Shown here: piece after piece, positions 1 to 64,000 of the stretch
Numbering within the stretch: the first letter of the stretch is position 1
Layout of the letters: each line of letters begins with the position of its first letter
NCBI GenBank assembly: GCA_964019135.1
Contig: OZ025257.1
Coordinates: forward strand, 29,061,260-29,125,259
From: Arenicola marina
Taxonomy: Eukaryota; Annelida; Polychaeta; Arenicolidae
Reading direction: 5' to 3'
Length of the DNA: 64,000 nucleotides
Position numbers and translations under genes: made by a program
Notes under the pieces: generated by a model
What the model saw: the letters and a program-made list of their open reading frames with translations, nothing else
What the model was told of the DNA's origin: nothing
Databases searched by the model: none

Positions 1-1743
1 CCCCCCGGGTTTATTCCTTGCCACTTTCTACTCCTAGAAACCTTTGATTTCCTTCTGTTTTTTACGCCTTATTTGCGGTCACTATAATTGTCAAGCAATC
101 ACTTCTTTAAGTGGTTTCCCTGCCTCCTTTAAAAACGTGACGCAAGGTTGTGTGGGCGATAACCGGCATGGTTGAAGTCAAACTTAAAACTGTGGATTTT
201 ATTCTACCAAGGTCTGACCTTTACATCTCTATGACATGTTGGGTTCTAACAGATGTAGTTGCTCACTAGAGCCCGCGCTATTGATCAAATGTAGGAGAAA
301 AGTGTGTGTAGTCAGGCATCGTAGTTGTATATTATATGCTTTATCATGCACACATTCCTCGTGGTGCAGAACAAGTTAGGGTTGTTTATTAGAATGCCAG
401 ACAGCGTTGGCCATATGTTACAGAAATACAAGTTGTCTGGCATGCATAATTTGTATTGACAGATACCGGCATTAAATTAACTTTAATTACATTTACCGTA
501 AATTTACCGTAAATTTGAACCATCATAAACCCGTGAGATCTGATGTCGAAATAATTATCTGTAAAACATGTCCGGTCTAAACAGTTTTCGCTTAGTTTGC
601 CGTTTAAGTTTAACAATCAACATTTAAAGTTCAATCGACATGGTTTTTAGAGCCTTACCTATCGTGTATGACGATATTAGTTCTCCCTGACGATATTTGG
701 ACACCCGTTGTAACGATATTAAGACCTAATATCGTCAGTTTTACACCACTGCCATAAAATTGCTTATAATTAATCACGCAACAGAAATATTTTGTTCTTT
801 TCACCAACGATAGCGGACTTTGTTTTAAAAGGAACAATTAAATGGTTTCACTCATTCGTTCTAATTTAAAAGAACGGTGCGTTTGTAGAAGCAAAAACAT
901 TTGGAATGACAAAATTAGAACACCTTACGTTAATATCTTTGGTAGCAGATCCAAGACGCTCACATTTATATATCGCGACAATGGCAAGGTGTTGCAATGA
1001 GTATCGTTTTATAATTCTACATGATTATGTACTTAACCGTACTTGGTCTGCAAAGTCTTGGTGCACTGGAGGTCCATAGTAAACTATGAAACGTCTCTTT
1101 TTATCTGTTACGTCAAGTCAAGTTTAAGGTGAATTTATGCCTGGATATATCGTTGTTTCACACATGCTGATCTCCACTTCGGCCAACTTCTGAAGTCTTC
1201 GTTGACCTGACACGTGTATAATGTTTCGCGTAACTTGTCTGGTGACGGCGAGTCACCAGATCATGTCAAACCTTCTCACACGCTGGCTGGCGCGTCCAGT
1301 GTGTGGAGGCCCTAAGGATCCGACACGAACTACGGCACAAAAAGACACCTAAAGATACCCCTTTCGCCTGGTTCGTCTCCGTCCCCCGTCCCCCCACCCC
1401 ATCCCCGTCGCCGTTTTCTCTCCACCCCAGGCTCTCCCCCGGCCTTAGTTGCCAGCAGCGTCAATGAACCCATTTTGAACCCATTTTCCGAGAATGGGTT
1501 ACGTAAGAGGAAACCTCATCTCTTCGCACTTAGTGTTTGATATACTTTATTGACTATATCCTTCGGACGGCGTTACGGCAACCCTGTTGCGGGAGATGAT
1601 GGCAGCAGGATTCGCGGCGGGACGCGGCACATGCCATCTGACCACCGCCCGGCTCCGCCCCGGAGGGGGAGGGGGGGGGGGCACTGTTATACGAATCTGC
1701 TGGGGGGGGGGGGGGTACGCGGATGCCCCTTGATGCCTGAGGG
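1..1743. other. intergenic, no gene seen
   Basis: No open frame here resembles a protein I recognise. Small structures only: a doubled motif of about 11 bp near 494-515, four copies of acgatatt between 668 and 740 with an inverted copy, and a perfect 9 bp stem with a 5 nt loop at 1238-1260. Around 1660-1715 there are long G runs whose apparent proline-rich frames on the other strand are compositional. Confidence 0.7.
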
Positions 1744-1917
1744 AGCGGACATTTGTGATGGAAAAGATACCCATAAAGAGCGGACATTTATGATTGAAAA
1801 GATACCCATGTACAGCGGACATTTATGATGGAAAAGATACCCATATAGAGCGGACATTTATGATGGAAAATATACCCATGTAGAGCGGACATTTATGATG
1901 AAAAAGATAGAGCGGGT
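1744..1917 (+). repeat. ~35 bp tandem repeat, 5 copies
   Basis: Five consecutive units begin with agcggacatttatgatg and contain aaagatacccat. They start near 1745, 1779, 1813, 1848 and 1883, and the last is partial. No coding role is evident. Confidence 0.9.
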
Positions 1918-1959
1918 ATTTGAAAACTTGCGACCGGGGGAAGGGGGCTCTAAAAATGA

Positions 1960-2035
1960 GCGTTTTTTTTGTATAAACTTTATTTATTTAACGAGGTTAC
2001 CGATAGCGAATACACATATCAACGGCCACCTCAAA
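1960..2035 (-). mobile_element. LINE 3' tail fragment
   Basis: The + strand text, with a T-rich start followed by tttatttattta and the shared core atagcgaatacaca, resembles the 3' end of the - strand LINE at 7132-7200. It is therefore probably a very short 5'-truncated copy of the same family, inserted on the - strand. The assignment rests on about 60 bp of imperfect similarity. Confidence 0.5.
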
Positions 2036-2079
2036 TGAGCGTTCATTGCGCGGGTTGCCGCGAAGAAATACCCCTTCCG

Positions 2080-2352
2080 TGCGGATTTTGGCGGTAAAAA
2101 GCCCCGACCGAGCGTATTTGGCGGTAAAAAGCCCCGACCGAGCGTATTTGGCCGTACAAAGCCCCGACCGAGCGGATTTGGCTAAAAAGCCCCGACCGAG
2201 CGGATTTAGCGTGAAAAGCCCCGACAGAGCGGATTTGGCGTAAAAGCCCCGACCGAGCGTATTTGGCGGTAAAAAGCCCCGACCGAGCGGATTTGGCGTA
2301 AAAAGCCCCGACCGAACGGATTTGGCGGTAAAAAGCCCCGACCGAACGGATT
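2080..2352 (+). repeat. ~30 bp tandem repeat, ~9 copies
   Basis: Units carry the core aaagccccgaccgagcg followed by a T-rich step and ggcg. Nine cores lie between about 2098 and 2345, with unit lengths varying from 27 to 30. The repeat produces spurious frames on both strands. Confidence 0.92.
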
Positions 2353-2779
2353 TGACGAGATCTCAGGCACAGTGAGCGAGATGAATCTGATTGGCCGGCA
2401 GTCGAAAAATGTGTCACGTGCCACGGGGGATGCAACTTCAAAATATACTGAATCGGGACGAACATTTACATAGCATCTCCCTATGATGTGATTACTCAAA
2501 ATGACAGATTTAGTAGTACCTCACCACATGAGCATCATGTGAAAGCTGACCAATCGTCATTTCGCGCATGCTTGCTCCATCTGTTCCCGAGTTGGTTGTT
2601 GTCGTTGCATAATTCTTTATTTGCCTCTACACGGCAATACAGGTTTCGTTTACTAATTGATGAAATAAATAAATTACTTAGAGATCAGACTTAGGCATTT
2701 ACTTGATTATTGTGATCGGGCGTGTAGGCAAAATACCCGTCCAGACATGCTTGGAGATGCAATGGGAGATTTAAGGGAG

Positions 2780-2964
2780 AGTGGAGCCATGTCTCCGGGG
2801 GTAACCCCCTACTCTTTACGAAGAAAGACACGGGATCTTTATCCTGCGACCACACAGACATGTCCACAGCAGGCGAACCATCGATCCACGCGCCGTTAGG
2901 CTCTCAGGTTACCAGGACACTCAATGCGAGCGCTCTAGCCCACTGAGCTATCGCGCCGGCCCCC
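2780..2964 (-). mobile_element. tRNA-derived SINE (minus strand)
   Basis: Read on the - strand from 2964, the head is tRNA-like. It starts GGGGCCGGCGCGA, has an A-box-like TAGCTCAGTGGG (2939-2950), and has a B-box-like GGTTCGCC about 60 nt further on (2872-2880). The tRNA-like head runs into a non-tRNA body that ends near a palindromic gggggtaaccccc at 2798-2810. This order is typical of tRNA-derived SINEs. A functional tRNA is unlikely because the acceptor and anticodon arms do not close. The 3' limit is uncertain. Confidence 0.72.
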
Positions 2965-3189
2965 TCAGCACGCAGCTGTAACAAGGCACCAGCGTGATGC
3001 GCAATCGTTCTAAAAGCACGTGTTTGTGTTGGTCCCCAAAAGACCTAAACCGCAAATAGAACTGTACATGAACATTGTACATAGGGTGCGTTCGATTGAG
3101 CGCCATATCTGGTTCTAGAACTAGAGCCGCCAGTTATGCGCGTTCGACTTGACACCTGCACCAGAACTTCGGAACCGGTTCTCAGTTTT

Positions 3190-3490
3190 CGCCAGATATG
3201 GGTCGCAATTCACGGTTACTTAGTATTGAAATTCTCAGATTACGAGTAATGAAAATGCTTAATCCCGACGGTCGGCTGATGTCTCATTCGCGGTTCATGA
3301 AGAATGATTTTGCTCATTGCCAGTTCACGATGAAATGAACAGCCCGTTCCCGGGGATCGGATATACCACTTTTTAATTAAAGATTTATCCATTTAGTAAT
3401 TGGAATGTCGGATTCATTTCATAACCCAATTACTGTAGAGGGGGTGGGGGGGGGGGGGAGGCACTGATTGCCGGAATGTCAGGCTCTTTT
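3190..3490 (+). repeat. dispersed noncoding repeat, copy 1
   Basis: The block around 3263-3372 (ggtcggctgatgtctcattc, then cagttcacgatgaaatgaa) recurs in diverged form and in the same orientation at 6986-7095. Both copies sit beside long G runs. The inverted decamer ccatatctgg/ccagatatgg at 3101-3110 and 3193-3202 lies just upstream. No coding capacity is seen; this is probably an old nonautonomous element. Confidence 0.55.
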
Positions 3491-4089
3491 AGACGGGGTG
3501 TCAATTAAATAAATCACATTTTGGCGAAGTTTCGATGCATGTGGAAGTATAATTTCTTTATATATTCCGGCATTGTTCACTTTATAATGTGATTGAGTAG
3601 GATGATGAATGTCTCTTAGGTATTTGCATGTTCAAATAGAAAGGGAGACAACGGTTCGATCGAGGGCCCCACGGGGTGGTGAAGAGGGGATCTGTCGGTT
3701 GGCGCGCCAAATCGCGCATTTGGCCCGCGGCACCAATATCCACATTCTCCACGAATTTTAAAGTTATTATTTCAACAAAATGTAAACAAACAATCCGGTG
3801 GGGCCGCCAGAACAAATCTTCAGATTATTCACTGAAGCACACTTGGAATCAAGCAATTTCCTTCAAAAACTGATCATCATCGGGAGAAGCACTTTTTTTT
3901 AGAACAATAGTGGTTATTTCCATCACGAAATGCACAATTAAACAAGTTGCCTCCATCGGGATTTAAACGCACAACCCTGCCGATGTCGGATGCTTTGGTG
4001 CGCTTAACAATTAATGGGGGCGTTTGAGCCTGCTTCTGAACTCGCGAAACCGTTCCCGCCAAAATTACATCTTCTCTCCTGTGTGCAGG

Positions 4090-4613
4090 TATTATAACAA
4101 AATGAATGTTAAAGTTGCATGTCGAGTTGTTTCCCGCCAAAACTAAGCCCAGGCGAAGTTTATATCAAAATCTGCAGAAAACTCGATTGTTTCATTTTAT
4201 AAATTCAGAAACCTGATAAACATCGCCGTTTCGGCTGTGGTGTGGCGAACGTGTCTATCCCCGGATACCACAGAACTCGCGGCACTGCTACTTATACCAA
4301 ACCATCGCGAAGCACACAAACTGATGACGTTTATCACTAAAATGAAAACTTGTGGTAAATTGATATCACGGGCAAGGCTAAGAGACACTATTTGGCAGTC
4401 TGGCATGGGTGGAGTATAGACAAAAGAAATCTTGAATGATTCAAGGACTGATTCTTATTTGTGTTTTGACCTCTTTAGTTTTGGCGGAAAAAAGCTCGAC
4501 ATGCAACTTTTTAACATTTACTATTTGTTGAAATGGTAACGTTAACGATGTCTCATTAGGTAATTATTCAACCAAGGCCGCCATATTATATGTATTATAA
4601 CAAAATGAATGTT
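4090..4613 (+). mobile_element. small inverted-repeat element (MITE-like)
   Basis: A ~36 bp inverted repeat is visible. The left arm at about 4111-4146 reads aaagttgcatgtcgag... and ends in cgccaaaactaa. The right arm is its reverse complement, at about 4477-4514. A 21 bp perfect direct repeat (starting tattataacaaaatg) lies at 4090-4110 and 4593-4613, flanking the unit. There is no transposase. A related segment occurs at 9457-9582. Confidence 0.55.
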
Positions 4614-5815
4614 CACATGACGCAGTGGGTCAGAAAATGCAGTCTAGATGGCGCCACCGCACGGGGGACCGGCCGAGGGATCAGGCGCTGAACATGGCCC
4701 ACCCTACGCGCTCTGTGACTAGCAACCGACCGGCAGCCAGCTCTTGGCCTGGTGCGAGAACCCCCACCCCCCGCCCACCCCCTACCACCACTACCAACAC
4801 ACCCTAGCCCCCAACAACTCTTGCCACGCACGCTGATCAGTTTCCGCAAAGGCAAGGAGACCGGAACTCCACCTAGCGAATGAAAGCTGTTTGGAGCGCG
4901 GCACCAGCTCAGTCCACTTTTGCGTGCTAACGGATGCTTGCTGCGATGTGCTTTTACCCATTCCACGTCGTGTGCAGCAAAGACCCAATCTCGATCCCAG
5001 TGTTCCTTGCGCGAGGGCGATTGCCCAACAAGCTACTCTGTACGGAGATAGGCAAAGACCAAGTGTGTATCTCTCGCGCCGGAGTCTGGCAGTTGTGATC
5101 TTCCAGTTACAATATCTGCCACTTACTGAAGCCGTTGAAACGGTTTCTTTAAGTGCTTCGGGAAGTGAGTCCTACTCGCGGCCCGTGCAGAGTTACGTGG
5201 TGGACATGGTGGGACAAGTTAAGTGAGTATTCGTTTAACATGTGGAGAATTTGCATTATTAATTTGTTAAAACAAAAACGCACTGGTCATGTTTCGACTT
5301 AGCCCTGTTGCATGCCCCTCCCTGGCTTATCCGCTCTGGGGAGCGGGCCGGAGGGCCATGAAGCCAGTGTCGGTTGCGATTGTTGATTTAAAAATCAGCG
5401 CCCTTCGGCCGTCGATTGCAGAAAGTACAGAAATAAACGGTCCTTATCAATTTGTCAAGTTGTTCCTCATACCTTTATAGTTCCAAGGGCAATGAGATTG
5501 AAAACAAACAAAATCCACCACTTTTTGTACTGGTGAAAGTTTTCAACAACAATTTTCAACAACTCTCCCCGCCGCCATGTCGCTGTTACGTCACAGTTCT
5601 CGTCGATCTCCCGGCATGTCTTCTCGTCTTCTTCTCTAGACATGTAGGCCCTTGCTATGCCAAAATAACCCAACTTTCATACCCAATCGCTAATTCCCCA
5701 TCTGCCACTTACGAAAATCTGACTCTGTGGGGGCCAAGGGTGAAACAAACCAAGATAATTAGTGGGAAATGTTTTTTTTTCCAACTGTAATTAATTGTTA
5801 TGTATTCATTTGCAG
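4614..5815 (+). other. GC-rich stretch, possible first exon or promoter of a small gene
   Basis: This stretch is richer in C+G than its surroundings. A frame of 111 codons (4891-5226) ends next to a donor-like sequence (aa|gtgagt at about 5222), and an acceptor-like tttgcag precedes 5816. If spliced this way, the joined frame stops at once (TGA at 5817-5819), so the upstream part would be untranslated leader for the ORF at 5850. I do not recognise the 111-codon frame. Evidence for transcription is indirect. Confidence 0.25.
5688..5736 (-). repeat. isolated fragment of the 167 bp satellite
   Basis: The text atctgccacttacgaaaat followed by ctctgtgggggcc is the reverse complement of the satellite core found at 10020-12640 (the part around gtaagtggcagat). 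It lies about 4.3 kb from the array and in opposite orientation. Confidence 0.75.
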
Positions 5816-5849
5816 ATGATTGCGAAACGCCAATCGCATTTCGAAAGAA

Positions 5850-6062
5850 ATGGCCGCGGAGCCTGGCTGGACCAGGTGGTTCTGGGGAAGCGAGGGTTTC
5901 GAATGTAATCTGTGTGATTCCCGTACAGGGTCCAAGTCAAAGCCTGGAACGGATGCTATACTCAGGAAACACCTCCTTCTGAGACATATGGGAGGCCGGA
6001 CAACGAACCATATATTTTTTAGGGTGGAGCTGCGAAGAGGATCTGCCGGAATTACAAGCTAA
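5850..6062 (+). CDS. possible small BED/C2H2-like zinc-finger protein
   Basis: A 70-codon frame opens at an ATG in good context (aaagaaATGG). Residues ~14-47 read W-x-W-F, then FECNLC, about 17 residues later ILRKHLLLRH. This gives a Cys-x2-Cys ... His-x5-His spacing like a single BED or C2H2 finger. An acceptor-like tttgcag lies at 5811-5815, and AATAAA occurs 69 bp after the stop. It could be the last exon of a small gene, a fragment of a transposon DNA-binding domain, or chance. I have no family name for it. The C-terminal ~20 residues look unstructured. Confidence 0.3.
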   Translation: MAAEPGWTRWFWGSEGFECNLCDSRTGSKSKPGTDAILRKHLLLRHMGGRTTNHIFFRVELRRGSAGITS

Positions 6063-6085
6063 CCGCAGAGTCCAAGTGATTTAAT

Positions 6086-6290
6086 TGTTAGAGCTATCTG
6101 AGCAATCTTTTGTTTTGGTATTAACAAATGAATAAAATTGTGCAATCTGTGTTCTATGGTATGAATTAATTAATAAATTGTTAAATAAACAAATTGTTAG
6201 AGCTATATCTGAACAGTCTGTGTTTTTTGGTATTAATTAATGAATAAATTGTTAGAGCTATATCTGAGCAATCTGTGTTTTTTCGTATTT
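6086..6290 (+). repeat. ~70 bp tandem repeat carrying AATAAA signals
   Basis: Three diverged copies share ttgttagagctat, gagcaatctgtg and a terminal aatgaataaa. AATAAA is at 6131-6136 and recurs in the following copies. The hexamer could act as a poly(A) signal for the small ORF ending at 6062, but it may only be repeat sequence. Confidence 0.6.
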
Positions 6291-6354
6291 TTTGCATAAG
6301 TATGACATGCATGGATATAATAGTATCATTAACTATTTATACAGTACATGGGGT

Positions 6355-6645
6355 AACGTCAGCTACCATAAAAAGTCACGTCGTGGCCACGTGATATTTC
6401 CACGTTCCAGCTACCATAAAAAATCACGTCGTGGCCACGTGATATATCCACGTTCCGGCTACCATACAAAATCACGTCGAGGCCACGTGGTATTTCTACG
6501 TGATTTCGCCACGTGGTAGCCACGTTCCAGTTACCATACAAAATCGCGTCGTGGCCACGTGGTATTTTAAACGTGATTCACCACGTGGTAGCCACGTTCC
6601 AGCTACCATTACAAAACGCATTGTGGCCACGTGGCCAAGTAACGC
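6355..6645 (+). repeat. 48/72 bp tandem repeat rich in CACGTG palindromes
   Basis: Units start gctaccata and contain the palindromic block cacgtcgtggccacgtg. Two units are ~48 bp (from 6361 and 6409). Two are ~72 bp, lengthened by an extra ccacgtggtagccacgttcc module (from 6457 and 6529). A partial unit follows at 6601. The palindromes create open frames on both strands that are not genes. Confidence 0.9.
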
Positions 6646-6749
6646 GTGCGCAAAGAAAACGCCACGTGGTTTGGCTTGCTGGGTATTGTTGCTATGAGTC
6701 CGCAGCTCCTTGTTCATAAATTCGCCAAATCGAACACAGTAGGTGGGAT

Positions 6750-7100
6750 ATATGGTACCACTTTATTGACAGTTGACCAGCTGACAATATACAGGGGGGA
6801 GGGGGGGGGGGCTAATGTTCTCAGATCACGAATAATAAATTTCTTTATTCACACTTCACGGTGAATTAAAAGATGAACTCCCTGCATACAATTATGAGGG
6901 CCGATGTATTATATAAATTGGCGGTTTCCCGATTCCGGGCTATTTAATATCAAAATTTCCAGTTCACACTAAGAGGAAATCTTTGATCACGAGGGTCGGC
7001 TAATACCTCATTCCCAGTTCGCGAAGAATTAATTTCCTCATTTCCCAGTTCACGGTGAAATGAAAAGCTTATTCCCGAGGAAGGCAAATACCCCTTGTTC
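6750..7100 (+). repeat. dispersed noncoding repeat, copy 2
   Basis: Same orientation and order as the copy at 3190-3490: a G-run block, then ggtcggctaatacctcattc, then cagttcacggtgaaatgaa near 7050. It is diverged, so the family is old. It contains no gene. Confidence 0.55.
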
Positions 7101-7131
7101 TGCCCATAACATGTCGGTGGTTATGGGGATT

Positions 7132-8571
7132 TTTTTTTAAACATCATTTATTTCTGGAGGTTTGCAATAGCGAATACACGTATTAATGCTCACCTCAACA
7201 TAAAAGAAAAGAAAAATTAAATTGGATATACAGCAAAGGAAGGTAATAGGTAATACTATAAATATAGTAATGTCAACATATGAAGTGCATATATTATATT
7301 ATAAACTCAGATAAATACCAAATACATAATTTATGAGTTCGCCATGACACTTAACAACAAACTTGGCTGAGCTGCGGATAAATAAATGAACTGCCCTGTA
7401 GCGACGTTGTCTTCGAAAGACAGCTCGGGGCTGCCGAACAGCAACAATTCACAAAGGATATTAAATTAATTTCTCCCTTCTGGATGTATATTAATACCAT
7501 GCAATTTTAAAAACGATAAGTCTGACATGAGGATTTCGCGATACATCTCGTACTCTGGACATTTTAACAGATAGGTAAGTTCGTCTTCAGATTTCCCGTT
7601 ACATTTGCTACAATAAGAATCCTTAATAAAGCCGTATCTTTTGTGAGGTCCAATAAGTGCGCTCAAGCCCAAACGGAGTCTGGTGTGGTGAACAGCCTCA
7701 GGATTGTTAAAATAGTTGTACAATTCATTGCCGGGATAAGAAAATGACTTCCTATACAGTGACTTGAAAAGTGATAATGATGTTGCCTGTGTAAGACACT
7801 GTGGCAAGGAGTTCCACTCTCTGATTGAGTTCCAGACGAATGAACTTTTGTAATAATTTTTTTATATGCGGGATTCTTATGTCAGACGAGTTCCGTAGTG
7901 AGTATGCTGATGACTGGGAAACCAAATCAGGTAATAGTGAAGAAATATACATGGGAGTGAGACTAGTAACCATTTTGTACAAAATGCACAGACTTATGCA
8001 TTTACGTCTGAGAGCGAGTGGTTGCCCCAGTAACAGACAAAGGGCTTGCCGCTGTACACATTCCAACCTCCCTGATTGGGTTTTGGTAACATTGCCATGG
8101 AAGACAGCAGTACAGTATTCCATTTTAGGCCGAACATATGTTTTATAAACATTTAATTTAGTTCTGCGTCCTACCTGTTTATGAAGACGCTTTAGTAGAG
8201 CAACAGATTTCTCGGCCTTAATAATAGTGTTATTTATATGCAGGTCCCAGCACATTGAGTCTGATAGGGTTACACCAAGGTGACAGTGATTTCTTACTTG
8301 CCGGAGCTTCGAATTGTCCAGATATAGATCGAGATCATTTGGTCGCGATAACTTTTTGCTAAACACCATGTATTCAGTTTTATCAGGATTGAACGTTACC
8401 TGCCATTGTTTGGCCCACTGAGATAGTCGTTCTAAATCACGATTAATGATTTCGACATCATTATTAAAATCTAGTGCAAAAATAGAGACGTGTCATCTGC
8501 AAATAAATAAGCCTCGCATTCAAGGCCCTCCACAATATCGTTAACAAAGATGAGAAACAGGAGCGGCCCCA
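7132..8571 (-). mobile_element. 5'-truncated LINE, inserted in an older LINE
   Basis: On the - strand this begins in a reverse transcriptase at GPLLFLIFVNDI. It then has the catalytic box LFADDTSLF (about 8480-8505), WQVTFNPDKTEYMVFSKK, and a C-terminal Cys/His knuckle (CSKCNGKSED...LLKCP) ending near 7466. The frame is broken once, near 7800-7820. A T run at 7131-7138 is its A tail. A 12 bp direct repeat, gttatggggatt, at 7120-7131 and 8572-8583 is the target-site duplication. Endonuclease and the upstream RT motifs are missing. The clade (CR1/Jockey-like) is not certain. Confidence 0.85.
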
Positions 8572-8583
8572 GTTATGGGGATT

Positions 8584-9300
8584 ATGCTTTTGTATAACAC
8601 GCGGCTTTGGACCAAGTACGTGATTGCCTATCACATAATTCGTGCGGCGCGTCAGTTCGCATAAGACGCCTGATGTGCGGTTGACGTCGCTAGAGACGTT
8701 CGGGCCAATAATATGAACGAGAGGTGTATCGCCTGTTACCGTTTTGACAATCTCACTGTTGAAGTATAATTCTGCATTATTAGCAAAGGATTAAACGTAA
8801 GACAAAAACTGCATAACCGAACGCACCACAGTACATATAACCAAGGGTGCAACAGTATCCAGATGTTTTTACGTTTCTTTTTATCAACAGGTCGAATAAC
8901 TTTATATCATTTACCTTATGGGAAGCCTTAGATGCATCAAGCAGTAGCGCATATGGAGGGGAATCGGTTTTTACAAGATATGTGACAGTTTCTAAGAATG
9001 CAAAAGTTCATTAGTAGAGCTCCTTGACGCAAAGCCGAAGTGTAAGTTGTCTGCTTAGACTTTCGCTGCTTTTCTCTTGTAACATGCAGTCAGCTCTACA
9101 AGTATCACCATTATTGAGGGATTGTTTTCCGCCTTTGATAAGAGGTTGTATTGTGACAATGCTAAACACGTGTGGGGTAAAAGCGTAGTAAATAGCTGAG
9201 AAAGTAAAAAGCATGATTTTGTGCCCATAGAGCTTGTTAGTAGGCCTAGGTCCGCTTCGTTGGTCTACCGCATAAATACGTTTATGGTTCACCATAAATG
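8584..9300 (-). mobile_element. older degraded LINE reverse-transcriptase fragment
   Basis: The - strand shows an RT N-terminal stretch (IQPLIKGGKQSLNNGD, near 9125-9160). After frame breaks comes a motif-A region, LLDASKASHKVNDIKLFDLL (about 8885-8960), where the usual catalytic AFD reads ASH. Several frame breaks and the lost Asp show that it is an old dead copy. The younger LINE at 7132-8571 sits directly downstream, bounded by its own duplication. Confidence 0.7.
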
Positions 9301-9456
9301 GTTACAGGGCCCAAGACCTAAACTCCGTCTTCGACCTGAAGTGAAGGCTTCATAGAAATCACTTAAGAGATTTTCATCTTTTTCTTCACATTCACGTGTT
9401 ATACAGCAGTGTATAATTCTATGCGAAACAACATTGTTATTCAAGCACTTAAAGCT

Positions 9457-9582
9457 ACTTATCGAGCTTTTCCCGCCAAATCTAAGCCCAGGCGATATAT
9501 ATATATCACAATTTGCAGAAAACTCGATGGTTACAATCTATAAATACAGAAACCTAATAATCATCGCCGTTTCGGTTGTGAT
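9457..9582 (+). repeat. dispersed repeat related to 4122-4245
   Basis: The segment from cccgccaaatctaagcccag to catcgccgtttcggttgtg matches the left part of the element at 4090-4613 and its flank in order and orientation, with scattered substitutions. 9583-10019 has no recognisable feature. Confidence 0.6.
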
Positions 9583-10019
9583 AAATCCTTGGATATACCG
9601 TTTGTTCGTTTTTCCTTTTGCTTCTGAACATTACAAAAGCTGAATTTTCCCTTTTTCAATTTTCTATTTCACAAAAAGGTAACCCTTTTGTAAAGTGCAA
9701 AACGGAAATAGGTTACACTCGCGCGATAATCTTTTTAAATATTTCTAACGACGATATAATACCAAGACTCGAGTGGTATAAAAAAAGTAAAAATAAACTA
9801 TTACTTCTTTCTTTAAATGACTGAAGTTATAAACCATACATTTCCCCTGACTGGGTGTTCATATGCTCGATTGATTATGAACTGCGAACGAAATCCTTGG
9901 CCAGCAGTGTACCATCCACGATGAACGGATTGTTGTTATGTGCAAAATTAGAGAGCGGGGGACAATTTATTCCTGCAACCCCCCCAAAGTTCACAATCCC
10001 ACAATTTATTACGTAATAC

Positions 10020-12640
10020 CCTGTGAACCTGGTGCCCAGTGAGATGGTTTCCCATCATATACATTGCCTAATTTCCGTATGGACCCCAAAGAGTCCAATT
10101 TGCGTAAGCGGCAGATTGTGAGTCGGCCGGTGCTGGGGAATAGGGTTGCTTATGGAATGGGGGAGAAATTCCCTATATTGAAAGAAAATGTATCTCTGGT
10201 AGCCAGGGAGGTGGTTTCCCATCAAATACATTGCTTAATTTCGCCCTGGGCCCCAAAGAGTCAAATTTGCGTAAGTGGCAGATTGGGAGTCGGCCAGATC
10301 TGGGGAATAAGTCTGCCGATGGAATGAGATAGAAAGGCCCCATATTGTGAGGAAATGCATCTCTTGTGACCGGGGATATGGTTTCCCATCATATACATTG
10401 CATAGTTCCCCCTGGGCCCCAAAGAGGCCAATTTGCGTAAGTGGCAGATTGAGAGTCGACCAGTGCTGGGGAATAGGGTTGCTTTGGAAATGGGAGCGAA
10501 AGGCCCTATTTTGAAAGAAAATGTATCTCTGGTAGACAGGGAGGTGGTTTCTCATCCAATACATTGCTTAATTTTGCCCTGGACCCCAAAGAGTCCAATT
10601 TTCGTAAGTGGCAGATTGGGAGTCGGCCAGTGGTTGGGAATAGGGCTCGTTATAAAATTGGACAGAAAGGCCCCATATTGAGAGGAAATGCATCTCTGGT
10701 GGGTAAGGAGGCAGTTTCCCACAATATACATTGCCCACTTTTGCCTGTGCCCCAAAGAGTCCAATTTGCGTAAGTGGCAGATTGGGAGTCGGCAAGTGCT
10801 GAGGAATAGGTTTGCTTATGGAATGGGAGAGAAAGACGCTATATTGGGAGGAAATGTATCTCTGGTGGGCAGGGAGGGGATTTCCCACCATATACTTTGC
10901 TTAACTTCCCCCTGGGACCCAAAGAGTCCAATTTGCGTAAGTGGCAGATTGGGAGTCGGCCAGTGCTTGGGAATAGGGTTGCATATAAAATTGGATAGAA
11001 AGGCCCCATATTGAGAGGAAATGCACCTCTGGTGGGTAGGAAGGCGCTTTGCCACGATATACATTGCCCAATTTTGCCCTTTGCCCCAAAGAGTCCAATT
11101 TGCGTAAGTGGCAGATTGGGAGTCGGCCAGTGCTAGGGAATAGGGTTGCTTATAAAATTGGATAAAAAGGCCCCATATTGAGAGGAAATGCATCTCTGGT
11201 GGGTAGGGAGGCAGTTTCCCACCATATACAATGCCCAATTTTGCCCTGTGCCCAAAGAGTCCAATTTGCGTAAGTGGCAGATTGGGAGTCGGCCAGTGCT
11301 AGGGAGTTGGGCTGCTTATAAATTTGGACAGAAAGGCCCCATATTGAGAGGAAATGCATCTCTGGTGGGTAAGGAGGCGGTTTCCCACCATATACATTGC
11401 CCACTTTTGCCCTGTGCCCCAAAGAGTCCAATTTTCGTAAGTGGCAGATTGGGAGTCGGCCAGTGCTTGGGAATAGGGTTGCTTATATAATTGGATAGAA
11501 AGGCCCAATATTGAGAGTAAATGCATCTCTGGTGGGTAATGAGGCAGTTTCCCACCATATACATTGCCCACTTTTGCCCTGTGCCCCAAAGAGTCCAATT
11601 TGCGTAAGTGGCAGATTGGGAGTCGGCAAGTGCTGAGGAATAGGTTTGCTTATGGAATGGGAGAGAAAGACGCTATATTGGGAGGAAATGTATCTCTGGT
11701 GGGCAGAGAAGAGATTTCCCACCATATACTTTGCTTAACTTCCCCCTGGGACCCAAAGAGTCCAATTTGCGTAAGTGGCAGATTGGGAGTCGGCCAGTGC
11801 TTGGGAATAGGGTTGCATATAAAATTGGATAGAAAGGCCCCATATTGAGAGGAAATGCACCTCTGGTGGGTAGGAAGGCGCTTTGCCACGATATACATTG
11901 CCCAATTTTGCCCTTTGCCCCAAAGAGTCCAATTTTCGTAAGTGGCAGATTGGGAGTCGGCCAGTGCTAGGGAATAGGGTTGCTTATAAAATTGGATAAA
12001 AAGGCCCCATATTGAGAGGAAATGCATCTCTGGTGGGTAGGGAGGCAGTTTCCCACCATATACAATGCCCAATTTTGCCCTGTGCCCCAATGAGTCCAAT
12101 TTGCGTAAGTGGCAGATTGGGAGTCGGCCAGTGCTAGGGAGTTGGGCTGCTTATAAATTTGGACAGAAAGGCCCCATATTGAGAGGAAATGCATCTCTGG
12201 TGGGTAAGGAGGCGGTTTCCCACCATATACATTGCCCACTTTTGCCCTGTGCCCCAAAGAGTCCAATTTTCGTAAGTGGCAAATTGGGAGTCGGCCAGTG
12301 CTGAGGAATAGGTTTGCTTATGGAATGGGAGAGAAAGGCCCTATATTGGGAGGAAATGTATCTCTGGTGGGCAGGGAGGGGGTTTCCCACCATATACTTT
12401 GCATAACTTCCCCCTGGGACCCAAAAAGTCGAATTTGCGTAAGTGGCAGTTTTGGAGTCGACCAGTGCTGGGAATAGGGTTGCTTTTGGAATGGGAGAGG
12501 AAGGCCCTATATTGAACGAAAATGTCTCTCTGGTAGGCAGGGAGGTGGTTTCCCACCATATACATTGCCTAATTTCGCCCTGGCCCTGGGCCCCAAAGAG
12601 TCTAATTAGCGTAAGTGGTAGATTGGGAGACGGCTGGTGC
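10020..12640 (+). repeat. ~167 bp satellite array with 5-mer higher-order repeat
   Basis: The core gtaagtggcagattgggag recurs about every 166-167 bp, at roughly 10103, 10270, 10437, 10604, 10771, 10938, 11105, 11271 and so on to 12610, giving about 16 monomers. Some variants recur at an exact offset near 834 bp, which is five monomers. For example, the diverged monomers at 10798-10920 and 11632-11755 match each other better than their neighbours, and a 65-codon antisense frame at 10901-11098 recurs unchanged at 11735-11932. 167 is not a multiple of three and frames shift between monomers, so the array does not code. The monomer is close to nucleosome repeat length. Confidence 0.95.
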
Positions 12641-14688
12641 CGTGGAACATTATTACTCATGCATAATATAGCGCCCCCCCCCCTCCCCCCGCCTCGCTCC
12701 CCGGTATAAGTGGCAGACAGACAGTAACTGGCATACGCCGCGGCTCTCTCCATAAGTGGCAGACCATAACTGGTAATTCGTAACTGGCAGACTCCAGCGC
12801 GCGCCAACACTCACTCGCAAAGACAATTATAGAAAGATATACGCTGAAATATGACAATGACATTTGCTTGAAATCAAATATTACTAACAATAATCGTTTG
12901 TTACTCATTAATTTTTGCCAACATAGACGAATAAGTCATGAGAATTTAATTTAATTCGACTTTAATGTATTTTCTGACTGGATGGGGAGCTCCCATTTTC
13001 ACATACACTATTTACTGTATCAACACGGGGTTTTACCCCCCCTCTACTTAAGTTAGTGTATTTCATTAACTATAGTGGATTATGTGACAAATTTTAAGTA
13101 ATTCGCTTGTTGAAATGTCAGTGAAGAAGAAATTGCCACCGCGTGGCCGGGAAGAGGCTTACTTTAATGTATGTACGGGGCCTGGTCAGAATTGACAAGG
13201 CTGGTCAGAATCGACAACCACACACGTGTATTTACATGCACATGTAAGACAACATAGTGACCTGCATGTTATACAGTGTTCTTGATCCTGATTGGTTGAG
13301 GCCAGGGAGAATCAAATGTCGTCGCCGAGCATTTTAAGCCTGAAATATTGTTTTCTCTGCGAATTCGTAATTGTAATTTTTTATTTAGGAAACATATCTT
13401 TATACTATATTCTCTAATTGGCGCTGCCCTTACGACCGAAGTTGGCTTCCCCATTAAGTATAATTATCGGGAAAGGGTATTCCTCATATTAGACATGCAT
13501 GCAGTGTACGTGTGAGAAAATAAAACACCTTATCAACAAATGTCTAGAAGCATAGATGTATTAAAGTAAGATTCATTAATTCCGTTCACAGCTGGTTTGG
13601 CAGATATATTCGCTAATATTTTAGTGAACATTCCTTTACTATGGCAAACGATTTTGCTTTAATATCCAAAGTAATATTGCACATGATAAAGCTCGATCCA
13701 TTGACTACAAATGTTGATAATAATAACTGATAATAACTTAATTAACGAACCTCTTATGAAACCGATTGATGTCTGATATTTCAGCTAACGTCCACTCCTG
13801 ACTTCTCGCCATTTTGTATCTATAACAACTGCTACACGCCGCCAATTTTATTAGTCACTTCGCATGGCAAAGGTTTTATTTTTATGGAATTTTTTATGAA
13901 AATATTAGTTCAATGTTGTAACAACGTTGTCCTGATGTTAACTTTGAGATTACGCTATTACATCCAAAAACCACGTTGTGTGAACGTTGTGTTTGCTGGG
14001 ACACTACTGATTTATCCTATGTATATATAAGGATACCTCTGAAAGTGGGAGGATCCATCACCAATATGCCATATTAATTATAGCTGACAAAAAAAGCCGC
14101 TTTAGCCTTTGCAGGGATATGCCATGTGCTAATATATGATAATAATATTTTTATTTATCAGTTTATTGCACTCCCTCAGGTTAGGTAACACCTATGACAT
14201 ATTATTACTTATAAGAGGGAATGTTCGATAAGAAGATGTATGGAAGGAGTAAATGGCGACACGCGACGCAGGCATATATTTGAAAAATCGACACTCAGTA
14301 GCTGCCTACCACCCGCCGCCCCCTCCACCCCATGTAAGGGGTGGGGAGATCGGGCGGCCGTCACGCCGCGGGGCCTTCATGGATGTACACCGTCTGCATC
14401 CCCCCCCCCCACCTCCCCACGAAGATGAATCATAAACTGTACAATTGAATGAACTGAACAAACGTCGTAGTATTGTTTAGTAGCCTAGAAGCATTTCCGT
14501 CCCGCTTACAGGTGATTTCGGTGTTTAGAAGGTTGTGTGGGGCCTGCATCTTTCACCGAAGTGGACTCAGATGCCAGAAGGGTCATCTGTCAAAAGTATT
14601 TTCTACGCCCTGAGCTATCTGGTGCATGAAGAACAAACAACTGCGATGTATGCGTTACTTCAACGGTAGATAAACAGCTGAAGTTAAG
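12641..14688. other. unique upstream region of PHKB, no gene seen
   Basis: A few scattered satellite-core fragments (ataagtggcagac) persist to about 12760. Beyond that the sequence is AT-rich and unique, with no recognisable coding frame. A purine/C-run block lies at 14305-14420. The PHKB promoter or a noncoding first exon may lie here, but I can point to no TATA box, initiator or splice donor with confidence. Confidence 0.5.
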
Positions 14689-14845
14689 ATGCCGAAAAGA
14701 GAGCATCGACGTTCTTTTATGGTGACTACGCGTTATGCAGACTCGCGACTGACTCCACGCCCCAGGGAGGCCATGGAGGGAGGCAAGGCAACCGTCTTCA
14801 ACTACGAGGAAACTGTAGAAAAGCTAGACAAGTACTACAGGCAAG
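14689..14845 (+). CDS. PHKB: PHKB exon 1 (start codon)
   Basis: Residues 1-52 plus one base. The ATG at 14689 is the first in frame after a TAA at 14671. A second in-frame ATG at 14773 has a stronger context (gccATGG) and could also start the protein. The N terminus is basic (KREHRRS, residues 3-9), a position where the mammalian beta subunit has a regulatory Ser; phosphorylation here is inference. The conserved part is [10 protein letters not shown], equivalent to the DKLDHYYR of vertebrates. The donor is caag|gtaggt, phase 1. Confidence 0.88.
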
Positions 14846-17800
14846 GTAGGTCTGCATGTCTGACCCCAATGACGAGTATTGAGTAGGCAACTATTGATAA
14901 GCCAAAGATCAGCCTACCTGCCAAACAGCTAAATAAGTCTATAGTCAAAACGGAATTTCTCCGAACATCGAAATTTGTGAATTCTTTGTTTACTCTACGA
15001 GTTGAGGACCAATTCTATGCATATTCCTTACCTATGAACTGGGGCCTGTCTGAACAATTGTTTATCCGATCTGCAGTTCGATTCCTATCCTCACAACACA
15101 TGACCTGCCATATTATTTAATAGAGCAGACAATGTTGTTTTTATCGTTTTCTTGTCAGTCGTGCAAATGTAAAGGTCATCCAACTGCTGCCTGATTGGTT
15201 CAAAATCTAGGTCAGGTTGGCAAAGTCCATCGCGTCATTTGACGAGGGTACCAAGGTTGAATGCAATGGTCAGGGGGTAATGGTTGCTCTGCTGTATCCA
15301 CTTTTGCAGGAGGTGCAATGAATCTAAGTTTAGCCTCAATTGATACTAAACTGATTTCAAGTTCCCTCTGGGTCACGTTAACTATGCATCAATGCTTCAA
15401 AACAGAGTTAATGATAAAACACTACAAAGGAATTCAAACCTATGACCCCTTACAAAGATGTAAATGGTATCGCCCAGTTACGTCACAGTAAACAGTGAAT
15501 GGGGCCATCAAGCCGATCGGCTGCTTCGAAGTGCAGCAAAGCAACATTTGCTTATAGTTTATTTGCAAGTGTCTCAGGAAATGTGAGTTGACATACACTT
15601 ATTAGGCCCCGATTTAAAGTTCACACAGAAAGTATTTTTTTCTTCGAATCAGTGAATATTTTCTTGTAAACGGGAAATTTCGATGTTCGGAGAGATTCCG
15701 TTGCGACTATAGGCAGTTTCCTTGCGGCCAAGGGGTTCGTCTTATAGTTGTACACCATCACCGGTGTGACATATATGAACCAAGTCCAAGCTTGTCTCTT
15801 GGGATACCCCCCCCCCTCTCCTGTTACCCTCCCCTCCTCCCATACCTACTTGACTAGCCGGGAGATTGCGAGTCGTTCTTCCACTGTCCCTGCCATAATC
15901 TTATCCAGCGATTGAAGCCAATTACTCTGGCACCAATTGTAGAACCACCATCTCCTCACACCTATAATGTATCAGGTTTCTGTCTGCCTACTTAGTCTTA
16001 GACAGCAGCTGTATTAAGTTACGCTGTTTATTGCGGCTTCCCAAACCAATGCCAGCCACTCCATGAGTAAAGTCAAAATTAGGCACCCTGCCAATGATGA
16101 TGATATACCCCTCACTTAATGGAAATGCAACATGGATAAACTGACTAAGGCAAAGTGGGCTAATCTCGATCCTTGGGTAATCTCGACCCCCATGTGCTCT
16201 TTTTATTGATGATGTCACCAATCCATATTTTTTCGCCGATTTGTTTTTTTGATAACAATCTTAGATATACCCCTGGTAACTAGACACAGGGAAGCTGGAT
16301 TATAGATATGTAATTTTTTATCCAATTTGAATTAAATAAGTCATGCAACCCTACATTAACACGTGCTTTTGCAGCTTATCTCAAACGTTAAGATACATGA
16401 GTTACAAAAGCAAGCAGTATGCCTGATTAACACTGAGGATGATAATTTATTAAGTAAAAAAGAGTGACAGCAGACGATGTTTGCAACATGTGTGACATCA
16501 TGACAGTTCTTCCCCAGATCAACCTTGACCTTGTGAGAGATCGAGGTTACCCCACCTTTTTCACGACCGTGGTCTAACCTCGACCCCCTCTTTAATTTAA
16601 CGTCATTTTTTAACAATATTTATGAAAATATATCATGTTTCAGCAGTGGATGGTCACAATTACATACAACAATAACTGTCCGGCCCTGCTTCCGCATATT
16701 CTGACGTTGAATAATATTTAAATGGGTTGTAACATAAATGAGTTATTTTGGCTTCGTAACGCAGCTGTTCTCCAAATGGCATTTCCTTGGCGTGATGGCC
16801 CATGAAGTATTCTAACTTTGCGTTATGACTACCCGTGTAATAAGACTAATAAATATAGTTTCCGTAATAATACGGGCCGCTGTAACTACACTAAAGAAAG
16901 ACATGCAGGACCTGAAAGAAGCGGTTCAGTTTAACAGCGGGCGGACCGATGCACTCGAGAAAGAAAACACGACCCTCAAGGAAAAGGTAAAGGCTTTGGA
17001 GCAACGTAATGCCGGTGCTGAGCTTGAGGAGCTGAAACATCAACATGAGAAGCTGCAGAGTGAGGTGCAGGCCCTGGAGCAGTACAGCCGACGGGAAAAT
17101 CTGGTGTTTTACGGTGTGAAGGAGGTAGCAGGTGACGTCCAAGAAGATTGTAGCCGCATCATACTGGATATCCTTAAGACGAAGTTAGGAATACAAGCTG
17201 CAGATGATATCAGGCTTCAACGCTGTCACCGACTTGGAAAAAGGCCGGCGACAGGAGCTACACAGGGACGCGGCAGGCCAATCATCGCGCGTTTCGCGTT
17301 CTTTAAAGATCGTGAGGAGGCTTGGAAAAACAAGAAGTCTCTTCGTGGGAGCAACGTGTTTGTGGAAGAGGATTTCCCAAGAGTGATCCAGGAGGAACGA
17401 CGGCGTCTGCTGCCAGCTCTGAAGGCAGCCAGGGCAGATGGGGCGCGCGCTACTCTGTCGGGGAATATTCTGGTGATAAACGGCAGCAGGTATTCCATAC
17501 GGACGCTCCATTTAATGCCGGAAGGTTGGTCGAAGTGCGTTGTGGATCGAGTTGAAAGTGGAACTTCGAGACTGTGATTGAATTTTGTACCCTAAAGAAA
17601 TTAATTGTTAGAGGTGTGTTGACCGTGGAGACGGTCCCTCGCGGAGTATTTTTTGCTACCCAGTATTTGAGCTCACTGGAATGGGCGGGCATTCATGCAT
17701 AACATCTGCTATGAGATATGAGTTTATTTTAGCCCAGCCGGGCGAGCGAAGCTGATTCTCGCGAGCTGTGCGTACTGTACTGCATTTTGAGTTAATCTGT

Positions 17801-20800
17801 ATCCTGTCACTGGTACATTCAAGCCCCCCCATTTAACGATTATTTAGCGATTACGTCCTATTTTCTAATTTTCTTATAGTTAGATGCAGTACGGCCTGTA
17901 TAACATCAACAATACGAAAGAACACCCCTTTCAAAAATTAAATGGTCCTTTTTTTCCTGCATATGTTTAAATCTGAATACCACTCTAATTCATGGCAGCA
18001 CTTATCAGATTATGGCAAAGCGGTTGCGTTATTGTGTTTTGAAACGTTTCTACTCTGGATGGTTGTATAGAAATCTGTAGTTTAAATGCACGTGGGCTGG
18101 GTTCCCCTCTGAAACGTGCAGATGTAATGAGTTGGTTGCAAGAGAAAATTTTTTCAATTTGTTGTCTTCAGGATGTGCATTTTGATAAGGTAACGCAAAC
18201 TAAATTAGAGGATGAGTATAATGCTACATTCTTCATAAACTCGCCATCGTCCCGTTCACGTGGAGTTGCCATAATATTAAAGAAACAATTTGAGTATATT
18301 GTACATAATGTTTATAGAGATGAAGATGGCAACGTGTTGATATTGGATATAACTATGTGTAACAATAGATTAACTCTTGGTTGTATTTATGGACCGAACA
18401 AAGATAGGCCTGAGTTTTATGAGAACCTGAAATGTAGAATTAACTCGTTTGAAAATTCTAGTGCAATAATATGTGGTGACTGGAATTTGGTCTTATCACA
18501 AGAGAAGGATACAACCGGATATAAAAATGAGAACAATGTTAAAGCGCGAAAGGTTTTACTAAATATGATGGAGGAGTTGGAGTTGTTTGATTACTGGCGT
18601 GTCTGCCACCCGACAATGCGGAGGTTCACTTGGACCAACCAACAAAGGAAATCACAACGAGCGAGGTTAGACTTCTTTTTGACCTCAAGCGATATTAACT
18701 CCATGTTGAGGGGAACCTCTATTATTTCAGGCTACAGAACTGATCATTCTTTGGTAGTCATAAAGGTTGACTTTTGTTTAGCACCCAGGGGTAAAGGCTA
18801 CTGGAAATTTAATAATTCTTTACTGAAAGACCTAGAATATTGTAAATTGGTAAGGGAATGGGTCAAGGAAACAGTAGATTTTTATCACAATGAACTGGAT
18901 GACCAACTGTTGTTTGAAATGATTAAACTGGAGATTCGAGGTCGTACTATCAGTTACTGTAGTCATAAAAAGAACCTTTCGCTAAAAAGGAAATCTATTC
19001 TAGAAACCCAAATCAATCAAATAGAGTCTGCAAGTAACCAAACTGATTTATTATCGTTGGAGGAACTAAAATTCGATCTGGAGCAACTTAGGCTAGCTAA
19101 GGCGAGGGGAAATATTATGCGGTCCAGGGTTAAATGGTATGAAGAGGGTGAGAAAGCCAGCCAGTATTTTTGTAGTTTAGAGAAGCGGAATTATATAAGT
19201 AAGTTAATAAACAGATTAGTAGTGGATGGGGTAGAAGTAAATACACCGAAGGAAGTTTTGATAGAACTTAGAAAATATTATGAGACACTTTATTCGAATG
19301 CCGATGATCAGAGGCAAGAGTCTTTATTTGATACGTTTTTACAATCGGCTAACGTTAAAAAGTTAACTGATCAACAATGTGAGCTTTGTGAAGGCAATAT
19401 TACAATACAAGAAATAAAGCTGATTGTTAAAAATATGAAAAATAATAAAACCCCGGGCAGCGATGGTTTCCCCATCGACTTTTACAAAGTATTTTGGAGG
19501 GAATTAGGGGCCTATCTGTGTCGCAGTCTTGAACATGCTTTTCGTGTAGAGGAGTTGTCTATTAGTCGGAGGCAAGGGGTAATCACGTGTTTACCTAAAG
19601 GGGATAAACCCAAGGAATTTTTAAAAAATTGGCGACCTATATCTCTACTAAATGTGGATTTCAAGATTCTGACAGGGGTTTTAGCACATAGAATGAAACA
19701 AGTTTTACCTGACATAATTAGCAGTGACCAGAAGGGTTTTTTAAAGGGGCGATTTATAGGTGAAAACACACGGTTAGTCTATGATATGATGCACTATATG
19801 GTAAATAATAACAGGACTGGCATGTTACTTTTAATAGACTTTGAAAAGGCATTTGATACGTTAAGTTGGAGATATATTAACCGAGTTTTTGAAGCATACG
19901 GTTTCGGTCCATCGTTTATTAAATGGTTTAATTTGATATATAAACAGCCTAGTAGTTGCGTAATAAACAATGGCAACTTTTCAGAAAGGTTTACTCTAGA
20001 GAGAGGTTGCAGACAAGGTGACCCCTTGTCACCATACATCTTTATTCTAGCTATAGAACCACTTGCTATGTATTTGAAAAACGACTCTTCAGTAAAAGGT
20101 ATTGTAATTAAATGTACACAGTTTCTTATAGGTCAGTACGCGGATGATACATTCTTGATGTTAAACGGAAGCGAAAAGTCAGTAAGACGAGTGTTAAAAA
20201 TTATGGAGTTGTTTTATAGGGTGTCTGGCTTGCGTATGAATATTGATAAAACAAAAGCGGTATGGTTTGGAAAAAAACGGGATGTTAATTTCTGTAAAGA
20301 TATAGCACTGGACTGGGCTGATGAATTTACATTGTTGGGTATTAAATTTACACTAGATTTGGATAGAATTATATCATTAAACTACGACAGTAAACTAGTA
20401 GAATTCAGTAGAATATTACAAGCATATGGCAAGCGAAACCTGTCACTCAGGGGAAGGGTGATGGTAGTAAAGTCTTTAGCGTTACCTAAGCTGGTGCATG
20501 TTATATCGGCCTTACCCACGCCGGGACAGGCGTATATGGACAAGTTCACCAGTGCAATCCGCAATTACATTTGGAAAGGTAGAAAATCCAAAGTTTCGAT
20601 GAATCAGATTTGCCAGTCCATTGAAGCTGGAGGTGTAGGTAACACTCATGTTCCGTCATTCTTTAAAGCGCTTAAGCTTGCATGGATTCCACGCCTTATA
20701 AATACTTCTGGGACGTGGCAACAACATTTTCAAGATATCATTTGTGAGGAAAAAAAGTTGTTGTGGGAGCTAGATCCTCGATCGTTAGTACCATATTGTA

Positions 20801-23800
20801 AAGTTCGAAATCCTTTTTGGGCCGAGGTCGTGAAAGCCTGGTATTTCTATCTGAAAACCCAAAGTGTAGATTCTAGTTACGACGTATATAGGTATCCAAT
20901 TTGGAACACGTATTTTCTAACCAACCAAAACGTAATTTCCAGGAAAAAAGAGTTCATAAACAAAGGGCTGTGTTATTTTATAGAATTTACTTAATGATAA
21001 CGGAGATCTACTTGGATGGGTAGAATTTAAGGAGCGCTACAATACAAGTATAAATTTTGCTGACTTTTATAGCCTTATGCATTGTCTTCCAAGAGAGTGG
21101 AAGCAGACATGTAGCACATATCAAGAAAATGCGGTAAATTTTGAAAATACTTGTTTGGAGAAGGTATCCCGAGAGAAACGAACATGTCATTATATCTATA
21201 ATAATCTTGTCAAGTGTCTTAAGGTTAATAAACGCAATGAAACTAAATGGGAAGGAGAACTTCGATGTACCATCTCAGCCCCTGAATGGAAATGTTTTTA
21301 TAAATTGCCGTACATAGCTACTATTGATGAGCGATTAAGGAGCTTTCAATTTGACATATTGCATCATACTACCGCCACAAATGTATATCTTAAGACCTGC
21401 AAGATACGAGAGAATGACAATTGTTCGTTTTGTCACACAGACCCGGAAACTATAATGCATCTTTTTTGCGAGTGTCCCTATATAAAGCAACTTTGGGTAA
21501 CATTGGTCACATGGTTGGAACAGTACATTGAAATTAACATTGTTAATTTGTTTTCAAAGAAAATAATCTTGCTTGGAATCTCTAAGAATAAATATGGCAA
21601 TCTTTTCAACCATATACTATTGATCATTAAAAGATATATATATGGTAGTAAATGGAAAGGTAGTAAGCCGTCTTTTCAAGGGTGTAAAAATGCAATCAAG
21701 TTTTACTATCAAATAGAAAAATATATTTCGCATGATAAAGGCGGGTACAGTTTAATGATTTTCGATAACAAATGGAGTCCTCTGCGACATGCCCTCGATT
21801 GCCAGTAAACTACGGTAGAGACATTATTTTTTTGTTTACTATGAAACCACCGCTACGTTTTGGTTATTATCTAATGTGTTTGTGCTGCCTATGAAATAAA
21901 AAAAAAAAAAAAAATAAAATAAAAAAAAATAAATATAGTTTCAAGGGATTGCTTTATCTATCGTTGGGCATAAGAGGCACAGTTATGTGAATTAATATTG
22001 TTGCTTTCGCACACTAAGAATCACGATATGCAGATTAAATCACCACCTATCCCAGGGGGTCGAGGTTAGACCACGGGGGTCGAGGTTCGACCATGGCCCC
22101 CACGGCTTTTCAGAAAATGAGCACTCTCCACAATCTGCCTAGGTTTTCGTTTTTTCTGTAAAATCATATTATTTGAATACCATGGTTTACTGTTTTAACA
22201 AAAAATAAGTTCATTTTACATTATTAAAGAAAATAGACGTTTTTTTGTGTTAAGGGGTCGAGATTAGCCCACTTTGCCTTATGTGATACATCGTCCACCT
22301 GTATAAACAATGCCAAATAGACATGCTCGCTCTTTTGGTCAACTGTTAGTCGTTGGGTATTAAGTAGCTGCCGCTGAAATTGTACTCAAGTAATAATAAA
22401 AAAAATGTAGATCCGTCAGTTCTTACAGCCTTTGACAACAAATGGCGTGGGAGCACTGAGTTAAATGTAATTACGGGCAATAGTTAACAATGGTTGGCAT
22501 CGGTCAGACTATCGAGTCTGGCTTCCACAAGGCAGAATTATGCAAGTAGCCTACATATACTGGTGCCCACTGCAACAAACTTCGAAGGGTTAAGACTTGG
22601 AAACTCATGAGAAGTGAGAAGGGCAGTAAGTTTATATATTTTTAAGATGTACAAATATAATATAATTAAACACAATAATAAACGCGAATTGCAAAGCCTC
22701 ATATGTCATCTGCATTTATATATCTATCTTTCGTTAAACAATTGCACAGAAGGTACGACTTATGCACCGGTTCGACTTATATACGGCTCAAGTCGAAATA
22801 TTTCTCAAAATTGGCAGGTGCGAGTTATACCCTGGAGATTATGGTAGGCTGTTTACTACTGTTTGCCCATCCCCAAAAAAGACATTTCTGTCATGATATA
22901 TCTGGAGGAAAATCATAGCTCTTACAATTTTATATGAGCAAGCTCAAAATATGACAACACAATCGGCTGGTGCCATGTTGTTTGTATACATCAAACTCTT
23001 GTTTTTACCAGCCAACAATATGCCAAACTGTGAAAAATTGTGGCTGGTAGAATGAAAATTCTGGCTAATACCCTATGGAAGGGGTCCATGATACCTTGAA
23101 ATGGTACCACCCCCACTCCCCATCCCTACTATGTGTGAGTGGCCCTAGCCAGTCTCACATAGTGTGTTATTGTTGGCTGGTAAAAACCAGAGTTACCCCT
23201 CCCCCAGATGTCAAAGACATGCAACTATTATGTGCCATACACCTGAATCACACATCACAGATTTGCTGAAAAAAGTATTATTCTACCAATACCTGTATAC
23301 ACTTTAAAAAAATATGCCATTCTTGTCATGGAAATATGTATCAATATGTAAGTACCAATTACTGGTAGTACCTTGATATCCTTGAAAGCTGTTGTTCAAT
23401 ATCATTGGGTTTCAGTGAAGCGACAGGTGCTCAGGTTCCAGAGCCCAACCACTGGACTGTTTCCTTGTGACTTGAGTCAACCAGATCCAATAGAAGCCCA
23501 TGTGAGAGACAGTCTTTATTGCGCTGCTTGTCTCTGGGCTCTGTCACAAGCTTTCAAGTAAGAAATGATTCCATTTTTCAGAATTCGTTGTCTGTGATTG
23601 TAGATAAAGTACCGGTATGTGATTATTCACTCACTAGAATTGCCTTCATAAAACACATGAAAGTGGAGCGAATGACACAATATCATTGGCAGATTTAGGC
23701 ACAACTTAATAGGGTGATACATGTTCATCTAGCAGGAGCAAGAACATTTTTGCCTACACTATTATGGTACACAATTTTCCAGAATTTTGTTTTTGCAGAT

Positions 23801-26800
23801 TTCTGTCATATTTAAATTTGGGAAATAACAAGTTTGGCCCTAACAAATTTGGCCGAAGTGCCTCCACAGGCTTCTCTGGTTTGACATTTAATCGACCAGA
23901 AAAACTCACCAGCCAGACCTTTAAGCCAATCAAAATGATTTTATTTTACAGAAGAATTGACGATGACCGGGGTAAAACACATGAACTGGCCCAGTCAGCA
24001 GTCAAGTGCATGCGAGGCATATTATGCTGTTGGCTGAGGCAGGCTGACAAGCTGGAGAAGTTCAAACAGAACCAATCTCCAAAGAATGCTTTGCACTCCA
24101 AGTTCCACATGGTAACTGGCGACCCAGTGGCCAGGGATGAGGAATATGAACATCTACAGGTGCGTGAAGTAGTTTTACTGCCTTGGTGCAGTGAGACCCC
24201 TCTCAATGGACCCTACCGGTACACTATGCACAAAACACAGCCATATATTATTACTGACAGAAGTTGAAAACTTCTGTCAGTATAGTACTATGTTCGGTTT
24301 GTAAATTTATTTGTTTGTTTTTTTGTATGTTTGTCATTAGGATATAGGGCGCATGGTAACAGTTACGGTTGTCAGACTTAGCATAGTGATAGATATTTAA
24401 AATAGCTCGGCTAAGTTCGTTATTGGCATATGTAGGTCAAAGGTCAAGGTCACAGCGATTTTTTGAAAAAAAAATTAAGAATGCGCTTATCTTCGTTAAT
24501 ATTAGACCTAGAGACATGCGGTTAATTTCAGAATGTGCTACCGTTTAGACCGCATCTTTAAGCCATTGACCACTTTTTGATGCGTCGTACTCATTTTCGA
24601 GCTACATGACGTTTTATGTTTTCTGAAAAACGCAAAAGATGACCTTGAACCGTTTTTCTTCGGTTTGACCTATTTAGGTTGAAGGTATCGCTTTGGTGTT
24701 CCGGGCCCTCATAGAAATATGAATGGCAATAATCTCAGCGAAATCTGAGATTTTTCAGATCCGTCATATGACGTCACGATGACGTCACTTTTGGTACATG
24801 GAAAAAATCGTCAAAAATCGGAAAAAAATCAAACAAAATCAAAAGCGGCGTCATTTTATAGAAAATGGGGTCCGATGTTCGTCTGGATTATAAAAATAGT
24901 ATGTTTCTATCTTACTTCCGGTTCTAGGGGTAACGGCATTTCCCTATGGGACCTCCAATGTTAAAGCCTTCAATCTCTCAGGCTGTGGAAATTGTTTGCC
25001 CCGTATTTCATCGATGCCTGCATGAAACAGTTTCGGGAATTTTTCTGCTGTTAAACGTGGTACCAAGTAGCCATGGTTCTTACGAGATAAAATTCGGACG
25101 AGAAATGACGTCACAGAATTTTTTTAAAATTTGCTCCATTGTGAAAGATGGGGATTTTTGGCGCTTGCACGGGCTCCCACGGGCGTCCTATTAAAGCCAT
25201 CGCTCTATGCTTGCAGTTGTAGATGGATAGTAATAGGATGAACCATTAACCATAAACAAGGCGATATAGCCCTGTAACTTTTCGGTATATAGTCGAACGC
25301 GTTTAACATGGGACCCTATGGAGATAATCAAACTTCCTTCAATTTGACGTACTTCCGGTTATGCAATCTCACTTTGCTTTACCTCGGTGCGAGATCTGGA
25401 CGTGTACAAGAGACTCATGGTAAGCTGACGGCCAACTTTAGTCTCAGTTTCGTTTCCATCGCAACCGAAGATTTTCCCAATGATAAAGTATACAAATTCC
25501 CTCTAACTTAGAAAATTCGTCAAAAATCGGAAAAACTAGCTAGACCTTCGATCTTTGCGTATAATGGTAGGGAAGATATGTCTCCAGATTACTATTGGCA
25601 GTAAAGCATTATTATCTTTTACATCTTATCTGCAGAGTCTTTTCTTCGTCTGCTCGTTTTTCACTTATCCGTAATGGTGAAGAATAGCAATTTTCGGTAA
25701 TTAGGTGAAGCTATATCTGAAGAACTAACAAACCTACCGCCGTTCTAATCAACGTTTTGGATTGAGGGCATAAATGTTTGTGTTTAGATATTTGGACGTT
25801 GCCGTGCGTCATGCCATGACGTCACCATGACGTCATGACGTCATAATTTTATAACCTCTATTACTGGAATATTATACCTCATAGCGACTACCGGTGGATT
25901 TGACACTGTACCTTATATCAAGGCACAACTGCCGCGACGCGTAACTTTTCTTGCGGTACCGAAACGTGTGCGTCAAAACTGACGTGCACCTCGCGTTAAA
26001 ACGGCGTATTGAACTTCAAAGGGCCGTAACTCGGTTAATATTTGAGCTAGGGAGCCCAGATTTGGCATGAAGCGAGAGGCAAGTGTAAGGTTATTTATGG
26101 TAAATGGCGATAGAATTGCTCTAGGACGCTTAGTTTGGCCGCTAGAGCGCTCGCAAGAGGTGCACCCCCGTTTGCTGAAGCTTCCATTATGAGTCAACGG
26201 CGATATCGAGCGGCAATGCCTCTGCTTTGCGATGGCCGCCGTTTGCTTAATAGGGACGCTAGAGAGTCGGGACTGGTTTCAAAGGACGGGCAAACGTCGA
26301 CTTTGGTGAGGAATCCGCATTCGCTTCTAGCCTAGCACGCTTAGTTTTGACGCTGGAGGGCTCCGTAATTTAGCAATGATGAGTCCGAGAACAGGCATTA
26401 GAGCGGGACCAAGCACACGTAGAAAGTCGGGATTTGGACGAATTCACTCAAAATGGCGCCCTCTATCTGGGAAAACAGCCCGCGTTGAACAACAGCCGTT
26501 AGATTGTGCTATTCCAGCATCCGCATCGTAGAGGTCCAATTTGGGCCAAATTGCGCTTTCAGCGAGCCCAATACGGCTATCAGTGGGCAGTGTGGGCTAG
26601 AACGCCTTCGGATATCGGTATTATTGAGCCCAAATCGGCCTTTGAAGGCCATGTTTAGCCCAAATTGGCCGCTGAAGGCGGTAATTATTTCAATTCGCTC
26701 GTTTATAGCGCTATTTAGCCCACGTTGTTAGTTCAAGGAGCTGTTCAACCCAATATGCCCACTGAAGGCATCATGTAGCCAGCATAAGGCAAAATCAGCT

Positions 26801-29800
26801 TATAGTATATGTCTTTCTGCATGTCATCGCCTGTACCATAGTTTCGGCGCATAAACGGTGAAATGAAGATGAAGTCACTTCTGTCAGTACCTCAGCCTAC
26901 GGCTGTCTTGTTACTATGATTATTCGGTATAGATAGATTTATAGCCATTTGATTAACTTTTCGTTGTTCTTTCAGTTGGACTGTGTGGCACTTTACCTGA
27001 TCTTCTTGACTCAGATGATCCAGTCTGGGTTACAGGTAAATATTTGCGACCGGATTAACCTTTTAAATCAATGTGCGACTTCTCGTGACATGTGTATAAT
27101 ACCGTGATGTTTGTGGGCGAGCTTACAAGTGTACGTCCTGTTGTAATAGTCATGATGATTATATAACTTAGGGGAGGGCGTGTGGTTTTCTTTACCATGC
27201 CCGGTGGAATGAATACAGGTATGCTTTGGCTTTTTGTAGATCATTTTCACCACTGATGAAGTGAGTTTCGTGCAGAACCTTGTGTTCTACGTGGAGAGGG
27301 CTTATCGCACGCCGGACTATGGAATGTGGGAGAGAGGCAGCAAGTACAACAACGGCTCCAGCGAACTACATGCAAGGTAATTTAAGTTCGCGCCGAACCC
27401 TTTTAAATAATAAAAGCACCTTGGTTTTTGGTTAATCATAGAAGAACAAATCTGGTTCTGGCCATATTTATCCGGATAAAGTCTCCGTGTACGTGTTTAT
27501 ATAGAAGTTGTTCTTCTGAATGCAATTACGTGTAGTTCTAATTATATAAGAACAATTTTGTCAAAAGTACACTTTTGTTGAGAAGTTGACTTGAGTTTGA
27601 AGTTTGCTTTTAGAGTAGCAGGAATGAGGCCTTCGCTAATCACGTTTGTAAGGCAACTTTATTTTCAAATCAAGGTTAGAATTTCGGGTGCCTCTTTGCA
27701 CTGACTATCTCTTTGTACGCTGAGCTTCTTGAAGAAGCTAGATCTAATAATACTGATCGCCGGTGTAATCTGTCCGGTTATTGTTATAATGTTACCGTGT
27801 GTTTCTCATATGTGCTGGTGCTACCCGTAATGAAAAAACATTTCTTTCAGCAACGACAGCACCTTCCAATCGTTGACGCGCTCATTGAATAAAAAGCACC
27901 AATTGCTTCTACGTTAATATATTTTGTTTTGTACTTGCCCACTTTTCCCTACCTTCCCCCCCCCGTGCTATAGCTCTGTAGGGATGGCGAAGGCCGCGTT
28001 GGAAGCTATAAACGGCATGAATGTGTTCGGCGCGACGGGTGCGTCTTGGTCAGTGATATACACTGACATCGATGCCCACTACCGTAACCGGACCACCTTT
28101 GATACAATCCTGCCCCGCGAATCGGCCTCCAAGGTATCACCAGCCACGTGGTAGACCGGACCCCGGGATCCCTTTAGATAGACTACTTGTGTCGGCCTTT
28201 GATGTGTTATCTCTCGAAGCTTCGGCTCTTGTAGATTTCGCTCTTCACCCTCTCTGTATCTCTCTGTTTGTTACCTATTGCCATATATTTAAGGGCATGT
28301 TTCTATAGGTGCTGGCAATCTAATAATGTGTTTGACTTATATACGGAAGAACGCCCGAATTGCGTTAGGCTGTTTTCTATTATGCGCGAATTGGCGACGT
28401 GTCCTCTGTTATCAACTGTCCTCTTTACTTTTCTGTACTCCTTAGAACATTATTTTGGGCTCTCGGGACCTCACTATTAGACGTTTGACATTAGACACTA
28501 ATCTATTCTACAGTTCGTAATAATCGTCCAAGTGACACAAATATTATATTTTGCTGGATGTACGCGTACGTTCGCTGCCCAAATGTACTGTGCACCAGAT
28601 TTTGCACGTATTGTCCCGCATAAAAGCACGAATTTGAAAAGTGTGTTTTTTTGAGCTACTATATCTAGCTGGTCCCACTTAGAAAATAATATCTTTAGGA
28701 ATTATGACAATCTGTCCCCAATCCTATAACGAGAGTCAACAAACTTGTTCCGAAATTTGATACTGACTATAGGAAACGAAAAATGAGGCTCTTATGGAAA
28801 ACCGGACTACTTGATATTATTCTGTCCTCCAATTAGGTAGTGCAGGATATGTTGTGTTAAGCTTTGTCCTATCCCGAGCACTCAGTCTTTAGACCTGCCG
28901 TCTGCCCAAAACGGGCCAGGGTCAGGATTTTGACACTTACAACATGTTGGCATCCGTCCGTTTGGGAAAGACGATGGATTTGCAGCTTTGTTTGGTTTAA
29001 GTTATACGATTCGTAACGCGGCATTTACGCTGATGACTGAGTAAGCCTATCTGTGATCGACAGAACTTACCGCAGTCATCGCATCGGTGACCTGTCGATA
29101 GATCTTGTTTTGTGCTCGCTGGTGGACGCCTAGATTGGCGTTTCAAGCCCAGTTTCACAAACCATAGCGAGTCGTGGTGGGCCATTCCGTCACGCACGAC
29201 AAGTGCCCATCCCCTCTTTTGGGATGCCAAGTCCTCCCAAGAATCTGGATCGATGCCGAAAGCCTTCATGTCCCGCTTACAAACATCCTTAAACCTAAGC
29301 TTTGGCCGTCCAGTTGGCCCTTTGCCGTCGACGAGTTCACCGTCCAGCACATCCTTGGGAATGCGTTCATCTTGCATACGATGAACGTTCCCAAGCCAAC
29401 GTAGACGACTTTGCTTCGCAAGAGCAAGAATGCTTGGTCGGTTGGCCCGGGCTAACACTTCAGCATTCGTGACCTTGTCTTGCCAAGATATGCCTAAAAT
29501 GTTTCGCAGGCAACAAAAATGGAATTTATTCAATTTACTTTCTTGGCTACAATACGTAGTCCACGTTTCACTATCATACAGCAAGCTACTTAGAACGCAC
29601 GCCTTGTAGATTAGCATTTTGGTGCGAATGGTAAGTTTTGAATTACGCCAAGCACGTTTGTTTAACCTACCAAACATGGTGGCTGCCTTTCCAATTCGAG
29701 TATTTATTTCCTCGTCCAGGGATAGATTATCCGTGACGGTACTTCCCAGGTAACAAAACTTATTAACCACCTCTAAAGGCATGTTGTTAAGGGTAATCAC

Positions 29801-32800
29801 TGGCGGTGTGATAGCCCCTTGGCTCAGCACGACTGTTTTTTTTAACACTCATAGTCAAAGCAAATAAAGTACACGCATTTGAGAGCCGATCCATGAGTCT
29901 CTGTAGCTGGCTTTCTGAGTGCGCAACCAACGCTGCGTCGTCAGCGAATAGCAGTTCTCTTATTAGGAAGTGCCTCCGCTTGGACTTAGCGCGCAACCTT
30001 GAAAGGTTGTACAGCTTCCCATCAGATCTGGTGTGCAAGTAAACACCCTCCGCATCCTCATTAAATGGGTGAGAAAGAAGCATAGAGAAGAAGATGCCAA
30101 ATAAAGTTGGCGCAAGAACACAACCCTGCTTCACGCCATTTCTGACTTGGAAGCTCTCGGACGTTGCTCCGTCGAACTGTACTGTGCTGTACGAGTGTTC
30201 ATGAAAGGAGCGGATAAGGTTAAGTAGTCTGCGGGGGCACCCAATAGACTCCAAGATTTTGTACAAGCCAGATCTGCTGACAGTATCAAAAGCCTTGGTA
30301 AGATCAACAAAAGCAAGGTAGAGGGGCTTGTGTTGTTCTCTACATTTCTCTTGAAGTTGACGCAACGAAAATATCATGTCAACAGTCGATCGTCCGGATC
30401 TGAATCCACACTGCGCTTCCGGATATACTCTATTTGCAAGGAGTTGCAGTCTCTTTAAGGCAATTCCGGCGAAGAGCTTACCAGTAACACTTAAGAGTGA
30501 TCTTGCGCGGTAATTGTTACAATCACCCCGGTCTCCTTTGTTTTTGTAGAGTGTAACTATATTCGCATCACGCATGTCCTGTGGAACAATACCGTTGTTC
30601 CAGCAAAGGACGAGAAGTTGGTGAAGGTGAGGGACCAACATAGTTTTCCCACACTTTATTACTTCAGCGGGAATCCTGTCGTTGCCAGGCGATTTCCCGC
30701 TGCCCAATGAATCGATTGCATCACTCAGCTCGCGAACTGAGGGAACTCTGTCCAGATCGTTCATGACCGGCAGTGGGGGTAATGCGTCAAGCGCCGTTGC
30801 CGATACATGAGACTCGTGCGCGTACAATGAGACACAGTGTTCCACCCAGCGAGACAGCTGCTTGCTACGATCCGTAATCACCTCGCCATCAAGTGACTTA
30901 AAAGGGGCTGTTTTAGTGACCTTGGGGCCCAGGGCTTTCTTAATTCCGGTATACATTGACCGCATATTCCCTCTATCAGACGCCTCCTGGATCTCCTCGC
31001 AAAGGTTTATCCAGTACTGATTGGCGCAGGAACGCGCTGCTTTTTGAACTGCATTTCTCGCCAGCCTCAGCTCTAACAGAGACGTGCGTGTCGGATTTAG
31101 ATTGTGTTGTATGTGTTTTTAATTTTTGGCTTCAATAACAGGTTCCATCTCTGCTGAGTGAGTGGCGAACCAATCCTTGTTGATAGATTTCATTTTCCCG
31201 AACGATGTCAACGCAGCGCCGTAAATGGCAGAGCGCAGCGTCGCCCAGCATTCTTCTACATCAGAAGATTGTTGATTTGCTGGCAGCGTCTGCTCCAACG
31301 TCTGCCGAAAGAGACGACGCTTGTCGCTCTCTTGCTTGTCGCTCTCGACGCTTGTCGCTCACTTACAACATAAAGCACAGTTAGCTACAACTCGAGCATC
31401 CACGAATAAATATATCACAAGAACCATGACCAGAGTTGATCCATGTCCTTAGGGTGGTCCCGACCTCGCATAATTATTGTTTTAATTGATAGATCTACGG
31501 CCGAAGCGTGTGACAAGTTCAAAAGAGGGGAAAGAGGCCAATTAAGGCTGTAAAATACCGCTGACGCTTATTTTTTCCGTGCCTTGTTATGCACCGCCCC
31601 ACACTTAAACTCCCCCCCCCCCCCACCCTTCGAGTTTCTCCGCGAGTGTTATTCGTACATTGCTATCTAAGAGATACAAAACGAGCGTATCACGGTTTCA
31701 TATTGCCAGATTGTGACTGATTGAAACGTCAAATGTAACTGTTCGGTGGTTCTTAGCTATGTAGGACGTTTTGGGTAGTCGGACGTTTTGGGCTCTCACA
31801 GCCGTCATCCTTGGATCGTCTGGTGGCCACGAAACGGCTGCTGTCGCGTTATACCAAACTATTCTTTTTGTTTCACATTTCTTGTTTGTGTTGCCTTAAC
31901 AATGTACATGTTTGTTCTATTTTAACCACGATACGGACGGTAATGGTACTATTATGTAGTATAGCCAGCCTCATGGCGTGTCCCCGCGCCACCTCAGGCT
32001 GTCTGTGCGTCTTGTGTCTACTACTGCGTCAGAACTGCACCCTTTCAGGCTTTGGTTCTGATGTGGTCACTGAATACAGTCCCCTACCATGACTCCGAAC
32101 GCTTATAAACTTTGGCCTTTAGTTATTGTGATCTGGTAGTTTTAACTAACTTACTATTGGCGTTTGCGTTTTGACCTTTAGTCATTACGGGCCTCTTACA
32201 GCCTCTGCTGCCTGGACTATGGCACCCGTGATGGCTACTGACACTAAGCCTCAGGTCGTCTTGTACGGACACCAACAAGACTGTCGCTGTGATGGTGGAG
32301 TTACATTGTGCCCTTTGCCCTTTACAGCTCCATTGGTATGGCCAAGGCAGCCTTAGAATCGGTCAATGGCGCGAACTTGTTCGGCGCTCAGGGAGCCTCG
32401 TGGTCCGTCATATACGTTGATATTGATGCGCATAACAGAAACCGAACTATATTTGATACCATTCTGCCCCGGGAATCCAATTCTAAGGTATTTCTGTTGT
32501 AACCGGACTGTTTTACTTTAGTTACTTGTTTTAAGCTTTATTCGAGCTTTTACTCATCATACCCGGGGACCTAGCTGCAACTGCTAAGAAACTGGTGCGA
32601 AAGAGTCGGTGTATGTTTCAACGTACATTTTTTATTTTAACTACGCCTATTGTTTCTCTGATTTATAAGAAAACACTGCCGAAATCGTTCACTCAAGTAA
32701 CTACACTGCAACCCTAACTAACACTTGCCTGTCACTTGTCTCCTTGCCTGTCACTTGCCTGTTTGCCTGTCACTTGTCTCCTTGCCTGTCACTTGTCTCC

Positions 32801-35800
32801 TTGCATGTCACTTGTCTCCGTGCCTGTCACTTGTCTCCTTGCATGTCACTTGTCTCCGTGCCTGTCACTTGTCTCCTTGCATGTCACTTGTCTCCTTGCA
32901 TCTCCTTGCCTGTCACTTGTCTCCTTGCATGTCACTTGTCTCCTTGCATGTCACTTGTCTCCGTGCCTGTCACGTTTCCATTTATATGTATAGCAGTCAT
33001 GAGAAGCTACCGCCTAGTATTAATGTGACCTATCAATGTAAATAATGCATATCTAACTTCATGATTAGTCATCTAGCCTTCAGCTGTAAACCTTTCGTTG
33101 CAAATTCGAAATCTTCCGCTTGCTGTCTAGCTAACTGCAGTAACAACAATTTTTAATGCTTACTGAATCATTAATAATCAATGGGTGGACGGGGTGAAGG
33201 GTGGTGGGTGGACGGGGTGGGGCAGTTACGGGGTGTTGGGTGGACGGGTTGATGCAGTTACAGGGTGAGGGTAGACGGGGTGATGCAGTCATGGGATGGA
33301 CGGGTGTTGGGTGGACGGGGTGTGGGTAGAGGGGGTACTGGATGGATGGGGTGCTGGGTAGAAGGGGTGTGGGTAGACGGGGTGGTGGTTGGATGGGATG
33401 GACAGAGAGTGGTTGTACGGGGTGGTCGCTTTACGAGTATCTTGGTTACAAAGAAATTACGATTGAAAGTCGACGTTGTTATCATGCATTGAGAGCGATT
33501 AATGTTAATATTAGTCATTATTACTATTAAAAGGACGATGTCCATATGCTGGAAAAGGACAATTTGTTATATTAAAATTAAGATTGGTTGGTTACATTTG
33601 GGTCTCCGGAATATGTTTATCTTATATTTGTTGCATCCAATAGACACCCTTACGTCTTCCTTGTGGTTGTAAATAACAATGGGCAAAAAGACCCTTATTT
33701 CTAAGTGATGATAAAGATAGACAGACTAGATAACGATGGGTATAGATAGACGTGTGGGGCGTGGTACTGTATGCTGTGTTGGTGGCCTGTTGTCAGAACA
33801 CGGACGCCTCGCTGCTGCCAGCCATCAGCTGGCCGTCCTTCGCCATCCACGAGGAGGCGCTCGTCCACCGCACCATGGACAAGATGATGAGGAGGCTGAG
33901 AGGGACCTGCGGCCTCAAGCGCTTCCTGCGAGACGGCTACAGGACCGTCACGGAGGACAGGAACCGGAAATACTACCGTCCGGCGGAAATCAGGGTCTGT
34001 TTCTCTTCCGGTTACATTGCATTTACATCATGGATCAGAGGTTTATAAAGTTATAAGATACAGTTATTTTGATAATTTGTCAGTAATTTAAGGATGCGGT
34101 CAATTAATTACAATGCAAGGCAGACAGTGATACAGTGATACCGTAGAGCCGGGATATGTCACAAACTGCAGCCGTGATGACGGGCCGTTTGCCGAATCAG
34201 GCCAAGATGGCGCCGTGCCGCACTGCGTGGGTTCATAGACGTATTGATTCATTTCAACATAACAAATTACCAAATAGATACAATGATACTTAGATGTGAC
34301 ATTGGTATGTTTCCATAGTTGTGTACAGATATTGCCAATATGTTATATGCCGCTTTTCGGAGAATAATTTTAGTATATTAATTAATATTAACAAATAGAA
34401 TGACGAAACCACGTTGATCTTTTGACAGACGTTTGACAGCATCGAGTGCGAGTGGCCCTTGTTTTACATCTACCTCGTCATAGACAGTAAGTCCCATTCT
34501 TTCATTGGGGAGACATGCTAATATATCTAACGCTTGTATGAACAAATTTTTTGCAGTCTAATTTGAGCAAGTGTGTCGGTTTTTGTCACCTTAACCGTAT
34601 GGCAAGATACGTAAACTATTCAGAAACCTTTTTCCTGACGTCAGCCAAATATCTTTTATTTATATTGTGCGATTCTGCCACCGAAGCAGTGACACAGCTA
34701 CGATTTTCTCCCATATGGTTGCGTTCGATGTCCCTTCTTTCCAGGTATCTACAAAGGAGATCACGACAAAGCCGAGTATTGGCAGAGTCAACTCAGTCCG
34801 CTTCTCAAAGACTCCAACGATGGTGAGTTACCCCGACATGTAAGATAAAACGTTAACAGTTTGACTGACTGCATTACCAGATGTGGGACTTTCTGATATG
34901 GAAGTTTGGTCTGTATGTAGATCTCCAAATATGACCCATTTGTGTGAACCACTGTATTGTAGTTAGTAATCTGCACATTGTTAGTAATCGTTTGTTTTGA
35001 CCAGTAATCATCTGTGTCAACAAGTGTGACATATCATTAAACTTATGTTTCGATACTATCTGGACTTCAAGCCCAGGCATGTAATAAATTCTGCTTTATA
35101 TATCTATTTCAGGACCTGTTATGCCTAACTGTCTGATATGTATATTTCAGGATCTGTCGGGCTTAATTGACTGATGTGTCTATTTCAGGAGTGTCGGGCT
35201 TAATTGACTGATGTGTCTATTTCAGGACTGTCGGGCTTAATTGACTGATATGTCTATTTCAGGACTGTCGGGCTTAATTGACTGATATGTCTATTTCAGG
35301 ACTGTCGGGCTTAATTGACTGATATGTCTATTTCAGGACCTGTCGGGCTTAATTGACTGATGTGTCTATTTCAGGACTGTCGGGCTTAATTGACTGATGT
35401 GTCTATTTCAGGACTGTCGGGCTTAATTGACTGATGTGTCTATTTCAGGACTGTCGGGCTTAATTGACTGATGTGTCTATTTCAGGACATGTCGGGCTTA
35501 ATTGACTGATGTGTCTATTTCAGGACATGTCGTGCCTAACTGTCTGATATGTCTATTTCAGGACCTGTCGTGCCTAACTGTCTGACATGTCTATTTCAGG
35601 ACCTGTCGTGCCAAAGTATTACTATTTGCCCAAGGATTTGATTGACTTTGAGCGCATGAATCCCGGAAGTCAAGAACGCATACCCAGCTCCGAGGGGGAG
35701 GGCAACAATTTGTTCCTCTGGGGCCAGTCTATGTACGTCATATCTCAGCTACTGGGTAAGTACGGGCACTGTCACAGGATCGTTAATGTCATATGTATGT

Positions 35801-38800
35801 AGAACAAGGGCATAGCACGTGGTTTAGGTGGCATTTTGCATATTCTATACATAATTTGAAAAATGTAGACATTCCGTTGTCGTACAATCACAAGAGTTAA
35901 GCGAAAAAATATTTCAACATAACACAGGATAAAAATTTAAATGCTTCACGTATTTGACCTTGATCGAACTCGAAAACATACTCCAAAATACCATGGTCTC
36001 TAATTGATCAAATTCGAAGGAATTCGTCTGGTTCGGCAACACTAACAGAAACTGCTAAAAGTGGTGTATTTGATACCAAAGTTTGAAAATATCTTCGGTT
36101 AGGTTTATTTTCAACTTTCGCGTATGCCGGATAATTTTGATGGTTAAATTTAACGTGGACCAACAACTCTTTGCACTCACTAACGAAACAACTTAACGGT
36201 ACATGTTTATCAATTGCTGTCTTTCAAATATGAAAAACTAACTTTGGCCGCGTGTCGTTCTGCCCTCTAGTGGAGGGCCTGGTCAACATCAACGAGCTGG
36301 ACCCCATCCGCCGCTACCTGCCGGCTGCTGAACGTCCGCGGCCCAACACCCGATACTCGTCCTTTCAGGTGAGTGGCTACCACGTAGCGCTCTGTCCATC
36401 ACATGACAATCACGTGACCGCCGCGTCTCAATCACGTGACGACCATGTGACGTAGCGCGTGTTTCGTATCTGGTATGGTGGTGACCAAACATCCCCACCG
36501 CGCCTACAGTGGATTTGGTTAATTGACTTTTTTGTTTATGCTGACTGATGGCTCGTGGTGCATTCACTTGCCACTATAAGTGTATTACAATTTCACTTAC
36601 TGATGAAAGCTACTTTATTTCTCGCTTGGTATTTTGTCTTGATTTATAAAGTCACATGTAAGGTACAATATTTTAAAAATAACAACCCGGAATGACATCC
36701 TCAACAGCCCATCAGGGCTTATAAAGCAATACAGTGAGTAAATAAACAGGCGATTAGTCAATATCCGAGAACGTGATATAAATTCATTAGGCGTTTCCAA
36801 TATATTACTGTTACTGCGAATCTAGGAGTCTGCGCCTAGCGTATCTTGGTCCCTGTTCTGTTTGGTGTATCCTCTCTATATGTCAGGCTCAGTATGGACG
36901 GAGACAGGCCAACGCCAAGATGCGACTTGTACGGAAATGTTTTTGGATTCATACAGCTGCAGTTTTGAGATCAAGATGCGGCTTCTCATATGTATGAGAC
37001 AAAAAGTTATAATTACGTTATCACAAGCTGGAAATGTCTATAATTAATGGTGTAAAGGATTAGAGAACACTGGGAAGTAGAATTGTGATCCTCGATAGAT
37101 TTCCAGATTTCAAGCAATTGCGCATATTCACAACGGTACTGTGCCACGTGTCTTATACACAGTAACTATGACACCCTGCCACGTGTCTTATACACAGTAA
37201 CTATGGCACCCTGCCACGTGTCTTATACACAGTAACTATGACACCCTGCCACGTGTCTTAAACACAGTAACTATGACACCCTGACACGTGTCTTGTACAC
37301 AGTAACTATGGCACACTGCCACGCGTCTTGTACACAGTAACTATGACACCCTGCCACGTGTCTTATGCACAGTAACTATGGCACCCTGCCACGTGTCTTA
37401 TACACAGTAACTATGACACCCTGCCACGTGTCTTATACACAGTGACTATGGCACCCTGCCACGTGTCTTATACACAGTAACTATGGCACCCTGCCACGTG
37501 TCTTATACACAGTAACTATGGCACCCTGCCACGTGTCTTATACACAGTAACTATGACACCCTGCCACGTGTCTTATACACAGTAACTATGGCACTCTGCC
37601 ACGTGTCTTATACACAGTAACTATGACACCCTGCCACGTGTCTTATACACAGTAACTATGACACCCTGGCACATAGTTTTGCCACGTGTCTTGTACACAG
37701 TAACTATGGCACATTGCCACGTGTCTTGTACACAGTAACTATGACACCCTGCCACGTGTCTTATACACAGTAACTATGACACCCTGCCACGTGTCTTATA
37801 CACAGTAACTATGACACCCTGCCACGTGTCTTATACACAGTAACTATGGCACCCTGCCACGTGTCTTATACACAGTAACTATGACACCCTGCCACGTGTC
37901 TTATACACAGTAACTATGACACCCTGCCACGTGTCTTGTACACAGTAACTATGGCACACTGCCACGCGTCTTGTACACAGTAACTATGACACCCTGGCAT
38001 ATAGTTTTGCCACGTGTCTTGTACACAGTAACTATGGCACCCTGCCACGTGTCTTATACACAGTAACTATGGCACCCTGCCACGTGTCTTATGCACAGTA
38101 ACTATGGCACCCTGCCACGTGTCTTATACACAGTAACTATGACACCCTGGCACATAGTTTTGCCACGTGTCTTATACACAGTAACTATGGCACATTGCCA
38201 CGTGTCTTGTACACAGTAACTATGACACCCTGCCACGTGTCTTGTACACAGTAACTATGGCACCCTGCCACGTGTCTTATACACAGTAACTATGGCACCC
38301 TGCCACGTGTCTTATACACAGTAACTATGGCACCCTGCCACGTGTCTTATACACAGTAACTATGACACCCTGCCACGTGTCTTATACACAGTAACTATGG
38401 CACTCTGCCACGTGTCTTATACACAGTAACTATGACACCCTGCCACGTGTCTTATACACAGTAACTATGACACCCTGGCACATAGTTTTGCCACGTGTCT
38501 TGTACACAGTAACTATGGCACATTGCCACGTGTCTTGTACACAGTAACTATGACACCCTGCCACGTGTCTTATACACAGTAACTATGACACCCTGCCACG
38601 TGTCTTATACACAGTAACCATGACACCCTGCCACGTGTCTTATACACAGTAACTATGGCACCCTGCCACGTGTCTTATACACAGTAACTATGACACCCTG
38701 CCACGTGTCTTATACACAGTAACTATGACACCTTGCCACGTGTCTTGTACACAGTAACTATGGCACACTGCCACGCGTCTTGTACACAGTAACTATGACA

Positions 38801-41800
38801 CCCTGGCATATAGTTTTGCCACGTGTCTTGTACACAGTAACTATGGCACCCTGCCACGTGTCTTATACACAGTAACTATGGCACCCTGCCACGTGTCTTA
38901 TGCACAGTAACTATGGCACCCTGCCACGTGTCTTATACATAGTAACTATGGCACCCTGCCACGTGTCTTATACACAGTAACTATGGCACCCTGCCACGTG
39001 TCTTATACACAGTAACGATGGCACCCTGCCACGTGTCTTATACACAGTAACTATGGCACCCTGCCACGTGTCTTATACACAGTAACTATGACACCCTGCC
39101 ACGTGTCTTCTACACAGTAACTATGGCACTCTGCCACGTGTCTTATACACAGTAACTATGACACCCTGCCACGTGTCTTATACACAGTAACTATGGCACC
39201 CTGCGACGTGTCTTATACACAGTAACTATGGCACCCTGCCACGTGTCTTATACACAGTAACTATGGCACCCTGCCACGTGTCTTATACACAGTAACTATG
39301 ACATCCTGCCACGTGTCTTATACACAGTAACTATGGCACCCTGCCACGTGTTTTGTACACAGTAACTATGGCACACTGCCACGTGTCTTGTACACAGTAA
39401 CTATGGCACACTGCCACGCGTCTTGTACACAGTAACTATGACACCCTGGCATATAGTTTTGCCACGTGTCTTGTACACAGTAACTATGGCACACTGCCAC
39501 GTGTCTTATACACAGTAACTATGACACCCTGGCACATAGTTTTGCCACGTGTCTTGTACACAGTAACTATGGCACATTGCCACGTGTCTTGTACACAGTA
39601 ACTATGACACCCTGCCGCGTGTCTTGTACACAGTAACTCTGGCACGCTGCCACGTGTCTTGTACACCGTAACTATGGAACACTGCCACGTGTCTTGTACA
39701 CAGTAACTATGTCACACTGCCACTGCCACGTGTCTTGTACACTAACTGGCACATTGCCACGTGTCTTGTTCACAGTAACTGTGGCACCCTACCACGTGTC
39801 TTGTACACAGTAACTATAGCACACTGCCACGTGTCTTGTGCACAGTAACTATGACACACTGTCACATGTCTTGTACACCGTAACTATGGCACACTGCCAC
39901 GTGTCTTGTACACAGTAACTATAACACCCTGGCACATAGTTTTGCCACGTGTCTTGTACGCAGTAACTATGGCACACTGCCACGTGTCTTGTACACAGTA
40001 ACTATGACACCCTGGCACATATTTTTGCCACGTGTCTTGTACGCAGTAACTATGGCACATTGCCACGTGTCTTGTACACAGTAACTATGGCACACTGCCA
40101 CGTGTCTTGTACACAGTAACTATGACACCCTGCCACGTATCTACTCAGTAACTATGACACCCTGCCGCGTGTCTTGTACTCTTGTACACAGTAACTATGA
40201 CACCCTGCCACGTGTCTTGTCCACAGTAACTATGTCACACTGCCACGTGTCTTGTAGACAGTAACTATGGCACACTGCCACGTGTCTTGTAGACTAACTA
40301 TGGCACCCTGGCACATGTCTTGTACACAGTAACCATGGCATACTGTCACGTGTCTTATACACAGTAACTATGGCACACTGCCACATGTCTTGTACATGGT
40401 CACTATGTTAATCCTGTCACATGCATTGTCTCGACAAACTGTTAACATCTAAAGACGTAGGACAATATCTCGCATTTCTATTGAAGTGATTATCGGTGTA
40501 CCCTTTGCGTTCTCTTCAGCGGGGATCATCAGATCAGGTATATACTCACACCTTTCAGGCAGTTTTTGACCTTATTCTTCACTCTGCATGTTGTTGGCCG
40601 TTAGTGCATGCTACTTGTTCACACAGTAACACGGTTTGTGATCGCTGGTGTGGCGCCCCGCCTCACTATTGCGTCCGCTTCATTATACCGCCGGCCTCAC
40701 TACGCAGTCCACTCCATGCGCAGTCTAGCCTAGTCGCTTCCTCTCATTGGCCACGTCTTAACTCTGTCTGTGCAGGTCTGCAGTATGGGCCGAGATCATG
40801 GTGTTGCCACTGTGACTCCAGCCATTGGCCTCTATAGACGACGTGTGGGGATTATACTGGGTCCCTTCTTGGTTTGCTTTTAAGCTTTCAATGTAAATCA
40901 ATGCAAGAGGCACATACCTGTTGTTTCGAGCAACGGTGAGGGCTTTCTCCGGTTGGTTGGATTCCGTTCTCCTAACGGCAAACCGAGCATTAATACTACG
41001 CTAAGTAATCAATTGCTTTCAACATGGTCCGGTGTTACCGTAACCTGTGGACTGCCAGTTAATAACAGTCAATGTGTCTGTCGGTTGGTCTAAGCTGGAC
41101 GGAACCCATCGCCCATCTCTATCCTTGATGCTGCAGGTATCAGGCTGTCAATCCCTTTCGGGACATATCTGTACCTGAACCACGATCTTTAGTTATGTCA
41201 GCCAAATGAAAGGCAATGCCACTTTCTTCACGTTCAGTTATTTAAGTTACTCGGTTATGCAATTAAGTAGAACATGGATGGCAATTTGTTTTGTCATTCG
41301 CTTATATATATTAAGGACTTTGGTCCTTGATATATAACATCGTGTACTGGCTTTCGTATCGTCCAGATCTATAAAATGTAATCCCATATTTCACTATTTT
41401 CAGAAAGCACAGACACACCTGCACAATTGATAATACGTGGATACTTTGTATATTCCGCCATAACATCTTAAACGTCTTTCTGGTGGAATATTTTAGTAAG
41501 ATCTTGGACTTAATTATTTCATTATCAGAAACACATGAAAGGATTGATGATCCCAGCTTGAGACAATTCAGTGGGTACTGTGGGAGACACACTGTTACTT
41601 TTATTATGTTTGTGGAACCATTCTTAACATATCGGCTACCTATTGACCTTGTACCGCTGTAGTCTGCACACACTGTTGGTTTGTTTTGGTCCTGAATCCC
41701 CATCCCCAGTACTTATAATATGACTGTGAAACCTCCCTGACATAACTATGTCGTCCTGAAACCATACGGCCAGTACTTACAATATCGCTGTGAAACCTCC

Positions 41801-44800
41801 CTGCCATAACCGTTTGGTCCTGAAACCCTACGGCCAGTACTTACAATATCGCTGTGAAACCTCCCTGACATAACCGTTTGGTCCTGAAACCCTACGGCCA
41901 GTACTTACAATATCGCTGTGAAACCTCCCTGACATAACCGTTTGGTCCTGAAACCCTACGGCCAGTACTTACAATATCGCTGTGAAACCTCCCTGACATA
42001 GCCGTTTGGTCCTGAAACCCTACGGCCAGTACTTACAATATCGCTGTGAAACCTCCCTGACATAACCGTTTGGTCCTGAAACCCTACGGCCAGTACTTAC
42101 AATATCGCTGTGAAACCTCCCTGACATAGCCGTTTGGTCCTGAAACCCTACGGCCAGTACTTACAATATCGCTGTGAAACCTCCCTGACATAACCGTTTG
42201 GTCCTGAAACCCTATGGCCAGTACTTACAATATCGCTGTGAAACCTCCCTGACATAACCGTTTGGTCCTGAAACCCTACGGCCAGTACTTACAATATCGC
42301 TGTGAAACCTCCCTGACATAACCGTTTGGTCCTGAAACCCTACGGCCAGTACTTACAATATCGCTGTGAAACCTCCCTGACATAACCGTTTGGTCCTGAA
42401 ACCCTACGGCCAGTACTTACAATATCGCTGTGAAACCTCCCTGACATAGCCGTTTGGTCCTGAAACCCTACGGCCAGTACTTACAATATCGCTGTGAAAC
42501 CTCCCTGACATAACCGTTTGGTCCTGAAACCCTATGGCCAGTACTTACAATATCGCTGTGAAACCTCCCTGACATAACCGTTTGGTCCTGAAACCCTACG
42601 GCCAGTACTTACAATATCGCTGTGAAACCTCCCTGACATAACCGTTTGGTCCTGAAACCCTACGGCCAGTACTTACAATATCGCTGTGAAACCTCCCTGA
42701 CATAACCGTTTGGTCCTGAAACCCTACGGCCAGTACTTATAACAGCGAGCGCAACCGAGCTCTTAATAATAATAATAATAATAATAATAATGTTTATTAA
42801 GTACTTTAGGCACAACGCCCATGGTACATATGTACAATTTTCGGTTCAAAATTCATATAGATAACGTGCAAATACAAATATATACAAATCTATATCAACT
42901 ACAGCGATGATAAAAATGACTCTCTGATGTTGAATGCTTCGTAAACAAAACTGGCTAGTCATAACAACGTTGTCGTTTTTAAGCGAGCTCTTAAGGTAAC
43001 ATGCAGGCATATTCAAAGTCCATTTCAAGCATAGGCTTAGGACTTTCATTTCGCGTAACAACCCCCATGAGACGTTTTTGGATTCGGAATAAATATCAGC
43101 TGTACATAAATATATTCAAGCAAAGAGAGGTCGAAGCCTATTATGCCATGTCTTTAATAATTAAATCAGCTGCCCGACAAAATTAACGAATAAATTATTC
43201 AATGTTAACACTGGATGTATAGTTCAAATTAAAGTTAATTTATAAGCGACGGGCTAAATGTCTGTTGCCAATCAGAGCGCTCTTGGTGACCGCCCATCGG
43301 CTGCTGTCATAGTGGCGACTTTTTATTTTCTGCCGGGTAATGGCCGCCGCGGGATACGACGTCACAGATTTGCATATGTAACAGTTGACCCACTTAGCCG
43401 AGACCTCGCAGGGCTGCCTTCTGACAAGAATCACGCAATCAGGTGTAAACAGGTCTAAGTCACACTTTGTCGATAGTACGATAAACATGTAATGAGAGTG
43501 AAAGACAAATGTGGTCCGCAGTTGAATTATGCGGATTGGGGGGGGGGCCCCCCTTCCAGACCCTAAATTATATCTGTTCCCCCCCTTTTGCAACATCTGT
43601 GCCCCCGACGGTGATCAAAAAATAATGGAACCCTTGGTCGCAATTTTGTTCAGCCCTTCCCCCCCGGTCGCAAGATTGCATAACTGTGCCCCCCCCCCCC
43701 CAGGGGCGGACCCATCTGGATAGGGGGGGGGGCATGAGCGTATCTAGGAGGGGGGGGGGGGCACAGGGGGCACGTGCCCCCCCTTTCAGACCCTAAAGTA
43801 TATATGTGCCTCCCCCTCTTTTGCAAAATCTGTGCCCCCCACGGTGATCAAAAAATAATGGAACCCTTGGACGAAATTTTGTTCAGCCCTTCCCCCCCGG
43901 TCGCAAGATTGCATAACTGTGCCCCCCTCCCCCCCCCCCCCCCCCCGCTGCCGTCAATTTTTTTGTTGTGCCCCCCCTTTCAAGGATTCCTGCACACGCC
44001 ACTGTGGGGGGGGGGGGGGGCGGGTTCAGAGTCTGCTCAATATGTGCTGGATAGAGGGGGCCGTTTTTGACTTTCATATGTTTAAGGGTAGGGGCCATTC
44101 CTCCTCGGGATAATTCCCCCATGACAACCCCCCTCCCCACCACCCCCACTAGATAAAAACGATACCCATTCAGCACGTTTCCGCTAAAAAAAATCAAAAT
44201 CATGTTCTTTCAATTATTCGCTGCGTCATAGTTAAATAACACATTTTTCTTTAAAAACTGATTTTCAGGAACAATAGTAAGCATAGCCCTCAATAAATAT
44301 ATATATGTTTTTTAATTTAGTCATCGGTACTCACAACCCTACGATCAAACAGTAAGATGCTCCACCACGGCGCCAGTGGGATTCACAATGACTGGCGGCG
44401 TTTGACTGCGCCTGGGTCTAAACTCTTCTCGCCAAAATTGTGCGCCGATCTAATGTTTACTTTGAGTGGAAAAGTTACTTTCATTGGGCTGAGCTTTGGC
44501 TTTGAACGGGACGATAAGTAGGCCTACTGCACAGAGCGGATCCAGTGGGTGGGGAGGGGCGCTACCCGGCCCCGGCCCCCCTTCGAGGGTCGAACTTTAT
44601 ACTATTCAACATATGAAAAGCAAAAGCTGGGCCCTCGAAACTCTCGAAACCGGCCTATCATCCAGTATAGTAGTCCGGCCAAAATAGGGATATACCCAAG
44701 ACAAATTGCAATAGTAATGAAACCTGTTTTTTCTTATTCCTTATGTATCTAGGAGTAGTGTTTCCAAAATCTACCAAAATCTATTCATTGGAAGATATTT

Positions 44801-47800
44801 TTAAGGGGATGGCTTACTTTACCCTATTAACCCCCACAAGAAGCAACGTATTTTTACATAAACGAAATGACAGGAAGGCGAGGCAGTTGAGACCCGCACT
44901 ACGAATTGTGACCTACAATACCCATATTTCCAGTTTGCGTGATAGAGAGTTATTTAAACTGCAAAATACAACAAACATAAATAAAAATATATTGTTTAAA
45001 TTTTATAGGAATCTTCACATTCAGAACATCTTTTTCTGTTTTCCGACTGTCGATCGATGCAGTGTATCTGCATGGCGAGCCGGATGGGTCTCAGGTTTGA
45101 CCGACTTTTTTATACATGGTCCGATATTCGCAATTTAATCGATTGTTGAGGCGTTTCATCCTGATCATATATGAATAAAATATATATGTGGAAGGGGATT
45201 TGGGGGTCTGTCAATGTAAAATTTCATCGGTACAGATGGTACTCAGCAGGATCCAAGGGGGAAGGGATGGGGCGGGGGTTTAAGGAGTTAGGAGAGGGGA
45301 CATACTCTAATTTAGGGGAGGCGAGATTGGGATAGTAGGGAGGGCAGCCACTCCAATTTTGGATGCTGCCCCAAGTTATTGGAGGAAAGACACCCCAATT
45401 TAGTTGTGGTGCGCAAGTTCTGGCAAATTGTAGTACCCCAAGTTCGGGTAGTACCCCAAGTTTCGGGAGGAGAGAGACCCCAAGATAGGGGTGGTACCCC
45501 AAGTTTTGGCAGGAGAGAGACCCTAAGTTATGAAGAGGAAGACAGGAGTTTTGACAGGAGGCACCCCAAGTTATGGGAGGGTAGACATCCCGACTTAGGG
45601 GAGGGGAGGCACCTCAGATTAGGGGAGGGGAGACACCATGCATTAGGAAAAGGGAGGCAACCCAAATTGGGGTGGTACTCCAAGTTGGGAGAGCCGAGAC
45701 ATCCCAAGTTAAAGGAGGGGAAACACCCCAAAATAAGGGACGGGAGACACCCCAAGTATAGGTGGTGCTTCAAGTTTGGGGAGGGGAAATACCACAAGTC
45801 AGGGGAGGGGATACACCCCTAATATAGAGAGAAAAGACACCCCAGGTGTTTAACGTGTACTGCAAGTGTAGAGAGGGGAGGGGCAAGTTATGGGGGGGGG
45901 GGGTAGACACCCCGAATTAGGGGAGAGAAGACACCCCAGGTTGAGGCGGGGAGACACCCAATATTTAGGGAGGGAAGACACCCAATATTCGCGCTGTCCA
46001 GGGATGTGGTGGTGGTGGGGGGGGGGGGGTTGATCATCCACTTCCCTATGAATAAAGTCATCAAGGCAAATTTACTTTAGCCCAAGTTTAGGTCACCATC
46101 ACTGGTGAAAATTTTGTTTCCAGTAAATTACTTTTGACTGAAAATCAGCCTTTTTGGCATGCCATGAGTATCAATCAGTATCTTAAGTTAGAGGGAGTTT
46201 ATTTCAATATATCTATTTACATTTCCTTAGGCTTATTATAAGTCATGCATAGGTATTAAAAAATTATATGTGTTATATATTCAGGATGGTATATGTTAAG
46301 CACTTACCAGGCCTGTCTCTAACTTATCACGGGGTGCCGTTAGAGCCAGGCAGCACTTAATAACTGCATGTCATTTATCCATTTGTTGTCTGTTAATTTA
46401 GCCTAGCGGTAGTTCTATAAGAGAAATTAAAAGTGTTTTCCAAAAAAAGACTGATAGAGTAAAATTGTGCAAAAATTTTGTGCCTGTTTATTTATTTCCA
46501 TTCCCATGTGTAAATACCAATGAACATTGCATTTAAATAAATATATATAATGGCAGTTAATGGATGCTGATAACCTATAGTAAAAGGATTTTCACAGGCA
46601 GTTAGCTTCGTTAGAGTAGTTGTCACATCCAGCTCAGCCAATTACCATGGTTTTATTTCTTATTACTCAATCTAATTGGCTTCCGGCATATCGTGTAAGT
46701 TGCAGAGGTTCTAATTTCATTTAAGGTTTGAAATTCTTTTGGTCTGAGATTTGGTCTAACTACTGCTAACTACATATCTTAAAATTTATTTTGATTTATC
46801 CACCTATGTGGAAATATGACTATATTGTCAATTATTTTATGAACTAGCACACTAGCATGAAATTGTCTTACCAGCTCAATTTACCATATAAACTTGTTTC
46901 TTCAAAACTTTTCATTGCATAATGGGAACATCCCTTTACAATTTCCATGTTTCCTATACATATTTGATCTGACTTTGTAGGCCATATCAAGATTGACAGT
47001 CATTGTCTATATAACATATTCAAATTGTTTAATTACCAGTTGTTTGACACAAAAACACTGTTTAAAATTTTGTCGAAGTGACTATTTTAGCTAGACTCAA
47101 GTTTGACACATATCTGGTAACCAGGGTCACATACCTATGTAGTTAAGTGGTGCTTTATGGAACATTCTGGTCTTGTCATACTGTATCTATGTGACTCAAT
47201 TTTCTTTGTTTACAAAGTCATGCCCCCAACTTATAGGGTTATACTTCTACCATGTAAAGGATATGTCATATCCTAGAAAGATGTGAGATATCTATTCTCC
47301 ATGAAAATATGGACATTTAACTTTTCGTTTACTTTCGAGGTTTCATCGTTTTAGTCTAACTTAGTCTAATTTGGTTCAAGTTGAATATTATCTTGATGGC
47401 GCAATTATGGGGCATTATGATATAATGTAACCATTTAGCGAAAATACTGTTATGGATTCCATATTGTTAACATATGAAGTATATCACACAATCTGCTATT
47501 GACCGTTTGTAGTTTTTGCGAGCCAGCTTTGTTTTATTAATGATCATAGGAGCATACTAAGTATTTTATCATGTAACTATCACTTAAATCTGTGTTGTTA
47601 TTTGAATTAAACATACAGGCCTACATTTTCATTTGCTTTGACATGCAGTTTATGTATATCCACCTCATTACAGACTTAAACACCCATAGTTTTCATTACC
47701 TTTCCCAGTAGCTATGCATTAGTTATGCATTATGAATCCACTTATATTAGCGATCATTATAGACTAGATGAGATGCACTAAAAATCTGCAACTCTTCCCA

Positions 47801-50800
47801 TATTCTTTCTAGATATATCCAGGTAATTCAGACAATCAGTAGGCCAACTTTACTCTAGAACTTTTTCGATCCAAAAATAGTTGCGCTCGCCCTTTTAGGT
47901 TTTACCTATATGACATATTATCACTGTGAAACCTTCCTGACTTAACAATTTGATCCTGAAAACCCTATGGCCAGTACTTATAATGTCACTGTGAAACCTC
48001 CTTGACATAACCATTTGGTCATGAAACCCTATGGCCAGTACTTATAATGTCACTGTGAAACCTCCCTGACATAACCATTTGGTCATGAAACCCTATGGCC
48101 AGTTCTTATAATGTCACTGTGAAACCTTCCTGACTTAACCATTTGGTCCTGAAACCCTATGGCCAGTACTTATAATGTCACTGTGAAACCTCCCTGACAT
48201 AACCATTTGGTCATGAAACCCTATGGCCAGTACTTATAATGTCACTGTGAAACCTCCCTGACATAACCATTTGATCCTGAAACCCTATGGCCAGTACTTA
48301 TAATGTCACTGTGAAACCTCCCTGACATAACCAATTGGTCATGAAACCCTATGGCCAGTACTTATAATGTCACTGTGAAACCTCCCTGACATAACCATTT
48401 GATCCTGAAACCCTATGGCCAGTACTTATAATGTCACTGTGAAACCTCCCTGACATAACCATTTGGTCATGAAACCATAGGCCAGTACTTATAATATCAC
48501 TGTGAAACCTCCCTGACATAACCGTTTGGTCCTGAAACCCTATGGCCAGTACTTATAATATCACTGTGAAACCTCCCTGACATAACCATTTGGTCCTGAA
48601 ACCCTATGGCCAGTACTTATAATATCACTGGGAGATCTCCCTGACATAACCGTTTGGCGCCTTTTCTTATTATACTTATAAGTTTCGTATTTCCTGATTT
48701 ACTTTGGTACCTGCAATTTTGCAATACTGCCTGGATCATACGTTGCATATAAATGTTGAATCATCTCTGGGTCTCATTGTTCATTTTTATTTCAAGCTTT
48801 TAAGTGGCTGGTTACATTTAATGACCACTTAGATTGGTGTTTGCAACAGTTTTATCAGGAAAAATTCAGAAATGTCGTCACAAATATAGCCAGATATAGA
48901 CCTGTCGTCGACCCTAAACTGAGGCCATGTATAGACATATCGTCACATCCTAAACTGAGGCCAGGTATAGACATATCGTCACATCCTAAACTGAGGCTAG
49001 ATATACACATGTCGTCACACCCTGAACTGAGGCCAGATATAGACATGTCGTCATATCCTAAACTGAGGCCAGATATAGACATGTCGTCGCATGCTAAACT
49101 GAGGCCAGTATAGACATATCATCACATCCTAAACTGAAGCCAGGTATAGACATGTCGTCACATCCTAAACTGAGGCCAGATATAGGCATGTCGTCACATC
49201 CTAAACTGAGGCCAGTTATAGACATGTCGTCATATCCTAAACTGAGGCCAGGTATAGACATGTCGTCATATCCTAAACTGATGGCAGATATAGACATGTC
49301 GTCACATCCTAAACTGATGGCAGATATAGACATGTCGTCACATCCTAAACTGATGGCAGATATAGACATGTCGTCACATCCTAAACTGAAGCCAGATATA
49401 GACATGTCGTCATATCCTAAACTGAGACCAGATATAGACATGTCGTCATATCCTAAACTGAGGCCAGGTATAGACATGTCATATCCTAAACTGAGGCCAG
49501 GTATATCCATGTCCTATCCTAAACTGAGGCTAGATACAGACATGTAGTCACAACATTAGCACAGGCCAGACATAGACATGTCATATCCTGAAAACATATC
49601 CGACTATTGAGGTAGTTCTTGGAAGCCTCTAAGAAGAAGACCCGCACCGTACACGCGCTTGATGTGTTTTCCTGTACACCACGGTACTGTGTTGTCCTGT
49701 ACACCAGGGTAATGTGTTGTCCTGTACGCCACGGTACTGTGTTCTGTACACCAGGGTACTGTGTTGTCCTGTACGCCACGGTACTGTGTTGTCCTGTACA
49801 CCAGGGTACTGTATTGTCCTGTACACCAGGGTATTGTGTTGTCCTGTACACCAGGGTACTGTGTTGTCCTGTACACCAGGGTACTGTTTTGTCCTGCACA
49901 CCAGGGTACTGTGTTGTCCTGTACACCAGGGTACTGTGTTGTCCTGTACGCCACGGTACTGTGTTGTCCTCTACACCAGGGTACTGTGTTGCCCCTCCTC
50001 TGATTGCTTAACCTCATGCCAGCCATTTGTGCTATAGCCTGAACGTATTTTTCAGGCAGTCCGTTGATTCAAGGCGAGCTCTACTCTTAGTGTGAATTTA
50101 AAATGTTGCAAATGTTATATATGTGCTTATATGTACAAATGTACATTTGTCATTGATTGCCTGGTCGTTATATCCCTCTGAAATGAGGATATAACTATGG
50201 GGGTATATGTAATGGTAACTGTCATAGTTGTTGCTGAGATGCAGTGCGCATGCGTTTGTCCGCTTTTAGTTTTTATGCCTTTATAGGTTTTGTTATTTAA
50301 TATGCATATGCCATGCACTCGTATAGCCGACTGCCTCTCTATACGCAGAATACTTGGTCTCGCCTAATTGCCAATACGATACTCTATGTCATGTTATGCC
50401 GCCCAATACATTTCGTTAGTCACAACGGCACCCATCCTCCACTGAAACGCAACTACTTGTTATTTGGCGCTCCTACGTTACGTGCTTATCTTTTCTTTCT
50501 TAAGTTACCTATCTTGCCGTGTTAGGATAAGTTCAGCATATAGCTACGACGTTTACGATACGAAAGATAGATAAGTTACTGAATTAAATGCTTAACACTT
50601 GCATGTCTTATATTCTACTTGTCACATTCGGTAGAGTTCGCCCTCTGACCTGGTGACCCAGGTGGCGCTGATCGCCGAGAGTGTCCGGCTGCAGCAGATG
50701 CTGGCTACCTACGGCATTCAGACACAAACCCCACATCAGATCGAACCCATCCAAATATGGCCGCCGGGCGAACTGAGCCGCGCTTACGAGCAGCTCGGAG

Positions 50801-53800
50801 TGAATGCAAAGCTCGGCCTTTCGGGTCGCCCGCCTCGACCAATAGGAGGGCTTGGCACGGCCAAGGTCCGTGAACTTATAATCACAAGTGTTATCTTCAC
50901 AAATGTTATAATCACAAGTATTATAATCACAAGTGTTATCTTCACAAATGTTATAATCACAAGTATTATAATCACAAGTGTTATCTTCACAAATGTTATA
51001 ATCACAAGTGTTATAATCACAAGGGCTTTGAAATTGCTGAAATTTTATGCTCTCGGCTGAACATAAAAAAATCCGTATATCATTTCTGTTTGACGGTGAA
51101 GGATATGGAAAGAAAGACTAGAGAAAGATCTCTATAACTGTTACCGGAAGTCGTGATGAGATTATTGTTGGCTTTTATTTACGTTAGTGGCTGTTAAATG
51201 GTGATGGAAGAAGGCCATACTACCAAGTTACTCAATATGTGATCGTTTTGTATTTTAAGTCATCTTCCGGAATGTCTTACAACAATTTGTGGATATCTTG
51301 TGCTTGAAAATGTGCTGGCTATTTAAAAGCTGAATGACACTCCGTTGCCTACCCCGTACCAGACATACAGGGCCGGTGGATACACCTTTCTCTGCTACCC
51401 ACTGTTGTTTGAGGTCTCTGACTTCTACCTATCGCAAGATATGGAGTTTGTCATTGATGACGTAAAGGTATGTTTCAAGAAGTAACAAGGTCTGGGCATA
51501 CAGACCAGATACGTAACAAGTAAACTATGGTTATATTATATTTCTATCCTAATAAGCAGTGTCTGAAATATACAGATATTGATGTCTACTATTGTTTTTG
51601 ATATTAATTATTGTAACTTAAACTATTTCAACTAAAAAGAATAGAAAAGTAGTGTACTTTGAATGTCTTCATATGTTGTTATCTGGTGGCATTTTCTCAA
51701 GCACAAGGGTTATACATATGTATGATAAATAATATTGCGAACAAGTTATATACAACTAACATAGCATTGCCTCTGCAACAGAGAACTATGTGTTTCACTG
51801 AACGTTGTTATTTCGTCACTTTTGTCGGAATTTCTTGTTGCACGAGAAAAGTTGTTTTTACTAAAAGGCACTATTGCAACATGGTTTGGGGGTACATGTA
51901 TTTCAGAGTGACTTGGTGTTCCTCAGCAAGTGCTGGAAGCTGGCGGGCCGGCCTACCTTCTGTATGATCATCAGAGAGGACAACATGAGGTGGGGCTCTG
52001 TGGCGATGTCTGATGGTTTAGTGTAGAGTGAGTTAATGATGAGAGAGGACAACATGAGGTGGGGCTCTGTGGCGATGTCTGCTTGGTTTAGTGTAGAGTG
52101 AGTTAATGATGAGAGAGGATTAGATTAGGTAGGGCACTGTTGTGATGTCTGAATGGTTTAGTGTAGAGTGCGTTAATGATGAGAGAGGACTAGATTAGGT
52201 AGGGCGCTGTGGTGATGTCTGAATGGTTTAGTGTAGAGTGAGTTAATGATGAGAGAGGACTAGATTAGGTAGGGCACTGTGGCGATGTCTGCTTGGTTTA
52301 GTGTAGAGTGAGTTAATGATGAGAGAGGACTAGATTAGGTAGGGCACTGTGGCGATGTCTGAATGGTTTAGTGTAGAGTGCGTTAATGATGAGAGAGGAC
52401 TAGATTAGGTAGGGCACTGTGGCGATGTCTGAATGGTTTAGTGTAGAGTGCGTTAATGATGAGAGAGGACAACATGAGGTGGGGCTCTGTGGCGATGTCT
52501 GCTTGGTTTGGTGTAGAGTGAGTTAATGATGAGAGAGGACTAGATTAGGTAGGGCACTGTGGCGATGTCTGCTTGGTTTAGTGTAGAGTGAGTTAATGAT
52601 GAGAGAGGACTAGATTAGGTAGCGCACTGTGGCGATGTCTGCTTGGTTTAGTGTAGAGTGCGTTAGTGATGAGAGAGGACTAGATTAGGTAGGGCACTGT
52701 GGCGATGTCTGAATGGTTTAGTGTAGAGTGAGTTAATGATGAGAGAGGACTAGATTAGGTAGGGCACTGTGGTGATGTCTGCTTGGTTTAGTGTAGAGTG
52801 CGTTAATGATGAGAGAGGACTAGATTAGGTAGGGCACTGTGGCGATGTCTGAATGGTTTAGTGTAGAGTGCGTTAATGATGAGAGAGGACAACATGAGGT
52901 GGGGCTCTGTGGCGATGTCTGCTTGGTTTGGTGTAGAGTGAGTTAATGATGAGAGAGGACTAGATTAGGTAGGGCACTGTGGCGATGTCTGCTTGGTTTA
53001 GTGTAGAGTGAGTTAATGATGAGAGAGAACTAGATTAGGTAGGGCACTGTGGCAATGTCTGCTTGGTTTGGTGTAGAGTGCGTTAATGATGAGAGAGGAC
53101 TAGATTAGGTAGGGCACTGTGGCGATGTCTGAATGGTTTAGTGTAGAGTGAGTTAATGATGAGAGAGGACTAGATTAGGTAGGGCACTGTGGTGATGTCT
53201 GCTTGGTTTAGTGTAGAGTGCGTTAATGATGAGAGAGGACTAGATTAGGTAGGGCACTGTGGCGATGTCTGCTTGGTTTAGTGTAGAGTGTGTTAATGAT
53301 GAGAGAGGACTAGATTAGGTAGGGCACTGTGGTGATGTCTGCTTGGTTTAGTGTAGAGTGCGTTAATGATGAGAGAGGACTAGATTAGGTAGGGCACTGT
53401 GGCGATGTCTGATTGGTTTAGTGTAGAGTGAGTTAATGATGAGAGAGGACTAGATTAGGTAGGGCACTGTGGCGATGTCTGCTTGGTTTAGTGTAGAGTG
53501 CGTTAATGATGAGAGAGGACTAGATTAGGTAGGGCTCTGTGGTGATGTCTGCTTGGTTTAGTGTAGAGTAAGTTAATGATGAGAGAGGACTAAATGAGGT
53601 GGGGCTCTGTGGCGATGTCTGCTTGGTTTAGTGTAGAGTGAGTTAATGATGAGAGAGGACTAGACTAGGTAGGGCACTGTGGCGATGTCTGCTTGGTTTA
53701 GTGTAGAGTGAGTTAATGATGAGAGAGGACTAGATTAGGTAGGGCACTGTGGCGATGTCTGAATGGTTTAGTGTAGAGTGAGTTAATGATGAGAGAGGAC

Positions 53801-56800
53801 TAGATTAGGTAGGGCACTGTGGTGATGTCTGAATGGTTTAGTGTAGAGTGAGCTAATGATAAAAGAGGTCAACATAAGGTCGGGTACTGTGGCGATGTCT
53901 GCTTGGTTTAGTGTAGAGTGCGTTAATGATGAGAGAGGACTATATTAGGTGAGGGTCTGTGGCGATGTCTGATTGGTTTAGTGTAGAGTGAGTTAATGAT
54001 GAGAGAGGACATCATGAGGTGGGGCTCTGGCGATATCTGCTTGGTTTAGTGTAGAGTGAGTTAATGATGAGAGAGAACTAGATTAGGTAGGGCACTGTGG
54101 TGATGTCTGATTGGTTTAGTGTAGAGTGAGTTAATGATGAGAGAGGACTAGATTAGGTAGGGCACTGTGGCGATGTCTGATTGGTTTAGTGTAGAGTGAG
54201 TTAATGATGAGAGAGGACTAGATTAGGTAGGGCACTGTGGCGATGTCTGAATGGTTTGGTGTAGAGTGCGTTAATGATGAGAGAGGACTAGATTAGGTAG
54301 GGCACTGTGGCGATGTCTGCTTGGTTTAGTGTAGAGTGAGTTAATGATGAGAGAGGACTAGATTAGGTAGGGCACTGTGGTGATGTCTGATTGGTTTAGT
54401 GTAGAGTGAGTTAATGATGAGAGAGGACTAGATTAGGTAGGGCACTGTGGCGATGTCTGAATGGTTTGGTGTAGAGTGCGTTAATGATGAGAGAGGACTA
54501 GATTAGGTAGGGCACTGTGGCGATGTCTGAATGGTTTGGTGTAGAGTGCGTTAATGATGAGAGAGGACTAGATTAGGTAGGGCACTGTGGCGATGCCTGC
54601 TTGGTTTAGTGTAGAGTGAGTTAATGATGAGAGAGGACAACATGAGGTGAGGCTCTGTGGCGATGTCTGCTTGGTTTAGTGTAGAGTGAGTTAATGATGA
54701 GAGAGGACTAGATTAGGTAGGGCACTGTGGCGATGTTTGATTGGTTTAGTGTAGAGTGAGTTAATGATGAGAGAGGACTAGATTAGGTAGGGCTCTGTGG
54801 TGATGTCTGATTGGTTTAGTGTAGAGTGAGTTAATGATGAGAGAGGACAACATAAGGTAGGGCACTGTGGTGATGTCTGATTGGTTTAGTGTAGAGTGAG
54901 TTAATGATGAGAGGACGACATAAGGTAGGGCACTGTGGTGATGTCTGATTGGTTTAGTGTAGAGTGAGTTAATGATGAGAGAGGACTAGATTAGGTAGGG
55001 CACTGTGGCGATGTCTGAATGGTTTGGTGTAGAGTGAGTTAATGATGAGAGAGGACAACATAAGGTAGGGCACTGTGGCGATGTCTGCTTGGTTTAGTGT
55101 AGAGTGAGTTAATGATGAGAGAGGACTAGATTAGGTAAGGCACTGTGGTGATGTCTGATTGGTTTAGTGTAGAGTGAGTTAATGATGACAGAGGACTAGA
55201 TTAGGTAGGGCACTGTGGCGATGTCTAAATGGTTTGGTGTAGAGTGCGTTAATGATGAGAGAGGACAAAATGAGGTGAGGCTCTGTGGCGATGTCTGCTT
55301 GGTTTAATGTAGAGTGAGTTAATGATGAGAGAGGACAACATAAGGTAGGGCGCTGTGGTGATGTCTGATTGGTTTAGTGTAGAGTGAGCTAATGATAAAA
55401 GAGGTCAACATAAGGTCGGGTACTGTGGCGATGTCTGCTTGGTTTAGTGTAGAGTGCGTTAATGATGAGAGCGGACTATATTAGGTGAGGGTCTGTGGCG
55501 ATGTCTGATTGGTTTAGTGTAGAGTGAGTTAATGATGAGAGAGGACAACATGAGGTGGGGCTCTGTGGCGATGTCTGCTTGGTTTAGTGTAGAGTGAGTT
55601 AATGATGAGAGAGGACTAGATTAGGTAGGGCACTGTGGTGATGTCTGATTGGTTTAGTGTAGAGTGAGTTAATGATGAGAGAGGACTAGATTAGGTAGGG
55701 CACTGTGGCGATGTCTGATTGGTTTAGTGTAGAGTGAGTTAATGATGAGAGAGGACTAGATTAGGTAGGGCACTGTGGCGATGTCTGAATGGTTTGGTGT
55801 AGAGTGCGTTAATGATGAGAGAGGACTAGATTAGGTAGGGCACTGTGGCGATGTCTGCTTGGTTTAGTGTAGAGTAAGTTAATGATGAGAGAGGACAACA
55901 TGAGGTGGGGCTCTGTGGCGATGTCTGCTTGGTTTAGTGTAGAGTGAGTTAATGATGAGAGAGGACTAGATTAGGTAGGGCACTGTGGTGATGTCTGATT
56001 GGTTTAGTGTAGAGTGAGTTAATGATGAGAGAGGACTAGATTAGGTAGGGCACTGTGGCGATGTCTGAATGGTTTGGTGTAGAGTGCGTTAATGATGAGA
56101 GAGGACTAGATTAGGTAGGGCACTGTGGCGATGTCTGAATGGTTTGGTGTAGAGTGCGTTAATGATGAGAGAGGACTAGATTAGGTAGGGCACTGTGGCG
56201 ATGCCTGCTTGGTTTAGTGTAGAGTGAGTTAATGATGAGAGAGGACAACATGAGGTGAGGCTCTGTGGCGATGTCTGCTTGGTTTAGTGTAGAGTGAGTT
56301 AATGATGAGAGAGGACTAGATTAGGTAGGGCACTGTGGCGATGTCTGATTGGTTTAGTGTAGAGTGAGTTAATGATGAGAGAGGACTAGATTAGGTAGGG
56401 CTCTGTGGTGATGTCTGATTGGTTTAGTGTAGAGTGAGTTAATGATGAGAGAGGACAACATAAGGTAGGGCACTGTGGTGATGTCTGATTGGTTTAGTGT
56501 AGAGTGAGTTAATGATGAGAGAGGACTAGATTAGGTAGGGCACTGTGGCGATGTCTGAATGGTTTGGTGTAGAGTGAGTTAATGATGAGAGAGGACAACA
56601 TAAGGTAGGGCACTGTGGCGATGTCTGCTTGGTTTAGTGTAGAGTGAGTTAATGATGAGAGAGGACTAGATTAGGTAGGGCACTGTGGTGATGTCTGATT
56701 GGTTTAGTGTAGAGTGCGTTAATGATGAGAGAGGACTAGATTAGGTAGGGCACTGTGGCGATGTCTGAATGGTTTGGTGTAGAGTGCGTTAATGATGAGA

Positions 56801-59800
56801 GAGGACAAAATGAGGTGAGGCTCTGTGGCGATGTCTGCTTGGTTTAATGTAGAGTGAGATAATGATGAGAGAGGACAACATAAGGTAGGGCGCTGTGGTG
56901 ATGTCTGATTGGTTTAGTGTAGAGTAAGTTACTGATTGGAGAGGACAAAATGAGGTGAGGCGCTGTGGTGATGTCTGATTGGTTTAGTGTAGAGTGAGTT
57001 AATGATGAGAGAGGACTAGATTAGGTAGGGCACTGTGGCGATGTCTGAATGGTTTGGTGTAGAGTGCGTTAATGATGAGAGGACAAAATGAGGTGAGGCT
57101 CTGTGGCGATGTCTGCTTGGTTTAATGTAGAGTGAGTTAATGATGAGAGAGGACAACATAAGGTAGGGCGCTGTGGTGATGTCTGATTGGTTTAGTGTAG
57201 AGTGAGTTACTGATTGGAGAGGACAAAATGAGGTTAGGCGCTGTGGTGATGTCTGATTGGTTTAGTGTAGAGTGAGTTAATGATGAGAGAGGACTAGATT
57301 AGGTAGGGCACTGTGGTGATATCTGAATGGTTTAGTGTAGAGTGAGCTAATGATAAAAGAGGTCAACATAAGGTCGGGTACTGTGGCGATGTCTGCTTGG
57401 TTTAGTGCAGAGTGCGTTAATGATGAGAGAGGACTATATTAGGTGAGGGTCTGTGGCGATGTCTGATTGGTTTAGTGTAGAGTGAGTTACTGATTGGAGA
57501 GGACAACATAAGGTAGGGCTCTGTGGCGATGTCTGCTTGGTTTAGTGCAGAGTGCGTTAATGATGAGAGAGGACTAGATTAGGTAGGGCACTGTGGCGAT
57601 GTCTGCTTGGTTTGGTGTAGAGTGCGTTAATGATGAGAGAGGACTAGATTAGGTAGGGCACTGTGGTGATGTCTGAATGGTTTGGTGTAGAGTGCGTTAA
57701 TGATGAGAGAGGACTAGATTAGGTAGGGCACTGTGGCGATGCCTGCTTGGTTTAGTGTAGAGTGAGTTAATGATGAGAGAGGACAACATGAGGTGAGGCT
57801 CTGTGGCGATGTCTGCTTGGTTTAGTGTAGAGTGAGTTAATGATGAGAGAGGACTAGATTAGGTAGGGCACTGTGGCGATGTCTGATTGGTTTAGTGTAG
57901 AGTGAGTTAATGATGAGAGAGGACTAGATTAGGTAGGGCTCTGTGGTGATGTCTGATTGGTTTAGTGTAGAGTGAGTTAATGATGAGAGAGGACAACATA
58001 AGGTAGGGCACTGTGGTGATGTCTGATTGGTTTAGTGTAGAGTGAGTTAATGATGAGAGAGGACTAGATTAGGTAGGGCACTGTGGCGATGTCTGAATGG
58101 TTTGGTGTAGAGTGAGTTAATGATGAGAGAGGACAACATAAGGTAGGGCACTGTGGCGATGTCTGCTTGGTTTAGTGTAGAGTGAGTTAATGATGAGAGA
58201 GGACTAGATTAGGTAGGGCACTGTGGTGATGTCTGATTGGTTTAGTGTAGAGTGCGTTAATGATGAGAGAGGACTAGATTAGGTAGGGCACTGTGGCGAT
58301 GTCTGAATGGTTTGGTGTAGAGTGCGTTAATGATGAGAGAGGACAAAATGAGGTGAGGCTCTGTGGCGATGTCTGCTTGGTTTAATGTAGAGTGAGATAA
58401 TGATGAGAGAGGACAACATAAGGTAGGGCGCTGTGGTGATGTCTGATTGGTTTAGTGTAGAGTAAGTTACTGATTGGAGAGGACAAAATGAGGTGAGGCG
58501 CTGTGGTGATGTCTGATTGGTTTAGTGTAGAGTGAGTTAATGATGAGAGAGGACTAGATTAGGTAGGGCACTGTGGCGATGTCTGAATGGTTTGGTGTAG
58601 AGTGCGTTAATGATGAGAGGACAAAATGAGGTGAGGCTCTGTGGCGATGTCTGCTTGGTTTAATGTAGAGTGAGTTAATGATGAGAGAGGACAACATAAG
58701 GTAGGGCGCTGTGGTGATGTCTGATTGGTTTAGTGTAGAGTGAGTTACTGATTGGAGAGGACAAAATGAGGTTAGGCGCTGTGGTGATGTCTGATTGGTT
58801 TAGTGTAGAGTGAGTTAATGATGAGAGAGGACTAGATTAGGTAGGGCACTGTGGTGATATCTGAATGGTTTAGTGTAGAGTGAGCTAATGATAAAAGAGG
58901 TCAACATAAGGTCGGGTACTGTGGCGATGTCTGCTTGGTTTAGTGCAGAGTGCGTTAATGATGAGAGAGGACTATATTAGGTGAGGGTCTGTGGCGATGT
59001 CTGATTGGTTTAGTGTAGAGTGAGTTACTGATTGGAGAGGACAACATAAGGTAGGGCTCTGTGGCGATGTCTGCTTGGTTTAGTGCAGAGTGCGTTAATG
59101 ATGAGAGAGGACTAGATTAGGTAGGGCACTGTGGCGATGTCTGCTTGGTTTGGTGTAGAGTGCGTTAATGATGAGAGAGGACAAAATGAGGTGAGGCTCT
59201 GTGGCGATGTCTGATTGGTTTAGTGTAGAGTGAGTTAATGATGAGAGAGGACTAGATTAGGTAGGGCACTGTGGCGATGTCTGAATGGTTTAATGTAGAG
59301 TGCGTTAATGATGAGAGAGGACAACATAAGGTAGGGCGCTGTGGTGATGTCTGATTGGTTTAGTGTAGAGTGAGTTACTGATTGGAGAGGACAACATAAG
59401 GTAGGGCTCTGTGGCGATGTCTGCTTGGTTTAGTGTAGAGTGCGTTAATGATGAGAGAGGCCAACATAAGGTAGGGCGCTGTGGTGATGTCTGATTGGTG
59501 TAGTGTAGAGTGAGTTACTGATTGGAGAGGACAACATAAGGTAGGGCTCTGTGGCGATGTCTGCTTGGTTTAGTGTAGAGTGAGTTAATGATGAGAGAGG
59601 ACAACATAAGGTAGGGCGCTGTGGTGATGTCTGATTGGTGTAGTGTAGAGTGAGTTACTGATTGGAGAGGACAACATAAGGTAGGGCTCTGTGGCGATGT
59701 CTGCTTGGTTTAGTGTAGAGTGCGTTAATGATGAGAGAGGACAACATAAGGTAGGGCGCTGTGGTGATGTCTGATTGGTTTGGTGTAGAGTGCGTTAATG

Positions 59801-60796
59801 ATGAGAGAGGACTAGATTAGGTGAGGGTCTGTGGCGATGTCTGCTTGGTTTGGTGTAGAGTGCGTTAATGATGAGAGAGGACTAGATTAGGTAGGGCACT
59901 GTGGCAATGTCTGCTTGGTTTGGTGTAGAGTGCGTTAATGATGAGAGAGGACTATATTAGGTGAGGGTCTGTGGCGATGTCTGCTTGGTTTGGTGTAGAG
60001 TGCGTTAATGATGAGAGAGGACAACATAAGGTCGGGTACTGTGGCAATGTCTGCTTGGTTTGGTGTAGAGTGCGTTAATGATAGAGGACAACATAAGGTC
60101 GGGTACTGTGGCAATGTCTGCTTGGTTTGGTGTAGAGTGCGTTAATGATGAGAGAGGACTAGATTAGGTAGGGCACTGTGGCAATGTCTGCTTGGTTTGG
60201 TGTAGAGTGCGTTAATGATGAGAGAGGACTAGATTAGGTAGGGCACTGTGGCGATGTCTGCTTGGTTTGGTGTAGAGTGCGTTAATGATGGGAGAGGACA
60301 AAATGAGGTGAGGCTCTGTGGCGATGTCTGAATGGTTTAGTGTAGAGTGAGTTAATGATCAGTTAATATTGATAGTTACAGCATTAGGTAGGTCACTGTA
60401 GCTGTGTCTTATAACTATAGTATGCTAATAGTTTCCCGTTAGAAAGGATAACACATGATAAGGGACTTTCGGCTCTGGTTGAGCGTTGGTTGCGGCACCG
60501 TACTGACTGTCCATGTTGCCCTGGTATCCAGGGGTCCCAACGCCCGGCATATCTTCGAGGTCCTCGCCCAGTTCAAACGCGGCGAGTGCGACGGCATCAA
60601 AGTCCGGCTTGGGCGCCTCCAGGAGTTCATCTCGTCCGCCTGCGTCGAGCATCTGGACTTCATGAACATTGATCCCGAGAAAGATTACCAGTTCCGGACG
60701 TTTCAAGAGATGGATATGGAGAAGCAGTTCCGTAGCCTGACTGACCTTCCCAAGATGTCCAAGCTTGCCGAGCAGGAGTCCTGGATCAACTACCAG
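14689..60796 (+). CDS. PHKB: phosphorylase b kinase regulatory subunit beta, 5' part (15 joined exons plus one alternative exon)
   Basis: Beta subunit of phosphorylase kinase, the cytosolic (alpha-beta-gamma-delta)4 complex that activates glycogen phosphorylase in response to calcium and PKA. Joining the exons listed below gives 2136 nt in one frame, 712 residues. They align end to end with the N-terminal two thirds of vertebrate PHKB (about 1090 residues), as I know it. Landmarks are [14 protein letters not shown]...[84 protein letters not shown] and IIREDN. SKYNNGS and IQTQTP distinguish beta from alpha. The region covers the glycosyl-hydrolase-15-like domain and part of the linker. The calmodulin-binding and C-terminal parts lie beyond the window. 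All introns are GT-AG. Exon 6 exists in two alternative copies. Confidence 0.97.
14942..15709 (+). mobile_element. MITE with 35-38 bp terminal inverted repeats, TA target site
   Basis: The left end tagtcaaaacggaatttctc... continues to ccgaacatcgaaattt. The right end is its reverse complement at about 15672-15709 (aaatttcgatgttcgg...gacta), with few mismatches. Both ends are flanked by TA (14940-41 and 15710-11). It is ~770 bp, has no transposase and lies in PHKB intron 1. TA plus long inverted ends fits a Tc1/mariner-type nonautonomous element. Confidence 0.8.
16864..17577 (+). pseudogene. LINE ORF1 protein, 5'-truncated
   Basis: 237 codons within the element. The frame runs on upstream to an ATG at 16825, but that part is host flank, before the insertion point. 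The first internal Met is at 16903. The N-terminal half is a coiled coil (heptads around [18 protein letters not shown] to [10 protein letters not shown]). Then [15 protein letters not shown] begins the RRM-like core, with RCHRLG and [16 protein letters not shown] typical of L1/Tx1 ORF1 proteins (RNA-binding chaperones that coat the LINE RNA). The end is intact. Confidence 0.85.
18043..20994 (+). pseudogene. LINE ORF2, endonuclease and reverse transcriptase part
   Basis: Open from 18043; the first ATG is at 18127. The conserved endonuclease start ([12 protein letters not shown], with the catalytic Asn) lies before that ATG, so the true start is non-AUG or was lost. Endonuclease: [28 protein letters not shown] and [11 protein letters not shown]. 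Reverse transcriptase: [27 protein letters not shown] (motif A), [12 protein letters not shown] (motif B) and [10 protein letters not shown] (motif C, about 20133-20162). The frame ends early at 20994 because of a shift. The continuation lies in the next frame at about 20992-21808. Confidence 0.93.
20992..21808 (+). pseudogene. LINE ORF2, C-terminal part after frameshift
   Basis: In a +1-shifted frame, starting about [16 protein letters not shown], the ORF2 C-terminal region continues through [16 protein letters not shown] to the knuckle [19 protein letters not shown] (about 21424-21480). It ends at the stop at 21806-21808, ~90 bp before the A-rich tail. This is the usual end of Tx1/L1 ORF2, so only the one break separates the two parts. 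Confidence 0.88.
22994..23194. repeat. 200 bp inverted repeat (MITE-like hairpin)
   Basis: aactcttgtttttaccagcc and onward at 22994-23020 is the reverse complement of 23168-23194 at 26 of 27 positions, with a ~147 bp spacer that has further partial symmetry (ggctggta near 23042). It lies in PHKB intron 1 and does not code. No clear target duplication was found. Confidence 0.6.
23416..23557 (+). CDS. PHKB: PHKB exon 2
   Basis: Residues 53-99. The acceptor ggtttcag|tg and donor ttcaa|gtaaga give phase 1 in, phase 2 out. It encodes [17 protein letters not shown] followed by [17 protein letters not shown], the first conserved helices of the glucoamylase-like domain. QSPTTGLFP and DSLYCAA are near-identical to vertebrate beta subunits. 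Confidence 0.96.
23952..24159 (+). CDS. PHKB: PHKB exon 3
   Basis: Residues 100-169. Acceptor ttttacag|aag, donor ctacag|gtgcgt, phase 2 in, phase 0 out. It encodes [39 protein letters not shown] and the [13 protein letters not shown] end, all colinear with vertebrate PHKB. Introns 2 (23558-23951) and 3 flank it. Intron 2 has nothing recognisable. Confidence 0.96.
24253..26888. mobile_element. possible 2.6 kb nonautonomous element in intron 3
   Basis: The left edge is a perfect palindrome: actgacagaagtt, 3 nt loop, aacttctgtcagt (24253-24281). The right edge, acttctgtcagt (26877-26888), is the reverse complement of the left edge, so the interval has 12 bp inverted ends. It has no long frame. 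Inside are several TGACGTCA palindromes (near 24770, 24780, 25104 and a cluster at 25818-25842), a phrase repeated at 24808 and 25513 (cgtcaaaaatcggaaaaa), and degenerate ~45 bp repeats with agcccaaattggcc between 26530 and 26770. The superfamily is unknown and no clear target duplication is seen. Confidence 0.4.
26976..27035 (+). CDS. PHKB: PHKB exon 4
   Basis: Residues 170-189, a 60 nt phase 0 exon encoding [20 protein letters not shown]. Acceptor ctttcag|ttg, donor ttacag|gtaaat. It matches the vertebrate segment NAVSLYLLYLVEMISSGLQ. It is too short to show as an independent frame, and was found by homology and phase. Confidence 0.94.
27240..27376 (+). CDS. PHKB: PHKB exon 5
   Basis: Residues 190-234. 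Acceptor tttgtag|atc, donor gcaag|gtaatt, phase 0 in, phase 2 out. It encodes [20 protein letters not shown], then [20 protein letters not shown] and ELHA. The [11 protein letters not shown] block is diagnostic of the beta subunit (alpha has WERGDKTNQG, from memory). It must splice to either exon 6a or exon 6b. Intron 5 (27377-27973) holds nothing else recognisable. Confidence 0.96.
27974..28133 (+). CDS. PHKB: PHKB exon 6a (alternative)
   Basis: 160 nt, residues 235-288. A long pyrimidine tract precedes the acceptor tatag|ctctg; donor caag|gtatca. It encodes [20 protein letters not shown], then [20 protein letters not shown] and [14 protein letters not shown]. The length and both phases equal those of exon 6b, 4.2 kb downstream. 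The proteins agree at 44 of 54 positions, while roughly two thirds of shared codons differ in the third base, so this is an old duplicate kept by selection. Use of both copies would shift the frame, so they should be mutually exclusive. Confidence 0.94.
28134..28949. other. intron between exon 6a and the LINE, nothing recognised
   Basis: Unique sequence with no exon-like frame, repeat array or inverted repeat that I can support. Confidence 0.5.
28997..29848 (-). pseudogene. LINE RT thumb and C-terminal region with zinc finger
   Basis: C-terminal piece of the LINE above, ~280 codons. It begins just after the YLGSTVT-preceding RT region and ends with a Cys-x2-Cys...His-x4-Cys finger. It is in a different frame from the RT part because of the T-run slip at 29836-29843. 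The stop follows NRIT near 28997, and a short hairpin-like 3' UTR (catcgtctttccc...acggatgcc) lies at about 28945-28975. Confidence 0.85.
29850..30965 (-). pseudogene. LINE reverse-transcriptase part
   Basis: About 370 codons with RT motifs 1 to C as listed for the whole element. The catalytic residues FVDLTKAFD and FADDAA are present. The frame continues upstream beyond 30965 in pieces to about 31350, so the Met at 30963-30965 is not a true start. The element lacks an endonuclease, which indicates 5' truncation at insertion or later loss. Confidence 0.85.
31351..32327. other. intron before exon 6b, no feature beyond small runs
   Basis: A small tandem motif, cgcttgtcgctctc, repeats three to four times at the edge of the LINE (31316-31362), and a C run lies at 31609-31624. 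The rest is unique, with no exon-like segment. Confidence 0.5.
32328..32487 (+). CDS. PHKB: PHKB exon 6b (alternative)
   Basis: 160 nt, residues 235-288 in the alternative form. Acceptor ctttacag|ctcc, donor ctaag|gtattt. It encodes [20 protein letters not shown], then [20 protein letters not shown] and [14 protein letters not shown]. This copy is closer to vertebrate PHKB at several of the ten differing sites (NLFG, DAHNRNR), so it may be the ancestral-type exon. Splice sites, length and phase are all intact, and there is no stop. Confidence 0.95.
32720..32985 (+). repeat. 19 bp tandem repeat, ~13 copies
   Basis: The unit cttgcctgtcacttgtctc and its variant with cttgcatg or ccgtgcctg run from about 32722 to 32980 in intron 6b. 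It gives three overlapping Cys/Leu-rich frames that are not genes. Confidence 0.95.
33180..33425 (+). repeat. G-rich degenerate tandem repeat
   Basis: Irregular units of about 15-30 bp built on gggtggacggggtg, with variants such as gatgcagttacgggg. It is purine-rich on the + strand and noncoding. Confidence 0.85.
33797..33994 (+). CDS. PHKB: PHKB exon 7
   Basis: Residues 289-354, 198 nt, phase 0 at both ends. Acceptor ttgtcag|aac, donor atcagg|gtctgt. It encodes [20 protein letters not shown], then [48 protein letters not shown] and YYRPAEI are hallmark blocks of PHK alpha/beta. The exon is far richer in G+C than the flanking introns. Confidence 0.97.
34429..34486 (+). CDS. PHKB: PHKB exon 8
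   Basis: Residues 355-373, 58 nt, phase 0 in and 1 out. Acceptor ttgacag|acg, donor gaca|gtaagt. It encodes [19 protein letters not shown], matching the family block [11 protein letters not shown]. Introns 7 (33995-34428) and 8 hold no other feature. Confidence 0.94.
34745..34822 (+). CDS. PHKB: PHKB exon 9
   Basis: Residues 374-399, 78 nt, phase 1 at both ends. Acceptor ctttccag|gta, donor cgatg|gtgagt. It encodes [20 protein letters not shown] followed by KDSND, colinear with the vertebrate [21 protein letters not shown] segment. Confidence 0.93.
35100..35599 (+). repeat. 37-38 bp minisatellite made of the exon 10 splice acceptor
   Basis: Thirteen head-to-tail units immediately precede exon 10. 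Each ends in the acceptor-like tctatttcag and begins with a copy of the first exonic bases (gacctgtcgtgcc or gactgtcgggctt). The real exon starts at 35600 with the same gacctgtcgtgcc. The two units nearest the exon are the closest matches; the inner units are homogenised to gactgtcgggcttaattgac. Each unit therefore offers an AG|GA acceptor. Units of 37-38 bp are not multiples of three and contain stops, so using a decoy would break the frame. Confidence 0.96.
35600..35755 (+). CDS. PHKB: PHKB exon 10
   Basis: Residues 400-451, 156 nt, phase 1 at both ends. The acceptor ctatttcag|gac is the last of fourteen similar acceptors; donor actgg|gtaagt. It encodes [30 protein letters not shown], then [25 protein letters not shown] and LFLWGQ are strongly conserved in PHKB, which fixes the exon start at the final acceptor. 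Confidence 0.96.
36271..36368 (+). CDS. PHKB: PHKB exon 11
   Basis: Residues 452-484, 98 nt, phase 1 in, 0 out. Acceptor ccctctag|tgg, donor tttcag|gtgagt. It encodes [20 protein letters not shown], then [13 protein letters not shown], matching the vertebrate ISPKDIDPVQRYVP region. Intron 10 (35756-36270) has no other feature. Confidence 0.95.
36640..36735 (-). mobile_element. possible LINE 3' tail fragment
   Basis: Read on the - strand, the segment contains ataagccctgatgggctgtt and atgtcattccgggttgtt. This resembles the 3' UTR tail common to CR1/L2-like LINEs, from memory. There is no coding part and no duplication is seen. The rest of 36369-37139 is unremarkable intron. Confidence 0.3.
37140..40430 (+). 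repeat. 35 bp minisatellite, ~90 copies, each with a CACGTG box
   Basis: The unit runs from gccacgtgtcttatacacag to actatggcaccct, with period 35 (for example starts at 37143 and 37178). Variants have ttgtacacag, or the longer ggcacatagttttgcc module. Blocks recur at about 809 bp (the acatagtttt variant at 37671 and 38480; the atatagtttt variant at 37999 and 38808), so there is a higher-order repeat. The distal end (39700-40430) is more diverged. It lies in PHKB intron 11. Confidence 0.97.
40431..41699. other. intron 11, unique stretch
   Basis: Frames of 113 codons (+, 40496-40837) and 130 codons (-, 41311-41703) are present but resemble nothing I know and lack splice or start context. I treat both as chance. 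Confidence 0.5.
41700..42740 (+). repeat. 64 bp minisatellite, block 1 (~16 copies, CpG retained)
   Basis: Period 64, with the markers ccctacggccagtacttaca, atatcgctgtgaaacctccc and cataaccgtttggtcctg. Units are almost identical. A second block of the same family lies at 47905-48655, separated by a 5.1 kb insert. Confidence 0.96.
42767..42983 (-). mobile_element. 217 bp 5'-truncated LINE/SINE fragment with (ATT)n tail
   Basis: An 11 bp direct repeat, cgagctcttaa (42756-42766 and 42984-42994), flanks a segment that begins with (taa/aat)n followed by tgtttattaagtacttt. Read on the - strand, it ends in a (TTA)-type microsatellite tail, as RTE/CR1/L2-like elements and their SINEs do. It is too short to assign to a family. 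Confidence 0.65.
43530..43945 (+). repeat. ~240 bp duplicated block with long C/G runs
   Basis: The text from ccccttccagaccctaaatt through ggtgatcaaaaaataatgg to cggtcgcaagattgcataac occurs twice (about 43548-43690 and 43780-43930), separated by aggggcggacccatctgg and long G runs. A further diverged piece ends near 43990. It resembles a nonautonomous DNA element rich in homopolymers, and is noncoding. Confidence 0.75.
44230..44480 (+). repeat. dispersed repeat related to 3895-4075
   Basis: Shared ordered pieces: ggaacaatagt or agaacaatagt, a cacaaccct core, ggcggcgtttga or ggggcgtttga, and tctcgccaaaatt. Similarity is patchy, so the copies are old. Confidence 0.4.
45370..46020 (+). repeat. 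degenerate ~22-33 bp tandem repeat
   Basis: Units built on ggaggagagacaccccaagtt with variable spacing run through this interval and produce spurious Pro/Leu-rich and Gly/Arg-rich frames. It is strongly purine-biased on the + strand. Confidence 0.85.
47905..48655 (+). repeat. 64 bp minisatellite, block 2 (~12 copies, CpG lost)
   Basis: Same unit and phase as 41700-42740, but each CpG is replaced by TpG or CpA: ctacggcc to ctatggcc, atatcgctg to atgtcactg, aaccgttt to aaccattt. The last units (48480-48620) are intermediate (aaccgttt again, atatcactg). Confidence 0.95.
48895..49560 (+). repeat. 36 bp minisatellite, ~18 copies
   Basis: Units contain gacatgtcgtcacatcctaa followed by actgaggccagatata. 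36 is a multiple of three, so frames stay open on both strands for 75-138 codons. These are repeat artefacts in PHKB intron 11. Confidence 0.95.
49665..49995 (+). repeat. ~24 bp minisatellite, ~13 copies
   Basis: The unit tgtcctgtacaccagggtac, then tgtgt, with a cgccacggtac variant, repeats to 49995 and opens frames in several registers on both strands. It is noncoding. 49996-50634 contains nothing I recognise. Confidence 0.94.
50635..50865 (+). CDS. PHKB: PHKB exon 12
   Basis: Residues 485-561, 231 nt, phase 0 at both ends. Acceptor ttcggtag|agt, donor ccaag|gtccgt. It encodes [40 protein letters not shown], then [25 protein letters not shown] and EPIQIWP are signature blocks of the beta subunit. 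Beforehand lies a 14.3 kb intron. Confidence 0.98.
50876..51022 (+). repeat. ~45 bp tandem repeat next to the exon 12 donor
   Basis: About three units of 45 bp, each with ataatcacaagtgttatctt and cacaaatgtt, start some 10 nt after the exon 12 donor. Unlike three other arrays in this gene, the unit does not include the splice junction. 51023-51362 is otherwise featureless. Confidence 0.9.
51363..51467 (+). CDS. PHKB: PHKB exon 13
   Basis: Residues 562-596, 105 nt, phase 0. Acceptor cgtaccag|aca, donor gtaaag|gtatgt. It encodes [20 protein letters not shown], then [15 protein letters not shown], colinear with vertebrate CYPIIFDLSDFYMSQD. Intron 13 (51468-51906) has no other feature. Confidence 0.96.
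51907..51989 (+). CDS. PHKB: PHKB exon 14
   Basis: Residues 597-623, 83 nt, phase 0 in, phase 2 out. Acceptor tatttcag|agt, donor catgag|gtgggg. It encodes [20 protein letters not shown] followed by IIREDNM. Its last 17 nt and donor are the seed of the 70 bp array that fills intron 14. Reading past the donor gives a TAG at 52024-52026. Confidence 0.95.
51973..60370 (+). repeat. 70 bp minisatellite built on the exon 14 splice donor, ~120 copies
   Basis: The first unit overlaps exon 14. agagaggacaacatgag|gt at 51973-51991 recurs exactly at 52042 and then at ~70 bp steps (for example 52462 and 52882). Most other units carry the variant gaggactagattag|gtaggg, which is still an AG|GT donor. Each unit also has ggcgatgtctgcttggttta and gtgtagagtgagttaatgat. 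Segments recur at 1538 bp (56201 and 57739) and 1608 bp (54593 and 56201), so larger blocks have been copied. Units degrade after about 60350. Confidence 0.98.
60532..60796 (+). CDS. PHKB: PHKB exon 15
   Basis: Residues 624-712, 265 nt, phase 2 in, phase 0 out. Acceptor tatccag|ggg, donor taccag|gtcagc. It encodes [50 protein letters not shown], then [15 protein letters not shown]. The early part is colinear with vertebrate [24 protein letters not shown], while the end is the variable linker. Reading through the donor meets TAA at 60815. The next exon is outside the window. Confidence 0.95.
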
Positions 60797-63700
60797 GTCA
60801 GCCACGTGGTATACTAAGGGGGGTCCTGGATCAACTACCAGGTCAGCCACGTGGTACACTAAGGGGGGTCCTGGATCAACTACCATGTCAGCCACGTGGT
60901 ACACTAAGGGGGGTCCTGGATCAACTACCAGGTCAGCCACGTGGTACACTAAGGGGGGTCCTGGATCAACTACCATGTCAGCCACGTGGTACACTAAGGG
61001 GGGTCCTGGATCAACTACCAGGTCAGCCACGTGGTACACTAAGGGGAGTCCTGGGTCAACTACCGGGTCAGCCATGTGGTACGCTAAGGGGAGTCCTGGA
61101 TCAACTACCGGGTCATCCACTTGGTACACTAAGGGGAGTCCTGGATCAACTACCAGATCAGCCACGTGGTACACTAAGGGGGGTCCTGGATCATCTACCT
61201 GGTCAGCCATGTGGTACGCTAAGGGAGGTCCTGGATCAACAACCGGGTCAGCCACGTGGTATACTAAGGGGAGTCCTGGATCAACTACCAGGTCAGCCAC
61301 GTGGTACACTAAGGGGGGTCCTGGATCAACTACCATGTCAGCCACGTGGTACACTAAGGGGGGTCCTGGATCAACTACCAGGTCAGCCACGTGGTACACT
61401 AAGGGGAGTCCTGGGTCAACTACCGGGTCAGCCATGTGGTACGCTAAGGGGAGTCCTGGATCAACTACCGGGTCATCCACTTGGTACACTAAGGGGAGTC
61501 CTGGATCAACTACCAGATCAGCCACGTGGTACACTAAGGGGGGTCCTGGATCATCTACCTGGTCAGCCATGTGGTACGCTAAGGGAGGTCCTGGATCAAC
61601 AACCGGGTCAGCCACGTGGTATACTAAGGGGAGTCCTGGATCAACTACTGGGTCAGCCACGTGGTACACTAAGGGGAGTCCTGGATCAACTATCGGGTCA
61701 GCCACGTGGTGCACTAAGGGGAGTCCTGGATCATCTACCGGGTCATCCACTTGGTATACTAAGGGGAGTCCTGGATCAACTACCGGGTGAACCACGTGGT
61801 ACACTAAGGGGAGTCCTGGATCAACTACCGGGTGAGCCACGTGGTACACTAAGGGGAGTCCTGGATCAACTACCGGGTGAACCACGTGGTACACTAAGGG
61901 GAGTCCTGGATCAACTACCGGGTGAGCCACGTGGTACACTAAGGGGAGTCCTGGACCAACTACCGGTCATCCACTTGGTACACTAAGGGGAGTCCTGGAT
62001 CAACTACCAGGTCATCCACTTGGTACACTAAGGGGAGTCCTGGATCAACTACCAGGTCAGCCACGTGGTACACTAAGGCGAGTCCTGGATCAACTACCGG
62101 GTCAGCCACGTGGTACACTAAGGGGGGTCCTGGATCAACTACCGGGTCAGCCATGTGGTACGCTAAGGGGGGTCCTGGATCAACAACCGGGTCAGCCACG
62201 TGGTATACTAAGGGGAGTCCTGGATCAACTACCGGGTCTGCCACGTGGTATACTAAGGGGAGTCCTGGATCAACTACCAGGTCAGCCACGTGGTACACTA
62301 AGGGGAGTCCTGGATCAACTACCGCGTCAGCCATGTGGTACACTAAGGGGGGTCCTGGATCAACTACCGGGTCTGCCACGTGGTATACTAAGGGGAGTCC
62401 TGGATCAACTACCGGGTCATCCACTTGGTACACTAAGGGGAGTCCTGGATCAACTACCAGATCAGCCACGTGGTACACTAAGGGGGGTCCTGGATCAACT
62501 ACCGGGTCAGCCATGTGGTACACTAAGGGGAGTCCTGGATCAACTACCGGGTCAGCCATGTGGTACGCTAAGGGGAGTCCTGGATCAACTACCGGGTCAG
62601 CCACTTGGTACACTAAGGGGAATCCTGGATCAACTACCAGATCAGCCACGTGGTACACTAAGGGGGGTCCTGGATCAACTACCGGGTCAGCCATGTGGTA
62701 CGCTAAGGGAGGTCCTGCATCAACAACCGGGTCAGCCACGTGGTATACTAAGGGGAGTCCTGGATCAACTACTGGGTCAGCCACGTGGTACACTAAGGGG
62801 AGTCCTGGATCAACTATCGGGTCAGCCACGTGGTACACTAAGGGGAGTCCTGGATCATCTACCGGGTCATCCACTTGGTATACTAAGGGGAGTCCTGGAT
62901 CAACTACCGGGTGAACCACGTGGTACACTAAGGGGAGTCCTGGATCAACTACCGGGTGAGCCACGTGGTACACTAAGGGGAGTCCTGGATCAACTACCGG
63001 GTGAACCACGTGGTACACTAAGGGGAGTCCTGGATCAACTACCGGGTGAGCCACGTGGTACACTAAGGGGAGTCCTGGTTCAACTACCGGTCATCCACTT
63101 GGTACACTAAGGGGAGTCCTGGATCAACTACCAGGTCATCCACTTGGTACACTAAGGGGAGTCCTGGATCAACTACCAGGTCAGCCACGTGGTACACTAA
63201 GGGGAGTCCTGGATCAACTACCGGGTCAGCCACGTGGTACACTAAGGGGGGTCCTGGATCAACTACCGGGTCAGCCATGTGGTACGCTAAGGGGAGTCCT
63301 GGATCAACAACCGGGTCAGCCACGTGGTATACTAAGGGGAGTCCTGGATCAACTACCGGGTCTGCCACGTGGTATACTAAGGGGAGTCCTGGATCAACTA
63401 CCAGGTCAGCCACGTGGTACACTAAGGGGGGTCCTGGATCAACTACCGGGTCTGCCATGTGGTATACTAAGGGGAGTCCTGGATCAACTACCGGGTCAGC
63501 CATGTGGTACACTAAGGGGGGTCCTGGATCAACTACCGGGTCTGCCACGTGGTATACTAAGGGGAGTCCTGGATCAACTACCGGGTCTGCCACGTGGTAC
63601 ACTAAGGGGGGTCCTGGATCAACTACCGGGTCAGCCATGTGGTATACTAAGGGGGGTCCTGGATCAACTACCAGATCAGCCACGTGGTACACTAAGGGGG

Positions 63701-64000
63701 GTCCTGGATCAACTACCGGGTCAGCCATGTGGTACACTAAGGGGAGTCCTGGATCAACTACCGGGTCAGCCATGTGGTACGCTAAGGGGAGTCCTGGATC
63801 AACTACCGGGTCAGCCACTTGGTACACTAAGGGGAATCCTGGATCAACTACCAGATCAGCCACGTGGTACACTAAGGGGGGTCCTGGATCAACTACCGGG
63901 TCAGCCATGTGGTACGCTAAGGGAGGTCCTGGATCAACAACCGGGTCAGCCACGTGGTATACTAAGGGGAGTCCTGGATCAACTACTGGGTCAGCCACGT
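60776..64000 (+). repeat. 45 bp minisatellite built on the exon 15 splice donor, >70 copies
   Basis: The first unit overlaps the exon: gtcctggatcaactaccag|g ends exon 15 at 60796 and recurs every 45 bp, followed each time by gtcagccacgtggtacacta and a G run. Many later copies read actaccgg|gtcagcc. The array runs off the window end. Because 45 nt is 15 codons, long frames stay open on both strands (304-504 codons on -, up to 341 on +). They repeat a 15-residue motif and are not genes. Confidence 0.98.

Follow-up and report, generated by a model that had tools for sequence, protein, structure and literature searches.

Why do three minisatellites in a single gene each run across a splice junction, and how does the gene stay readable with them in place? 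The + strand of the window (the whole 64,000-nucleotide stretch analysed) carries the gene for the phosphorylase kinase beta subunit (PHKB), of which exons 1–15 lie at 14689..60796; exon 16 and everything beyond it fall outside the window. The gene model, stitched by hand from homology and splice signals, comprises 723 codons without a stop, with exon 6a or 6b alike, and its reading frame is intact in spite of the repeats. A phmmer search matched it to 8jfk_B (phosphorylase b kinase beta, E=2.7e-251, residues 41–702), the alpha subunit being a weaker match (2.3e-151). The model yields 31 mapped junctions. A guessed 18-nt exon at 40520–40537 was dropped: the frame runs straight from exon 11 into exon 12 in its absence, and no homology supports it. 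When 6a and 6b are counted as one exon, the numbering agrees with that of the original prediction, which had placed the three arrays at the exon 10 acceptor and at the donors of exons 14 and 15. We propose, with a probability of about 0.78, that each array arose when a short segment straddling the junction was duplicated in tandem, then grew into the intron, and was tolerated because the exon-proximal site was never lost.

The predicted arrays are real: TRF recovered each with the junction inside its unit, and each has a unit of its own (37/38, 70 and 45 bp, the first predicted as 38 bp; Table 1). The intervals called by TRF itself are 35098–35608, 51973–60359 and 60775–64000. In all three, the outermost copy carries the real junction and growth has been into introns only. 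The last copy of array 1 holds the real acceptor with about 13 nt of exon 10, copy 1 of array 2 the real donor preceded by the final 17 nt of exon 14, and copy 1 of array 3 the last 21–22 nt of exon 15. The copy number of array 3 is a lower bound, as this array continues past the window end and its last visible copy is partial (TRF 71.7). The exon 15 donor is assigned from reading frame and site score, the protein alignment stopping 21 residues earlier and exon 16 lying beyond the window; it is the best-scoring of five GT candidates before the in-frame stop and the sole one with a good score, and four of the five, the best included, lie inside array 3.

Table 1. Positions of the junction-spanning arrays, their splice sites and the PHKB exons in the window.
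Feature	Position	Strand	Details	Basis
Array 1, exon 10 acceptor inside unit	35098..35612	+	14 copies, 37/38 bp	TRF period 37, copy splitting
Exon 10 first base, acceptor of gene model in 3'-most copy	35600 (junction 35599/35600)	+		Gene model, copy splitting
Array 2, exon 14 donor inside unit	51973..60360	+	120 copies, 70 bp	TRF, copy splitting
Exon 14 donor, in array 2 copy 1	51989..51990	+	GAG|GTGGGG	Gene model, site analysis
Array 3, exon 15 donor inside unit	60775..64000	+	72 copies in view, 45 bp	TRF, copy splitting
Exon 15 donor (inferred), in array 3 copy 1	60796..60797	+	CAG|GTCAGC	Reading frame and site score
Candidate microhomology of the first duplication	51970-51974 (exon 14), in register with 60358-60362 just past array 2	+	ATCAG	
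Exon 1	14689-14845	+		
Exon 2	23416-23557	+		
Exon 3	23952-24159	+		
Exon 4	26976-27035	+		
Exon 5	27240-27376	+		
Exon 6a	27974-28133	+	Alternative to 6b	
Exon 6b	32328-32487	+	Alternative to 6a	
Exon 7	33797-33994	+		
Exon 8	34429-34486	+		
Exon 9	34745-34822	+		
Exon 10	35600-35755	+		
Exon 11	36271-36368	+		
Exon 12	50635-50865	+		
Exon 13	51330-51467	+		
Exon 14	51907-51989	+		
Exon 15	60532-60796	+		

The direction of copying can be read from the protein. The exonic part of array 1 encodes PVVPK, where exon 10 begins, and aligns with PVVPK of the solved beta subunit; that of array 2 encodes IREDNMR, where exon 14 closes, and aligns with IREDNIR. Because these edge residues align with the solved subunit, both arrays derive from the exon that they abut and not the reverse. 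In array 3 the protein alignment stops short of the unit, so exon 15 sequence would be the source by analogy. A reading of the 45-bp array as a coding repeat was discarded: open frames exist, but they are other frames, and the frame of exon 15 meets TAA at 60815.

Intact splice-site look-alikes are abundant in the arrays. All 13 copies upstream of the real exon 10 acceptor carry an intact acceptor look-alike, and TATTTCAG|GA is identical in 14/14 copies of array 1. AG|GT is found in 120/120 copies of array 2, with GT in all 119 downstream copies; array 3 has GT in 64/72 copies (63/71 downstream) and AG|GT in 12/72. By weight-matrix score, the real site is equalled or exceeded by 47 of the other 119 donors of array 2 and by 13 of the other 71 of array 3. 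Early units of array 2 each contain an extra donor-like site (52028, score 6.8), which lies past the in-frame stop. Every substitute site (13 acceptors in array 1, 119 donors in array 2 and 71 in array 3) introduces a premature in-frame stop within the lengthened exon, so a functional gene must use the exon-proximal site. The junction copies are thus predicted, from sequence, to be the sites used in splicing. Recursive splicing at the AG|GT copies of array 2 was considered and set aside, the pyrimidine tract before AG being absent by eye.

Selection might maintain the extra sites, as a reserve or for the tuning of splicing. Among windows that we chose for comparison, the signs are mixed, with arrays 1 and 2 pointing one way and array 3 the opposite way. 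Of the 37 windows of its length in array 1, TATTTCAG|GA alone shows no variation, and in array 2 AGGT belongs to a group of 4 invariant windows out of 70, whereas the donor window of array 3, where GT is incomplete and AG|GT sparse, ranks first of 45 in variability (across 71 full copies). Per column, the mean minor counts for intron-derived versus exon-derived positions are 0.9 vs 1.1 in array 1, 7.1 vs 10.6 in array 2 and 3.6 vs 3.8 in array 3. Moreover, a reserve of sites cannot restore the protein, because each of them yields a stop, and we consider maintenance by selection very unlikely.

Under the straddling-duplication account, the founder segment would have comprised about 13 nt of exon 10 and about 25 nt of intron in array 1, at least 17 nt of exon 14 and about 53 nt of intron in array 2, and 21–22 nt of exon 15 and about 23 nt of intron in array 3. 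Such a duplication would keep one complete splice site at the exon edge while the remaining copies become intron, and would for that reason be nearly neutral; an equivalent duplication entirely within the exon would alter the protein. The suggestion that arrays stop at exon edges for lack of tolerance within exons is a consequence of this coding constraint and fits all three arrays. The spliceosome would pick the copy closest to the exon body, that is, the last acceptor or the first donor, and exon definition (recognition of the two sites of a short exon as a pair) may suffice for this choice, with no special device needed. The other donors that match or outscore the real site constitute a burden, which speaks against a purely neutral view.

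Founder duplications would then expand intronward via slippage and unequal exchange. The ATCAG flanking array 2 fits slippage at microhomology; an in-register run of at least 5 has P about 0.006 at random, and this is one case. The flanks of array 1 are unclear by eye in this respect, and the far end of array 3 lies beyond the window. Copy similarity peaks between units 22 apart in array 2 and 25 apart in array 3, which points to later block duplications, as unequal exchange would give. In array 1, the neighbour of the junction copy diverges by 5% from it and the other 12 copies by 16–26%. A homogenised interior with diverged boundary copies is seen in array 1; the exon-like copies of array 2 are scattered throughout and not only at the ends, and for array 3 the far end is again out of the window.

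An assembly artefact could in principle have inflated or invented such arrays. According to the available text of two lancelet papers (PMC3902484, PMC3087553), PGBD5 copy numbers differ between two assembly versions and a draft globin array was misassembled; re-sequencing of PGBD5 spoke against error, however (PMC3902484, available text). Mean divergence among copies is 8.5–12.5% in the arrays described here, which a pile-up of a single read would not show, and we regard an artefact as highly improbable.

Tandem arrays cover 18,913 of 29,001 bp (65%) of the 35–64 kb region, and the frequency of junctions inside them needs to be judged against this background. Eighteen array intervals within the gene were picked by hand from 58 TRF rows, with overlapping rows merged and with the A-rich rows 21894–21933, the TAA run 42764–42791 and all rows 5' of the gene excluded. 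Three of the intervals contain a junction; the other 15 are ordinary intronic minisatellites. The prediction that no other array in the gene touches a junction is correct to the letter, but a 45-bp array at 50876–51023 starts 10 bp downstream of the exon 12 donor. As a candidate fourth case of the lancelet "mirage" kind described below, this array was rejected: clear exon homology is absent (z 1.7). A self-copy search with a 2-kb flank per junction gave z 20.5, 25.7 and 28.5 at the three array junctions and no convincing older, decayed mirage at the remaining 28. The best of these were two weak signals, at the exon 3 acceptor (z 3.7) and the exon 14 acceptor (z 3.3), each 1 point over the best of 100 shuffles that preserve base composition only.

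We compared the three hits with a null in which each array is grown from one unit dropped at random, in six versions. The 18 intervals give 0.44 expected junction hits (P(≥3) 0.009), and the 13 intervals with at least 2.9 copies give 0.31 (P(≥3) 0.003). A set of 11 merged arrays, which additionally omits those at 22055, 23826 and 31315 (about 2, 2 and 3 copies), gives 0.27 (P(≥3) 0.002), 0.30 when placed over 23.4–64 kb (P(≥3) 0.003), and 0.59 when each array is collapsed to one unit (P(≥3) 0.018), a conservative version in that a 5.2-kb stretch within a split 64-bp array is also collapsed. Nine arrays and 12 junctions in 35–64 kb, collapsed, give 0.43 (P(≥3) 0.007). As the gene was chosen for showing the feature, these values (P 0.002–0.018) are post hoc and not clean tests. 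A local excess of this order may require more than tolerance.

Chance combined with tolerance would explain the pattern if many arrays and many junctions coincide and a reader selects the striking gene. The array-rich region, the large pool of genes to pick from and the P of 0.018 with collapsed gene length fit this view, but fewer than 0.6 hits are expected in each of the six nulls and the phenomenon recurs in published work. We hold chance to be possible, if on the whole doubtful.

Alternatively, a mutational process favouring exon edges (splice-site nicks, R-loops or nucleosome edges) might start the duplications and produce a true excess, which would add to the straddling-duplication account and not exclude it. 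Three of 18 intervals against 0.44 expected, three of 11 merged arrays against 0.27, and mirages in several unrelated lancelet genes (PMC3087553, PMC3902484, available text) are consistent with such a process. However, the locus was chosen post hoc, the array coverage points to general regional instability, clear duplication is present at just 3 of 31 junctions, and the three arrays are not distinct in GC skew. Sense-strand skew is +0.16, +0.63 and +0.09 in arrays 1–3, inside the range of nine other array intervals (−0.34 to +0.78, with 22055, 23826 and 31315 outside this set), and the proposed R-loop link, or a G-rich transcript, is therefore not supported as common cause. Of the original prediction of duplications starting at exon edges, the local excess over random placement stands (3 vs 0.27–0.59, post hoc); a special duplication-starting mechanism is unsupported in a region that is 65% array anyway, and we judge an exon-edge process unlikely. 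No genome-wide count of junction-spanning arrays was found among the matches listed in the open-licence literature.

A further-reaching reading would make exon edges preferred birthplaces of minisatellites in this lineage, with the spliceosome choosing the exon-proximal site among up to 120 near-equal donors, some stronger by score, and with the full retention of AG|GT in array 2 and of TATTTCAG|GA in array 1 being a sign that the extra sites see some use or give some protection. This conjunction seems improbable to us; if true, mirage arrays would amount to a saturation test of exon definition provided by nature. Since 14 to 120 near-equal sites stand next to one true site, the arrays offer a natural test of splice-site choice, and junction-spanning arrays could plausibly give rise to new introns or exons.

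Several known systems bear comparison. The ordinary intronic minisatellites of PHKB resemble the three arrays in size range and turnover, but contain no junction. In the Rogers model, introns are gained via tandem duplication of AG/GT proto-splice sites (PMC3087553, available text), and a potato RdRp gene is reportedly a case of intron gain by tandem duplication (PMC4974935). As in that model, a tandem duplication has copied a splice signal in PHKB; unlike it, an existing intron has been lengthened and no new intron is seen. The closest relatives are the lancelet mirages, minisatellite-like repeats across exon–intron boundaries in amphioxus Adh3, BflGb6, BflGb9 and PGBD5 (PMC3087553, PMC3902484, available text). 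The amphioxus Adh precedent named in the original prediction is thus genuine according to these citing papers; the lancelet origin suggested there would be grounded in the resemblance itself. The name comes from Adh3 of B. floridae and B. lanceolatum (Canestro et al. 2002, doi 10.1093/nar/gkf386, as cited in PMC3087553), and the globin genes BflGb6 and BflGb9 have tandem repeats at intron–exon boundaries, with 5' and 3' boundaries both susceptible (PMC3087553). Results for lancelet mirage genes suggest regular splicing (PMC3087553, PMC3902484), and the mechanism of mirage origin is termed unclear in the available text of PMC3087553. PGBD5 carries two such arrays, and troponin C is also cited (PMC3902484). 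As in mirages, each PHKB array has a genuine junction within its unit, acceptors as well as donors are hit, and many, not all, copies keep AG or GT (14/14, 120/120 and 64/72); the PHKB units also fall within the published range (10–72 bp in Adh3, 150–160 bp in globins; PMC3087553). The PHKB arrays are therefore structures of the already published mirage kind, notable for three in one gene, against two in PGBD5, and for copy numbers of 14, 120 and at least 72, against 6 and 3 in BflGb6 and 2–7 in PGBD5 (PMC3087553, PMC3902484, available text; Adh3 stands outside this comparison).

Exon 6 of the phosphorylase kinase beta subunit gene (PHKB) is represented in the gene model by two alternative versions, 6a and 6b, alike at 43/53 residues and 114/160 bases. 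The reading frame is lost when both are included (a stop follows after 318 codons) and likewise when both are omitted (after 264 codons). Because 160 bp is not a multiple of 3 and neither combination preserves the frame, exons 6a and 6b probably form a mutually exclusive pair. A second reverse transcriptase region lies between them, antisense to PHKB; in the LINE-like element of intron 1, the endonuclease and reverse transcriptase domains are encoded by a single ORF (18043-20991).

Features in and around the PHKB introns
Feature	Position	Strand	Remarks
LINE-like element	16816-21805	+	PHKB intron 1; endonuclease and reverse transcriptase domains
PHKB exon 6a	27974-28133	+	160 bp, duplicate of 6b
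Second reverse transcriptase	29000-31118	-	RVT_1 in ORF 29790-31118
PHKB exon 6b	32328-32487	+	160 bp, duplicate of 6a
64-bp-unit array, first	41685-42739		
64-bp-unit array, second	47921-48657		Unit as in first array

Between the two 64-bp-unit arrays lies a 5.2-kb stretch that carries 21-nt arms, 81% complementary, close to either end (42735-42755 and 47880-47900). The two arrays possibly represent a single array split by a mobile element. Upstream of PHKB, a 167-bp unit is repeated in 15.5 copies (10046-12634).

A 45-bp (3 x 15) array (50876-51023) starts 10 bp beyond the exon 12 donor, and the junction-copy search found no clear exon homology in it. Weak similarities to nearby upstream sequence at the exon 3 (junction 23951, z 3.7 against base-composition shuffles) and exon 14 (junction 51906, z 3.3) acceptor regions may reflect chance. 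Across the 8.4-kb array whose 70-bp unit contains the exon 14 donor (51973-60359), GC skew of the sense strand is very strong (+0.63).
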